Source: Ulva prolifera (Eukaryota; Chlorophyta; Ulvophyceae; Ulvales; Ulvaceae). From it: a DNA stretch of 64,000 bases. Positions 1 to 64,000 of the stretch are shown here, in pieces. The stretch lies in the NCBI GenBank assembly GCA_023078555.1, contig CM041196.1:1364001-1428000 (forward strand). The letters are read 5' to 3'. Below the pieces are notes generated by a model. The model did no database searches. It was not told the DNA's origin and saw only the letters and a program-made list of their open reading frames with translations. The translations under genes were made by a program, and so were the position numbers. Each line of letters begins with the position of its first letter. Position 1 is the first letter of the stretch.

Positions 1-2550
1 CGTCGCTCGCCACCTCAAACGCGCTCTTCTGCACGCACCCACCCCGAGCGTCAGCTGTCCGCCGCCGCCCAACCGGCCATGCACAGCACAGCACGTGTAG
101 AAACGTGTACACAACACAGTGAGGCTCAGCCGCGTTGCCTGACTGGGGGGGGAGCAGCAGGTCGAAATCAACGAGGCGGCCGGCACCCAGACCCAAGGGC
201 CACATATGCAGTCATGTTCAATGTAGATCAACATTTGTCTGGCATCGACGTGCCCATCCCACCGCCTCCCTCGTATGCGTGGCAGCAGGCCAGAAGAGGT
301 GTGCTCAAACGCCGAGACCAGCGAGCCGTGCGGCTGCTGCTATCAGGGGCTGGCAATGCAACAGCGCATGTGACCCATGAGTGGGTGGCCGCAGGTGAGC
401 AGCGAGGCCAATTGTATGTATGCATGATGGCATCGTCATGCCCGGCCCTCCAAGCTGGCGTGGCTGACGTCAAAGTGAGTCATGCAGAGGGCATCGGCAT
501 GTGAGGTGGCCGCTCATGCCAGCTGCATGCACGGGTTTGTAGCGTGCTGACTGAGTGAAACCATTTGGAGCTTCGGATCACTGCTATCATTCGTGATACC
601 TGGTCAAAGTAAAGCAAGCAAAGTACATCTGGATTCACTGAGCCGTATCCTTAAGAGGACATCGACAACTCGGAGCGGACGGGACCACACGCCTGGCGGC
701 ACGGCCTGGTGCCATGCCACGCAACGGCCCAAATCTTTGTGATGTATCCTGCAGCTGCATTCCGGGGGGGGAGGGGAGAGGGGCCGTGCCTGCACGTACT
801 GGAAGAACTCCTCGAGGAGGACGGAGTGGAGGATGTAGTTCACGACGCGGCGGTCCCGCAGCGCCTCGCGCAGCATGCTGCCGCAGTTGAGCGCGACCGT
901 CGCGTCGTTGTAGCCCCTGCACAGCGCAGCCGCCCCGTCAGCGGCCCGGCCCCTGTGTTGCGCCCATATGCATGCTCATCATGCATATATCACCCATGCT
1001 CAGCACAGCAAGGTGGCCGCCCGCACATCACAGCGCAGCCGCCCCGTCAGCGGCCCGGCCCTGCGGCGACGTGGTGTCGTGGTGTGGGGTCGCAGTGCAG
1101 GACATGCATTGCGATGGACAGCGTAACTGTGCGGAATCGTTCCATGTGATCGGGCCAGGCGACCCGGCACTGCCGTACATGCACGCAGCCTGCCGGGTGC
1201 AGATGTGACAGAGCGGGGCGGGACCTAGGCTCGCGAATCGCTCGTGTGCGTCAACACTGGACCATTGCCGCGAACGCCCGCCCCCGCCCCCCTCGGCGGC
1301 TGCAGGGGGGATGGCATGCAGACAGGGCATGTGTCGCACCCACCACGGAGCGGTCACAGGCTGGGATCAGGCCACGCAGGCGTTGCCATACGGACAGTGG
1401 TGGCATGCAGGAGGGGCCTTGACCACGCGGGCGACGGCACCTCTGGCACTGCGGTTAGTACCGCAGCAGCATGCGGCGCTTTCCCCCGACACTATCGCAT
1501 GTACCACCCACGCGCACTGTGATGACGGAGCGCAGAAGTGAGAGCTTGCTTTCAGCTCCGGCAACACAGCCATGGGTAGAGCAAGGCAACGGTATGCACC
1601 GCGCACTCACCATACCCGTGGCAGTTCTAGAATAACCTCGGCACATGGGCTTTCGTGGACCGTGAGGCGAGACGGTGGTGCTAGAGTAGATGTGACAATT
1701 TCGTATGCAGGCATGTACAACAGCGTCTGTGTTGAGCTAATTCTGCCCCCCCCCAATTCTTGAAGGCCACTGCTGAGGTGGGAGTAACACAGTGCACGAC
1801 CTACACATGAACGTATAGGTGCCGTGATCTGAGGTCTAAAGTACAGGTGGAATGTAGCAAGGCATGCCGGCGAGACTTGTGTCGGCGTGAGACAGAGAGA
1901 GTAGTGGGTGGACGCACGCGCAGAGTGTATCTATCATCTTCGGGGTCTCAAGCACATATGTGAGTCCCGGAGATGAGCTGGGAGCCTTCATTGTGCTGAG
2001 GCTGACCAAGTCATGTGTTGACCTTCTGTGGGCTCCGTTCAGGCCAGCCAGCTCCGCCTTCTTGCTGGAGCTATTGCCCGGAGACGATCCGGGTTCATGC
2101 TTGCACACGAAGGAGAAGATTGTGACAACATCTTTCCTGGTTTCGAACTGCAGCTTGGACAGCTTCGCAACCATCATGTAAAGGACGTCGGAGGAGAGCA
2201 GCGCTTCGGCCATTGCGTCGACTTCCGACGGCAGAGGTTCGGGTGCGGGCGGATCATCACCGAGAAAGGCTACTTTCAGCAGGTAGATGAGCTCAGTCAA
2301 CTCCTTCCTGCACAGTACCGGTTGATGCCGCGACCAGTGTGCCCCGCTTACTGTTCGCACCGTTGCATTGGCGTTCCCGGTGCCGATTGTGCACTATAGC
2401 TCAACTACCGCAATATGGACCGCACCCAGATTTCTCAGGCGACTTGTCCCGGGTCGGGGCGTCAATAGCTTGAAGGGAGCTGCGCAGCTTCGAAACCAGC
2501 TCGCCGGGGGTTTTCGGCTTGTGCTTCAGCAGCCCAGCAAAAAGTGGCAT
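1..2550 (-). CDS. CAB39: Mo25/CAB39-like scaffold protein, 5' part, partial at left edge
   Basis: Mo25 is an armadillo-type helical scaffold that activates STE20/GCK-family kinases (with LKB1-STRAD in animals, Hym1 in yeast). Four exons are visible: 2426-2550, 1918-2307, 790-916 and 28 to beyond base 1; the phases (2, 2, 0) agree throughout. Exon 1 starts MPLFAGLLKHKPKTPGEL, which fits the family N-terminus MPLF...P.E.V. Exon 2 holds the L-x-F-E-T-R-K-D-V block, which matches the family's DFE-KKDV region. Exon 3 has GYNDATVALNCGSMLRE and ends FFQYVQ; exon 4 resumes KSAFEVASD, which aligns without a gap to the family's YVE-MSTFDIASDAF. That alignment requires a GC donor at the end of exon 3 (CAG|GCACGG). 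Exon 2 carries a serine-rich insertion that I do not expect in animal Mo25. The C-terminal half lies outside the window. Family assignment is firm; function in this organism is inferred. Confidence 0.9.
604..705 (-). repeat. dispersed repeat (GGATACGGCTCAGT family) in Mo25 intron 3
   Basis: Read on the minus strand this piece has GGTCCCGTC, CGGAGTTGTC-like and GGATACGGCTCAGTGA words in the same order as copies at 8,195-8,290 and 28,262-28,375. The match is by eye and imperfect. Confidence 0.55.
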
Positions 2551-3984
2551 CGCTGTAAACCTGAAATTGGGCACTCAAGCTCGGCTGCACGCCATCGGTG
2601 ACAGAGGTGCACGTATTGACCGGTGCCACGCTACGCTCATGCCTTCGCAGCCGAGACGAATGGCACAATGCGTCACCGGAACAACGCTGCGGACAAGCTC
2701 ATATGCTGCAGATGGCACTGTGATCCTAAGCAAGAGTCTTGCTTCCGGACTCCGACCAGCTGTGGCATTTGTCGCGCAGCAAGGCTGAGCCTGCCCTGCC
2801 AAAGTGCGCGCAGCGTATGGCAAATTCACACAGCTACCAACGTACGCATAAGAGATCTATTGCATCTATATGTTGTGCCGTGCCGGTCGGAGGCACGCAA
2901 CCTCAGCCAGAACAATGCACTGTGCGTTGCGATGTTGATACAGCTCGATCAGGGATGAAACATGAAATGGGATAGTCTCGTGCATATCTTGTTCTACAAT
3001 CTGGAGGCAAGTTATGCGTGTACAGTGTATGTGTGTTTGCGTGTATGTGATGTATCCGTATGCCGAAGCGCCTCTGCATGCACTGTACAAGTTTGCTGGC
3101 TCTGCTTTGCTTGCAACCGGACTCACGTGACGCGGAGTCATTATCACAGCACAGCTGCGTTACGGACATCTTACAAAGCCAAACAGGCCAGCACAGTTCT
3201 CTCATGTCTTGCTGCGCCCTGGAAGGCACGCTAATCGTTCTGGAGCCAGGCTGGCTGGCTCATGGACCTTGGGCCTGCTCGGACAGGCAGGCAAGGCCGA
3301 AAGCACACACGGAGAAGCGTTACAAGGACTAAGTGTATGTTCCAAAGCCTGGCGCATAATGCCTGGACCAGCTGCGCCTCTTGCAGAGCGTTCGCATTGT
3401 ACATGCGCAATACATTGTAACCACGAAGAGATGCAGCAGGCGTAGGTGTACTGAAGGCGTCGACTTGTTGGCGTCATATCGGGAGAACTTTTGATATGCA
3501 TATAGATGTTGCCGCACGCTCGGATGCGCCATGGCAGCCTCCGAACAGCCGTACAGCATGACCGTGCACAGCCGTGCAAACGTCGCTTACCGTCCGCGGG
3601 CAACAGACAATAAGCGATCGTCGACGATTTCGGCTAGGACGCTCAATGCAAGGCCAGAAAAGGTGCCCGCAGTGAGATGCACCTCTGGTGAGTATGCCGC
3701 CGATGGCGTTCTCGCCAAGTGTGTGCATAGCGAGCTGCATAGCGTTAGCGGTTGGATCCATGAAGCATCTATACCCCGAGATATGCGGCCAAATCGTCGC
3801 GGCAAGACCTACGGCGGCTTTAAGAGATGACGTCTTGCAACTCTGCCAGACACATGTACATGTGGACAACGGAGCAAGTGGCACTCGCCACGAGGAAGAG
3901 AGAAACCTTGCAGCACCTAGATGCAGTGAACAATGCGCAGGCCGGCCCAGGCTCCGCGTTTGACGCCAGCCACGCTTTGCACCT
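2551..3984. other. spacer with no confidently assigned gene
   Basis: No recognisable gene. The best coding-like piece is on the minus strand at about 3,590-3,884. There an open frame beginning MPLAPLSTC continues into a coding-looking stretch (AAVGLAATIWPHISGYRC) and a GTAAGC donor-like site follows near 3,592. I could not connect it to other exons, so it is noted but not called as a gene. Confidence 0.3.
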
Positions 3985-5600
3985 CTAATCGTGAGGTGGT
4001 GGTGTTGCGGATTCCACCAGCCACTCAGTCAACTTGATTTTCAGTCGCTCTGCCCTGCAGTGGATCCCCCTCTCCTGCAGCATGTCCACTTCCCAGGCAG
4101 CCCACCTGGAACACATGCATCACATATACATCAGAGCCCCCCCAGCGCCACCCATGATCAGCAAGCCAGTTGGAAGGTGGCTTGTCAACAGTCAACGGCC
4201 GCCTGCTATATCACAAGCCGAGCCTCTAGACCCAGAACGCATCGGCCGACCACCCGACCGCGGGCTCAATCGTTCATGCAGGACTTTGCCATGCATTGCA
4301 ATCGCTGCCAATGACTCAGCACCCAGCCCTGCAGCAGCCACCTCGAAGATCTCATCGGTTGCGGAGGCGAACCGCATCAGGCTGAGGCGCCATGTGCCCC
4401 CCAGCTCCACGCTCAGTCCTTCAAGAGCCCCAATTGTTGACTGCGGGTTTCTTTCGATGCGCGCCATGGCTCATGCATGAGCCGAGCGGTAGACTGCACT
4501 CCACAAGCCACTGCAGGCCCGGCAGAGACGGCGATTGCAAAGTGTGTGCAGATGCGCTCCCGGCATCCCGGAAGGGTTGGCGATCTCAGCGGGGGTGCGG
4601 CTGCGGCCCTCGAGACGGCAGCGTGGAGAAGCGTGGCTGCGTACACAGAATCCGAGGGCCCGGGCCATTGCATGGTCGAGCACCGGGTCACAACAACCAG
4701 GCATTGCTAGCACAGTAGCGCTCCAAATATCCATGGTGGAGATGGCAGCATGGTGGAGCATGGCTGGGGGTAACGGGTCAAGAGGCAGGCTGCAACGCGC
4801 CCCTGACGTCACGGAATACCGTAGCAGTCCCGACTCAGTCTCACAGTGGCCAGAGGGCACACCGTGCGGCGGTGATGCCCCACGTGTGATTACTGCACAG
4901 CTGTACCGTTTGTAGGGGTCGGATCTGTTGCGGTCTACAGAGCTGCCTACGCAAGGGGGGCCTACGCAAGGGGGGCGCATGCTCTATCAGTGCCACCTGA
5001 GCTGCTCTTTCAATGCCGGGCCTGAAGCTCTGTTGACTCTACGTTCCGTGGCACAGGGTGTGTGGAATGGGCCGCTGCTTTGAGCCGGTGAGCAGGGACT
5101 GCAGGTGGGCCCTGCGCTAAGGGGTCGCGGGGACGTACGAGCCAGAGCCGGCGAGGCTGAGCAAGGGCGTCTGCGGGGGTGGAGCGTGTGCAGGCGTGCA
5201 GAGGGGCATGCGTGCTGTGTGATGTGCTGTGTGCTATGCTTCGCCGCTTGCGGCCTCCGCAACGCGCGGTGACGCCTGGCCTGCTTGTGCGCCTACGTCT
5301 GCTGTTTGCTGGCGTCTCGAACCGCGTCTCGAACCGCCACCTGTACATGTGTGGTGGATGTATGCAACGGCCCGGGCCTGGCCTTGCGGCGGAGCGCCGT
5401 CGGAGCACCGTCGGAGCAGCGTTGGCTGCCATTGCCGCTGCACAGATCTCCACATGGCTCTCCTCCAAAACCTTGGCAGAGAGCGCATCCAGTAGACAGA
5501 GCTGGACACTGGGGCTGCTGCACCGGGGCCTCCAGACAGGCCGACGCAGCAATGCGACAGCCAGGCAAACATGACCGCAAGCTGCAGTCCTGACGTTGTG
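3985..5600 (-). CDS. unrecognised multi-exon gene; last exon clear, 5' end uncertain
   Basis: The last exon is well supported: 3985-4105, acceptor TTCCAG at 4,110-4,106, phase 2, reading WAAWEVDMLQERGIHCRAE and on through LKIKLTEWLVES to a stop. Upstream coding-like segments on the same strand are at about 4,280-4,450 (STIGALEGLSVELGGTWRL, then a run ending EIFEVAAAGLGAE), 4,500-4,660 (TLLHAAVSRAAAAP), 4,700-4,760 (HHAAISTMDIWSATVLAMPG) and 5,420-5,520 (VQLCLLDALSAKVLEESHVE). They look like alpha-helical, possibly HEAT/ARM-like repeats, but I do not recognise the protein. Joins between these segments are not resolved and the start codon is unknown. The outer boundary at 5,600 is approximate. 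Confidence 0.4.
4815..4905 (+). repeat. dispersed repeat (GTGGCCAGAGGGCACA family), copy 1
   Basis: Shares GTAGCAGTCCCGAC and CAGTGGCCAGAGGGCACAC, in the same order, with 5,698-5,775; an inverted partial copy is at 28,398-28,440. This copy lies in or beside the unrecognised gene at 3,985-5,600. Confidence 0.6.
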
Positions 5601-5697
5601 AGCGCAGCTAGTCGCACTGGCCGCAGTGCAGCCCCACGACTTTGCTGGGGGTCAGATCCCAGGAGATGGATCAGCAACGGGCCGTGATTGTTATGGA

Positions 5698-5775
5698 ACG
5701 CAGTAGCAGTCCCGACATATTGGGGCAGTGGCCAGAGGGCACACAGTACTGTGCTGTTGCCCCATGAACATGTAC
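5698..5775 (+). repeat. dispersed repeat (GTGGCCAGAGGGCACA family), copy 2
   Basis: GTAGCAGTCCCGACATATTG followed by GCAGTGGCCAGAGGGCACAC and a GCCCCA end, paralleling the copy at 4,815-4,905. Confidence 0.6.
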
Positions 5776-7357
5776 TGAATAACGTTAGTGTTTGCGAGGA
5801 ATAGGTCTGTTATGATCTATGGGCAGAGCTACCTTTGTGAACGAGGTACACAATTGCGATCCGTTTCAATGATAGTACAGCTCATTTCTCTCGAACAAGC
5901 CGGGGTTCCAATGGGTCGTACGCGGCCCTGCCAGTGCGTGTTGGAGTATCGTGCTGACAACAGCAGCGCACAGGGCCGCAGCGCACCGCGCAGTTGCTTC
6001 AATTCGTGTGGCCGGGTGGCTAAGAGTGGCTGTGTCTCGAACAATAGCCACAGCAGGTCACCCACATGGTGGTTTCCTGAGAGGTATGAGCTGGGACAGG
6101 TTGTGCCAGAATGAGATGGACGCTTCTATTGGCATTGTCCCGTGTGCCCCAAGATTGAGACTGTAGGTTTTGGGTTGACTCACCACTTTGTCGCCGCTGC
6201 CAGAAAATCCTCTTGGACACATGGTATGTGCCGCTCGCCCCATGTCGAGCGACAGTGGCGTAGGTGGTTACACAGGAGATATTAGAACTGAATTATCCTG
6301 AAACTACTGCATTCCCTATAAGAGGTTTGTGGTGTTACGCTTCATTGGGATTGTAACTGCTGTAATTTGTTCTAAAAGATCCTCAGCCGTACCACCCAAC
6401 AGGCGCTACAGCTTTAAGCCTGCCGTTGCAACATGTTGTGCAAGGCTGAGGAATGCCCACCATTGGCACGTTTGCACCTGCGCAGTCCTGCAAGAGCCAC
6501 GATCAATGCAGGGCCCACATCGTACTGCATGTAGGCAGCACAACAGCATCGACTCTGCAACTTATTAATGAATTCATTCAAGTTGTCGTATTGGACAATG
6601 TGCTCGACGATATGGCCCTGCAATATGATTTTCGTGGGGTCAGTTGCGGTGTGTGTGGGAAACGTGAACTCTATCGCACACCAATGCCGGAGCCTCATTT
6701 GTGTCGACTACTATCAGGCAGAACGCGTGAAAGATGCACGTAGGACGCCTTGGCGTGCGGTTGGCTCGCCATCAATGATCGGCCGATATTTCTGCAAGTT
6801 GTCGCACGTCAAGGCTGTCGAAATCAATGGTGAAACCCAAGCACGCAATGTCAAAATAAAAAACATCAGATGGTGTCGTGATATGGAAATAGTGGCGCAA
6901 AGCGCCTCAAAAAATTGGGATAGACGGCATTAAGATGCACATTCCCGGTATGGTTTAGTAAAAGGCGAAACCATAATGCGCCAACGAAGTGGACATCGCC
7001 GTATGAGGGAATTACTGGCGTTGAACTGTCACTGCCAAGTTTGACCGAGGCTCTGTGCTGAGTCCCTCGGGTCTGCCAATGCCACGTGTCAGCTCGTACG
7101 TGCACAGGAGCATCGCGTTTCCGAGCGCTCCCGATGGCAGCATACACTGCATGCACGCTGGTGCCTACATTAATGCCGCTTACCCCTCTCGAGACGCTCA
7201 ACGGACTGACTTGGTCTTCATGCTGACTGGCCTAGCTCGCGGATGTGAGAGCTCTGGCAGAAGCACGGTCCCGGAATTGTAATATCAACACCGGTGGAAT
7301 AAAATACTCAAGTATCCCGGCTAACGCCCGTATATAATATCAGAATTGAAGGCTGCC
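5776..7357. other. spacer with weak minus-strand exon traces
   Basis: Two coding-looking minus-strand stretches occur here. One is 6772-6905, which could be a last exon after a TTTTTTGAG acceptor: it reads ALRHYFHITTPSDVFYFD, continues ACLGFTIDFDSLDVRQLAE and stops. The other is about 6414-6640, reading GHIVEHIVQYDNLNEFINK after a TTGCAG acceptor and running to a stop. I recognise neither and could not join them to upstream exons. The region may hold a small gene divergent from RecN, or decayed coding sequence. Confidence 0.25.
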
Positions 7358-10300
7358 ATGAAATTACATAGATTACGTGCGTCGTGCCTTAGTCCTTGCG
7401 CTGCCGTGCCCCGTAGCTCGGTATATGTTGCAGCTCCTCGGCGTCGTTGCGCGGTCAGCCATGTAGCGCACTCAACGAACGCTACGCACTTGCAATCGCT
7501 GACCATCGAAAATTTCGCGCTGGTTACCAATCAAACGGTGGCGTTCGGGCCGGGCTTAAATGTGATCTCGGGCGAGAGCGGGGCTGGGAAATCAGTCCTG
7601 CTGCAGGCACTCAACGTCGTCATGGGCATGCCTGTGGGGAAGGACATGATCAGAGGTGCAGAAGACATTGCAGGTGATCTTCCGCTGTAGCTGGAGCTAC
7701 GTGCATTAGCAGGCCATGAGCGCGACGTCTGTCACAGATTGGGCTAAACCTGGCACTCCATGCTGCCTTTATAAACAAAAGTTGTCTACATTTCCTCAAT
7801 CAGCCATCGCTTATACTCTCCTTCTACTCGCCTTGAATCTAGATTGCTGCAGTGGTCGAGGCCAGCTTTCTGTTGGGCGAGCATGAGGCCAAGGCAGCAA
7901 GCGCTCTGTTGACTGCTCTGGGCCTGCCTCGCCAGGTGCTGCCCGTCGCCAATGGCGGCCAGCTGACGCTGCGGCGAGAGATTACACGCATCATGTCAGA
8001 GGCAAGCTCGCAGTCTGGCAGTTCATCTGAGTCCGGTGCGCTGCCAATCCAAATGTGCCACAGGCCGGCCACATGTGCCTGGACATTCTACTTGACCAGC
8101 ACCCACCTGTCTATCTGCATCCTCGCAACAAACAGGGCTTGATGATCGATTCGTCCATCCGGACAGCATGAGATATATGCAGCGACAGCTCACCCTTCGG
8201 CATATGTGGTCCCGTTGATTCGGAGTTGTCCTCTTCAGGATACGGCTCAGTCAATTCGGGGTTACTTTACTTTACACATACGTGATACTTGTCACCACAG
8301 CGAAGTCTGGACAACATTCTTGTCAGAGAATACCACCCAGTTGAGCACAGTGGATCAATCAGCTGCGGTCACTCCGATGCATGCTGATGCATGCATGTGC
8401 GTAAATTGTGGACCGTGAACGCCACCGACATGCGCAAGTTCAACACACTAGTCTCTTGGTTGAACTACACAGTGTAATACACCGCCACATGGAGCACGCA
8501 GGCCGCAGCAGCCTGGGCCACACACACCCGCATGCATCCTGCACATGCATGCAGACCAAGACAGCAGCACCTCCCATGCCAGCTGCGTGCGCTCCGCCGC
8601 GTTTGTCAACGGCGCAGCGACGCCGCTGCGCAACGCGCGCACGCTCGGGGCCGCCCTCGTGGACGTGAACGGCCAGAACGCGGCTGCCGCGCTGCGCAGC
8701 CCCAGCACCCAGCGCGCCCTGCTGGACCGGCTCGCACGCGCGGCCCCCCTCGTAGCGCGGTGCGCCGCGGAGGGGCAGCGCCTGGCGCGGCTGCGCGCCC
8801 GCATCGGTGAGCTGGCGGAGCTGGAAGACGAGGAGCTGCGGCGGGGAGAGGAGGAGGCCCTGGCGCGCATCGACGCGCTGCAGGCGTGCCCCCTCCCCGG
8901 CTCCAAGCTGCTCCTGTGTATATGGCTTATGATACGCCCGTGGTCAGACGTTTTGAGTTTCGGCGGGCTGCCAGTATGGTATCGCTTGTCTGAGTCGTGT
9001 CGTGGGCTTGATCCGAGCGCAGATCGGCATGAAACTGAACACACAAATCAGACGTGCGCAGCAGCATCATGCAGCCCCGAGATGCAGGCGCTTCAATTTC
9101 GATTCGTTACAACATATATATAGGTCTACATGACGTTTGCATGTCCACTGGGCATGTGCTGTTCAGTGTTCGTATGCCTGCACCTGCGCACATTGGGACC
9201 GGGGGGGGGGGGGGGGGGGGGCGCCCTCGTGTTGCGTGGTGCGTGTTGCGTGGTGCGTGATGGAGGAGTAAATCCCAGCAGAAGGTCTTTGTTCTTTTGT
9301 GCATTTAGGGAAGGTGGTGTGCAGGTGCGCGTCGGGGAGGAAGACGCGCTGAAAGCCACGTTGCAGCGGCTGGACGCCCGCGCCGCCGCCGTGGAGTCCT
9401 GCGAGCAGGCTCATGCATCGATCGGACGCCGTGCGACCTCCTCAAATACCCCAACCCCCCTGCCCACCCTGAATATGGGCCAGCTTGCAAGAAACCCATG
9501 CAAGCGCGCAATATTGTGCCACAACAGTTGCCCCAGCTCGCAGCGCACGGCAGTCATGTAATGAATCTCCTCTGGACACTTTTGGCTGCTTCAAGTACAC
9601 AATGCTAACTTGCTCCTTGGGATCACTGAATTCAATTCGCCGCTGCGAGATTCGGGATACTGCAAGTTCCAACGCTCACGAGCCGGGTAGGGGTTGACCG
9701 GTGTGCATGCAGCAGTGATACAGAATGGTTCCTGGTGAACCCATACTTGGACGGACTTCGGCATCCGTGTCTCTGTCGAATATGGAGGTGACACCTGAGC
9801 CGGATGTGCCCTGCGCGCCACAGAGACTGTATCCCGCTTTCCGACGCGGGGCACCTGCACTACCTAAGCATGGCAAAAAGCGTTTGAAAGACAATGCAAG
9901 AGCAGCACGGCATGCAGGCGGGGGGGATGAGCGCACACTGCTGGGCCTGCTGTCCGCGGTGGACCGCCGAGTGGCCAAGGTGCGGCAGCGGGCCGACGCC
10001 GACGCCGACGCCGCCCGTGATGCTGCGCAGCAAGCCCGCCACGAAGCCCGGGAACTTTTCACATCTGGCGGCGGGGCGGCGGACGCGCCCGACGTCCAGG
10101 CTCTGGCTGACGCAGCCTCGCAACTCCACCAGGTATGCTGCCTCGAATGTGCTGTGCGCGCTATGGCGGCGTCTGTGTGCGACATGATGCCTGTAATGCG
10201 GCGCCGTCGGAGCAAAGGGCACAGCTGTCATGCGATTTAAAGTAAAGTAAATTTGAATGTTACGTATCTCGATGTTTTTGTGCTCCGCCACTACATCAGG

Positions 10301-13231
10301 CCGAGTGATCCCACATCTGTGGGCGCCGGATAACTTTTGGAAGCACCCACCCTGAAAGTCAGCCACAGAACATATAGCCACTAGCGCCACAAAGCCCCGG
10401 CCCCAGCTGCGCGTCGCGGCACCCATGGCCGCCGCCACTATCCACAGCCGTGGTGCAGGCGGCGGCGCTGCTGGAGGGTGGCCAAGAGCGGCTGCAGGAC
10501 TTTGTGGAGTCGCTGGAGTACGAGCCGGCGGCGTACGCGGCGGCGAAGCAGCGGCTGCAGTCGCTGAACGCGCTGCTGCAGGACTGTGGCTGCGGCAGCA
10601 CGGCGGAGCTGCTGGCCGTCGCGGACGAGACACGCGCCGCGCTTGCACACTGGGCCGCCGTCGCCGGTGCGCTGCAGTACTGTACACCATCCCTTCCGCG
10701 GTGCCGCGAGAAGCAGCGTGGCGTGTTGTGTTTCGCTCTCCCTGTGCCGCCATGGTGTAGTTCCTGTGGTGGACCATCGGTGGCCTGTAGGCGATGCGGC
10801 GTCGACACCCTTGCCTGCGACTGGCGACCGTACGCCAGGACTGGAGTCGGGTCGTGTCCTTTAGTTATCAGGACTGCCAGCTCACAATCAGCGCCAAAAC
10901 GACCAAGTGCTCTATGTGACTGTGGGGGCCGACGCAGCACTGGAGAGCACGACGGTGCACCTTCGAACCATGCTGCCACACATGAAGCGCATGCATGCAG
11001 AGGAGCTGCCGGCGCTGCGGGCGGAGGCCGCGGAGGCGGAGGCGGCGCTGCGCGACGCGGCGGTGCAGCTCAGCGCGGCGCGCCGGCGCGCCTCAGGCCA
11101 CCTGCGCCAGGCCGTGGAAGAGAGCCTCTCCCGGCTTGCGATGCAGCAGAGCCGCTTCGACGTCCGCATCGGCTGGGAGGCGGCTGTGGCGGCGGACGGC
11201 GGCGAAGGCATCATGATCGGACGCGACCTTGCCGATACTGTCGGTGCGCTGCGCTTTGCTGCGCTGTGCTGCGCTGTGCGCTGCGTTCCGGGGGCACTGC
11301 GTGCTCCGTACCTGCCACACAGTCGTCGCTGCTTTGCCTTCATCCCCCCCCCCCCCCCCCCCCCCAACATGCGGCCATGCAGGGGCCCTGACTTCTGGAG
11401 AGGAGACGGAATGTGCTGCGTGCACAGTCATCTATACTGTACTTCGCCGCTGCGTATGCATGCGTCGGTAGCGTACCATCTTACCACTTGTGGCCACCAT
11501 CACCCGCCCCCACCCCCTGTATGTTCTCTTGTGTTCGAGGGATCATCGATTGCGCACGGGGCGAGACTATCGGCAAATGCACAGAAGGGAGTGTGGCACA
11601 AATGGTCATGCGTCTGGCTTGTGATGTGTAATGCAAGGTATCGTCGCTTGTCACGTGTGGCCTCTGGCGCAGGGGAGGAGGGCGGGAGGGTGTACAGGAC
11701 CGGGGAGGCGGGGCTGGACAGGGTGGAGTTCTTGCTCGCGCCGGGCCCGGCAGAGCCCCTACAGCCACTGCGCGGCGTGGCCTCCGGCGGCGAGAGCTCG
11801 CGCGTGATGCTCGCCCTCAAGGCCGCCCCCGCCGTGGCACCTCCGCCACCGCCACCGCCTGAAGGTGCTGCTCCCGCACCTCTCTGTGCGTGGCGCTCTC
11901 ACGTTTCTGTCCAGCGGCCAGTGACCGCCCTAGACAACAGTCTTCATGCTGTGAAGTTGATAGTTGCGTAGCCGCGTCTGATACAGCTTTAGCGCGGCAT
12001 GCGACAAAGCCGTCGATCTGTTCTGTAGCGCCGTGCTTCCTCCCGTCCGCCTGTCCCTGTGAGTCCACAGAGCTGTGTCGTTGGGGTGGCAAGCACGCAG
12101 CAGTCTCGTCAAAGCTTGGCGAGAGCTGGAACAAAGAAAGAAACACGTGACATGCACCGGCAGCCTCACCCCCGCAGCCGTGTTCCGGCAGGCCTAGTCC
12201 CCCTGCCTGCAGGGCCCTCCCCATCAGCGTCCGCCGCCGCGGCCCCCGGCCCCGCCCCCGCCAGCGGCAGCGGCAGCCGCGGTGGGGTCCTCATGGTCGA
12301 GTCCCCCTCCGCGGCGGGGCTCGAGCTGTACCCGCTGACCAGCAGCCGCGGCCGGGGCGCGTTGTTTGACGCCGAGGACACGAGTGCGGCAGACCGCGCG
12401 CTCGCGGCGCTGGCGGCGCCGGTGCTTGTGCTGGACGAGATTGACGCGGGCACGGGCGCGCGCCTCGGCGGCAGCGTCGGCCGCATGCTGCACGGCATTG
12501 CGGCAGCTTCCGGCCAGGTCCTCTGCGTGTCACACGTCCCGCAGGTTCCCCCCCCCCCTCCGTGATTCGTTAGAATCCTCTTACCTGATCAGCAATGCAC
12601 TCGGAGTCGCTGTGTGGTGCGCTTGCATGGTGGGGCTGAGGTAACCCAAAGACTGTGTATCAGTCTCCATGCACTAGCCCCTGCATGCATGGAGCTCGAT
12701 CGCTGCCCGGCTGTTTCCTCCGTTGGACTACTGAGTGGTTGTGGGCTAGCAGCCATGCATGCATGGCGACCAACGACACAGCCATGCATGCAGGTCGCGG
12801 CGTATGCGGACCACCACGTGCTCGTGGAGAAGCACATGGATGGTGACCGCCCCGTCACGACCTTCCGGACGCTTCGGGAACATTCCGAGCGCGTCGGCGA
12901 GGTCGCGGCGATGATGGACCTCGATGCCGCCGTCGCGGGCCGCCTCGTGGCGCAAGCGGCGCAGGACATCGCACAGCAGCATCAGCAGCGGCAGGCGGCA
13001 CACGATGCTGTAGCGGACCATGCCGCACAACTGCAGCATCCGCTCCTCGCGGCGGACGGCGACAGTGGTGACCTGGACAGCGGGGGCATCGTGAAGACTG
13101 GGGACGAGGGCGAGGGGGGGCACATGTATGGCGGGGATGCATGGGACGGGCTGCCCTGCGGGAGCGGCGGGGCGGCGCTGCAGGGCTCAGAGGGCGGCTC
13201 GCTCGCCAGCGAGGCGCTGCGGCCGGCTTGA
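7358..13231 (+). CDS. recN: RecN-type SMC-like DNA repair ATPase, ten exons, probably organelle-targeted
   Basis: RecN is a bacterial SMC-like ATPase that acts at DNA double-strand breaks. The first ATG of the frame is at 7358. About 45 residues rich in Arg, Ser and Ala precede the conserved start (LQSLTIENFALV), suggesting a plastid or mitochondrial leader. Walker A is GESGAGKS (about residue 75). Later come FVNG...LVDVNGQN (the RecN hinge-proximal LLVDIHGQH-like motif), a coiled-coil-forming middle rich in Ala/Glu/Arg, the signature ASGGESSRVMLALK, Walker B VLVLDEIDAGTG, then VSHVPQ and VAAYADHHVLVEK. Exons: 7358-7673, 7853-8035, 8555-8883, 9325-about 9408, about 9918-10132, 10459-10666, 11001-11243, 11673-11864, about 12213-12544 and 12794-13231. 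Phases agree except that the exon 4/5 join is unresolved. Exon 3 ends in a GC donor (CTGCAG|GCGTGC). A low-complexity Pro/Ala/Gly/Ser insertion precedes Walker B, and the C-terminus has a tail of about 100 residues beyond the usual RecN end. Confidence 0.88.
8195..8290 (+). repeat. dispersed repeat (GGATACGGCTCAGT family) in recN intron 2
   Basis: Order of words: CCTTCGGCATATG, GGTCCCGTTGATT, CGGAGTTGTC, AGGATACGGCTCAGT, then TTTACTTTACACA. The same series occurs at 28,262-28,375 and, inverted, at 604-705. Confidence 0.65.
9201..9221 (+). repeat. poly(G) run in recN intron 3
   Basis: Twenty-one consecutive G inside an intron of the RecN gene. Confidence 0.95.
11344..11365 (+). repeat. poly(C) run in recN intron 7
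   Basis: Twenty-two consecutive C on the plus strand, in the intron between exons 7 and 8 of the RecN gene. Confidence 0.95.
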
Positions 13232-14141
13232 CCTGCCTCAATTGCTGGCCCCTTCCGGCGCCTGCGCTGATGCGGCAGGTTGAGGCCAAGTGTGGCCGCC
13301 ACTGTTGGCAGGGCAGGGCGCTTGTTCGGTCGTGTGTGTAATGGCAGCGGTACGCGTAGAATGGGCAGCTTGGCCGTGCTTGGGTATGATGGCAGGAACC
13401 TCATGGAACCAGGGCATCTCCAGGGCACATCTTGTATTTGAACGCTGCTGTCTGTGTCATAGCTGTGTGTACACGATGCCGTGACGCCATGATCGCGTGT
13501 TGGCAGAGCTTGCCGGTGCTGTGCTGACCTACCGCATGACACTCAGAATCCCCCGTCCGGAGCGCTGTTGTCCTACCACACGCCTCGCTTGCGGACGGTT
13601 CAACACACATAGTTGATGATAGATGGTGTGTGAGCCATGCCGTCCCTCACCAATGCATATTAGGACACACATGCTGGAAAGTCTGTTATCGGCGGTACGG
13701 TAAATCAAGTGGCGATGTTGTGGCGTGACTGATCTCGTCGTGTCCTGAAGCCAGTGTAGCATACAGACACTGGGAAAACTTTCCATGTGAAAGGCACCAA
13801 ACAACAGTGTACGTACTCACGACAGCATTGGCTACGAGTTACACTTTCATGCGCCGGTACGATACATAGCCCGGGCTCCTCTACCTCCTACACATACTTT
13901 ACTTATACACGCTCCAACGAGTGGTGCTTCAGCAACGTGGTGGTGCTGGCGCTATATGACTCAGGCATGGCTGGCTTCACATGCACCAAACAGCAGGCCA
14001 TGTCTGCAGATGATACAAAACATGCAACGGCGAGATTTAAAAAAAGCAGATGATCAAGGAATGGAGAAAGAAGACTTGGTGTCGGATGCAAATTCTCGTG
14101 TGATGACACCGGTGGGCCCTGTCAGCTTCTCGACATGCTCA
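13232..14141. other. convergent spacer between recN and ISCU
   Basis: The stop codons of recN (+) and ISCU (-) face each other here, so this is the shared 3' region. I see no additional gene. TGTAA occurs about 105 bases after the recN stop, but I cannot say whether it is a polyadenylation signal in this organism. Confidence 0.6.
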
Positions 14142-14930
14142 TCAAGCAGATGCTGCAGCCCGCCTGGTCTTGATATCCTTGACCGCTGCCTTGATGGCAT
14201 CTTCCGCCAGCATACTGCAGTGAAGCTTGACAGGCGGCAGGCTGAGGTGCTTTGCGATCTCACTGTTCCGCACAGACAGAGCATCGTCGAGGGTCTTGCC
14301 ACGAATCCACTCTGTGGCTACCGAGCTGCTGGCAATCGCAGAACCACAGCCAAAGGTTTTGAACTTGGCATCGACGATGTTTCCGTCATCATCAACCTGC
14401 AGGCATGTGTCATTTCCTGCGAAGTGCCCGTCGGAATGCTGACATGCCACAACCTCGGTTGTGCGTTCTTCCGACAGGCATCACCATCACCAGCCATGAT
14501 GACACAACGTCAGACACAGGCAGTCAGAGATTTTTGGAGTAGCATTGGCATGATGTTCGGTGGCCGTACCTTGATCTGCAGCTTCATGACGTCTCCGCAT
14601 GCTGGCGCTCCGACAAGGCCTGTCCCTACGTTGGGATCTTTGGCATCCATTTTGCCAACGTTGCGGGGATTGTCATAATGATCCACAACCTGTGCAAAAG
14701 TTGGCCAATCAGCAAACTTTTCCAAAGCACGGCGTGAGAGGATCAGGGCTCGCCAACACGCCACGCATCGTGGTCGTGATCTCGTTCAAACAAGGACTCG
14801 CACAAGCAGAGAGTAATTATTCAGAACAGAGACATACGTTTTCGTGGTACAGTCTTGTCTGCGTCTGGATAGTCTCTACCGCGCGGCAAGATGGAAGCAC
14901 TGCGCGGCGGAGGGATGCGAGCATCGACAT
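14142..14930 (-). CDS. ISCU: mitochondrial iron-sulfur cluster scaffold ISCU/IscU
   Basis: ISCU is the scaffold on which [2Fe-2S] clusters are built from cysteine-desulfurase sulfur and iron in the mitochondrial matrix. The gene is complete in three exons, 14838-14930, 14570-14689 and 14142-14396, all with phase-0 GT-AG introns (donors AAC|GTATGT and AAG|GTACGG, both acceptors CAG). They encode 155 residues. The first 25 or so residues (MSMLASLRRAVLPSCRAV) are Arg-rich and lack acids apart from one Glu, as expected for a mitochondrial presequence; RLYHENVVDHYDNPRNVG then begins the mature domain. All three ligand cysteines are present, in GAPACGD, TFGCGSA and KLHCSML, as is the LPPVK chaperone-binding motif. 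Nothing is broken. ATG 14930 is favoured because the next exon supplies only the mature domain. Confidence 0.97.
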
Positions 14931-15348
14931 GAGCTGAGCTGGGGGAGATATGACTTGAAGAAAGGAAGAGCCTGTAAGACAATTTCAGGGCACAGTGCTT
15001 ACTTGTCGCAATATGATGTCAGCCTGGCTCTAACAAGGACAGCAAACGCCTTCACTGATCAACTGAACTAGGTTTTAACAAACGGTACCTTCTCAGAGAA
15101 CTGGTGCGGACTGTATAGGACAAGCTCTGATACGTACATCTTGTGCTGGACGTCCGCGGGTCCCGACGTGTGTCAGTGCTCTGTCATTGTGGCTGCGGTG
15201 TATCTGATCTTAAGGATCGAGGAAGCTTGCGAGAAACACCTGTGCATTGGGCGGCCCAACACACCTTGGATGAGGACAGTTCTCAGAAAATTTCTCAGAA
15301 AACATGATTCATGATGGCGTGGAACCGTGTTGGCAAGCGTTTCATAGC

Positions 15349-15410
15349 TAGATGAACTGGCATAGGCAAACACGCACTGTAGATGAACTGGCATAGGCAA
15401 ACACGCACTG
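15349..15410 (+). repeat. perfect 31-bp tandem duplication
   Basis: Positions 15349-15379 and 15380-15410 are identical and adjacent. They lie in the spacer between ISCU and the leucine-rich gene and are not part of any exon I can call. Confidence 0.97.
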
Positions 15411-15771
15411 CCACATGTAATGACCATATCGAGCACCAGAACAAGGAAACACCACATTCCCCACGTAGCTTCCCTTTGCAGTAGCAAAACATATGGTGAC
15501 AAGGGACACACTGCATCTTTCACTCTGGTCCTACTCAGCGGCGGCCAAGCCTGCACAGGCGAGCCACATATCTACTCATGTGTCATTCGACACGCCATCC
15601 ATCAACACTGGCACAGACCTCGGCGCCTACACCACACACGCGTGACTGCGTTGAATGATCACAGGCCGGGCGACAGATGAACAGTCCCAAGGTACCATGG
15701 ACAATCATCCACCAACACTGGCACCTTGCCCGCTGGTCTAGCCCCGTGCTGCACGAATTAATTCCTAGGCC

Positions 15772-18700
15772 TTACGGCAGCGAGCAGCGCCTCAGACGCT
15801 CCACATCGCTGCCTGACCACATCCGCAGTCCCACCCTGCAGCGCTCTGGTGTATCCCGGTGACAGCCAGGCACCTCCGCCCCCACCACGCGCCTCTCAGA
15901 CCTCATCCTCGTGCCGCCATGAGCAGCGCCGCACGGTTGCACCCAACCACCCCATTGCCGCAGACTCCACCCCACCCGCGCTGACATCGGTGTCTGATAA
16001 CAGACTCTTCCTGCAGTACCACGTGCCTCCTCACCTGTGCCCTTGCTACACATCAAGGCTAGATAGATCCAGATCTTCTTGCCATGACACACCACCACCC
16101 ACACCACCACCCACACCACCCCCACCGCCGCCGCGGCTGCACAGGCACACCCACATCACCCCCACCGCCTCAGCCGCCCCACCCCCGCAGCCTCACCAGC
16201 GTCCTCGGCAGTGATCACTTTCAACCCGATCGTCGCCCCGAGGCTCAGCGGCAGGACGCGCAGCGCGCCCCACACCCCCTCCCAGAACTCCTCGCGCACC
16301 GCCTCCGCCTCCCCCTCGGACATCGGCTCCGGCACCTTCGGGCGGCGGCGCAGCACCGCATCGTACTGCATGTCCACGTCCAGCCGCTGCAGCGCCGGGA
16401 ATGCGAGGAGGTACTCCCCAAGCTCCAGCACATCGTCGCGGTCGGTGTCCGTGCCCTCGACCGCAAGTGCGGTGAGCGAGGAGAGCGGGTAGAGCGCTTC
16501 CACGGTGCCGGCGACGGAGCCGCAGCCGGCGATGGACAGGGTGTGGAGGGCCGTGAGGCGCGCGACCGAGCGCACGTCCGGCGGTGTCCAGAAGCCATCG
16601 GCCGGTTGTTGAATGATTGAGAGGTCGGTCAGGGTGAGGAGGCTGGCTGCTCCGGACTCGAGCAGCGGCTACACACACACGTGCGGGTGTGCTTGAGGCA
16701 GGCGCGATTCAGGTTGCATGGTGATGGGCGGTCGGGTGGTCTGCGTGGCATGCCCGCTGAGGCTTGGATGGTATTGTGCCGATGCTTGTGCCGATGCTTG
16801 TGTTGCACGATGTTCCCATGGTACCACTAGCTTCGGCGTGTTGTCCTTGTGCCAAGGATGCACCACACACAGCGGGATGCACGTTTGTCACTGGGTGCGT
16901 TTTTCCTTTTTTCTTTTTTGCTAGGTGCGCGGTCACGGAACGAACCTTCGAGCATCGGTACGATGTGCGCGGTATGGAAAGCAACGTGTTGTGTGATGTG
17001 AGTTCCTACGCAGAATGGCGTGTGGATGTATGATGAAGCACTTGGTGGACGCGGGAGCACCGCTGTGGAGAGCGAGCATCTGCGCCACGGGCGTGACCGA
17101 GCACACAGGGGCGCGACCGAGCACACAGGGGCGCGACCAAGCACACAGGGGCGCGACCAAGCACACAGGGGTGTGACCGGGCACACAGCAGCTGCCGGCC
17201 TTGTGCAAGAGGCGGAGTGGTGAGCGACCGTGGTTGTGCAGCCTCGCAAGTATCCACACACTGAACGGTCCCACCTGCATGCCGTGCATGCCGTGCATGC
17301 CATGCATATTGGTGCTCACGACGCTGCTGTGTTTGAACCAACGCACACAGTCGGGGAGGCTGGGGAGGCTGCTGCGCGCCTCTCCTGATCCACACCGAGG
17401 ATCCGCAGCCGACACCGAACCGCGAATGTATCGCATGCAGGCGCTCACAGGCGCGGGGTGCTACACGGTCTCGGCCCGGCGTCGGCGCGGGTCACATCGG
17501 TTTCGACTTGGATGACCGACCGTGTCAGCACCCCAAACAATTTACACATATCGCAGAACAACTACACAAACAAACACACCTCAATGGCCGGAACCAACAA
17601 GAGTAAGGATCAGATCCCATTCCAGCCATTCAGAAAACAAACTGGCACAACTACATCAAACTCTCCCAAAGAAGAGCTCTCAACCCACCGTGTTTGCACC
17701 CCCGGGCTCGAGTAAGCGACACAGCACGACTAGCTGTGATTGCAGAAGCGTCACGGCGGGGTCTGGGGCAGGCGGGCGCACCTGGAGGGTGTGCGAGAAA
17801 CGCGTCGAGGCGATGCGCAGCGTGCGCAGCGCGCCTGGGCCGCCAGCGGCCGCACCGGCGTCCCCCACACCGTCTGGCGCCTCGCCGTCGCCCTCCCCGG
17901 AGCCCTCATGGTGCAGCATCTCAAGTGCGCAGATGGGATGCGCTACCCCGAGGCGCCTCGTTGTCACCCAACTGCGGCCGCGCGAGACTGTTTCATGGAT
18001 TACGCCGGCCGGATGTGCCAGCTGCGGACGATGGAACAACATGTCTGTATGACATGGCGAGTGTCCTTTGCCGTGATACATCGCGCTGCTGCTTCGGCCG
18101 CCGCTTTGCATGCTTCGTCATTGTCGGCAGCGATGGCCGGTGCCTTGATACTGCAAAGACAACAGAATGCATGGTGGTGGGGTCACACCTGAAGCCATCA
18201 GTGTCAGGCTGCGCCCAATCGCACTCAGTGTGACTCCATGTAACTGCAGAGTGAGGCCCGACCTCCATAGCAGGCAGCACGCACAGCGCGCTCAGGTACG
18301 GCGGCCCCGTCAGTGCCGCCTGCACAAACGCCTTCAGTGGTTCGACCACCTCGGGCGACGGGAATTGAGTGATCAGCGTCGCAGCGCGCACGCCCGGAGC
18401 GGACAGCAGGGCGGACGCGCTCTCGAGGCACGCCTTGAACTCACTGCCCCCGCCCGGGAGCCGCTGCCAGAAGGACTGTAGCCGGGACGCGGCCCCAGAG
18501 GGGGCGCCGGTGAGCACCCCGGCGGCGGCGAGTGTGCGCAGCGGCGGCGGGCGGCACGGGATGCCGGCGACGAGGAAACTGTCGGCACGTGGGGCGTGCG
18601 GAAACGCGTCCGACAGCTCCGCCAGTGCCGATCTGTCCGACGCGGTGACGGTCTGCGAGCGGCAGAACATCTCTAGCCGCTGCAGCGGGATTGGCTCCGT

Positions 18701-19946
18701 GGGTGTGGACGCAAGGATCGTGGGGGTGAGCGCGCCGGCGATCTGGGCGAGCCCGGCCGCACTGCCACATGCATGCAGCCGCGTGAGGTTCGTCAGCAGG
18801 GCGCTGGCGGCCGGGGGTCTGGTGGACGGTCTCGCGTCGCCGATGGACAGTGCGCGGAGGGCGGAGAGGGACGTGAGAGCCAGCAGCTGCGCCTGGAAGG
18901 TGGCGGCCTGTCTATCTGGGACTGGCATGCGGAGGGAGGTGAGGGCGGTGAAGCTGGCGAGGCGGCGCGTTATGTCTGGTTCGCCTGCCGCGGCGCGGAG
19001 GGGGGAGGCAATGCTGAGGTGGCGGAGGGAGGAGGGGGAGAGGTGGCTGAGGAGCGCCGACACGACGCTGCAGCGCAGGGCATCGGGGTCGGCGAGGTCG
19101 CTGTAGGCTACCTTGCCATGGGTGATGCAGAGGCGGGTCAGGGAGGGGAGGGCGGGGGTGAGGGCGGTGACGGTGTCGAAGGAGTGGAGGCATGGCGCGG
19201 GGAGGTGGAGGCCGGTCAAGGGCGGGCTGGCCTTGAGCAGCGGGCGGAGGAGTTCGCAGAGGGCCTGGAGAGTGCGGGGGCTGTACGCTGGGACGCGGGG
19301 TGGTGAGAGGTCGAGGATGCCATCGTGTGTGGCGAGGTAGTGCTCCAGTGCGAGAGCGGGGAAGGGTGTGGGCAAGACCAGTGCTTCACAGAAGGTGAGG
19401 TGCGGGAGCATGGCGATGATGGCACGCGGCGTCAGAGACGGCAATGACGCTGACGCTTTTTGTAGAGACGATCCTGGTGTGGTGGGGATGTTGCTTGGGA
19501 AGGTGAGGCTTCCCACTGAGGCGCTCTTGAATGTGGACTGCATGTCCTTTCGATACGCCCTGCGCAGCACTACTGCCAGCCTTTCCGCTGCGTACTTGCA
19601 AGCATGCTGATCATCTAAGAAGGCTGCAACCTGCAATGAATCAGCGTCAAGACGGATGCCTGAGCCTCGTGCCACACGTCCGATTTTGCCTGGTCTGTCG
19701 CACCTCCACTATGACAGCCAAGTCTTGCACATTGTACGTTGTCTCTTCATTAAAAGTCCTCCATAATTCGAAGTGTTGACGTTCAATTGGCAGCGGAGCG
19801 TCTCCATTCAAGTCCAGCAGGCCGCGCAGAGTCGCACTGCGCGCAAGCAGATCCTCGGTCAACACAGCGCCTTCGAGAAGAAGGCTCGTGTTGCCAGCGC
19901 CGTCCTCGACCACTGTAATACGCATGCCTTCACCAGGCTCTGTCAT
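15772..19946 (-). CDS. Skp1/BTB-like domain fused to leucine-rich region, five exons
   Basis: Exons: 19704-19946, 18263-19630, 17782-18021, 16197-16668 and 15772-16010; phases match at every join (0, 0, 0, 1) and the product is about 853 residues. Residues 1 to about 110 look like a Skp1/POZ fold: a strand-rich start (MRITVVEDGAGNTSLLLEG), then DAPLPIERQHFELW, then DLAVIVEVAAFLDDQHACKY, which parallels Skp1's PIPL...LI.AA.YL.I. The rest has many leucine-rich-repeat units with L-x-x-L-x-L spacing, for example LPSLTRLCITHGKV, LTALHTLSIAGCGSV and FPALQRLDVDMQ. By analogy it could recruit substrates to a ubiquitin ligase or bind a partner protein, but that is an inference. The last exon is the least certain part: its sequence is Arg/Gly/Trp-rich and is called only from a good acceptor and matching phase. 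Confidence 0.75.
17091..17188 (+). repeat. 20-bp tandem repeat, about five units, in intron of the leucine-rich gene
   Basis: The unit is approximately GCACACAGGGGCGCGACCAA. The inner units are near-identical and the outer ones carry a few changes. It lies in the intron between exons 3 and 4 of the Skp1-like/LRR gene. Confidence 0.9.
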
Positions 19947-21323
19947 TCGTGCTGGAACCAGATCGTGCTCTTGCCAAGAAACGTCGTGTGTTCGAAATGG
20001 ACGTGGATGCAGCAATGTCGACCAACAGCAACAGCGAACGCAATTGTACCTAACTTGCGCTTGACGAAGGATCGCCAGAAGCAGATCCGTGACAGCGACA
20101 ATGCAAGGCATGCCACGGCAATCTGATTGACGTGCTTGCAGCAAGCGCGGAAGTCCCCGCAGGCCACGATGAGTTTTCTGTCCAATGCATCGGGCGGGGG
20201 AGGAGCGCAAGGGAGATGCCCAAGTATCAGACAAACAAAGACTGCGGACTGTGACAGAACAGCATCAATCTTCAGGCAAGTTCCGTCTTGCTTTTGCATC
20301 TCGAATGTATAGCATTTGCTCTCTGATCGTTTGAATGCATGTGGCCTCACATTAGACCACTGGCAGACACTACAAAACTACATGTGCTCAGGTCACTGCA
20401 TCCCAGAACACCAGGAAGTACTGCATAGCATCTTGATGTCACACAACCCATGGACCGATGACCCATGAAAGACACATACTAATAACACCTGCTCAGGGCA
20501 GATCTCGAGCTGGGATGTCCCGTGACGATCGTTGTCCTCAGCACTGCTGCTATAGCAACACTGTTCGGTCAGAGCACGCACACCTGTTCTGCCGGCTCTT
20601 TACAACCATCCATCTGCACATTGGCGTCAGAACTCCACGGGTTAGTCCACTGGTAGAGCATGTCCCGGGGCCCGGGGCCTGCTGGGGGGATGCCTGTGCA
20701 TGCATGAGGCACCACTCTGACATGTCCATGCACTGGCAGGAACTGTGCACTGGCAGAGCCGCGGTCGCTGCCGCACGGCTCAAGTCGTGGTACGGCACAC
20801 CGGGTGCGGCCACTGAGGCGCTACAAGTAGTACTTCGATCGCGGAGCACCGCACTTCGATGCCGCACTGATGCGTGAGTGTGCGGGCGCTGCTGCCGTGT
20901 GGCTCCGTGTGTGACGGATAGTGGAATTCATAGTTACTGCACATCGAGATTCATTTGCTGTGGTCGTCTACGGCCGTTCACTCGTTTTTATTTTACCACC
21001 GTACACTTCAACCATATGCGCCACGGGCGCGCTCTGTACCATACTGCAGAAAATTATAACTAGCTATAGCCCCGGCCAGGCAGGCCGGAGGTCTTCACGT
21101 AAAGGCCCATTGTACCCATGCATGCTGGCGCATGCCACACCTTGGGGCGTGCATCCTTGCGGCATTCCTAACGGCTGCCTCTGCAGTAACGCTCCGCCGC
21201 CGCGCCTACGTATACACCGCTGCCGCCATTATTTTGTTGTTTGTGTGTGAGAATACCCGAGAAGCACTGACCCGCGCGGAATGCCGGGGCTCCTCAGGGC
21301 TCACTGTTCGGCGCTCACGCACC
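19947..21323. other. spacer between LRR gene and bZIP array
   Basis: This holds the upstream region of the LRR gene and the 3' side of bZIP copy A. I see no convincing additional gene; the open frames here are short and lack conserved motifs or sensible splice partners. Confidence 0.5.
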
Positions 21324-24300
21324 CTAATTTGTTACGCCAGGCCCGCCCTGCCATAGCACCGCGCTGCCGCCGAGCACTCCCCCCGCGGCTCCATCGCCAG
21401 TAGCGTCGACAAACCACTGGTGCCGAGGCAGGTGGCTGGGCGACGCCGGCAGGTGTGCCCGCGACGCAAAGTCACGCCACCGCTGCTGCGCCGCCGCGAG
21501 CTGGCACAACCTCATCATGTCAGCCTTCCCCACACGGCTGCAGAGGTGCGCTGACCACACGCGCGCGGCCTGCAGCGGCCGCAGCAGCACGCCCGGCTGC
21601 ATCTGCAGCTCCTTCGTTTCGCGCCGCATCCGGCCATGCGCTTCGTGCACCTCCCTCAGCTCCGTCAGACCCCGCTCCGCCTCCGCCGCTGCTTGTGCAC
21701 TGGCGCCCAGCATGCGCAGCACGCTGCTAGAGTCGCCCTCGTCGACACCAGGTTGAGCAGACGCATGTGGCTCATGCATTAGGGCTGTAAGCCGGGGGCC
21801 CTTTGCAGCAGCAGCGGCGGTGATGCGGGCTACGAGCGCCGGTGGGATGTCGGCAGGTTGGGGGAGGCGGCCCAGGGCGGCGAGGGCGGCGCGGAAGGGC
21901 GCGTCGAGTGCCGTGCTGAGCTGCTTCCACATGCTGAAGTGCGCAATCAGGCGGCGGCGGTCGTCCTCTGTGAGCTGCAGCTGCCGGTACAGGTGCACGT
22001 GGAAGCTATCGGCCTGCATCCGAGTTTCAGGTGATCAACGATGGACTGTAATACGATGAAGACTGCCATGCATCTGCATCAGTAGCCTAGCTGCGCCGCG
22101 GGGCACAGCCTCCCTGGCATGCGCACAGGTGGTCCCACGCCCACAGTGCCCTGCGTGCATGAAGTCCTTCCCTACTAGGTTAGTAACTGCTGCATGACTA
22201 TTCGCATGTACGGTGTGTAAACTTTCGACACTTTCCATCGAGCATGTCAACAGTGACATATGACACACACAACCAAGTACAAGAGAAATTCACTGACACG
22301 CTCATGATCTGTGAGCATTGGAATGATTCTCAGCAGCAGCGAATCAGCCCTCAGCAACGGTCCATAGGTGCATGCATGTGCTCCAGGCGTAAGACTGCGC
22401 ACGCGTGCGGAGCAAGCGCAGTCTGCGCGTACATGCATGAGCATTCAAAGCTCCTGCGCTTTCGGATACGGCTCAGCGAAGTAAGGTCACTGTACTTTGC
22501 AAATTGCATGCACAGGCACGATAACACGCAGACCCCCTGACACAGCCTGACACACAGCGGCAAGGGCAAGCTTGAATCACGCATGGTGCGTGTTGCCCAT
22601 GTGTTAAGGGGCTCACCTCGCCGTCCACGGTCAGGGTGTTACAAGCGAGCACGGAGTAGAACTGCACGTTTGCGACGGTCCTGGGAGCCCCGACAAGCGT
22701 CAGCCTGTGCAGCAGCGCGAATGCCGCGAGGGTGCTGTGGGAGTACTCCTCCAGGTTCTGCTCTGGGCTGTGGCCATGGCGCGCGAGCGGCGGCCCCTCG
22801 GCCTCCTGTAGCCACACCCACAATACCTCAGCACCCCGATCCGGTAGCCGTCACTGGCACCGAGGTTACTGCAGTGCCATGGCAGGCCACACGGGGCACG
22901 AGGGCCTGCCACAATGGGATGAAGGCAGGCATGGCAGCGCAGCATGCACAGCAGCGGCGCACCAGCCGCCGCAGCAGTTGCATGTTCGCCGCGGCGTCCA
23001 GCGCTTCGACGGTCAGCTGCACAGTCCCCCGCCCGGCAGCCATGATGCGGGCCATGAATTGCTGGACTTCGAGATTCGAACGGCCAGAGTTGGCGGGCGG
23101 CACGGCGGCCCCTCCCGCCTGCCACCGTGCCGCGCTCAGGTCCGATTGCATCTGCGTCAGGGTTTCGTGGGAGGTGGCCAGCAGCCGGCACAGCACGGGC
23201 AGCGGCAGCACCCGGCAGAAGCGGCGCAGGAGCTGCCGCAGCGCAGCGTGCACAGCGGCGCGCGCGTCATGCACCTCGCCGATTCCGACGCGTACACACC
23301 CGGCCCACCCCGGCGAGCCTGCCTCGCGCATGCTGTGTGCTGCGGCAGCCAGGGAGGCGCGGCGCGCCTGCTGCGATTCGCCAGGTGTCGAGGCAGAGGC
23401 ATCGGATGCTGTGTCTGAGGGGGGGGCTGTGTTAACAACGTTGCCATGTGGAGGTCGGGGGGGTGCGGAGGCTGGCGGCGGCTGCGCCCGGGCCGCCTTT
23501 GTCGGCGGTGGCTCCTCTACGGCAACCGCACAGGCTGCAGAGGCCCTGCAGCGGCTGTCCTGCGATGCGGCAGTTGCCTGCACGGTACCTGCAGACCGCA
23601 ATTGATTGGCAGATTTCAGGCAGGCATGCCGGGGCGTGGCCCGGCGCAACGCGCCCCACATGCATGGCCCATGTGGGCAAGGCAGCAACGCCCGACGCAT
23701 AGCCTATAGTATGTATGTGTACATAGCCGTATCCATCTCAAACAAGCTTGACAACTCTGAATTCCGGGACCGATAGTAGTATAACTTGTACTGCCAGTGC
23801 TTGAAGGCTGGGTTTATAAAATTTGCGCGCAAATTTGAGCGCACCGCCAGCTTGATGCGAGGCCGCGGCCGTCATCAGCATCAGCTCGATGCGTGATATC
23901 AAACCATGCAGCACAAACGATGCCATGCACTCGGGGGAGCTCAGCGTCGCAGACACCGACAGAGGCACCCCCGCCGCCGCCTCGTACATCGTCTGCACGA
24001 ACCAGCAGACGTCTGCGCTTGGGAGCTGCAGCTGCGCAGCCTTGCGCGCGCACACGCGCTCGGCGAGGTCCGCGAGCGCGTGCTGTGAGAAATCGACGAG
24101 CCGCGCGGCCGGGTCCGCCGCAGCATGCAGGTCTTCGTATGAGATCCCGGCGGTGCCGCGGAACGCGGCGATCTGGCGCGGGGGCTGGTACAGCGGCGCC
24201 CGCAGCACGCAGGGGCAGCGCTTGGTCTGGATCAGGGCGCCGGTGACGCCCGGCGCGGCTGGCCGGTTGTTCACGGCGCTTGCGTGGCCGGAGGGGTGGC

Positions 24301-26051
24301 ACTGGTCTGGTGACCCGCTGGGTCTGCGGTTGAGGCATGCCCGCGCGGCGGCATATGTGGCGGATACCACCGGCTGAGGAGATGCCCCGGACGGCGCGAG
24401 ACTTGCCGGCGGTGCATCGGCGGATCGGCTGGTCCGATTTGACTGCTGGGCTCTGACCGCCGCGAGTGCGGCCGCCGCGTTGGCGATGCGGGTAGACTGT
24501 GTGACCCGCTGGAACTGCAACGCGGAAGATCGTTCTCGCGCATCATCCACGGCCTTCTGGGCGTCTCCGACTCGGTCCTCGAGAACCCCGACCGCTTTCT
24601 GCATGCAGGCGGCCACACGCTGGTTTAATACTCACGAACAACAAAGTTCGAAGTGACGCACAGCGCCGTGAGGCTGAGCCTGCGTGAGTGTGGATGGTTC
24701 TAGGTGAAAAACACTTAGTGGATGCGATTTAGCCTTCGGTCCCTCCTCGGCGACCGATTACACACGTGTGTTTTATTCCTGTCACTCCTCTGTAAATTAC
24801 ACATGGCTGTCGCGAGACTTGATTGCGGCTCCATTGGCGCTTAGCGCTAGCGCTTGCGCAAAGGTCGGCCGGGGCGCAGAACAGTGAACAGATCTACACA
24901 ACTGTGATTCCTGAGGGGTACTTGCGCTACATTAAGCCGTCGGGACGCACAGCGACGCGATCGCAGCGTGTGTGACGCCGGCGCGCCATCGGCAGCGCGG
25001 GATGTATGCATATGGTCGTGGAAGGGCACACTTACTAGGGAATGTTTCCACTCTATATGCCAATCAAATAAATTTCAAAGTGGCTACAGGGGGCAATTAG
25101 GAGCCGGCCCATCAACATGTACTTTCTGCTAAAAGTTCGATCAATTAACATTTTCTACATTTGCAACTTTTATGATCACAATTCCAGCAGATATGTTCAT
25201 GGCGAGAGCTGTGTCCACGAATGTATGATCAGCGCGAGCTACAAGGACACGGTAGACGCGCAGAACATCAGCTGGGTCCACGAACCGAAAGGTCCTGGAC
25301 TACATGCGAATAAGGGTTACAGAAGAGTGGCGACCAGTCGGCGGACGGTGCAAAGTGTGCGTCACATCTGTCACACCATGAACATCTGCGACGGCAACCC
25401 CGCAGAGAACGATGTACGCACGTGCACACCAGACAGTGAAAGAATCAAACGGACGCCTTGATGAAGTTGCGCATTGTGATGTGTATGCGCAAGCGTCCGA
25501 GGTAGCGTGCAGGACGTGCAGCGACTCTGCTGCGACGCCAGTGGCCATGCCACTCGACCACGCTTCTACAAGCCGAGATAGCCCTGATCAAACGCGCTGA
25601 AGGCCCAAGGGCGACTAGTCCTGCTGATACATGACGATGCATTGCAGGATGGCCCTGGCGTTGCCTGAAAGCACGAAGGGAGCCTCGTCGGCACGTTCCG
25701 CTTACGCCGTTTAAGCCTGTCTAAAACACTCGGATGACCGGAAAATGCTCGCAAGCTAAGTATTTTATGCAAGCTAAATATTTTGAATCTGCTGCTTGGA
25801 TTGCCGCCTAGGACTAGATGCCACTCGGCCGGCGAAATCGCTTGCCAGAGTGGCGCTGCGTGCCCGAGACATGCCTCTGCGCACCACCGGCGACGTGTCA
25901 TGGAACGCAGCCAAAAATGTGAAAATAGCGGACGAGAGCATGCCTGTTGGCGCTGTCGATATCGGGCCTGCGCTCCACGGTTTCGGGTCCGAGTTCTGTC
26001 GATCCTCGCGTCGACGGTGCCCTCATCGATGGCCATGGCGGCCTCGTTCAA
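21324..26051 (-). CDS. bZIP-family protein, array copy A
   Basis: Five exons: 25944-26051, 23845-24598, about 22930-23534 (both ends uncertain), 22617-22826 and 21324-22013. The product is roughly 790 residues. Exon 1 ends in a bZIP basic region (RNRGAQARYRQRQQ); exon 2 opens with the zipper, KAVGVLEDRVGDAQ and on. Joining them through GC donor CAG|GCATGC gives N-x7-R-x9-L and heptad positions L, A, A, L. After the zipper, exon 2 has a conserved block (SYEDLHAAADPAARLVDFSQ ... ADVCWFVQT ... LSSPEC). Exon 3 has RRFCRVLPLPVLCRLLATS, exon 4 the LEEYSHSTLAAFALLH block, and exon 5 HLYRQLQLTEDDRRRLIAHF through MQPGVLLRPLQ. I do not recognise this C-terminal region. A DNA-binding transcription factor is inferred from the bZIP alone. 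Exon 1 is 21 bases longer than in the other copies. Confidence 0.8.
22455..22500 (+). repeat. partial dispersed repeat (GGATACGGCTCAGT family)
   Basis: Contains TTCGGATACGGCTCAGCGA followed by ACTTTGC, matching the second half of the copy at 8,195-8,290. It sits in intron 4 of array copy A. Confidence 0.45.
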
Positions 26052-26794
26052 GCCGAATGTCTATCTGTGGGCATGGTCATCTGCTCAGCAGAGCATTCGG
26101 CAGTCACAGTCGTGCCGCTGCAGACTGTGTGCAGCACGATCGTTCACTGCGTGAGCAGTACCAGCGTGAATAAATGCCTTTGTCCGAGTGCTAGCTGAAG
26201 ATGTGGTTGTATACGAGGCCGGTGCACAAGATATCTATTATTGCATTATTGGTCTTCCAGTGTTACCACAGCACTGCTTCGCCACGCGTCTCAACTGCAA
26301 AGACGGCTGCGTCCCTATGTTTTGAGCAGTTGGAGGTTGGTCGTGATGTTTGGATGTTCGTGGTGTGATCCCCATCTAATTACGTCAGATATACTATATC
26401 TCATGCAGAGATAGCGAGGGTGGTGTTGCGGACGCCAGTGTTTCATGGTTGATGACCACCAGTCATCACAGCAGACAGTCACCATCGCGGTGGATAGATC
26501 GATCTTGCTGAGATGACCAGAGTTTGTCTCGGAATCTTCCGGGGAGACCCGGGACGCCCCTGCAGCCACTCCCCGAGGTGGAACAGCCGATCCGAGGTCG
26601 AGCCTTGCGGTTCCGAGGTATCCCGACGAGTTCAAGGCCGACGTGTAGGAGTATCTCGCCCAGATACCTTGCTTAGATGACCAGGGCCTGGTTCTAGGAT
26701 GGCATATGCGCACACAGCGCCTATGGTGGAGTAGGGGAGTCGGCACTCGGGCCTCATGCACGTCCAATTGAACCGCGAGCACCTCAGATAGCTC

Positions 26795-27035
26795 CAGACA
26801 GCGCTGGGCACGTCTATAGACTCACAGTAACCTCATAAATGCTGCTGTATCTATGTTTTGAGTCGCTGGGCGAAATCGACCTTTGGCCCGAAATCCGCGT
26901 GCATGGCTGGGCAAAAGGCCCCATTGTGCCCAGCGAGCGCAAGAACGCGCCCAGCGGCACCGGAAGCATGCCCAATGGCTTTGGAACACCCTAATATGCC
27001 CGTTGTGCATCCTGATGCGTTATAAATCGTCTGTT
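26795..27035 (+). repeat. dispersed repeat (CGCTGGGC/GCCCAGCG family), copy 1
   Basis: Begins GCGCTGGGCACGTCTATAGA, has an internal CTGGGCGAAATCGACCTTT and several GCCCAGCG words, and ends GGAACACCCTAATATGCCCG. It matches 29,960-30,180 in the same direction, and 46,735-46,920 inverted. Confidence 0.7.
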
Positions 27036-28009
27036 GTGTTGCTGCGGGCGGCACAGTGCATGATCTGCCATGTTTGCTTCCCTGGGACGCCATCGACCGC
27101 GTCACTAGAAGCTGTTCTGCACAGAAACAATCACCGGAGGTATTCGAGATGGCTTTTCGGGTCTTGCGAGACTGTTGCTTGCGCTCTGTTGCTCTGGCTG
27201 GGGGGCAGGTTGGCTGTTGCATTTTGTACTCCATAGCGCTGGGCGTTGTCAACAGTTGATCATGACAGAGCCAAGCACAGACTCTGCAGCACATCTGATT
27301 GGCATGTCCTAATAGCATGTGTGACACTTGTCCTTCCATCCAACTCACGTGTGACGACCTGGTTGCATACATGTGTGACTCTGTACCACTGGAAAGCCTT
27401 GTATCGCCCTCGTCAGCAGATCGGGCATGTTTAGGACCATGGCAGGCTGTAACACTGTGCGTGGATCTACTGCATGTTCGTGTGGATTCAAGCGAACAAT
27501 GACGTGCCTACGCAAGCCTCCCATTTTGTAGAATGGTGCTTGCTTGCAGTCCATGCTGATGATAGGCATGTACATTTCAAGTCAATATCCTGATCGCTTT
27601 TGAAGAATACATCTGGTCGGTGGTGCTGTTGTCCCTGCGATCTCAAGGTGTAAAGGATTGCTGATATGCAGTGTAGCATGCTACATTGACTGATCCGGAG
27701 GTTCACTAAGTACTGTATGGACAGAAATCAAAGCATAGGTAGTCTGACAACAATGCTATCTTAAGATGAAGCTCACAACACTGGAGCTGCTGCGATGTTT
27801 CGAGTCTCTCAGCAAGGAGCACGTCATCCACCTGCTCTTTGTTCACCACACAAGACAGCTGCATATTTGCTAACAGTCCAGTAAGCTGGTCGAAATCATG
27901 GTACTCGTTGGGATTCGTCTCGCTAGTATTCTCGCCCGCCATGGTGCTGGTCGGACGCGAACACCGCACGGTGACACAAGTGGAGTCGGCAGACAGTGGA
28001 ACAGCAAGG

Positions 28010-28160
28010 CATCACATTATAGTGTTTTTCGAGTGCTCTCTGCCCACTGAGCACGATGGGCATACGCTGGGCACCATTTGAGGCCATCTGAGACGTCGCT
28101 GGGCAAAACGGGGGTTTTGCACGAAAATCACCGATTTCGCTGGGCGTTTTCGCCGGTTAC
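28010..28160 (-). repeat. dispersed repeat (CGCTGGGC/GCCCAGCG family), partial copy 2
   Basis: Inverted GCCCAGCGTATGCCCATCGT and GTGCTCAGTGGGC match the right end of the copy at 29,960-30,180; further CGCTGGGC words follow. Confidence 0.55.
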
Positions 28161-28261
28161 GCCCAGAATGCGTACAATCGATTCAAGAGGTTACTCTGAG
28201 TCTGTAGGACTTTTTCTGGAGGCCCTGTAAGTTGCGTACGGTCGTCTGAGGGGGGGTTTCC

Positions 28262-28375
28262 AGGTGGTTTACCCCTTCGGCATATGCGGTCCCGTTAACT
28301 TCAACCGTTGAGCCCGGAGTTGTCAATGTTCAATAGGATACGGCTCGGTAACTGCAGATTTACTTTGCTTCACAC
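28262..28375 (+). repeat. dispersed repeat (GGATACGGCTCAGT family)
   Basis: Carries CCTTCGGCATATGCGGTCCC, CGGAGTTGTC and AGGATACGGCTCGGTAACT, ending TTTACTTTGCTTCACA, in the order seen at 8,195-8,290. Confidence 0.65.
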
Positions 28376-28397
28376 CACCAAGCCTCACCACCACTGT

Positions 28398-28440
28398 TGT
28401 GCCCTCTGGCCACTGTCCCAATATGTCGTGATCCTACACG
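28398..28440 (-). repeat. dispersed repeat (GTGGCCAGAGGGCACA family), inverted partial copy
   Basis: Reverse complement reads CACGACATATTGGGACAGTG followed by GCCAGAGGGCACAAC, matching the copy at 5,698-5,775. It directly adjoins the GGATACGGCTCAGT-type copy on its left. Confidence 0.6.
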
Positions 28441-29010
28441 TGTTCCGCAGCAGTGTCGAGCAGGTGTGCCGGCCTATTGCAGCTAGAGGGGGCCTGGCAG
28501 AGGATCCGGAGCCGGGGTGACCATGCTGCCGGGCTCACGTGTGTAAAGTAAAGTAAATCTGCGTTGCCGCCGCAGAGGCTGCTGCGGTGGATGTGTGCAC
28601 ATCATGATTCGGGTCTGGACTGGGGGTGTTGTAGCTGCGGGCATGCAAAGCGCCCGGCACTGGCATGTCGACGATTACAAGGGCACATGCCGGGAGGCAG
28701 GTAGCACGGCAGGATCTACACGTGCTGCTGCGGCCGCATGTCCATCACTTAAGCTTGGGAGTGGAACATGCCACAGCCGAGTGCCGGAGGGGGCGGCGGA
28801 GCTGCTGCGGCCTCTTGGCCAGGCAAAGCGGCCACCGGAGCCCAGGCAAAGCAGCCTCATTGCACGGCTGGGTAGAGCAAATCGGAAAGTTAAGGGACGC
28901 AAATCTGGACATTGTCATGTCTTGGAAGGAATGAAATTCACACACTGACAGATGCAGGATTTCTACATCTATTGATTGAGAATTTTGGTAAGCTGGCCGA
29001 GCCCAGGGCC

Positions 29011-32000
29011 CTACACGGGCATGCTGCTGCCAGCCACCTCGACCGTGCCCTCAAACCACTGGTATTCCGGCAGCTGCGGCGGCGACTGCTGCTTGACGAT
29101 GACGCTGGACAGCGACGCAAGGTCACGCCACCGCTGCTGCGCCGTCGCAAGCTGGCACAGCTTGATCGTGTCGGCCTGCGCGGCGCGCCGGAGGATGTGC
29201 GCCGACCACACGTGCGCGATCTGCAGCGGCCGCAGTAGCACGCCCGGCTGCATCTGCAGCTCCTTCGTTTCCCGCCGCACCCGGCCGTGCGCCTCGTGCA
29301 CCTCCTTCAGCCCCAGCAGGCCCCGCTCTGCCTCCGCCGTCTCCTTTGCACAGGCGCCCAGCATGCGCAGCGCGCTGGTCCACCCGCCCTCCAACGCATC
29401 ATCTCCAGCACCGGTATTTGCATGTACCTCATGCACTGTGCCGGCGTTTCGCGCGGACTTTCCGGCTGCAGCGGCGCTAATCCTTGCCACAAGTGCCGGC
29501 GGGGTGTCGGTGGCCTGGGGGAGGCGCTCGAGCGTGGCCAGGGCGGCGTGGAAAGGCGCGTCAAGTGCCGTGCTGTGCTGCTTCCACGCCCGCAGGTGTG
29601 CGACCAGCCGGCTGTGGTCGTCCTCTGTGAACTTCAGCTGCCGGTACAGGCACACGTGGAAGCTGTCAATCTGCAGCAGTGCATCCCGTTGCTGTTTTGT
29701 GAAAGCTTTACAAATGTAGGCCCGATGAGACCTCACCCTCATCAACTTGTGGCACTGGTACTGCTTGGAACACGCTTGCGCTGCTGCACCACATCGACTC
29801 GCACCACCAGTGTGCACGTGCTGCGTGCTGCGTGCTGCGTGCACCCCAAGCCCCAAAGACGGCGGCTGTGTTGACCATGCATTGCCGCTGCAGACAGGGG
29901 GGTAGGCACTCAGGCCTAGAACGTGTTAACACGTTCACCGGGATCGTGGGGCACTCAAACATCGCCCAGACACGCTGGGAACGTCTATGGACTCGCAGTA
30001 ACCCACAGGGCATCGCCAAACGGTCGCTGCCAGTGGGCAACAAGGGTGAGAATGGCCAGCGAAAAGGCCTTTTTCGCCGAGGATCGCGATATTGCCCATC
30101 CAGTCCAAAAAACAGCGCCCAGCGCATGCCCATCGTGCTCGGTGGGCCGAGAACACCCTATAGGTTGTAAACCGCTGTTATAAAAAACACCATAACATGT
30201 CTCGCAGGTGTTCAGTGACTTACCGACCTGCTCTAGTGGCTTCTGACGACTCGTTGGGGACGATCCTGTATTTATGACGGTGGATAGAGGCCACCGCTCC
30301 AGAGTCGATCCCGCTACTTACAAGTGCTTCGAAGATCTGGCAATTCATAAGGAATGTGTGTTCTGTGCGTGACATCAGTCAGGCAGGATTAGATCCGCTT
30401 GAACGTCCTAGCTGATCGGTTGGCCTACGCGAAGGCGAATGCGATCGGTGAACACATTCTATAGGCCTGATCAGACTAGAGCGCCTACCCCCCTCTGAAG
30501 ACTGTTCATCTGTGCACGAGTATCTCTAGTATCTAGAGATATGACATGTACATCGAACAACCTTCAATTCAGAATCCCCACCACTAGCAGCCTACACACC
30601 AGCAGTAAGAGCAAATCCACACATACCGTATATAATGTAATGACAGAGGCGTTGTGGGTCTTGCTGGCACAGGACGCGGTTTTCGGGTTTATTTATTTTT
30701 CAGCCGTCGTTAATGTGGCTACAAGGACAATCATGCTGTTTAGTTTACATGCAGGGGTTCGCTGCTTTGATGCCGTTCGGGTCGGGACACACGCATTCTT
30801 GTTTGGGCGCTCGATTACGCCTGTTCCTCCAGATTTGAGCAGCTAGTTCGGGTAGCCGCTATGGGCCAATCTAATGCCATTGACAGAAACGTTGACGTGG
30901 CAGCAGACGACGAGCCAGCTAGTACGGCCTTGACCGGTGCCACTATTTATCACTGGTTAATTTAATTTTTTTAATTTGAAGACATTTGATCCTGACAATG
31001 CCGAGCATGTTGCTGCAAAGGCAGCGAGAGATCGCAACTTGAAAGAAGCTGAGCGTTCGCAGCTGTGACAGTTGTCAGGGCCTTTGATGGATGTGAAACA
31101 CAGGTGCATTTTGGTGTTTGTCTTCTTCCATTCACTCTTTTGTAAATTCGTAAAGCAGGTGCATGTGCAGTGGTACCTGAATTAGCTAGGACACCTAGGA
31201 CACATTTTGTACCGCTACGTGTAGCGGCACTTACTGGGAGGGGACAACACCATGAATCGTTGTTCGTCGGTTGGCTGGCGAGTCGAGAGACACCACGAAA
31301 CATCTTTTCTGCATCTCGTCAATATTAGGGTCCACAGGATGGGACACAGCATTGGTTTCGTGTTTTTCACGGTTTTTGGGACGGACTCTGACGACTCTTT
31401 ACATTACACTCGGAGTCTAGACAGCTGTGCATGCAGCTACCTGCCTCTGTGTCCTTGACCTTTTAACACACACGGGCATGCTGATATAAAGGGGGGCAGA
31501 AGTAAGGTATCAAGCCGCTGCCGCATGCTATACTAGAGCCACAATGGGCACTGGCAGGTCAGTACAGTCGCACCCAGCAGCAGCTTTTGAAGGCGTATCG
31601 TATGGCAAACACATGCATGCTGTTCATGCATGGTGGCTACAGGGGCACACGCACCTCGTCGTCCAGGCGAGAGAGCACGTGCGTGCCGTAGAAACTCATG
31701 TTCATCACGATTCTCGGCGCCGAGAGCAGGGCCCGGTGCTGCAGAAGTGCACAGGCCGCGACGGCGACGTGGGCATACTCCTCCAGGTTCAACTCCGGAG
31801 CGATATCATTCCACGGAAGGGGCCCGGCCGGTCCGTGCGCCTCCTGCAGCCACTCCCCTGCCTTCTCAGCCCATGCTGCAAAACGCTCGCGCCCTCGCGG
31901 GCACACGCTTCTGCGGCGATAGACAGAGATGCCATGGTGAGAGCGGCCTGCCAACACAAGGCCAGAAACAAACTGGCATGACAAGATCTCGGGCGGTAGG

Positions 32001-35000
32001 AGGGCTCACTTGCTCATATGATTGCCAGTAACTTATGAGCATATGGGACACCGTGAACTCGGACGGGTCCACAGAAGGCGGGGCCCGCACTCATGCACGC
32101 AGAGCAGCAGCAGCAGCGCACCATCCGCCGCAGCACATGCATGTTGGTCAACGCGTCCAGCACGTCCACGAACACCCGCGTGGCGCCGCGGCCGGCCGCC
32201 GTCGCGCGGGCCATGTACGCCCGCAAGTCCTCGCTGCTGCGGGCGTGTGCACTGTGCGGAGCCGCTTCCCCACCGGCTTTCCACCGCGCGGCGCTAAACC
32301 CGGACTGCATGCGTGCGAGCACCGCATGGTACGACTCCAGCAGCCGGTACAGCACGGGCAGCGGTATCTGCTGGCAGAAGGTGCGCAGCAGCCGCCGCAG
32401 GATCGTGTGAACGGCCACGTCCGCATCAAATGTCTGGCCGACGCCGACGCGGACACGGGACGACCACCCGGGATCCTCTGCCTCGGGTGCGCTGTGTGCT
32501 GCGGCAGCTGGAGGATCCACGTCCCCTAACGTCGGGGCACGAGCGTGGCCAGAGCTGCCGGGTGCCTTGGACAGGGTTCGCGCGCCGCCATGTGGATGGG
32601 CGCCGGTGGGGGGCGGCGGTTGCGGCCGGGCTGTTTTGGTCGGCTGCGTGTCCTCCTTCACCGCGCAACTGTCATCGCACAGGTCTACGCCGTTGCCGTG
32701 GTCCGACGCACCACCTGCTCTTTGATGGAGCTCTGCATGTCAAGGCCCCCAGCATTAGGGACAGGTGGCCGGCATCCTATGTCTCACCCCCGGCTCATGC
32801 ATGCCCCCGTCCGTCTCACATACCATATCCTGCTGCTTGCAACTGAAGGTCAGGCCAGAAGACACGGGCACAGCGGTCCTTAAGGCACCTCGGCGTCGCC
32901 CGACAAGGACAGATCGTTCAATTGAGAGTTGAATTGCCAACAGCCGCAGTATCGTGCAACATGCTCCCTGCTGTGGTGTGGCAATGACAAGCAATGCAGC
33001 CGGACGAGAAGTTCTGCATCCAGGCCTGCCAAGTGGAGGCATCAGCGCATGGAGTCGAACACACCGTATTCCGCATGCGACGCCGCAGCCGTGATCAGTG
33101 TCATCTCCAGCCTTGAGATTAGATAGTGCAGGGCAAAGGCTGCCGTGCACTCGGGGGAGCTGATGGATGCCGACACCGAAAGGCGTGCCCCCTCAGCCAC
33201 CTGATACTCCGTCTGCACGAACCAGCAGACGTCTGCGCTTGGGAGCTGCAGCTGCGCAGCCTTGCGCGCGCACACGCGCTCGGCGAGGTCCGCCAGCGCG
33301 TGCTGCGAGAAGTCGACGAGCCGCGCGGCCGGGTCTGCCGCAGCGCGCAGGTCCTCGTACGAAATCCCGGCTGAGCTGCGGAACGCTGCGATGTGGCGCG
33401 GGGGCTGGTACAGCGGCGCCCGCAGCACGCGGGGGCAGCGCTTGGACTGGATCAGGGCGCCGGCGATGCCCGGCGCAGCTGGCCGGCTGTTGCTGGCGCT
33501 TGCGTGGCCGGAGGGGTGGCGCTGATCTGGTGATCCACTCCTCTCGCGATCGAGGCATGCCCTCGCAGCGGCATATGTGGCGGAAACAACCGACTGATGT
33601 GGCCGGTTGATCTTCTGCACTTGCCTTGCCGTCGTTGGGTGAGCCGCCTGTTGAGCTCTAAGCGTCGCCAGTGCGGCGACGGCGTTGGCATTGCGGCTGG
33701 ACTGTGAGACCTGATGGCGTTGCAGTGCGGAGTATCGCTCTCGCATGACATCCACGGCCTTCTGTGCATCGGAGACTCTGCCTTCGAGAGCCTCAACTTC
33801 TTGCTGCACGCATTACTCAGAGTCTGAGTATGATAATCGAGTGATCACGACCATGGCAGTCGGAGTGACAACCAAGGTTGTGCGCGCATCATGATGTTCA
33901 TGTGCCTGTGCTAGCTACAAGGGCAAAGCCAGAAAGGCAGGTAGCACCGCATGCGCCTGCGCAGGGCACAAAAACACCCATGCAACTACCAGCACGCAAC
34001 ACAGACCAGCACCGCACCCGCCAACACCCACAACCACCCACCCACACGCACCACCCCCGCACCACGGCTCGGCACCATTGCAGTTGATCATGAGGCCCAC
34101 GCAGCCCAAGTTGCAGAATCACACGCAGCCACCCAAAACAACCCCGGGGAGGCCCCAGCCTCCCCCAGCGGGACCCACCCGGAACTAGTCCCAGTACTAC
34201 ACCAGGCCACCAGGCCCCCACACCCACAACTTGAACTCTGCCGGTGCCTGTACTACTGGGATGTAGTAAATCCGCACCCCCGAAACCCAACACTCCCTTC
34301 CTGCACCCCCCAGCCGCACCCTCGCGACGGGCAACAAGCATACCGATGGCCAGGCCGGCGAGGGCGCTGGGGCATGCTGAGTGTGAGGCCGGCCGTCTCG
34401 GCGATCAGCGATCGGCGCAGCAAGTGCCGTCACTGATCATGACGTGGCACCTGGAGTTTCATGACGCAGTTGCATGCAACAGCGATTGAATCCCCCCTCG
34501 TGCGTTCACTGCGGGCAAAATGGAAGCTAACCATCGAGATCCCATAGCATGCGGCAAATGAGCAGCAGAGCAGCCAGCAGCCGTGCACAGCGCACCCCCC
34601 AGCCACCACAGAGCAGGGGAAAACTTGTAAACACCGCGTGAAAATTGCGAGGGCACGCCTGATCCGCAGCGATGGCTGGTGCGGACGAACAGTGAAGTGC
34701 AAAACGGGCCCCCGATTTCACAGCACTTTGTAGAGCATGAGATGGTGGGCTGTAGCCACCCTTTCAGCACATAGCAGGAATAGCGTGTTGCTGCATTCTG
34801 ATGCGATCACGGTCGCTGCAGTGCCTCGCTTGACTGTGTGAAAATATTGCTGAGTGCTGTGATTGTCGATGTCGGTGTTACTGTGATTCTTGCACGAGTA
34901 GACGAACCTGCATCACAGTGGAGAGACAGGAGCAGGTGTGACAATTTGTCAAAAGGCTGGGCAATTCCGGGCTGCGAGCACCGAGCTGCTACATATCTAG

Positions 35001-37348
35001 TATGTGATGCCATTCATGCGTGCTGCAAATTCGGGCCGGACACCCATTGCACGCATTTGTGAGTCCACAGGCCATGAGCATCACAGCACAACCTCAACAT
35101 CGTCACTGAATGCTGTTAGAATGGGCGAAGCATATAAAAGGCTGAGCATCTGCTCTAGCTCGAATTATTATCTCGATGGTTAGCTTGAATTTTGCCTGAC
35201 TGGCCGCACGACACCGCCGCGGCGTCTATGACGCCGTCGACGTGGTACACGTGGCGGGCCGCGTGCCCGATCTAGAGGGCAGATCTGCCCGTACGGCAGG
35301 GTCATCCCTGTACGAATCACATATTCGTATACGTGTGTACGCATGATTGATAGACAGAGCATGGAAAACATCGACGAATTGAGAAGGCTCAGGATGACCA
35401 GTGCAGTAAGACCTCTATCCAGTGCGCGACGATGCGGCGCTGTGTCAAGTGTGCATCACACTCACAACGTCAGCGACAAACCCCCTAGGGGGCCACACAG
35501 TTCGTTCAAGTTAAGTTAGCCGTGTTGAGAATTGGTCTGTATCGGTGTTACAGCGGACCAACAATGCGAAGCGTTGCGATAGGGGAACAGCACAACTTGT
35601 GCTTGAAGCACAGCCGCGCACTGCAGTGGCACTTATATATGTTCCACACGTGTGGAACATATATAAGTGCGGAATTAGGCGTGGTGTACAGCAGGCCTAA
35701 TTCCTGTGATATACTGCTCCCTATACAGCATACACACATCTATGTGTCCAGATCCTGCAGGTCTCGGTCTGTCTAGGCCTCTTGTGATAGTCCAGTGGTA
35801 GAGCGGTCTTATCACTGGACTATCACACCTCTCTAGGCCGTGACACATATTAGCTTCCAGATGTTTCTAGAAACATAGCTAGATGCTGAGTCACATGTCA
35901 ACGAGCCACACATGCACACAGCGGCGCTTCGACGCTGTCTTTGCCGTGCGTTTGCGTGTGGCCCGCCGCGACGGAGGAGTTTGGGCAGGCTGGGCTGGAC
36001 TTTGGAGTCACGGGGTAGGGTTGCGGATGGGTGGGGTGGTGTGCAGGGGCTGGGCGGGGTGGTTTATGCTGGGGGAGGCAGGGGCCTTCCCGGGGTGGGG
36101 GTTGTTGGGGTCTTGTTATTTTTTGGCTTCGAAGCCTTGCCAAGTGGCTGCGTGTGCTTTCGGGGCTCTTGTGCCTGGCTGATAGGCGGGGTGCGAGTGG
36201 GCATAGGCATGGGCGTGGGTTTGTGGCTGTGTGGCTGTGGCCGGCGCGGGTGCTGACGGTGTGTGGGTGTGTTGGTGTTTGCTGCGTGTGTTGCGTGGTG
36301 TGCGAGTCCCCTGGTTGTTGCTTGCGGTGCTACCTGCCTTGCTTACTTTGTCCGACAGGCAGGAGTCCTTGCAACACATGCACACAGCGAGCAAGAACAT
36401 AAGCAAAAACATAAGGAGTTAGAGGACCCCTCACACTGCAGGGCCGTGAACATGCGGATCCCTGTGGATAGTTTCTCGCTAATCAAACGTCAACGTTTGA
36501 ACCACGACTCTGATCATCGATAGACCTCAAACTATTTGTGTCGAATCCGACAGCATCAGCCCGTGTGGTACCATAGATGCTGCATCACACAACGTGCAGT
36601 GTGCAAGCATGCATGGCGGACAGATAATAACAAATCCGGCTCTGTGAGTGGATTGGACAGCATGTATAGGAGCGAAACTTTGAATCGCGTGGTTGCAATT
36701 GAGATTTGGGATTCGGCTCCGCTCGGACGTCCGGGCCAAGGCATGGACCAGTAGAACTCGCAGCTGTGATTGCAGCGCCTCATAGTTATCATTGGCGATG
36801 ATAACGCAAAATAACAAACCGCATACTGAGGTGCACTGCTTGGCAAGCGCGCAAGCATCCGAATGCTCAGGATGCACTTCGGCTCACCTGCGACGCCATC
36901 ACAACATGCTGTCACGAACAGACAGTGGTCACATCGGTAATTCAGGGCACATGGACGCATATTCCTGGTAGCATGTGACGATGCAATGCCCATCCGGCCC
37001 TGGCTCCTGCTAGCACTGAAGGAGTCTAGTCACAACGTTCCGCTGACGCTGATCAAGACTGTCCAATATATCGGACGAAACAATTCCTAGAGCTGATTAT
37101 TCTGAATTTGGTGCTTCGACTGCCGCTGTGGACCAGTTGCTACTCGATCAGTAGCAATGCTGAGAATGGCGCTGAAACCCCGACGCATACCTCATCATGT
37201 GAATACAACGCTTCCGTTGTCATGATTCCATACCAACAGCAAATCATAGACGGGAGCATGCCTGTTGCCGTTGTCGGTATCGGATCTGCGCTCCACGGTT
37301 TCGGGACCTTGTCCTGTCGATCCTCGCGTCGATGGCGGCCTCGTTCAT
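29011..37348 (-). CDS. bZIP-family protein, array copy B
   Basis: Five exons: 37262-37348, 33065-33803, about 32080-32732 (3' end unresolved), 31655-31864 and 29011-29670; about 780 residues. The 29-residue exon 1 is MNEAAIDARIDRTRSRNRGA then QIRYRQRQQ; exon 2 starts QEVEALEGRVSDAQ. The GC donor is CAG|GCATGC and the bZIP spacing is exact (heptads L, A, M, L). Other blocks: SYEDLRAAADPAARLVDFSQ, ADVCWFVQTEYQVAEG, TFCQQIPLPVLYRLLESYHA, LSAPRIVMNMSFYGTHVLSR and CLYRQLKFTEDDHSRLVAHL, with C-terminal LPEYQWFEGTVEVAG. No internal stop was found in the exons I could frame. Intron 1 is unusually long (about 3.4 kb) and contains repeat and palindrome-rich DNA. Function is inferred only from the bZIP. 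Confidence 0.8.
29960..30180 (+). repeat. dispersed repeat (CGCTGGGC/GCCCAGCG family), copy 3
   Basis: Begins ACGCTGGGAACGTCTATGGA, has AGCGCCCAGCGCATGCCCAT and ends GAGAACACCCTATAGG. It matches both ends of the copy at 26,795-27,035, with a more diverged centre. It lies just upstream of exon 5 of copy B, in intron 4. Confidence 0.7.
31098..31148 (-). repeat. dispersed repeat (KRxNGRxQT family)
   Basis: Read on the minus strand: TACAAAAGAGTGAATGGAAG and on to ACAAACACCAAAATG, encoding YKRVNGRRQTPK if translated. Related copies are at 45,644-45,702, 55,968-56,012 and 56,274-56,336. It lies in intron 4 of copy B. Confidence 0.65.
33914..33950 (+). repeat. short dispersed element (GTTACAAGG...GGTAGCACCGC), forward, in intron 1 of copy B
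   Basis: GCTACAAGGGCAAAGCCAG followed by AAAGGCAGGTAGCACCGC. It is followed by about 400 bases of C/A-rich DNA. An inverted copy lies at 36,321-36,376 in the same intron. Confidence 0.65.
35277..35876. repeat. cluster of perfect palindromes and hairpins in intron 1 of copy B
   Basis: Five inverted repeats lie within 600 bases: a 14-bp palindrome at 35277-35290; a perfect 42-bp palindrome at 35629-35670; 10-bp arms at 35671-35680 and 35695-35704; 15-bp arms at 35783-35797 and 35813-35827 (TGTGATAGTCCAGTG, 15-base loop); and a 16-bp palindrome ATGTTTCTAGAAACAT at 35861-35876. No open frame of note overlaps them. Confidence 0.95.
36321..36376 (-). repeat. short dispersed element (GTTACAAGG...GGTAGCACCGC), inverted, in intron 1 of copy B
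   Basis: Reverse complement: GTTGCAAGGACTCCTGCCTG, then AAGGCAGGTAGCACCGCAAG. On its downstream side (to the left) the plus strand is strongly G/T-rich from about 35,980. Confidence 0.65.
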
Positions 37349-38825
37349 ACCGACTTCCTGGCTGTGGACAAGTGCACAGGCTCAACAAAGCATGTGATAA
37401 TCTTACTCGCTGCAGCAGCGGTTAACAGCAGTTTGCACTAATTGAGGGACGGCATGGTGTGAACTCTATCCCAATTGGCTGATGAAGTGATTGTGTATGA
37501 TCACAGCTGACACAGTATCTGAGATATGTCGCAGAGATAGTTCGCCGACTGCTCCCACATCACTAGTTCGCAGCGTTTCTCGGCTGTGAGAGGAGCGCTT
37601 CCCGGCGTAAAGAGAAAGAAAAGCTCCCTCGTTTTCCTGTGGCTGTTTAATGCTCGTGGATACAGATTGAACGAGAATGCGTCAGGGAGGGTGGCGTTCG
37701 AGCCTCATGTGTGCGAGAGTGACATACCAGCGGACCATCATCATCGAATGCTCTTGCGCTAGCACTGTCCACGGTCTACCCTCCAGAGTTCCCTGAAGGT
37801 GGCTTCATGCAACGTCGGGCTCATTGGGGCATGTCGTATTAGGACCGTGCAAACTTCGGCCACATGCCGACGGGCTTCAACAGCTGGAAATGCTCTTCAG
37901 ATAATCGTACGCAACTCAAAAGGCTGTCTTTCCGGAGCAAGGCGGTCACGCAAGGCGGATTAGTTCCCACACAGCGTTCATAGTGCACACGTGTAACCTA
38001 GCAGCGAACTCGCGCACGGCCACCAGCCTCTTTCACTACTAGGAACAACGACACATAAATATACAATTAATGGACAAGATGACTCCAATGCAGCACATCG
38101 TATGCGGTCTCTCTATCTCTGCGGGTCAACCACGGGAAGGCCCAGCTGCCCGCCTGAAAGGCTCAGCTCGAGCCTGAAGTGAAAAAAAATGCGCAGAGGC
38201 TTCCAAGGCCACTCTTCAATGTATCCTACATGTATTGATGTATGCGGCCTGCACGACAGAAGGTGTCGAGCACGTCGTCTTGGATACTACAGCGACCTTC
38301 CAATGGAACGTGTTCACTGTCTGGCTGCAGGCTTGTCTCTCCTGGCCACTGGTAGTTGTAGCTACACAATCAGGGCTAGGCAGTTTATAATCTGCATGCC
38401 CGACACATACTTATGTTCCCACCAGATACTTGACTTTCTACACTACAAATCGGAATCATTATCTCCTGAGCTGAGGGGGACACAAGCCCTGGTACACCGT
38501 CCTCAGACCATTGAATCATGCGCATTGCCGTCTGAAATCCAGCCTGGAAGCAGCTCACTGCTACTACCTCTATATACTGCACCGTGACCGGTGCCACAGC
38601 GCACCACTCCATCATTCCCAACTGCAGCTCAACCACATGACGGACACCCGGCATCATGATGTTGTTGATGCCTGCACAGCCGCACATCAGGACGTCAGGG
38701 CCATATCAGCCTTGACGTAACGCAGGTAGCTATAGGGCGTTGAGAGTTTGGCCTGGCTGGCCACAGGGCCCGTTCGCGGGCGCGGTCCTGCCACCCGCCT
38801 CCACTGCCGCACCCTCAGACCACTG
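37349..38825. other. spacer between array copies B and C
   Basis: Contains the region upstream of copy B exon 1. Conserved coding-like frames were not found; the longest open frame (38189-38587, +) has no recognisable motif. Confidence 0.5.
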
Positions 38826-41051
38826 CTATGCCGGCATCTGCTGCGGCGGCTGCTGCTTGACGAGCACAGCATTGGACAGCGACGCGAGGTCACGCCACCG
38901 CTGCTGCGCCGTTGCAAGCTGGCACATCTTTATCGTGTCGGCCTGTGCCGCGCGGCAGAAGATGTGCGCCGACCACATGTGCGCGATCTGCAGCGGCCGC
39001 AGCAGCACGCCCGGCTGCATCTGCAGCTCCTTCGTTTCGCGCCGCACCCGGCCGTGCGCCTCGTGCACCTCCCTCAGCCCCAGCAGCCCCCGCTCCGCCG
39101 CCGCGGTCGCCTTCGCGCATGCCCCCAGCATGCATGGCCCGCAGCCCCACTTGGCCTCCCCCACAACCTCACCAGCGCCTGCACCGCAGCAGGCACGTGC
39201 ATGTGGCTCATGCACTGTGCCGTTGAGTAGCGCGGGGTCCCCGGCCGCGGTGGCACTGATGCGGGCCACGACCGCCGGAGGGATGTCGGCAGTCTGGGGC
39301 AGGAGGTCAAGGGTGGCTAGGGCGGCGCGGAAGGGCACGTCGAGCGCCATGCTGTGCTGCTTCCACGCCCGCAGGTGCGCGACCAGCCGGATCCGGTCAT
39401 CCTCGGTGAACTGCAGCTTTCGGTACAGGTGCACGTGGAAGCTGTCAATCTGCAGCAACGCACCCACACATGTTGCAGCTGCGTGGAGCATGCCATCGCA
39501 CTGCCCTTCAGAATTGCCGATGACACACGTTGCAACTGTTGCGACAACATGCCAGCGCACTGCTTTTCAAAACTACCAGTGAGGCTACTGTTTTGAACAC
39601 GCTCGTGGCCACTGCATAACATGGACTTGCACCGCCAGGGTGCTGCGGGCATCAGCGGCCCCAACCCGAATGAATCGGCGTCTACACCGCTGCAGCTGCA
39701 TCCTGTTCACCTACACAGAACGGATGGATGCGACACCAGGTAGACGCCCCCAACACAGAACCCCCTTGACAAGCAGCTGACATACCCGCACACACACAAT
39801 TCCCCAATGGAAGTGACCATGTAATTATGCAAACATACATGCAATGGCTCGATGCCCGGCCTCTGTCCTTTGTAACAACATACATGCATACATACTCACA
39901 GTCAGGCACACTCACGGAGGAATCAGATAAGGAGGGTCCCGGGCCAGTTCCTCCTGCTGTGCCATAGCTCCAAGGGGCAGGACGCCCTCCGTAATGCATG
40001 GCGATACATGCATGGTGTCTAGAGGGGCATGAGCACCTCATCGTCCAGGCGAGAGAGCACGTGCGTGCTGTAGAAGCTCATATTCATCACGATTCTCGGC
40101 GCCGAGAGCAGCGTCCGGTGGTGCAGCAGCGCACAGGCCGCGACGGCGACGTGGGCATACTCCTCCAGATTCTGCTCCGGGTCGCGCTCACCCCCCGCGA
40201 GGGGCCCGGCAGGGCCCTGCGCCTCCTGTAGCCACTCCCCCACCACCTCAGCCTACGCTGTGAGCACCTCGCGCCGTCAACAGGGTACAGCGAGTGAGGG
40301 CTGACAACACACAGGCAGGCACCAACTGGCATGAACAGCGGGGTGGCCTTTCACAATATCTGCAGAGGACGGGGCATGCATCCATACATGCAGAGCAACA
40401 GCACACCAGCCGCCGAAGCACATGCATGTCGGTCATGGTGTTGAGCACGGCCACAAACACCCTCACGAGGCCGCGGGCTGCTGCTGTCACGCGGGCCATG
40501 AACGCCCGGGCACATTCCCTGCTGCGCACGTGCGCGCTGAGCGGCACCGCATTGCCGTCGGGCTTCCACCGCGCGGCGCTGAACCCGGACTGCATGCGTG
40601 CGAGCACCGCATGGTACGACTCCAGCAGCCGGTACAGCACGGGCAGCGGGAGCTGCGCGCAGAAGGTGCGCAGCAGCCGCTGCAGGATCGTGCGAACAGC
40701 TGTTGCGGCGTCGAACGTCTGGTCGACGCCGACGCGGACGCAGCCTGACCACTCGGGCTCTCCCGCCTCGGGTGCGCTATGTGCTGTGCCGGCCGGAGGG
40801 CCCTCATCCTCCGATTCAGAGCCACGCGCGGGGCCAGCGCTGGCGGGTGCCTTGGAGGGGGTGCCAGCCTGCGCGGAGGCAGTGGGAGGCTGCGGTCGCG
40901 CCCGGGCTGCTTTCGTCGGCTGCGCATCCTCCGCAGGATCTCCTCCCTGGAAGAGCTCTGCATGTTGACAGTGGTGACCTCAGCATCCGTAGCGGCCAAC
41001 CGCGTTCCTGGTGTCGAGACAGCTGAATCAGCATACCATCAGAGCTAGAAT

Positions 41052-41089
<38 letters not shown>

Positions 41090-44000
41090 CATGTGTAGGC
41101 AGGTTCTTGCCAGAGCCGGCACATGGGGAGGCACGGGTCGATTCTGTGGGGATGCGCCACAGCAGGCGCCCCACAGCAGGCCTGAGAGGCGCTCAGCGCG
41201 GCTTTGATCGGCAACATCGAGTTTACAGCACTGACCTCCTTCCACCCTGTGCAGTGATAAACAAGACTTGCCGAACCACCCCTGCCTCACTCATGGCCGC
41301 ATCGTTCCTTGCGGACCATGCTCCGCTGCCGGGAGATCTGGCCAAAGGATGGTCTTCATGAATTCGTCAGGACTGTGTCCTCAAGGGACGCGAGCACAGC
41401 AGTACCCTAAGCACCGAGGTATCACCCTAGCAACACTGGCTGAATGATGGAAGCAGCCGCGATGGTGAGCGCGGTGCTACGTCGCCATCAAGGACAAGCA
41501 ATGAAGTGAGTCAGGGGACACCGCGTCAAGGACTGCCAAGTGCAGGTGTTACAGCATGGGGTCGGCAGCACACCGGAATCTTTGTGCGAAGCCGCGGCCG
41601 TGATCAGCGTCATCTCCAGCCTCGAGACCAAGTAGTGCAGCACAAAGGACGCGAGACACTCCGGAGAGCTGAGCGTCGCCGACACCGAGACGGCCGTGCC
41701 CGCCGCCGCCTCGTACACCGTCTGCACGAACCAGCAGACGTCTGCGCTCGGGAGCTGCAGCTGCGCAGCCTTGCGCGCGCACACGCGCTCGGCGAGGTCC
41801 GCCAGCGCGTGCTGCGAGAAGTCGACGAGCCGCGCGGCCGGGTCTGCCGCAGCGCGCAGGTCCTCGTACGAGATCCCGGTGGAGCTGCGGAACGCGGCGA
41901 TCTGGCGCGGGGGCTGGTACAGCGGCGCCCGCAGCACGCGGGGGCAGCGCTTCGTCTGGACCAGGGACCATGCGCCGCCCGCTATACTGGAGCGGATCCT
42001 GGCGCTGGTGTTGCTGGCGTGGCCAGAGGGGTGGCTGTGTACGGGATCTGCGCCGGTGCCGTGGTCCAGACCCGAACTTATCGGGATGTATGTGCCGGAT
42101 GTGAGCGGGTCCAGAGGGGGACCACCCGGCGTGTGAGCTGTTGACGCGGCGTGGTTTGGCTGCTGGGCCCTCTCCGTGGCTAGAGCGGCCGCAGCGTCCG
42201 CGGCACGCGTAGATCTCAATACGCGCTGTCGCTGCAGCTCTGCGTGGCGGTCGTAGGCTGCAGCAATGGCCTTGTCCACGTGCCGGCATTTCTGTTCGAG
42301 CGCCTCGCGCTCTTCCTGTGGAAACACAGAATAGTTCAGTTTGCCGGGACCATCCGGCGCATGCATCACGAGGAGGTGCGATGCGACCGAGAGCAGCGTC
42401 AGTCAACACATGCCGCCGCTCCCAGGTGGGACTGACGCGACCACAATCAAATGCACCTGTAGCCGCAGCACGGCCGCGGTGATCCGGGAGACATCGTAAC
42501 TTATGAAGCCGTATATATCGTACATGATGTACCTGCTGAACATGGATAATGCTGAGACTGCCCGCGCTTGACATGCAGAAGGGGCAGGGGTGGACGAACG
42601 TTTGAGCCTGCATGATGCTGGGTTTGCAGGAACTCCAAGACCTAAAATCAGGCCAAATTGGGCGTCGCGCCTCGCCCAGCTGGGGAGATATCCTACAGAC
42701 CTCCGAGTCAGCACCCGCAGGGACTGGGCCAGTGACCAGCGGAAACAATTACCAGGCATCACGATCATATTTGTGCATGTGGTACACCGCCGCTGGGAGA
42801 AGACCGTGACGTTGTGACAGTAGTGTCTTTCAGGGGTCTGAAGCCCGGCCTCTGGGGCAGCTCTAGAGTGTGTCTTGCAACCAAGGCATCCCATTGACAA
42901 AGCAGCAGTCACAAGATGATGTACTGATAGTCACCTTCATCAGATGCAACATGCGATCTCATGGACGTGTGCAACATACAGGTGATGGCTGCTGTCATCG
43001 ACTTTCAGAGCATTGACGACTCAGGATAATCGGATCGGACAAACAACGTGACTCGACGAGCCTGCTTCGGCGAGACGCTTGCCAGACTTGTGACAACTGT
43101 TCGCAGACAGTGTGTTACAAGGACAAAGGCAGCAAGTCGGGCAGCACCGCGAAAGGAGCAAGCAGACGAAGCAAACACCAAGACACCCACGAACATCTCA
43201 CCCATCACCGGCGCAGCAAGCGACACAGATCCGCAGACCGCCAAGCACACACCCACACACCAGCACACAGGCCTGAGCGGCGAGCCGGCCTGAGCGGCGA
43301 GCCGCCCGCGGCGTCCTCGTCGCTCTCTCGCGGGCCGGGCGCCGTCCGAGGCTCGGACGCGCTGGTAGGCGGCGTGTGCTGCCGCGGCCGTGTGCCCCGG
43401 CCCCCGAACACGGCGCGCCTCGGGCGTGCTCCGTTCCGGGTGGGTCCGCGGATGGGGGCGCCCCCGTGTGTGTTGTTCCGGCGCCCGGGGCTGGCCTGAT
43501 CGGGGCGTTGGGGCGGGGGTCCTGGGGGCCCCCGGCGGCTTCCGTGTGGGGCCGGCGCCGGCCAGGCCGCTGCGTGGGGCTGCTGCTGCCGCGCGGGCGG
43601 CGGGGTCGTGTAGCGTGTTGGCGTGTGGGTGTGTGTGTTGGGGGTCGGGTCTGGGCCGCGTGCGGGTGCGTGGGTGCGTGGGTCGGGTGTCAGTGAGTGG
43701 TTCGTGTGGTAGTGTGTGGGAGCGTGGGGGTGTGTGTGTGCTCGTTGTGCCTTGGCGTTGGCTGTGGCTCTCCTGCTGCGTGCGCATTGCGTTTCTTATG
43801 CTCTCCCTTTTGGTCCTGGCGGTGCTACCTGCCCCTCCAGCTTTTTCCTTTGTAACACACCAGCACACACACGCACAGACCCACACACCCACAAACCCAA
43901 ACCCACACACGCGCACGCACAAACCCGCAGACAGTGTGTACCACGCAGGATGGCAACGCGTGGCATGGACATCCGAGCAACAGCACACTTTTCAGGTGCG

Positions 44001-44808
44001 TCCCGACGACGTGACATCGATATCTATGACCCTTCGCGCTGTGTCGCTTTAGCAAGTGTTACCAAAAAGTGAACGAAAGCCGACAAATTCCACAAAATAA
44101 TCGCATTAGCAAGTGGGTTTCGTGGACGACGAGCTCCGGCTCCCAATTACAAAAGAGTGGACGACGAGCTCCGAGGGAGTCCGGCAAGACGGCATGCATC
44201 TCGAAACACCATCGGCAGCCACACTCGATCCGAAGACGTAAGGGGGCTGAAAACCACCAGAGTAACAGTTCTGTTTTGACAGCTTAGCGCCGTACAGCGC
44301 GTTTGTGTGTCCGCTTTGCCACCGAAGGAGAAAGCATATCGATAGGGCACAGCGACGCGTGAGGCTCTAGAGTCTAGACCCCCAGATCTGGGGATGCCTT
44401 GCGCGAGCTCGAACGGCAGCAGACACACACAGTGCAGTCAGATACGCGCATGCGGGACAGCATCTGAAAGTAGATGATATCGAACTCGCAGCCGTGCACC
44501 TGCTGTTTCGTACACTTTTGGAGCGGCTTGTGCAGACTCGACCAAGCGGCGATCGCGGCTGGCGCACAAGGCATCCCCAGAGCCTGAAACAGGACAGAGC
44601 GCGAGCGACAACAAAGAAACGGCCGCAAATGGTCAGAATCAGACTGATGGCATCCAATTTGGCGCTCTCGATCACAGACATTGTGAAAAACTGCCAGCTG
44701 CAGTGACTGCTGAGAGCGTGCCTGCGCGCGCCGTCGAAAACGGAGCTGCGCGGCGCGATTTCTGGCTCGAGTCCTCTCGAATCTGGCATCAATTTCCTTC
44801 TGCTCCAT
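38826..44808 (-). CDS. bZIP-family protein, array copy C, 3' truncated by a stop
   Basis: Five exons: 44722-44808, 41574-42315, about 40370-40957 (3' end unresolved), 40037-40246 and 38826-39449; about 750 residues. Exon 1 is 29 residues ending RNRAAQLRFRRRAQ; exon 2 begins EEREALEQKCRHVDKA. The GC donor is CAG|GCACGC; heptads are L, V, A, L in exact bZIP register. Later blocks: SYEDLRAAADPAARLVDFSQ, TFCAQLPLPVLYRLLESYHA, LSAPRIVMNMSFYSTHVLSR and HLYRKLQFTEDDRIRLVAHL. Compared with copy B, the C-terminal LPEYQWFEG has become MPA-stop-QWSEG, so translation ends about 12 residues earlier although the similar sequence continues past the stop. ATG 44808 is preferred because it matches the B and D starts; an in-frame ATG exists at 44901. 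Confidence 0.78.
39860..39882 (-). repeat. short dispersed element, inverted, partial
   Basis: Reverse complement begins GTTGTTACAAAGGACAGAGG. The flank GGCTCG.TGCCCGGCCTCTG is shared with the copy at 51,731-51,772. It lies in intron 4 of copy C. Confidence 0.5.
41053..41088 (+). repeat. poly(G) run of 36 in intron 2 of copy C
   Basis: Thirty-six consecutive G on the plus strand (C on the coding strand) between exons 3 and 2 of copy C. This is the longest homopolymer in the window. Confidence 0.97.
43108..43150 (+). repeat. short dispersed element, forward, in intron 1 of copy C
   Basis: TGTTACAAGGACAAAGGCAG followed by TCGGGCAGCACCGCGAAAGG; C/A-rich DNA follows. An inverted partner is at 43,790-43,860. 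Confidence 0.7.
43790..43860 (-). repeat. short dispersed element, inverted, in intron 1 of copy C
   Basis: Reverse complement: GTTACAAAGGAAAAAGCTGG, GGCAGGTAGCACCGCCAGG, ACCAAAAGGGAGAGCA. It is nearly the same over about 65 bases as the copy at 47,081-47,150. The plus strand left of it (43,400-43,790) is G/T-rich. Confidence 0.8.
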
Positions 44809-45420
44809 GGTGATGTGTTTTTCAGGAGGTGCGAATGACTGCCATGCCCTGGTGGTGGCGGAGAGCTCGAGCTGCTGCCGCATTCGCTGCGACCTTGGCA
44901 TGCCTCATTCTACAGAACGCAGACATGGCGGATGTGTCACATTCTGGGAGTCAGCTGGTGCAAGAGAACAACTATGTAATGTAAGTTTCCAAGTACGCTA
45001 TCGCGGCTGAAGCGCTTTTGCGCTGACTGCTCGTGCCAACTCCACACGCCCATCGCAACAGTTGCCAATTGTCGATACTTTTGTGATATATCATAAACAT
45101 CAACTCTTGAATCCGGGAAAGCGGACTTGGAACATGACTGCGTGGCTATCGGAATCGCGCCTTGCTCGCGCATCAGAATGAGTGCGCTATGTGAGACTGC
45201 GCGATAATGACGGAGGGCATGTATATGCATGATGCCTCCAAGCAGAACGGGTACCGCAACCAAGCTTGGCCATGTAGAATGTGAGACTGCCTGGTCTTAT
45301 AGTCTGCCAGAACGTCACTGACAGGATCTATCTCGAGATAGGGGTCGGGCCGCCGGACTATCGTCATCCCCGGGGACGGGCATAGTCGACTGATCAGGCC
45401 AACTTGATTGAATCTGTACA

Positions 45421-45480
45421 ACGTTCGACACTGCAGCTGAACGTTCGACACTGCAGCTGAACGTTCGACACTGCAGCTGT
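45421..45480 (+). repeat. three perfect tandem copies of a 20-bp unit
   Basis: The unit is ACGTTCGACACTGCAGCTGA; the final base of the third copy differs. The palindromic word CCCCGGGG lies on both sides, at about 45,369 and 45,481. Confidence 0.97.
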
Positions 45481-45643
45481 CCCCGGGGACCGCTATAGCT
45501 ACCTAGCATGCCATGGCATTGTTCGTGCAAGCTTTCCGACTGGACATCGATGCTCTTTGAGTTGATGCTGTATTGCATGAAAATCACGGACCGGCATAAG
45601 ATGTTTCGGCGCCGGCCTTGTACACATGTGTTGAAGTTGATTC

Positions 45644-45702
45644 GGATGAGATTCGGTTTCAGTGTTTGTTTTCTCCCGTTCGCTCTTTTGTAATACATGT
45701 TT
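45644..45702 (-). repeat. dispersed repeat (KRxNGRxQT family)
   Basis: Minus-strand reading TACAAAAGAGCGAACGGGAG, then AAACCGAATCTCATCCGAAT; if translated, YKRANGRKQTLKPNLIRI. It is almost identical to 56,274-56,336. Confidence 0.85.
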
Positions 45703-46734
45703 CGGCCTTGCCAAAGGGCCTCATCAGACGCGCGCCTACGTGAGTCAAGCAACCAACACCGATCGCGAACCAGGTCGCAAGTTCCCTTACATTCAGTCCG
45801 CTAGAGCGAGACTGGCTGAGACCGGAAGAAACACCCAGAACTCAGATATCCGACACGAGATAATTATAATTACTTAAGATAACCGGATCAGGCACATCAC
45901 GCCGCCCACAAACGCGGGCAATGCATGCAGAGGCACGCAGATGCACACCCGCAGCACCTCCATCTCGTGTTCAAGCAGCCCAGCCGCACGACAAAATAGG
46001 TCAACTGCCCAGAAAACGCAGGAAACGAAAGAAATCCTAGATGGCAATGTCCGTGGCAGGAGGACAGCCAAACACGACAAACTTATCAGTGACAATGACA
46101 GAACATCACAGTACTACTCACAGAACCGGACATCACAGTACAGCCTTCTAGTAGACTACAAAACATCTGCATGAGAGACACACAACCACTACATCACACA
46201 TCCGCTGAAAGGCGCAGAAACAGATCCCTGCCAGATTTCTTCCAGTCTCAGTCAGTCTCGCTCTAGAGGATCCTGTGGTCGACTGAATATTAGGGAACTT
46301 GTGTGTTGGTTGCTTGACTCACGTAGGCGTCTGCATGATGAGGCCCTTGCAACATGTTACTAATAGTATACTGGTCCATGATGTTCATGTAATACAGCAT
46401 CAACCAGTAAACTTTCTACCTCAATACATAGATCTGTGCGCAGCTTTGTGTGCCAATGCATTTGTGTGCACATGTGCCAATGGGCATGCACGTACAGTAG
46501 CTGCCCAGCTACAGGAAACCGCCCAGCTACATGTGGTCATGGGCAATTGCAACCACTGGCAGGTGAGCCATGTGGACAAACATGTTTTTGCGCCATGTGT
46601 AAAACAAAAACACTGTAGAAATGACATATCTCAAATGACATATCCCACACTTAAGTCGCAATGGCTCGGCCACCTTCCACAGCAATCGATATCGTCAAAG
46701 TGAAGGTCCCAAAATTGAATATTTGCATATTCAG

Positions 46735-46920
46735 GGTGTCCTGCGCTCACAGGCGGCGCTGGGCGCGCACGCTGGGCGGTTTGGGTGTGGGCGCTCCCCG
46801 GGCACAATGGGTCATTCTGCCCAGGCATGCATGCGAATTTCGACGAAAAGGTCGATTTTGCCCAGGGACTTGACAAAAGGTTATGAGGGCATTCAGTATG
46901 TGCTTGTGAGTCTATAGACA
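46735..46920 (-). repeat. dispersed repeat (CGCTGGGC/GCCCAGCG family), inverted copy 4
   Basis: Reverse complement starts GTCTATAGACTCAC, has CTGGGCAAAATCGACCTTTT and CCCATTGTGCCC, and ends GGACACCCTGAATATGC. These words match 26,795-27,035 in order. Confidence 0.75.
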
Positions 46921-47080
46921 CCGCCACCGCTCAGGGCCCAGGGCGATGTCTGAGATGCTCGCCGTCCCGATGGACGCTTTGCGTCGTGCGCGTGTGTCGT
47001 GCAATAGGTAGCACCGCATGATCCACGCGCACCACAAGACTGGGAACACAGCACATGTGTGTGTGTGTGTGTGTGTGTGT

Positions 47081-47150
47081 GTTACAAAGGAAAAAGCCGG
47101 AGGGGCCGGTAGCACCGCCAGGACCAAAAGGGAGAGCACGAACAGCGCAA
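47081..47150 (+). repeat. short dispersed element, forward, embedded in (TG)n DNA
   Basis: TGTTACAAAGGAAAAAGCCG, GGGGCCGGTAGCACCGCCAG, GACCAAAAGGGAGAGCACG. TG repeats lie directly on both sides (47,056-47,080 and from 47,156). Confidence 0.85.
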
Positions 47151-47153
47151 CGC

Positions 47154-47296
<143 letters not shown>

Positions 47297-48042
47297 CAAG
47301 GAAGCAGGCAGCGCGGCGGTAGCACCGCAGGCCACTCATGTCTGCTCCACATGAGCAAATCGTTGCTAGCTCCTCGCCATGTGCACATGCAATGAAATCG
47401 GTATCTGTGTATCTACTGTAGAGGGTGGCTTGTCAGGTCCTCAGCCGAGACGCCGTGTGTAGAGGATGAGCACATGCATTCACGCGAGCAAGAGACTTCA
47501 CGCACCCGAGGCCGCACCGGTGTCGCTTCGGTGGGCCCGACCACACAGGACAGTTGACAAGCGCTGCTTTGCGTGTGGGATACCATGTGCCATCAGCTCA
47601 AGACAGGACTTTCACTCTGAGCAACACAACACAGTGGCCTGCCGCAGTATGGTGAGTATGGTGGCGGAGGCTGCCGACTCTCCCTGTCTCGGAGTAGCCA
47701 CACCAAAACCACGTCCCGCAGCTTCCGAGGCCTGGGCACTTTGAATATGTGACAGCACGACAGCTACTCCCACAATGAGGTATGTGGCTGTCAACTGCGT
47801 TGAAAGGAAAAAGGCAACACGCAGTGCGAAACCCAGTACAGCTGCAGCAGCGTGTGGATGCAGCCACCCACTCCTGATGACGAGCCGTAGTTGACTGCGA
47901 GATGACCAGGGAATGCAAACTCTGTCCCTTGTACCCGGGCTGTGGACTAGCCTGCCAACGGCAGAACCTCACACAGCCGCGACCCCTCATATGCACCAGG
48001 GCAGCTGTGGCCAACGGCACGCCATGCTTCAGTTTGACAAGA

Positions 48043-48068
48043 CCCCCCCCCCCCCCCCCCCCCCCCCC
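48043..48068 (+). repeat. poly(C) run of 26
   Basis: Uninterrupted C run on the plus strand in the C/D spacer. Confidence 0.95.
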
Positions 48069-48140
48069 TCCGCCTCGTCTTGCACGCTGCCCCATGTACA
48101 CGCTTTGAGCTGCCACTGTAGCTTCTGCCGCAATCAGTAC

Positions 48141-48208
48141 ATTGCAAACATACGTTGTGAAATGTAAACTCATTCACAACACCAGCATTCACAACGTATG
48201 TTTGCAAT
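48141..48208. repeat. perfect 21-bp inverted repeat with 26-base spacer
   Basis: Arms at 48141-48161 and 48188-48208 are exact reverse complements. The word ATGTAAACT or TGTAAACT follows both arms. It lies about 150 bases downstream of the copy D stop codon, so it could form a stem-loop in the 3' region of that transcript. Confidence 0.95.
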
Positions 48209-48358
48209 GTAAACTGAAACTGTTGAAACTTAAACTAAAAGGGGGCAGATCAGCTGCCCCCTACGGGCCGCAGTCGGCGTGAAGATGCATGTCCCACAGC
48301 ACTCAGCACAGCACCCAGCACACACCGTCCCAGCCACCACACACCCGACAGCCGACGC

Positions 48359-51300
48359 TTACGTTGTGTAGCCACTGTGCCGCTCCGCCTGTAGCCACTG
48401 GTGTTTGAGCGGCTGCATTGGCCGCAGCGGCAGCGGGGCGTGCACGTCACGCCAGCGCTGCTGCGCGGACGCGAGCTCGCACACTTTCATGAGGTCGGCC
48501 GGCGCGGTGCCGCGCCCGAAGTGAGAGGTCCACAGGCGCGCGATCTGCAGCGGCCGCAGCAGCACGCCCGGCTGCATCTGGACCGTCATCGTTTCCCGCC
48601 GCACACGGCCGTGCGTCTCGTGCACGTCCATCAGCGCCAGCAGACCCCGCTCCGCGTCCACCGTCGCCACGGGGCAGGCCCCCAGCATGCGCAGCACGCC
48701 ATCCGACTCGGCATCGTCCGCCAAGCCTCCCGACCCACCACCGCATGCATCCGAGCCATGCGTAGCTGCACTACACGCGCCGCAGGGAGCCCACTCGCCG
48801 CCGCCTTCGTGACTTCCCGCAGCGGCGGCGCTGATGCGGGCTACGACCGCCGGGGGGATGCCGGCGGGCTGAGGGAGGCGGCCCAGGGTGGCGAGGGCGG
48901 CGTGGAACGGTGCGTTGAGTGCCGTGCTGAGCTGCTTCCACATGTTGAAGTGCGCCACCAGCCGCCTGCGGTCGTCCTCTGTCAGCTGCAGCTGCCGGTA
49001 CAGGTGGACGTGCAGATTGTCGATCTGCATGCTGTGAAATTTATGTGAGGAAGGTGGAAGCCTGTGTCCACAAGGACAAATCTTCACAGGCAGGCAGGCG
49101 GTGCCGCATGTGACCCTCATGCACATAGCACAATGACACCATACCCAGCGCCACACCCCAATACTGCGGGTTGTTCAGGCTCTAGTCACCCTGAGTTGCA
49201 CAAGCTGCGACTGCCCGGGAACCGTACAGCGGCAGCAAGGGAATTTTGGCATTTTGTGAGCTCGGCCGAGCACTAGCATTTCAACCAGCTTGTGGGCCGA
49301 CCACGCACTCAGGGAAGGCCGGCCCGAGGGCCGGCACCCGCACACCATGCTGCCACGAGACCATGCGTTGCGCAGTGAACGTGCTGGAGTTTCACAGTGC
49401 GTGGGTGCGCGCGATGCCGAGCGTGTCATGGCACACCTCGTGAAGGCGGGCGAGCGGGAAGACGCCGTGAGAGCAGAGCGAGCGCGCGATCCGTGGCGCG
49501 CGGTCGAGCACGGCTTTGTGGAGGAGCGCATAGCTGGCCACGGTGAGGTGGGCCTGCGCCTCTAGCCACTCCTCCCGGCACATCCCCGGGCGCGCGGCAT
49601 CGCAGTGTGCTTCCGCCTCCTGCACACACCACCCCCGCTGGATCAGCAGCAGCGCATGAGGCCCATGCAGTGTCACATGGCCAATTCGCAGTCCGAGGTT
49701 TGCGACGCGAATGCGGTCAGCCGACGCGCACAGCGAGCAGGCCGCTTCCACCCGGCCGGGATCCCGATGAAATACGCGAAACTATGACGAATCTCGGCAA
49801 AACCTGCCTTGCTTCACCGGGACGCCCCGTGGCAAAGAAGGGCTAGAAGAATGAGGGCGGCGGGGCGCACCAGCTGTCTGAGCGCATGCATGTCGGCGAC
49901 GGCATCCATCTCGTCCGCGAACAGGCCGACGATGCTGCCGACTGCAACCACGACGCGGCCCTTGAAGACGTGCAGCGGCACCCGGCCTCCGTCACGGCGA
50001 TCCGGTTCCGCGTCCGCCTCCGCCGCCTGCCCAGGAGGCGGCCGAAAACTCGCCAGCATGCGGTCTACGGCAGAAAGGTGCAAGGACAGCAGGCGATGCA
50101 GCTCGGTGAGGGGGACGCGCTGACAGAAGGTGCTCACGAGGCGGCGCAGGATCCTGCGCACCGCGGCTCTGGCGTCATGCAGCTCGTTCACGCCACAGCG
50201 CACGCACCCTGACCACTGTGGCGTGCGCGCTGCCGTGCTCGGCTGGCCGTCGGTGGCGGGTGCCCCTGCGCGCGGCCCAGAGCACACGTCCGATGCACGG
50301 CGCACTCTGGCGGGTGTCGCATCACCATGGCTGAGCTGAGCGCTCCGCGCCGGCATGATGTCCTCTGTCAGTTTCATCATTTTTGTCAGCATCGGCGGCT
50401 GGACGTCCCCTGTCGAGACGTCTGTCACATCGAAGCAGCTGCTCCTGTGATCGATGCCGCCACAGTTGCCACAGTTCCCTGCACCACGCACACGTCTGTG
50501 CGCGTGACATATGCAGCATGCAGCACCGCACCAACTGACATGCTGATATTGCGATGAGGCTGCATGCAGCCCCTCCATATGACAAAGCATACTTGCGAGC
50601 AGACGGTTGAGGTCTCAGGAGGTTGAGGTCTCAGGACCCGGCCACCACTGGACACGCATGCATGCTGGGATGATGCCAGGGCAGTGAACAAGCACACCAA
50701 GCACACCGCCAGGGCGAGCGAGCGAGTACACCAACGGCCCAACGAATCCACATTGACTCCCCCGAACGCAACTGCTGCTCTGTGCAAGTCTGTCAGTGCA
50801 TCTCCAGCAAAGGCACACACCAGCCCCTGTGTTACAAGGACAGTACAGGAGTAACACCGGCAGAAAAAAAAAAAAACGGGCCCTGTGAGTATGGCTATGT
50901 AAGCATGCACGCATACACAGTACATGCACGGCCGGCTCGTAGTCGTTGATTTAAATGTCCATACTGCTGTCTGATTCTTTCGCGCTCGTTCGTTTCATGT
51001 CGTCTCTGCTCTGCGCACCACAGGCTTGGCACGCTCTGGCCCGACTCAGCTGTGACGGCATGTCTGCTACTCCTGCCGCTATGTCCCTTGGCGGCGAAGG
51101 TCATACGGTTGCACTACAAGTTATCACTTTAATATTGTGCGGCGTTTGGCTCGCTTCTGGGCATGGCGGATTGCCAGCATGCTCCGTTCTGCGGGTCGGC
51201 TTGGGGCGGTACCGGCGAGGCACACATGTCTGCATGTTGCCTTCCGTTGTCAGCGGTCGCGCGGACGAGGTTCAGCGAAGCTTTTCATCTAGGTTCACGT

Positions 51301-54300
51301 TTCAGTGGCGCCGCTATACCCTTTTATGGCGCCCTAGCGGCTTCGAGATGATCATGGCTTCAGCGGTCCCGCGTCCTGCTGCACTGCTGCGTACAGCCAA
51401 TTCTGTCGGCACCCAGCTGCTGCGTACAGGTTCCCAGTGTGGAAGTTATGATCCCATGTTCATCCGCTACGATACCCCGTTCTCTGAAAATTTGCGGTGC
51501 GTGAGGAGATGGTTTCCTGCTGGCTGTACGCCAGCGCTGTTTGCTGCAACGGCTTTGACGGTCATGCGACGATGGGCTGCGTGGTTGATGACTAGCTGCT
51601 TCCTTGTGAAGCTGGATGCCTGTGTTTTTTCTGATTGTGAAGACGCTTTTGAAGTTTCTCATGTGCACTTGCCCGTAGTGGGTGTGCACTGGCCTGGTGA
51701 ATGAGTGGATTTGCGTGTGGGTTCCTGGCAATGGCTCGGTGCCCGGCCTCTGTCCTTTGTAACTACACAGTACAGCCGGTAGGGCCACAGGCCCTGTGTG
51801 GTGCATCCGGCCTTGTGCCATGAATGAGTGAATTGGTTCGGGAGCGGATTATGAGAACATGTAGCATGTCCGGCCTCTGTACTCAAGTACAGCGTACATA
51901 GTACATACATCCACACATCCCTACACAGATATACATTCCATAGGAGCTGGAATATGAGCCAGCCAGCCAGCCAGCCATGCATGGCCACAGCCAGCCATGC
52001 ATGGCCACGACCACCACCTCCTTGGGCCTCCTGTGCGTTGGTTGGTGCGTGCGGGTGTCCGGGGGTGGGGCCCCATGGGGTTGTCACTGCCTGAGGGTGG
52101 AGTGCAATAAAAAGGATGAGGGCGGCCAGGGAGATGGCAAGGGTGATGGCAAGGGTGCGGTGCCAACAAGGTGGTGTGGGGCAGAGGTCATGGCTGGTAA
52201 ATGCGGTTGACTGAAGTGCATCAAACTTGAAATCATTCGATCACTTACATGCTGGCCTGTGCGGATGCGTGTCCGAGCGAGAGCGCCAGTGCGTGGTCTT
52301 TGATTGGGCCAGGATATCATGACATGCCCGCTCCTAAGCGGTGGTGGACCAGACCAAAGGGCGGCATTGGTGTCGGGTGTGCCCCAGTGGCAGCACGTGT
52401 CGCAGCATGTGGCCACATCAGGCGTCTGCCCATGTGGCACAGGGACCACACTGTAGAGGCAGGGGGCACCCCAGGCACCCCAGGCACCCGCATCCGCTCG
52501 TGCGGTTCGCTGTTGGCTGGCCCAGATGGGGCCAGGCAGGTGGAAACCCCGATTGCTGGCGGCGCCGCCAATGCAGCCACATCATTTCCACGTCATTTCA
52601 CTCATTTCACCTGACAGCGATCGCTGTGCTGCTGAGCCTACGCACATCATGATACACGCGCCACATACACACATACACGGCAAAGCAAGACAAATGCGGC
52701 ATATCAGAGATGCCGCGGGACACGACTGCGCACGCAAACAGCCGGAGTTGCACTTGCAGACGGGGCTGCGGGAGGGACACCACGCCGACAGAGCCAGCGG
52801 GTACGGATGCCTATCCGATGCAAAAGCATGCATCGCGGGCCCGCGATTCGCGGCACATTCCGCACGAGCGCACAGCCCCGACATCCAGCGCCGACTCGTG
52901 AATGCAGTCATGCAGAGAAGGCTGGCCAGTGGCATGCGAGTCCACGTACACCGCACCTGCAGTGTCTGGGGCCACACCAGCGCCACTTCCGGAGCACTCA
53001 CTGGCCGCAGTGATGAACGTGAGCTCCAGCTTGGACATCAGGAAGTGCAGTGCAAATGAGGCTGTGCACTCCGGGGAGCTGAGCGACGCGGACACAGACA
53101 GGGGCGTCCCTGTAGCCACCTCATACGGCGTCTGCACAAACCAGCACACGTCTGTGCAGGCCTGCGCCGGTCGCAGCCGCGCAGCCTTGCTTGCCATCGC
53201 CTGGGGGAGAAGCGTCGACATGGCGTGCTGGGAGAAGTTGACGAGGCGCGCGGCGGGGTCTGCCGCGGCGCGCAGGTCGCCGTATGAAATGGTCGCTGCG
53301 CAGAGGAACTCGGCGATCGGCCGTGGCGACGGGGCCCAAGGCTGCTGGAGCGTGGGCGTGCCGCGTGGCTTAGGGGCTCGGGCCAGTGCGGTGCAGGCCT
53401 GGCGTGGCGCCTGGGGGCCTGCGGCAGGGCTGACCCCTGGGCCTCCTCGAATGGAGCTGCGCTGCAGCATGCATGTGTGATCAGCGTGGCCCCCGCAAAC
53501 GACCGTGGCAGATGTGCCGAGGCCGGAAGACTGCCCCGACGGACCCTGTGTTGTCCGCGCGGCGGCAGCGGCTGCAGTAGTAGCGGGAGTTGGTGGCTGG
53601 AGGGACCTCAATGCAGCCAGTGCCGATGCGGCGTCGGCGTTGCGCGTTGACAGCACGACAAGCTGCCGTTGTAGCTCCACGTGGCGATTTTGAGCTAGTG
53701 GCACCCTTCGCTTTGCGTCGTGAATTTTCTCGAGGATGGCGTCGCCCTCTGCCTGCATAAATCATTAACTCTTTGGATCCCGTGGACGAGACGTTCTGTC
53801 AGTCAAAGCACCAGACAAGCTGTGTTCGTGGACCGCTGTATGAGGCTCTTTGCAAACATGTTGTCTTGCACAGGATCGCGATGCTGGATGTCTGGAACGG
53901 TGGTTGGGAGCTGCAATGTTGGGCTGCAGACAGATTGAATGACTGATGGGACTGGGCCAGTACCAGCAGCAAGGTCACAAAGACCAAAACATGCTAAGCT
54001 ACAGCTGGCCAGCGATGATCCCCTGCCATGTGCCTCAGTCATGGGCACCTGCCAGTGTCACCAACTGCACTCGCAGTTGAACTCTCTGGCAGAAGGCGTA
54101 TCATACCATTATTCCATGCGACCAGCACATCTCAAAGCTGAAGCAGAATTATACGGAGTTGATTTACTACTTTCACGGGGACTGGTGGTGGCTGCTCCAG
54201 ACATGCTCCGTGCAACAACAACAAGTGCACAAGCAATGCTCCAATGTACATTGACATGCGCGCAGGCAGTGCATGCAGGGACACGAGTTTGATTTTCATA

Positions 54301-54429
54301 GTGATTGACGTGGCAGAACGTTGCTGGTGGATGGATGTGTGCCTGCAGTCGCTGGCGGAATCGCAGCTGAGAAGACCTATTCCTTTGGCGCGCCCTGTCG
54401 AACCTGGCATCAATTTCATCGGCATTCAT
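48359..54429 (-). CDS. bZIP-family protein, array copy D
   Basis: Five exons: 54343-54429, 52978-53752, about 49850-50478 (3' end unresolved), 49437-about 49637 and 48359-49024; about 780 residues. Exon 1 is 29 residues ending RNRSSQLRFRQRLQ; exon 2 begins AEGDAILEKIHDAKRRV. The GC donor is CAG|GCACAC. The bZIP spacing holds with Ile at the first zipper position (I, A, A, L). This is the most diverged copy: exon 2 has SYGDLRAAADPAARLVNFSQ and DVCWFVQTPYEVATG but a shorter, altered centre; exon 4 is REEWLEAQAHLTVASYALLH; exon 5 is HLYRQLQLTEDDRRRLVAHF with C-terminal LKHQWLQAERHSGYTT. Intron 2 is about 2.5 kb (0.3-0.6 kb in the others) and contains a plus-strand open frame between inverted short elements. 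An in-frame upstream ATG exists at 54522. Confidence 0.78.
50605..50636 (+). repeat. two tandem copies of a 16-bp unit
   Basis: GGTTGAGGTCTCAGGA is repeated directly in intron 2 of copy D. Confidence 0.9.
50828..50862 (+). repeat. short dispersed element, forward, in intron 2 of copy D
   Basis: TGTGTTACAAGGACAGTACA, then GTAACACCGGCAG, followed by a 14-base A run. It pairs as an inverted repeat with 51,731-51,772. Confidence 0.6.
50955..51704 (+). CDS. 249-codon open frame in intron 2 of copy D, unrecognised
   Basis: An uninterrupted plus-strand frame, antisense to the bZIP gene, beginning MSILLSDSFALVRFMSSLLC and containing GSYDPMFIRYDTPFSENLRC and RRWAAWLMTSCFLVKLDAC. It has no recognisable domain, no signal peptide I trust, and a base composition lower in GC than nearby exons. 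The inverted short elements at 50,828 and 51,731 bracket it, so it could be cargo of a small insertion; it could equally be chance. Confidence 0.25.
   Translation: MSILLSDSFALVRFMSSLLCAPQAWHALARLSCDGMSATPAAMSLGGEGHTVALQVITLILCGVWLASGHGGLPACSVLRVGLGRYRRGTHVCMLPSVVSGRADEVQRSFSSRFTFQWRRYTLLWRPSGFEMIMASAVPRPAALLRTANSVGTQLLRTGSQCGSYDPMFIRYDTPFSENLRCVRRWFPAGCTPALFAATALTVMRRWAAWLMTSCFLVKLDACVFSDCEDAFEVSHVHLPVVGVHWPGE
51731..51772 (-). repeat. short dispersed element, inverted, in intron 2 of copy D
   Basis: Reverse complement: GTAGTTACAAAGGACAGAGG, then CCGGGCACCGAGCC. Confidence 0.6.
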
Positions 54430-55967
54430 ACTGCGATACTTGAAGGCTGGTGAGACTGCCCCGATGTGGAGCGTCGCCGTGGGGTAAGCCCTGACACGAG
54501 GCAGGTGCTCCGAATTCTGCAACCAGTGATGTCGATATTGCTGGCTTATCGGGAGAGAGCGTACGCCACAGCGAGCTCATGCGAATAACAAACAGACCTC
54601 ACCATTCACACTCTAGTAGCGTGTGGTCCTCGAGCAGCTGAAAAGCGCACAGCAAAAACAAAAGTGAGCGCACACAGTCACCGCGGCATCATGTGCTGTG
54701 ACGACTGGCCATGGGCATGCGGTCTGACGAGACGGTCCAAAGAGCTCCTCTGCATCCCCATGCATGCGACGTGTCGGTGCAATTGCAATGTACTCTTCAT
54801 GGTCTTCCGGACAAGCGTGGCGTGGCGAAAGTGAAGTAGAGATGTTTGTGGAGTACGCAAGTGCAATGCGCCGAGCCTACCGTGCTCGGCCGTGCCGCGC
54901 GCGAAACACCCTGTTGACGATTCGAGGACCGTTCGAGCCCCGACATTCCAAGGTGATGTCAGTTGAACGAAGACCCAAACACATGACCATCGCGATATGC
55001 TCGTGACGGCTTCAAATGCACCTTCGACACAGTCCAGGGCCACAGATGCATCTATTATCTTGAAATTGTGTGGTGTGGTCACATGTGTAATTGCGTGTGT
55101 GATCACCTGTCTGATCGCACGTTCTGCAGCCAAGCTTGGCCAAGTTCCATTTCGACTGACGATCGATAAATATCTGCCCATACCTAGCTAGTCACGTCAC
55201 TCATCACAGCTGCGAAGTACGTCGAGTACGTGCTACCCTATGCATACGTATGTGAACGTTTAGCTCCAACGTTGACACAAACGCATGGAGGTCGTAATTC
55301 CACTCGAATATACTTTTGTGACAACAATTTTGTCCGAACTTGAAGGGATGGATATCACATGCATCACTTCAGGGTCATTGTGGGTTATTTGTTTCTGGAG
55401 CAGCGTCCCGTGACGCAAGCGTTTGCATGTCCAAGGCTAACGAGTGTCACGCGCCGGCTGATGAGCAACATCAGCTGGGCGTTGCGCGTCGACAGTATAC
55501 AGTACTTGGCACGGCGCGCAGCCACCAGGCCTGGCTAGCTAGGCCGTGTATACTTTCCCTCGACGTGAACGTGACGTCGTACGGCTGACCATTGCCATAA
55601 TCGAACTGCCATTGACGCTGGCCTTAGCGTGACGGCATCACACAGCGATAACAGATCGGAATAAGCTGTCTCGCCTTGCGTCGTTGCTGATCTGACAACT
55701 GCTCAGGTCGACCCGCTGGGCACAGCGGGCCATCGCGACGCGTACGTCACGATCGACATCGCTCGATAGCGCGCTATCATGCTGTTACAACATATATCAC
55801 AGAACTTCGACAAGTCTGACCAATGCGCACAACTCGGTCACAAGCTTGAAATGTCAAGCAGGGCCAGGCTATACAACGCCTAGGCGGACACCAGATCTGG
55901 AGCCTAGAGCTCTCCCGCAACGGCGCGGCCACCCAGACACAGCTGTACATGTGCACAGGCTCAATCA

Positions 55968-56012
55968 CAAAAGAGTGAACGGGCGAAGACAAACACCAAA
56001 ACCGAGTCATCA
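55968..56012 (+). repeat. dispersed repeat (KRxNGRxQT family)
   Basis: CACAAAAGAGTGAACGGGCG, then ACAAACACCAAAACCGAGTC; if translated HKRVNGRRQTPKP. Confidence 0.75.
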
Positions 56013-56273
56013 GTTGTGCACAGGCTCAATCGATTGCTCGTTGCACCGGCCAGCTCATCATTGCAGTGACAAATTCACTGACAATGTTAATGCCCCAAGC
56101 TGATTCTCATGACACGTTGCACGCGATCCATGTGGTGGGCATTGCATCTGCCTAATCACGTTCATCCTGTCTGCGCTGTGGCCTTGTATCGGCCAAGCAC
56201 ATAATTTGTCGCGACGTCGCCTGCAAGAAGAGTAACGACCATCCGAGCTCGGCCGAGTTGTTCCTCGAAGGTT

Positions 56274-56336
56274 TTTACAAAAGAGCGAACGGGAGAAAAC
56301 AAACACTGAAACCGAATCTCATCCGAATCAAATGCA
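56274..56336 (+). repeat. dispersed repeat (KRxNGRxQT family)
   Basis: TACAAAAGAGCGAACGGGAG, then AAACCGAATCTCATCCGAAT; nearly identical to the inverse of 45,644-45,702. Confidence 0.85.
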
Positions 56337-57907
56337 ACATACACTCACACACACACGAACACTACAACCGCACTCACAACTCAGTCCGGCAGGACCGCGT
56401 CCTCGAAGGTCGATGTTCGCCGGAACAAGAGTTGCTCTTCGAGCTTCCGAACAGCTGCGCGCCAAAGGCGCAGCCTGCATGGCTGCTCAGAGCTGGTGAA
56501 GTAGCCACAGCGTGTTTGGAAAGTGCTTCTGCTGCAACGTTTCCATAATCATGTCGCTTGGCGGCAGTCTAATTGCGATTGTGCTGAACCATGTAATCAA
56601 CCGTACTTCCAACCAGATTACCCTACCAGCAGTCGTTCATACTTGGGAACACAAAGCCACTGATTCAAGCTGGGCACCATCAAGGCAATGACGAAGTCAC
56701 TGGTGCGCCAGCAGCTGAAGCGACTTTGCAGTTGATACCTGGCCGTGTCTTGCGGTGTCGATCGGAAGCTAGCAATTCGACGTCGCACGCAATTGCATAG
56801 GGCCTCACCTGGCATTCACCATAGCTGCACAGTTGATTCTGTGCATTTTATTATTCTAGTGCACAGTTGGTGTTTTACACTGCAGTGCCAGTTGCATTCG
56901 CCAGGAGGACAGACGCTGACTTGCGTAGCTCCCCATGCAATATAACTGCACTGCCTTGGGTCTTGCGCTCGAGTTGCCACTGTGTGGTCGAATCATCACC
57001 CACAGATATGTTTGACAGCTCAGGTGAACCCTGAGTGCAAGTGCAAGGCCGAGCTCGGCCGAGGCTTCATAAAACCTCGAGCTCGGGTCCCGCGGGATCC
57101 CGTCAACGACGTGACTTCGACAGTGGTATGCTGAATACACGTCACCGCCTGCCCCCTTCGCTTCTGGCGTTCATCGACTGATGCATCTCAGAAACGACAG
57201 TACATCATTGCCAGACTGCATCGGCGTCACAAGGATGACACGAAAGCAATTCCAAGATGTTTCACTGCTTAGCACAATCGCAGAGCCACAGCTGCAACAA
57301 GCAACATCGTGCATCCACATGTGCCAGCCCTGCAGTCCCCACTTCATGGTGTCCATGTCACAATTCACAGGCGTGAGAGCTATAGCAGCTAGCAGCTAGC
57401 GCTTGCGCCCCGCACAACACAACGGGCTGCATCAGTGTGCAGTCAGCTGCATCCCTCTTGTTCACACTCTCGATAAATCCTGGACAAATAGTTAAAGGAA
57501 CAGTCCAGAGATCTCAGCAGACACACCAACGCCACAGATCTGTGACTCCATGATCATCGTAACTGCCGTCCTCCTCACATACGCCTTCAATAGGATATGC
57601 CACACTTTCCATCTTGCTTCACTGCAGCTCACGTGCCTGAATCACAATTGTCCAATCCAACGCTGAACGTGCAGGCGCAAACGACTACCCCATCCCACCA
57701 AGCCCAGCTGCACTGATCAGCAGAGCGAAACTGATCAGCAGCACATCCCCGAAACAACCACAGAGATTCAATTCGATCCACTAGCGCAGCACCATTACCA
57801 AGGCTGCCACACCTGCCCGCTCGACGCAGTGCACACTTTCCTGTCTAGACTGATATCCAACAAAAAAATCCTGTGCCTTCAAGACCGCCACATCTACCCC
57901 TCTCGGC

Positions 57908-58753
57908 ATGCAGCAACTCCTCCGCACAGTGCTGCGATCAACAAACTTCATCCATCCCTGCCCCTCACATCCTTCGGCGCCCACACTTCACCCTTCAGCA
58001 TTGCTGCAGTTCCGCTTCAGCCACCTCCTCAAGCTCCTCCTGGCCATCGCATCTGCCACCGCCGCGACTGCACAGCACAGCCTCCCAGGCAGTGATGCAG
58101 CATGCACGGCCGACGCCGCCCAGGCCCTCGCCGGCCAACTCGCCGCGTCCCCATGGCGGGCGCACCTCATCGCCTGCGCGGCGGACCGCCACCTCACCAG
58201 CTGCACCGGCATCTCGGCCTTCGCCGGCCCCTGCCAGCGCGTGCCCCACTGTGCCCGGCAACCCTCCTCTCCCCGCACCTGCAGCCACACCGGGTCACCG
58301 GACGATGCAGAAGAGGGGGCCGGTGACGCGTGCTGCGCCGTCCACTTCTACCTGCAGTGCCCCCGCTGCGAGCCCATCACTCTCGACTGCTGGGGGTTCT
58401 GTACGTCCACGTTAGGAGGTGGTTTGCCCCAGGCTGCCGGACCTTCCGCGCGTGAGGCGGGCGTGGGTGCTGCGGTGCTGCCCGTGGCTGCGGCTGATGC
58501 CCCCGCCGCTGGCCCGGGCGGCGCAACGGCTCCCGAGGGTGGAGGCGATGCGGTGGCTCTCTCCTCTCGGCCTTGGGGAATGGAGGAGGATGGCACCTCG
58601 GGTGATGGTGGGGTGAGGGCGGCGTACGTTGACGATGGCGGTGATGGGAGCGAGGCTGGGAGGGGAGAAGATAGGCTGTGGGGTTTGTGGGCAGTTATGC
58701 TATGTGTGCTTGTGTTAGTGGTGGATGGGGGGGATGAGGTTTTCACCCTCTGA
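57908..58753 (+). CDS. cysteine-rich, probably secreted or GPI-anchored protein
   Basis: A single-exon frame of 281 codons. The N-terminal 55 residues include a hydrophobic stretch (LLKLLLAIASATAATA) that would serve as a signal peptide, although it lies about 40 residues in; a later start could be used, but no nearer ATG is in frame. Residues about 60-165 hold about 14 cysteines, including DACCAVHFYLQCPRCEP and LDCWGFCTST. A low-complexity Ala/Gly/Asp-rich region follows, and the C-terminus ends in LWAVMLCVLVLVV plus a short tail, typical of a GPI-attachment or membrane anchor. I do not recognise the family. Amino-acid composition and both hydrophobic ends favour a real gene. Confidence 0.55.
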   Translation: MQQLLRTVLRSTNFIHPCPSHPSAPTLHPSALLQFRFSHLLKLLLAIASATAATAQHSLPGSDAACTADAAQALAGQLAASPWRAHLIACAADRHLTSCTGISAFAGPCQRVPHCARQPSSPRTCSHTGSPDDAEEGAGDACCAVHFYLQCPRCEPITLDCWGFCTSTLGGGLPQAAGPSAREAGVGAAVLPVAAADAPAAGPGGATAPEGGGDAVALSSRPWGMEEDGTSGDGGVRAAYVDDGGDGSEAGRGEDRLWGLWAVMLCVLVLVVDGGDEVFTL

Positions 58754-58837
58754 CACAGAGCCGCCATGTGATCTGTCGTACTGTCTCTCATGTTGTGATG
58801 AGAGCTCCTAGGGTTCACCCCGAGGCAGGGACCTGCA

Positions 58838-58872
58838 CCAGCTACCTGCCTCCCTGACTCTTGATTTGTAAC
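58838..58872 (-). repeat. short dispersed element, inverted, partial
   Basis: Reverse complement: TGTTACAAATCAAGAGTCAG, then GGAGGCAGGTAGC. Confidence 0.55.
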
Positions 58873-59051
58873 ACACATGTTGCAAACACCAATGCGACAC
58901 CCCACTCACGAATACATACAACCCACACACAAGGCCAAGATGGGGCGCTGTGTGCGGGTGCTTGCTGTGACTGGGCCCTGACTTCGGGCGGATTCGACGT
59001 GGATGCCGCTCTCCTGCCGCGCGTACTTTGGGCTGTTCATGTGCTTGCTCG

Positions 59052-59098
59052 TTGTCCTAGCGGTGCTACCGGCCCCTGCGGCTTTGACCTTGCAACAT
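59052..59098 (-). repeat. short dispersed element, inverted
   Basis: Reverse complement: TGTTGCAAGGTCAAAGCCGC, then GGGGCCGGTAGCACCGCTAG. Confidence 0.7.
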
Positions 59099-59222
59099 AC
59101 AATCCACACACAAACACCTGCATATATACACCCGCACACCCTCTCGCCGCTAACAGGACATCCGGCCTGAGCGGTGAGCTGCCCCTCGGGGGCCCCGCCT
59201 GCTTGATACCACTGACCGATGG

Positions 59223-59248
59223 CCTCTGGCTCTCGCGAGAGCCAGAGG
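59223..59248. repeat. perfect 26-bp palindrome
   Basis: Exact palindrome centred on TCTCGCGAGA, between two inverted short elements. Confidence 0.97.
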
Positions 59249-59767
59249 GCGCCCGGGATAACTTCGATGGCATGTGCGGAGACATGGGGACGACCTGGAC
59301 ACCGCTTCGTCCCTGGTGCGATGTTACACGGCCCGGGCCGCGTGGCGGTATGCCAGGATGGCAGGGTGCGCTGTGGGCCTGAGGGTGGGATGGGGTTGGG
59401 TTTGGGGCTGGGCCGGGGACGCCCCGGGCAGCCGGGCGGCCCGGCCCCGCGGACAGGCGGCCTCGGGCGGCCCCTCGTTGGGTGCGGCTCTGTCGTGCGG
59501 AGACAGGCGGTGTGGTGCGGGGTGCTGTGTAGGGGTGTGCGCAGGTGTGCGCAGGTGCGGGGTGCTGTGTAGGGGTGTGCGGGGCAGTGTATGTCTGTTT
59601 GTGGGTGTGTGTGGGTGTGGGTACCGCAAACGCTTGGGCGTGTAGCGGTCTGAGGTTCAGGGTGCCACATCGTTTTCTGGGCGCGTGGTGGGGTCTGTGT
59701 GTGTTGCGTGGGTGTCTGGGTTTGTACTTGATCTGCTTGCTTCTCTCGCTGTGCTGCCCGAGGCGGC

Positions 59768-59808
59768 GAAGCGAGGCGGGCAGCACTGCTGCGTTTATCC
59801 TTGTAACA
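59768..59808 (-). repeat. short dispersed element, inverted
   Basis: Reverse complement: TGTTACAAGGATAAACGCAG, then GTGCTGCCCGCCTCGC. The plus strand to its left is G/T-rich for about 400 bases. Confidence 0.6.
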
Positions 59809-60255
59809 CACACCCGCACACGCACATCCATGGACACCCCCACCCTAGCGGTCCCTGAAGCCGCAAAGCATGCAAATACCCGGCCGCCACCCGGTCGCCA
59901 TAGCCCTGCCCTCATACACTCTCAAGGCCACCGCCGCCACCACCCCCTGCAGCGCTCATGAAGCGCTCTGGAAGCGCTCACCTTGTCATGACATGTGCAA
60001 TGTCAGCCAGCGGTACCGCAGTGGCTACAGGCTGCTGAATATTCCAGAGCATTCTGTTCTGGAAAGGAGCATTCTGGCCGCCAACAGCCTGCGGGCGCTC
60101 TGTCGGGAGCTGTGCAGTTCCGGGACACCTTGGTTATCCCACATGAAACAGGTTTGCGTGAACAGGATGTGTGTTTCACCCGGAGGCCGAGCCATACCGT
60201 GCTGCAATGTGTAACGTCGCTGCGCCGTTCCCAGGATAAGGACTCGATCCGTCGT

Positions 60256-60310
60256 GTGTTGCATGGCTAAGGCGGCGAGGCGGGCAGCGCCGCAAAAGCA
60301 GCGAACAGCG
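60256..60310 (+). repeat. short dispersed element, forward
   Basis: TGTTGCATGGCTAAGGCGGC, then GGCGGGCAGCGCCGC; a C/A-rich stretch follows. Confidence 0.55.
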
Positions 60311-61307
60311 CGACAACACGAACACCAACCGCACACACAAAACTGACACCGACCCGGCCCAACCACCAACCCGGCCCGTCGTGTGCATCAGTCGACGCAA
60401 ATTGTGCAATTTTGTGCCGTTGTGTCATGGCTCATGTGTTACCGTAATTCCTACTGTGAGACTGTCCTAGCGACAAATCATGTGTTTCTTGGGGATCGGG
60501 AGAGCTCACATCCACAAGGATGGAGCAGGAACGGGGTGCTGGGGCATGGTGTTGTCAATTGATTACAACTGTCAACATGGAGTCGACCCCGAGGCTGTAT
60601 CTCCCTGCAGGAGATATGTGCAGAGCCGCCTCACAAGGTAATGGACAAGTTATGAACTGTCGTTGCCCAGAGTCTGCATGGCTATCCATGTACTGGACGC
60701 AACGCAAGCACCCGTCAAAACATGCTCACTGCAATGCATGAACAGAAAAGGCGACATTCTGGTAATGGTTGATGTCGTTCCAGCCTCACATGTGCCCCGT
60801 GTGAGCATTCACTACCGCAGCCCAAACGATCAGCCAGCGGAATCATGGAATATTTCTGCTCCCAGGACACACCAGCGCCTAGACTGGCGACCATATCGCC
60901 AGGCCTCGTGCAGCACTGACCTGCACTAGCCTTTACACACGCGCACAGCAGACCCAGATCCCGGGGGCGCCCTGCAAACAGCACAAGCCCAAGCACCACA
61001 CCATGGTCATCAGGCCACTCGCACGCTCCCGCCCCCACCTGAGGAGCGGCCGCCAGCAGCCCCTGCTGTTGCATCGGCAACGTGGGCCACACACCGCCGC
61101 AGACGCGCTCATCCTGGCACACTGTAGCAGCAAACCCGCCGCCGCCGTACCGCAGCAGCTGCAGCGACACCGGCCTGCTGCACGGCGCAGCTGCACCAGC
61201 GGTGGAGCGAGCAGTCGCCCGCGCCTGCAGCACCGCGACGCCGTGGCGCCGCCGCCGCGCGGAGTGCGCCGTATGGCGGAGTAGGAAGTGTCCGCGAGAG
61301 GCGGCCG

Positions 61308-64000
61308 CTAGAAGTACCCGAGGGACGGCGTGTCTCCAGAGAGGTCCGGGCGGCCGCGCGGCGGCGTCGGCGGCCGCTCCTCGTTGACGCTCGTCATCCA
61401 CGTGTCCAGCACCGGGCCCTCCTGCGGCGGCCCGACGACGCCCGAGTGCTGTGTCGTTGGCGGCAGCGGGTGGATGAGCTTCGGCACCATCACGAGGTCG
61501 CGGCCAAGCACGAGGATCGCGCCCGCGTTATTCGCGGTGCCGCAGTAGTTCGTCGCTGAGAAGAGGGTGATAAGGTGGCCTTGGGCGAAGCGCTCAAAGC
61601 CGTCCATGACACACTCGTGCGCGCGCACAATGAGCTGCAGGTTGTTCACCCAGCAGAAGTCCTTGACGCGGTCCGGACCAAATGTGACGAGTCCGGGGCC
61701 ACGTGGCGACGGCCGCACACCCTGCACACATCACCGCACACTGTCCACCCATGCATCATGATGCCATATACGGCGAGCCGGCGCAAAGCCGATGTAGGGT
61801 TGCACTCGCACGGCCACTGGCGCCGCCGTGCGGTGTGCATCTGGCTGAAGGATGCACGGGTGCGATCTGCGGCGCAAAAAGGCAAGGCCATGTCGAGAGC
61901 GTGCTGACGCGAAGCGCCACAAGCTACTCCAACGCTGCTGCACCCACTCCGATGGGCGCAAGCTGGCGGTGTTCTATACCAGGACACATGCGTGCAGCAG
62001 CACTGTGAAAGCCATGTGGGGCCGACAGAGCGGCAGCAACAGTGCGGCGTGTTGCCAGCAGCGGCCGCAGAGGTACTGACGGCACACCTGCACGGCGTCG
62101 TTGGTGGTGGGGTCGCTCCAGAGGAGGTCCATGAGGACGACGCCGCCCTGCTCCATCGTCAGCGGCCGGTAAAGCACCTCGATCTGCTTGATGCGGTTGA
62201 TGCTGCGGCCGATGCCGCCGTGCATGCAGAGGATCTTGTTCTCAACGTGCGCAGCGAGCGGCAGCCAGTTGAACACCTGCACCGCGGCCCGACGAATCGC
62301 ACACGTTTTTCTCATTATTGTTGCAGGCCGACACAGCGCTGACAACGTCCCGCGGCACGCCTGGCCGCACGGCCCCGCAGACGGGGCAGACACGAGCAGG
62401 GGCGGTGAGTGGGCCAGAGCGGTGACTGCCTCATTCCAGAATTGTGCTGCGACATGCATCCGGCCGCAACAACACGGCGCTGTGATTGAATCACGGCATG
62501 CCAAGGATCCAGCCGCAAAGCGCAGACACCTGGCCTACGCGACACACCGGTGGTACCTCCGCACGAGCGACTGCTGGTAGCACCATCGGCGGAAAAAAGT
62601 GAGGACGCGATATCACCACCCCGCACAAGGACCCAGGCCGCCCGTCCAGGCTGCTAGACACCTGGCAACTGCGGGTGACAACGCCAGCGCGCACGAGGGG
62701 CACACCTGGTTGATGCGCTGCCAGATGAACAGGCCGTACTCGCCCATGCGCTCGACGCACTCCATGCGGAAGCCGAAAAGCGCGTTGATGTCCGCGGCCT
62801 CGTGGTTGCCGCGCAGCAGGTGGATCGACCGCGGGTACTCGATCTTGAGGGCGAGCAGCAGGCAGATCGTCTCGAGGGAGTGCGCGCCGCGGTCGACGTA
62901 GTCCCCAAGGAAGAGGTAGTCGATGTACGTGATGTCCCCAGCTGTGCTCGGCATGCCGTACTCCTGCACGCCGCAGCTGCGTCGGCAGCCACCCCGGAGC
63001 ACGCAGCGCTGGTGGGAGCCCCCGCTGTCTGCTGGCTGTTCAAACCACCTAGCCTGCTGGTACGATGGAGGTGCGGGGTGGTGATGCGTGGTGTGCGGGG
63101 GCCGCGGCGGCGGCGGCGGGTTACGTGTTACATGGGCATATTCGGGAGGCAGGTGGCACTGGACGGACAGCGCACAACGCCATTGGCGTCAGCGGATGCA
63201 GCATGGGGCTGCGAGTGGAGGATGCGTGGGTGGTCGCATGGGCATAGCTGAGGTGGAGCTGTGTCAGGTTGGCAGCACTGGGGCATGATCGGGCAGGGCC
63301 AGCGGACCTGGAACAGGCGCATGAGGTCCCCAAACTGCCCGTGCAGGTCCCCGAAGATCTTGATCGGCGCCTTGAGCTTCAGAACCGTTGGCTCCTGCTG
63401 CAGCACGGCCTCGGCCATGCCACACAGCTCGTTCAGCTCCTTGCCGTGCAGGAAGAAGTTGGATCGATCCTCCGGAGGATACCTGCAGCAGCACAGTAAC
63501 GGTGTCAGAGAGACGGTATCCGACACACATCTGTGCGACTCTCCTTCTTCTCTTAACTGCTGGAGGGTGAGAGAGAGCGACATCTCTTGAGCTAGACAAC
63601 CTGTCGCAATCGATATGCAGCACGGCCTGCAGATGGCAGGTTCATCGGCGCGCTGAAAAGCACACGGCACAGCTCCCAGCTGCACCGACGCCTTAACACC
63701 GAATGCCATGCACCGGCACCAGCAGGACAAGGCTGGCTGCCGCACACATTTCCCAATGAGCAACCTTGGACATCGCATGCGCATATCCATTTGGACAACA
63801 GCTGCACGGGGCGGGCACAGCAGGGCGCACCACTCGTGCGGCCGCAGCAGGTCCTGGATCACCCGACGGTGGATCGACGTTTCGTTGCCCGGCATGTTGA
63901 ACACCGAGCCGCGCTGCGGGTCCTGCACCGCGAACTTTGACGGGGTGTTGGTCATCGGCACGCCGGTCATCGTGACCCCCGCCGCGACGCGCCGCCCCTC
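61308..64000 (-). CDS. BSL: PPKL/BSL-type Ser/Thr protein phosphatase, catalytic half, partial at right edge
   Basis: PPKL proteins carry N-terminal Kelch repeats and a PP1-like metallophosphatase; in plants the BSU1/BSL members act in brassinosteroid signalling. Exons visible: 63831 to beyond 64000, 63308-63482, 62706-62963, 62088-62276 and 61308-61721, with phases 2, 0, 0, 0 in agreement. The first holds [16 protein letters not shown], the family linker before the phosphatase domain. Metal and catalytic motifs are intact: [66 protein letters not shown] and [16 protein letters not shown]. The C-terminal tail [11 protein letters not shown]...SLGYF matches the BSL ending. The Kelch part lies outside the window, so the fusion is inferred from the linker, the DINALFGFR-type signature and the tail. 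Introns are GT-AG with TGCAG acceptors. Confidence 0.93.

Follow-up and report, generated by a model that had tools for sequence, protein, structure and literature searches.

Four genes (A to D) lie head to tail on the minus strand of the Ulva prolifera DNA analysed here (the window, a stretch of 64,000 nucleotides), running from position 54429 to position 21324. We read them, with somewhat better than even confidence, as four paralogous bZIP transcription factors that carry a SAK1-like tail and belong to a lineage-expanded Ulva family. The evidence comes from the spliced gene models, the register of the bZIP part, the features of the last exon and the distribution of that exon over the genome.

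Gene models of the array

Each of the four genes has five exons with intron phases 0,1,0,0, and in each the zipper is followed in the same order by the CWFVQT block, the PLPVLYRLL block, the exon-4 block and the C-terminal domain. Gene A (54429-48359; 778 aa) begins with an exon holding the Met start and the basic region NRSSQLRFR (54343-54429), and continues with the zipper and a SYGDL/CWFVQT block (exon 2, 52978-53752), a PLTELHRLL block (exon 3, 49871-50478), a 201-nt exon 4 with an ATCCAG acceptor and a GTGTGC donor (49437-49637), and a SAK1-like last exon ending in the stop (48359-49024). The corresponding exons of gene B (44808-38826; 737 aa) are 44722-44808 (basic region NRAAQLRFR), 41574-42315 (zipper and SYEDL/CWFVQT block), 40407-40957 (PLPVLYRLL), 40037-40246 (210 nt, LEEYAHVAVAACALLH) and 38826-39449 (SAK1-like, with stop). 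Gene C (37348-29011; 768 aa) is modelled with a basic region NRGAQIRYR at 37262-37348, the zipper and SYEDL/CWFVQT block at 33065-33803, exon 3 at 32122-32732, a 210-nt exon 4 at 31655-31864 and the SAK1-like last exon and stop at 29011-29670, and gene D (26036-21324; 790 aa) with a basic region NRGAQARYR at 25944-26036, exon 2 at 23845-24598, exon 3 at 22963-23588, a 210-nt exon 4 (LEEYSHSTLAAFALLH) at 22617-22826 and the SAK1-like last exon and stop at 21324-22013. Start codons were placed at the Met closest to the basic region, and the exon-3 acceptor of gene A is ambiguous, with at least two open phase-1 AG sites of which the later was used. In all four copies the intron 1 donor is GC (CAG/GCAYRC), so that any GT rule would overlook this border. 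On account of the GC donors a haptophyte or dinoflagellate origin had been weighed; it was rejected once a plastocyanin exon of this genome proved identical (48 of 48) to PDB 7pcy, the plastocyanin of U. prolifera.

The original prediction of four head-to-tail five-exon genes holds, as the six motifs it quoted all lie, exact or substituted, on the minus strand where it had placed them. Its view that one copy lacks exon 4 does not: gene A has this exon at 49637-49437, with a tblastn score of 33.9 bits, whereas 300 first-order Markov shuffles gave no more than 23.5. The spliced proteins, whose assembly had been proposed as a check, are open throughout with agreeing phases over 737-790 codons; they share 46-69% identity, and pairwise alignments of their exon blocks reach E-values down to 1e-113. 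Evolutionarily, purifying selection acts on the four window copies, to judge from their substitutions (whole-protein dN/dS 0.41-0.49 at dS 0.5-1.1), and the models and this constraint together bear out the claim that a bZIP and a long conserved partner region are joined in one protein.

A bZIP below the Pfam threshold

The spliced bZIP register N-x7-R-x9-L is exact in B, C and D; in gene A the first d place of the zipper is Ile and the next is Leu. Pfam bZIP_1 scored 12.3 bits in A (scanned without its exon 4), 17.3 in B, 24.3 in C and 18.7 in D, with E-values from 0.19 to 3.3e-5, and none of the four spliced proteins reached the curated cut-off of 27.6 bits. We keep the bZIP assignment because the motif was found directly, the Pfam cut-off being a score threshold and not a structural feature. 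Structurally, a search of solved structures with the bZIP part of gene C gave ATF-4 as top match (E 0.0014), and AlphaFold2 modelled exon 2 of gene D as a continuous helix over residues 2-55 (10-residue pLDDT means of 76-90 across residues 1-50), which fits a coiled coil following the basic region.

The last exon as a probable SAK1 domain

The SAK1 domain spans about 150 residues at the C-terminus, largely helical and interrupted by disordered stretches; it is known in 37 chlorophyte proteins of which 13 have a bZIP, sub-threshold in Pfam in seven of those 13 (Wakao 2014, PMC4067076). Its reference region is residues 900-1089 of SAK1, its top PHYRE match is the cobalt/nickel resistance protein 'cnrr', and distant relatives among plant bZIPs are mentioned (PMC4067076). 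Among the proteins of Table 8 in that paper (PMC4067076) are those of the consecutive loci Cre03.g179150, Cre03.g179200 and Cre03.g179250, a numbering which suggests to us that SAK1-domain genes may be locally clustered there too. The Ulva last exon is probably this domain, judged by features alone, namely where it lies, how long it is, its predicted helices and the sub-threshold bZIP that accompanies it. Partial co-occurrence with a bZIP within a chlorophyte also holds, the bZIP being seen in ten family members (the four window copies and six others), and AlphaFold2 modelled exon 5 of gene D as all-helical around a loop, at low confidence (mean pLDDT 41).

Profile searches gave weak hints. 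The strongest Pfam hint for the last exon was LTXXQ, in two of the 12 members scanned (22 distinct ones were then collected), at best 3.9e-5; genome-wide, LTXXQ gave three weak matches under the cut-off, two in the family (E 0.02 and 0.08) and the third outside it. LTXXQ and Cnr proteins have a helical-hairpin fold in common, and Metal_resist, which we take to be the Cnr-type family, matched twice in the genome, neither time in the family.

The strongest alternative, to which we give nearly one chance in four, is that the C-terminal region is a set of Ulva- or Ulvophyceae-specific domains, unrelated to SAK1 and gained independently by this bZIP family. It draws on the lack of any convincing match for the region among Pfam families, solved structures or folds: Pfam scans did not reveal the SAK1 domain in the last exon, Foldseek returned no match at E <= 0.001 for the low-confidence AlphaFold2 models, and the CWFVQT block had a single weak Pfam match (DUF5996, in one of nine members, E 0.0018). 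Against it, the region agrees with the SAK1 domain as described (PMC4067076) in position and length, in its helices, in being paired with a sub-threshold bZIP and in its occurrence in chlorophytes. The original prediction that the post-zipper region matches no familiar domain stands for Pfam and PDB, weak hints apart, and fails for the last exon if that is, as is probable, the SAK1 domain. It had also named, as what would speak against it, a known domain always found with bZIP; the SAK1 reading comes close to this, but the bZIP accompanies just 13 of the 37 proteins (PMC4067076).

Less likely by a good deal, and in our view improbable, is that the region is a diverged DOG1 domain, which would make these genes bZIPs of the TGA type (plant group D) with NPR1-like or glutaredoxin-like proteins as cofactors. 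By eye, the elements follow one another in like order, from a helix that starts with LT-x-x-Q/D through a linker and a long helix to an L-x-x-Q helix, the best local hhalign alignment of exon 5 to TGA3/7/2 lies near the end of both, and the distant plant bZIP relatives of the SAK1 domain (PMC4067076) would agree with such a link. Of 40 column shuffles, however, at least 10 exceeded the exon 5 score of 12.3, the highest with 17.4. For exons 4 and 5 together the score was 12.2; 35 of 60 shuffles did as well or better, as did 20 of 21 circular permutations, and the best alignment then lay elsewhere, while in global mode 13 of 60 shuffles and 4 of 21 circular permutations reached the score obtained. 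The DOG1 domain PF14144 had no match genome-wide at E 10 and none in the spliced proteins A-D. We rejected DOG1/TGA homology on these grounds, a likeness by eye with profile scores not above shuffles and no PF14144 match.

One protein across the exons

A further alternative is that the basic-region exon and the downstream exons are separate genes or transcripts that only resemble one gene. Introns reaching 3.5 kb, the longest in the four models, and the non-canonical GC donor of intron 1 would suit that explanation, which we nevertheless hold very unlikely, since junction and phase are identical in all four copies, the zipper register holds across the splice, and exons 2 and 3 are fused in a single reading frame in five family members (L027, L028, L030, L034 and L058), which makes the exon 2 and exon 3 modules part of one protein. 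Moreover, six further members in other clusters have a basic-region exon upstream of exon 2, with the same last codon and then GT (five) or GC (one), as seen on the donor side only. Searches of several other loci, including L032, L058 and the pair at C7:5.77-5.79 (L013 and L017), did not find this exon, perhaps owing to short flanks there.

Extent of the family

The last exon was found at at least 48 loci on six contigs, with several tandem clusters. A last-exon HMM matched all 45 loci that genome searches had chosen (25 in the HMM source pool and 20, L068-L087, outside it) at E <= 1e-16, with L061 and L068 holding just the second half of the domain. Seven extra loci comprised three nearly full-length matches (L089-L091), which bring the count from 45 to 48, three partial ones that were not counted (L092-L094) and one without a match (L088); L093 and L061 may be part of one gene. 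The five Pfam bZIP_1 matches of the genome had no such tail better than E 0.1 within their loci of 3.1-3.2 kb, and no relatives were confirmed in viral contigs or in bacterial or archaeal genome contigs. No published account of the Ulva family appeared among the matches listed, which did not cover the Ulva mutabilis genome paper, and we do not claim its absence from print.

In a tree of 43 of the 45 last exons (the two half domains were left out), the two copies at C7:5.77-5.79 Mb (L013 and L017) nest within the window array, and well-supported branches force at least two changes of the window/C7 label. The array is a tandem one, as originally predicted, but since these copies nest inside it and other clusters exist, it is not a one-off local amplification. 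That it is decaying, mostly pseudogenes maintained by recent duplication, is barely credible in spite of stops at family loci (C7:5786475, C7:5598483 and C7:5622314) and the partial domains at L061, L068 and L092-L094, given that all four window copies are open and constrained as described above.

Middle blocks

An 83-codon block ending at CWFVQT, with ends set by hand, shows far lower synonymous divergence among B, C and D than the rest of these genes. It runs from LIQSKRC through CWFVQT at 33207-33455 in gene C, with matching blocks at 41716-41964 in B and 23987-24235 in D (all minus strand), and looks to have been homogenised by gene conversion, for which we regard it as a candidate. No description of the CWFVQT, exon-3 or exon-4 blocks was found in the literature searched.

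Proposed mechanism and significance

Functionally, the family members are probably stress-response regulators. Under the SAK1-like reading, the zipper would let family proteins dimerise, and the dimers would bind TTAC-type half-sites similar to those of Pap1/Yap factors (NxxAQxx[FY]R). The SAK1-like domain would form, together with the middle blocks, a regulatory module that binds proteins or signals. This module would probably make transcription respond to chloroplast or oxidative stress signals, the role that SAK1 has in Chlamydomonas, and many paralogues could yield a repertoire of dimers that differ in their targets. The array may owe its present form to duplication in tandem, to transfer of copies from one chromosome to another and to gene conversion at the CWFVQT block. 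More speculatively, and with about one chance in four in our estimation, a SAK1-type stress module may have given rise in Ulva to dozens of rapidly evolving bZIP receptor-regulators, in which the helical tail and a signal-reading CWFVQT block are common and gene conversion keeps this block uniform within an array. With zippers and linkers that diverge, they would form a combinatorial, locally amplified repertoire exceeding the full Chlamydomonas bZIP sets reported (PMC4827209, PMC2492810).

SAK1 is a key helical regulator of green algal chloroplast-to-nucleus stress signalling whose biochemistry is described as unknown (PMC4067076). At least 48 SAK1-like last-exon loci in a multicellular seaweed, ten of them joined to a bZIP so far, would if true be a natural experiment on the input of the domain and, among green algae, a case of a transcription-factor family expanded on a large scale. 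A profile that the Pfam version used does not contain could also be built from the 43 aligned last exons.

Comparison with known systems

TGA factors (PDB 7tac, 7tae and 8gyz) resemble the Ulva proteins by eye in that a large helical C-terminal region, its helices in like order, comes after the bZIP, but the Ulva tail has no significant profile match to them and the genome no DOG1. The Pap1/Yap1 fungal subfamily has the signature RxxxNxxAQxxFR (PMC7261193), whose NxxAQxxFR contact residues are exact in B only, C and D having Tyr in place of Phe, whereas gene A has Ser for Ala and the Arg of the window copies stands at N-3, with none at N-4 in any of the four; from these residues, the copies appear similar to the subfamily, and we neither class them as members nor claim descent. 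Chlamydomonas likewise has green algal bZIP factors, put at 20 (PMC4827209) or 7 genes (PMC2492810), so that its whole reported set is smaller than the number of loci of this one Ulva family, in which a bZIP is seen in ten members.

The closest likeness is to the SAK1-domain proteins, green algal proteins with a poorly conserved, mostly helical C-terminal domain of 150-190 residues, paired in some with a sub-threshold bZIP and with locus numbers that hint at local clusters. The differences are that 3 to 14 such proteins are listed per genus, versus at least 48 loci here, and that no CWFVQT-type middle block figures in the available part of the domain's description, a comparison by description only (PMC4067076). 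Chlamydomonas SAK1 itself, 1141 aa long, is presented as mainly cytosolic and without annotated domain or bZIP (PMC4067076), unlike the bZIP-bearing window copies, and its function thus need not transfer to the Ulva family.

Gene architecture

The four head-to-tail bZIP genes on the minus strand (A, 54429-48359; B, 44808-38826; C, 37348-29011; D, 26036-21324) are homologous exon by exon, with alignments far above chance (E down to 1e-113), and every motif quoted in the original prediction was recovered on the minus strand of the window, either exactly or with substitutions. The exon 4 described for three copies is indeed there, but the fourth copy also has one, diverged and with proper splice sites. 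Spliced models of A-D, put together from exon borders common to the copies, share intron phases 0, 1, 0, 0, with intron 1 opening at a GC donor in all four genes (GCACAC in A, GCACGC in B, GCATGC in C and D) and the remaining introns opening with GT. GC-donor splicing of intron 1 yields a zipper spacing that obeys the bZIP rule: the first zipper position lies 10 residues past the invariant Arg and is Leu in B, C and D, and Ile, with Leu next, in A.

The basic-region exon is present in six members from other clusters, all stopping at one identical codon followed, on the donor side examined, by GT (five) or GC (one). Five share a locus with exon 2 (L027, L028, L030, L034 and L035); the sixth, at C1:4436622 (minus strand) within locus L052, is upstream of an exon 2 match (C1:4436129-4435794) and, lying downstream of the last exon of L052 itself, is part of the following gene, whose last exon is in L054. 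In a search limited by most other loci ending short of that upstream distance, the exon was not seen at L032 and L058, two exon-2 loci outside the window clade, or in the flanks of the pair at C7:5.77-5.79 (L013, L017). Together with exons 2 and 3 forming a single open frame in five members, the common end codon argues, at the level of sequence, that bZIP and partner region lie in one protein, as originally proposed, rather than in separate transcripts. The intron 1 donor sits at one conserved place, GC in A-D and the C1:4436622 exon and GT in five other members; donors thus alternate within a single family. Ahead of its basic region, the C1:4436622 exon also encodes a longer, acidic N-terminus that the window copies lack and that may be an activation segment.

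Genome-wide family and its clusters

The genome searched (88.9 Mb, 44 contigs; window at C1:1364001-1428000) has a plastocyanin exon equal to PDB chain 7pcy_A over 48/48 residues, with 1iuz as second match, which we take to be the plastocyanins of Enteromorpha, now Ulva, prolifera and of Ulva pertusa, respectively. Exon-level matches numbered 65 for the spliced B protein and 57 for A's last exon (E <= 1), 38 for a diverged exon 2, and 37, 15 and 53 for three diverged last exons (E <= 0.01). A last-exon HMM matched 45/45 loci, two in the second half only, these loci having been chosen via those same searches, 25 from the HMM's own pool and 20 outside it; of seven extra places, the HMM covered three almost end to end, three partially and one not at all. 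This brings the family to at least 48 loci, spread over contigs C1, C2, C4, C6, C7 and C8. Locus L068 (G000 C7:5622000-5622850), in the C7 cluster, carries TGA and TAG within one last-exon match of which the HMM sees the second half only, and is a probable pseudogene.

In a tree of 43 last exons, the clusters at C7:5.60-5.66 Mb, C2:11.8 Mb and C8:4.1 Mb and the window, among others, contributed nine, five, four and four rows, and cluster labels required 9 changes (minimum possible 8), versus a shuffle mean of 23.8. Two genes at C7:5.77-5.79 Mb group with the window genes (support 100/99) but are nested among them; copies therefore probably moved between chromosomes after the array's start. The same nesting explains why neither the window array nor the C7 pair, taken singly, clusters better than shuffles (54/500 and 500/500 as low, respectively).

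Published counts give Chlamydomonas 20 (PMC4827209) or 7 (PMC2492810) bZIP genes, so that a single Ulva family with a locus number above either count is notable, although the bZIP exon itself was seen in ten members. No publication on this family was among the open-licence literature matches listed, whose coverage does not include the Ulva mutabilis genome paper.

Selection, possible gene conversion and surroundings

Whole-protein dN/dS of 0.41-0.49 among A-D, at dS of 0.5-1.1, points to selection that is purifying but relaxed. In an 83-codon block ending at the CWFVQT motif of exon 2, synonymous differences fall to 0.076 (B-C), 0.139 (B-D) and 0.155 (C-D), compared with 0.40-0.48 outside it, and the lowest same-size windows elsewhere (0.161, 0.214 and 0.235, respectively) all exceed the block values. 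Conversion between the B, C and D genes would be the simplest reading, codon constraint being less likely in view of A, which shows no comparable drop against the others (0.46-0.51 in the block, 0.56-0.60 in the rest).

Beyond the array lie two minus-strand open frames, one of a conserved gene matching Mo25-like on the low-coordinate side (1839-2393; PF08569, E 5.2e-12) and one matching calcineurin-like phosphoesterase on the high-coordinate side (61977-62534; PF00149, E 3.2e-8). Gene B exon 1 is flanked by the 100-nt arms, 86% complementary and 3.2 kb apart, of an inverted repeat (43781-43880 and 47057-47156) that may be a mobile element remnant; the second arm directly adjoins a 140-base TGTG repeat (47157-47296). 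Separately, a 20-base unit repeated five times (17089-17188) self-aligns in several reading frames.

Predicted DNA contacts and the C-terminal region

Gene B matches the contact residues NxxAQxxFR exactly, whereas C and D carry Tyr in place of Phe, and A has Ser where the motif has Ala. The Asn, the Gln and the last Arg are common to 10/10 basic regions seen, which is not an independent measure of conservation, since the scan demanded Asn and Arg and restricted the third place to Ala or Gln. The Pap1 contact code (PMC7261193) has an Arg at N-4 that the window genes lack. Sequence comparison establishes the architecture, conservation and expansion of the family. Its predicted mode of action is that zipper dimers would bind TTAC-like half-sites and that the tail and middle blocks, by analogy with SAK1, would bring in partner proteins or sense stress.

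Pfam gave bZIP_1, below cut-off, as the sole credible family in the A-D proteins (A scanned without exon 4), and tail profiles found nothing better than E 0.26 among solved structures. AlphaFold2, run exon by exon from alignments of four rows, modelled the zipper helix well and the remainder with low confidence, the CWFVQT block as helix-strand-strand-helix and the last exon as entirely helical; Foldseek returned no significant match for these exon models. A reading of the tail as a DOG1 domain, making the proteins TGA-type like plant group D bZIPs, is disfavoured: PF14144 matches nowhere in the genome, and tail scores against TGA3/7/2 are no higher than those of shuffles. The best local alignment falls at the place expected by eye for exon 5, but elsewhere for exons 4 and 5 together.

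The strongest Pfam hint for the last exon is LTXXQ (2/12 members scanned), a family that shares a helical-hairpin fold with Cnr proteins. Genome-wide, LTXXQ has three matches, two of them in the bZIP-tail family but with weak E-values, and Metal_resist, which we take to be the Cnr-type family, has none in the bZIP-tail family.

Wakao et al. 2014 (PMC4067076) named the SAK1 domain, a C-terminal region of ~150 residues that 37 proteins from chlorophytes possess, 13 of them together with a bZIP (seven of these under the Pfam threshold), predicted to be mostly helical with disordered intervals, and with a cobalt/nickel resistance protein as its top PHYRE match; SAK1 itself is phosphorylated, and the singlet-oxygen response depends on it. 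Judged by this published description, the Ulva last exon is a candidate SAK1-like domain, resembling it in place, size, bZIP partner and taxonomic home and, as far as the low-confidence model goes, in its helical make-up.
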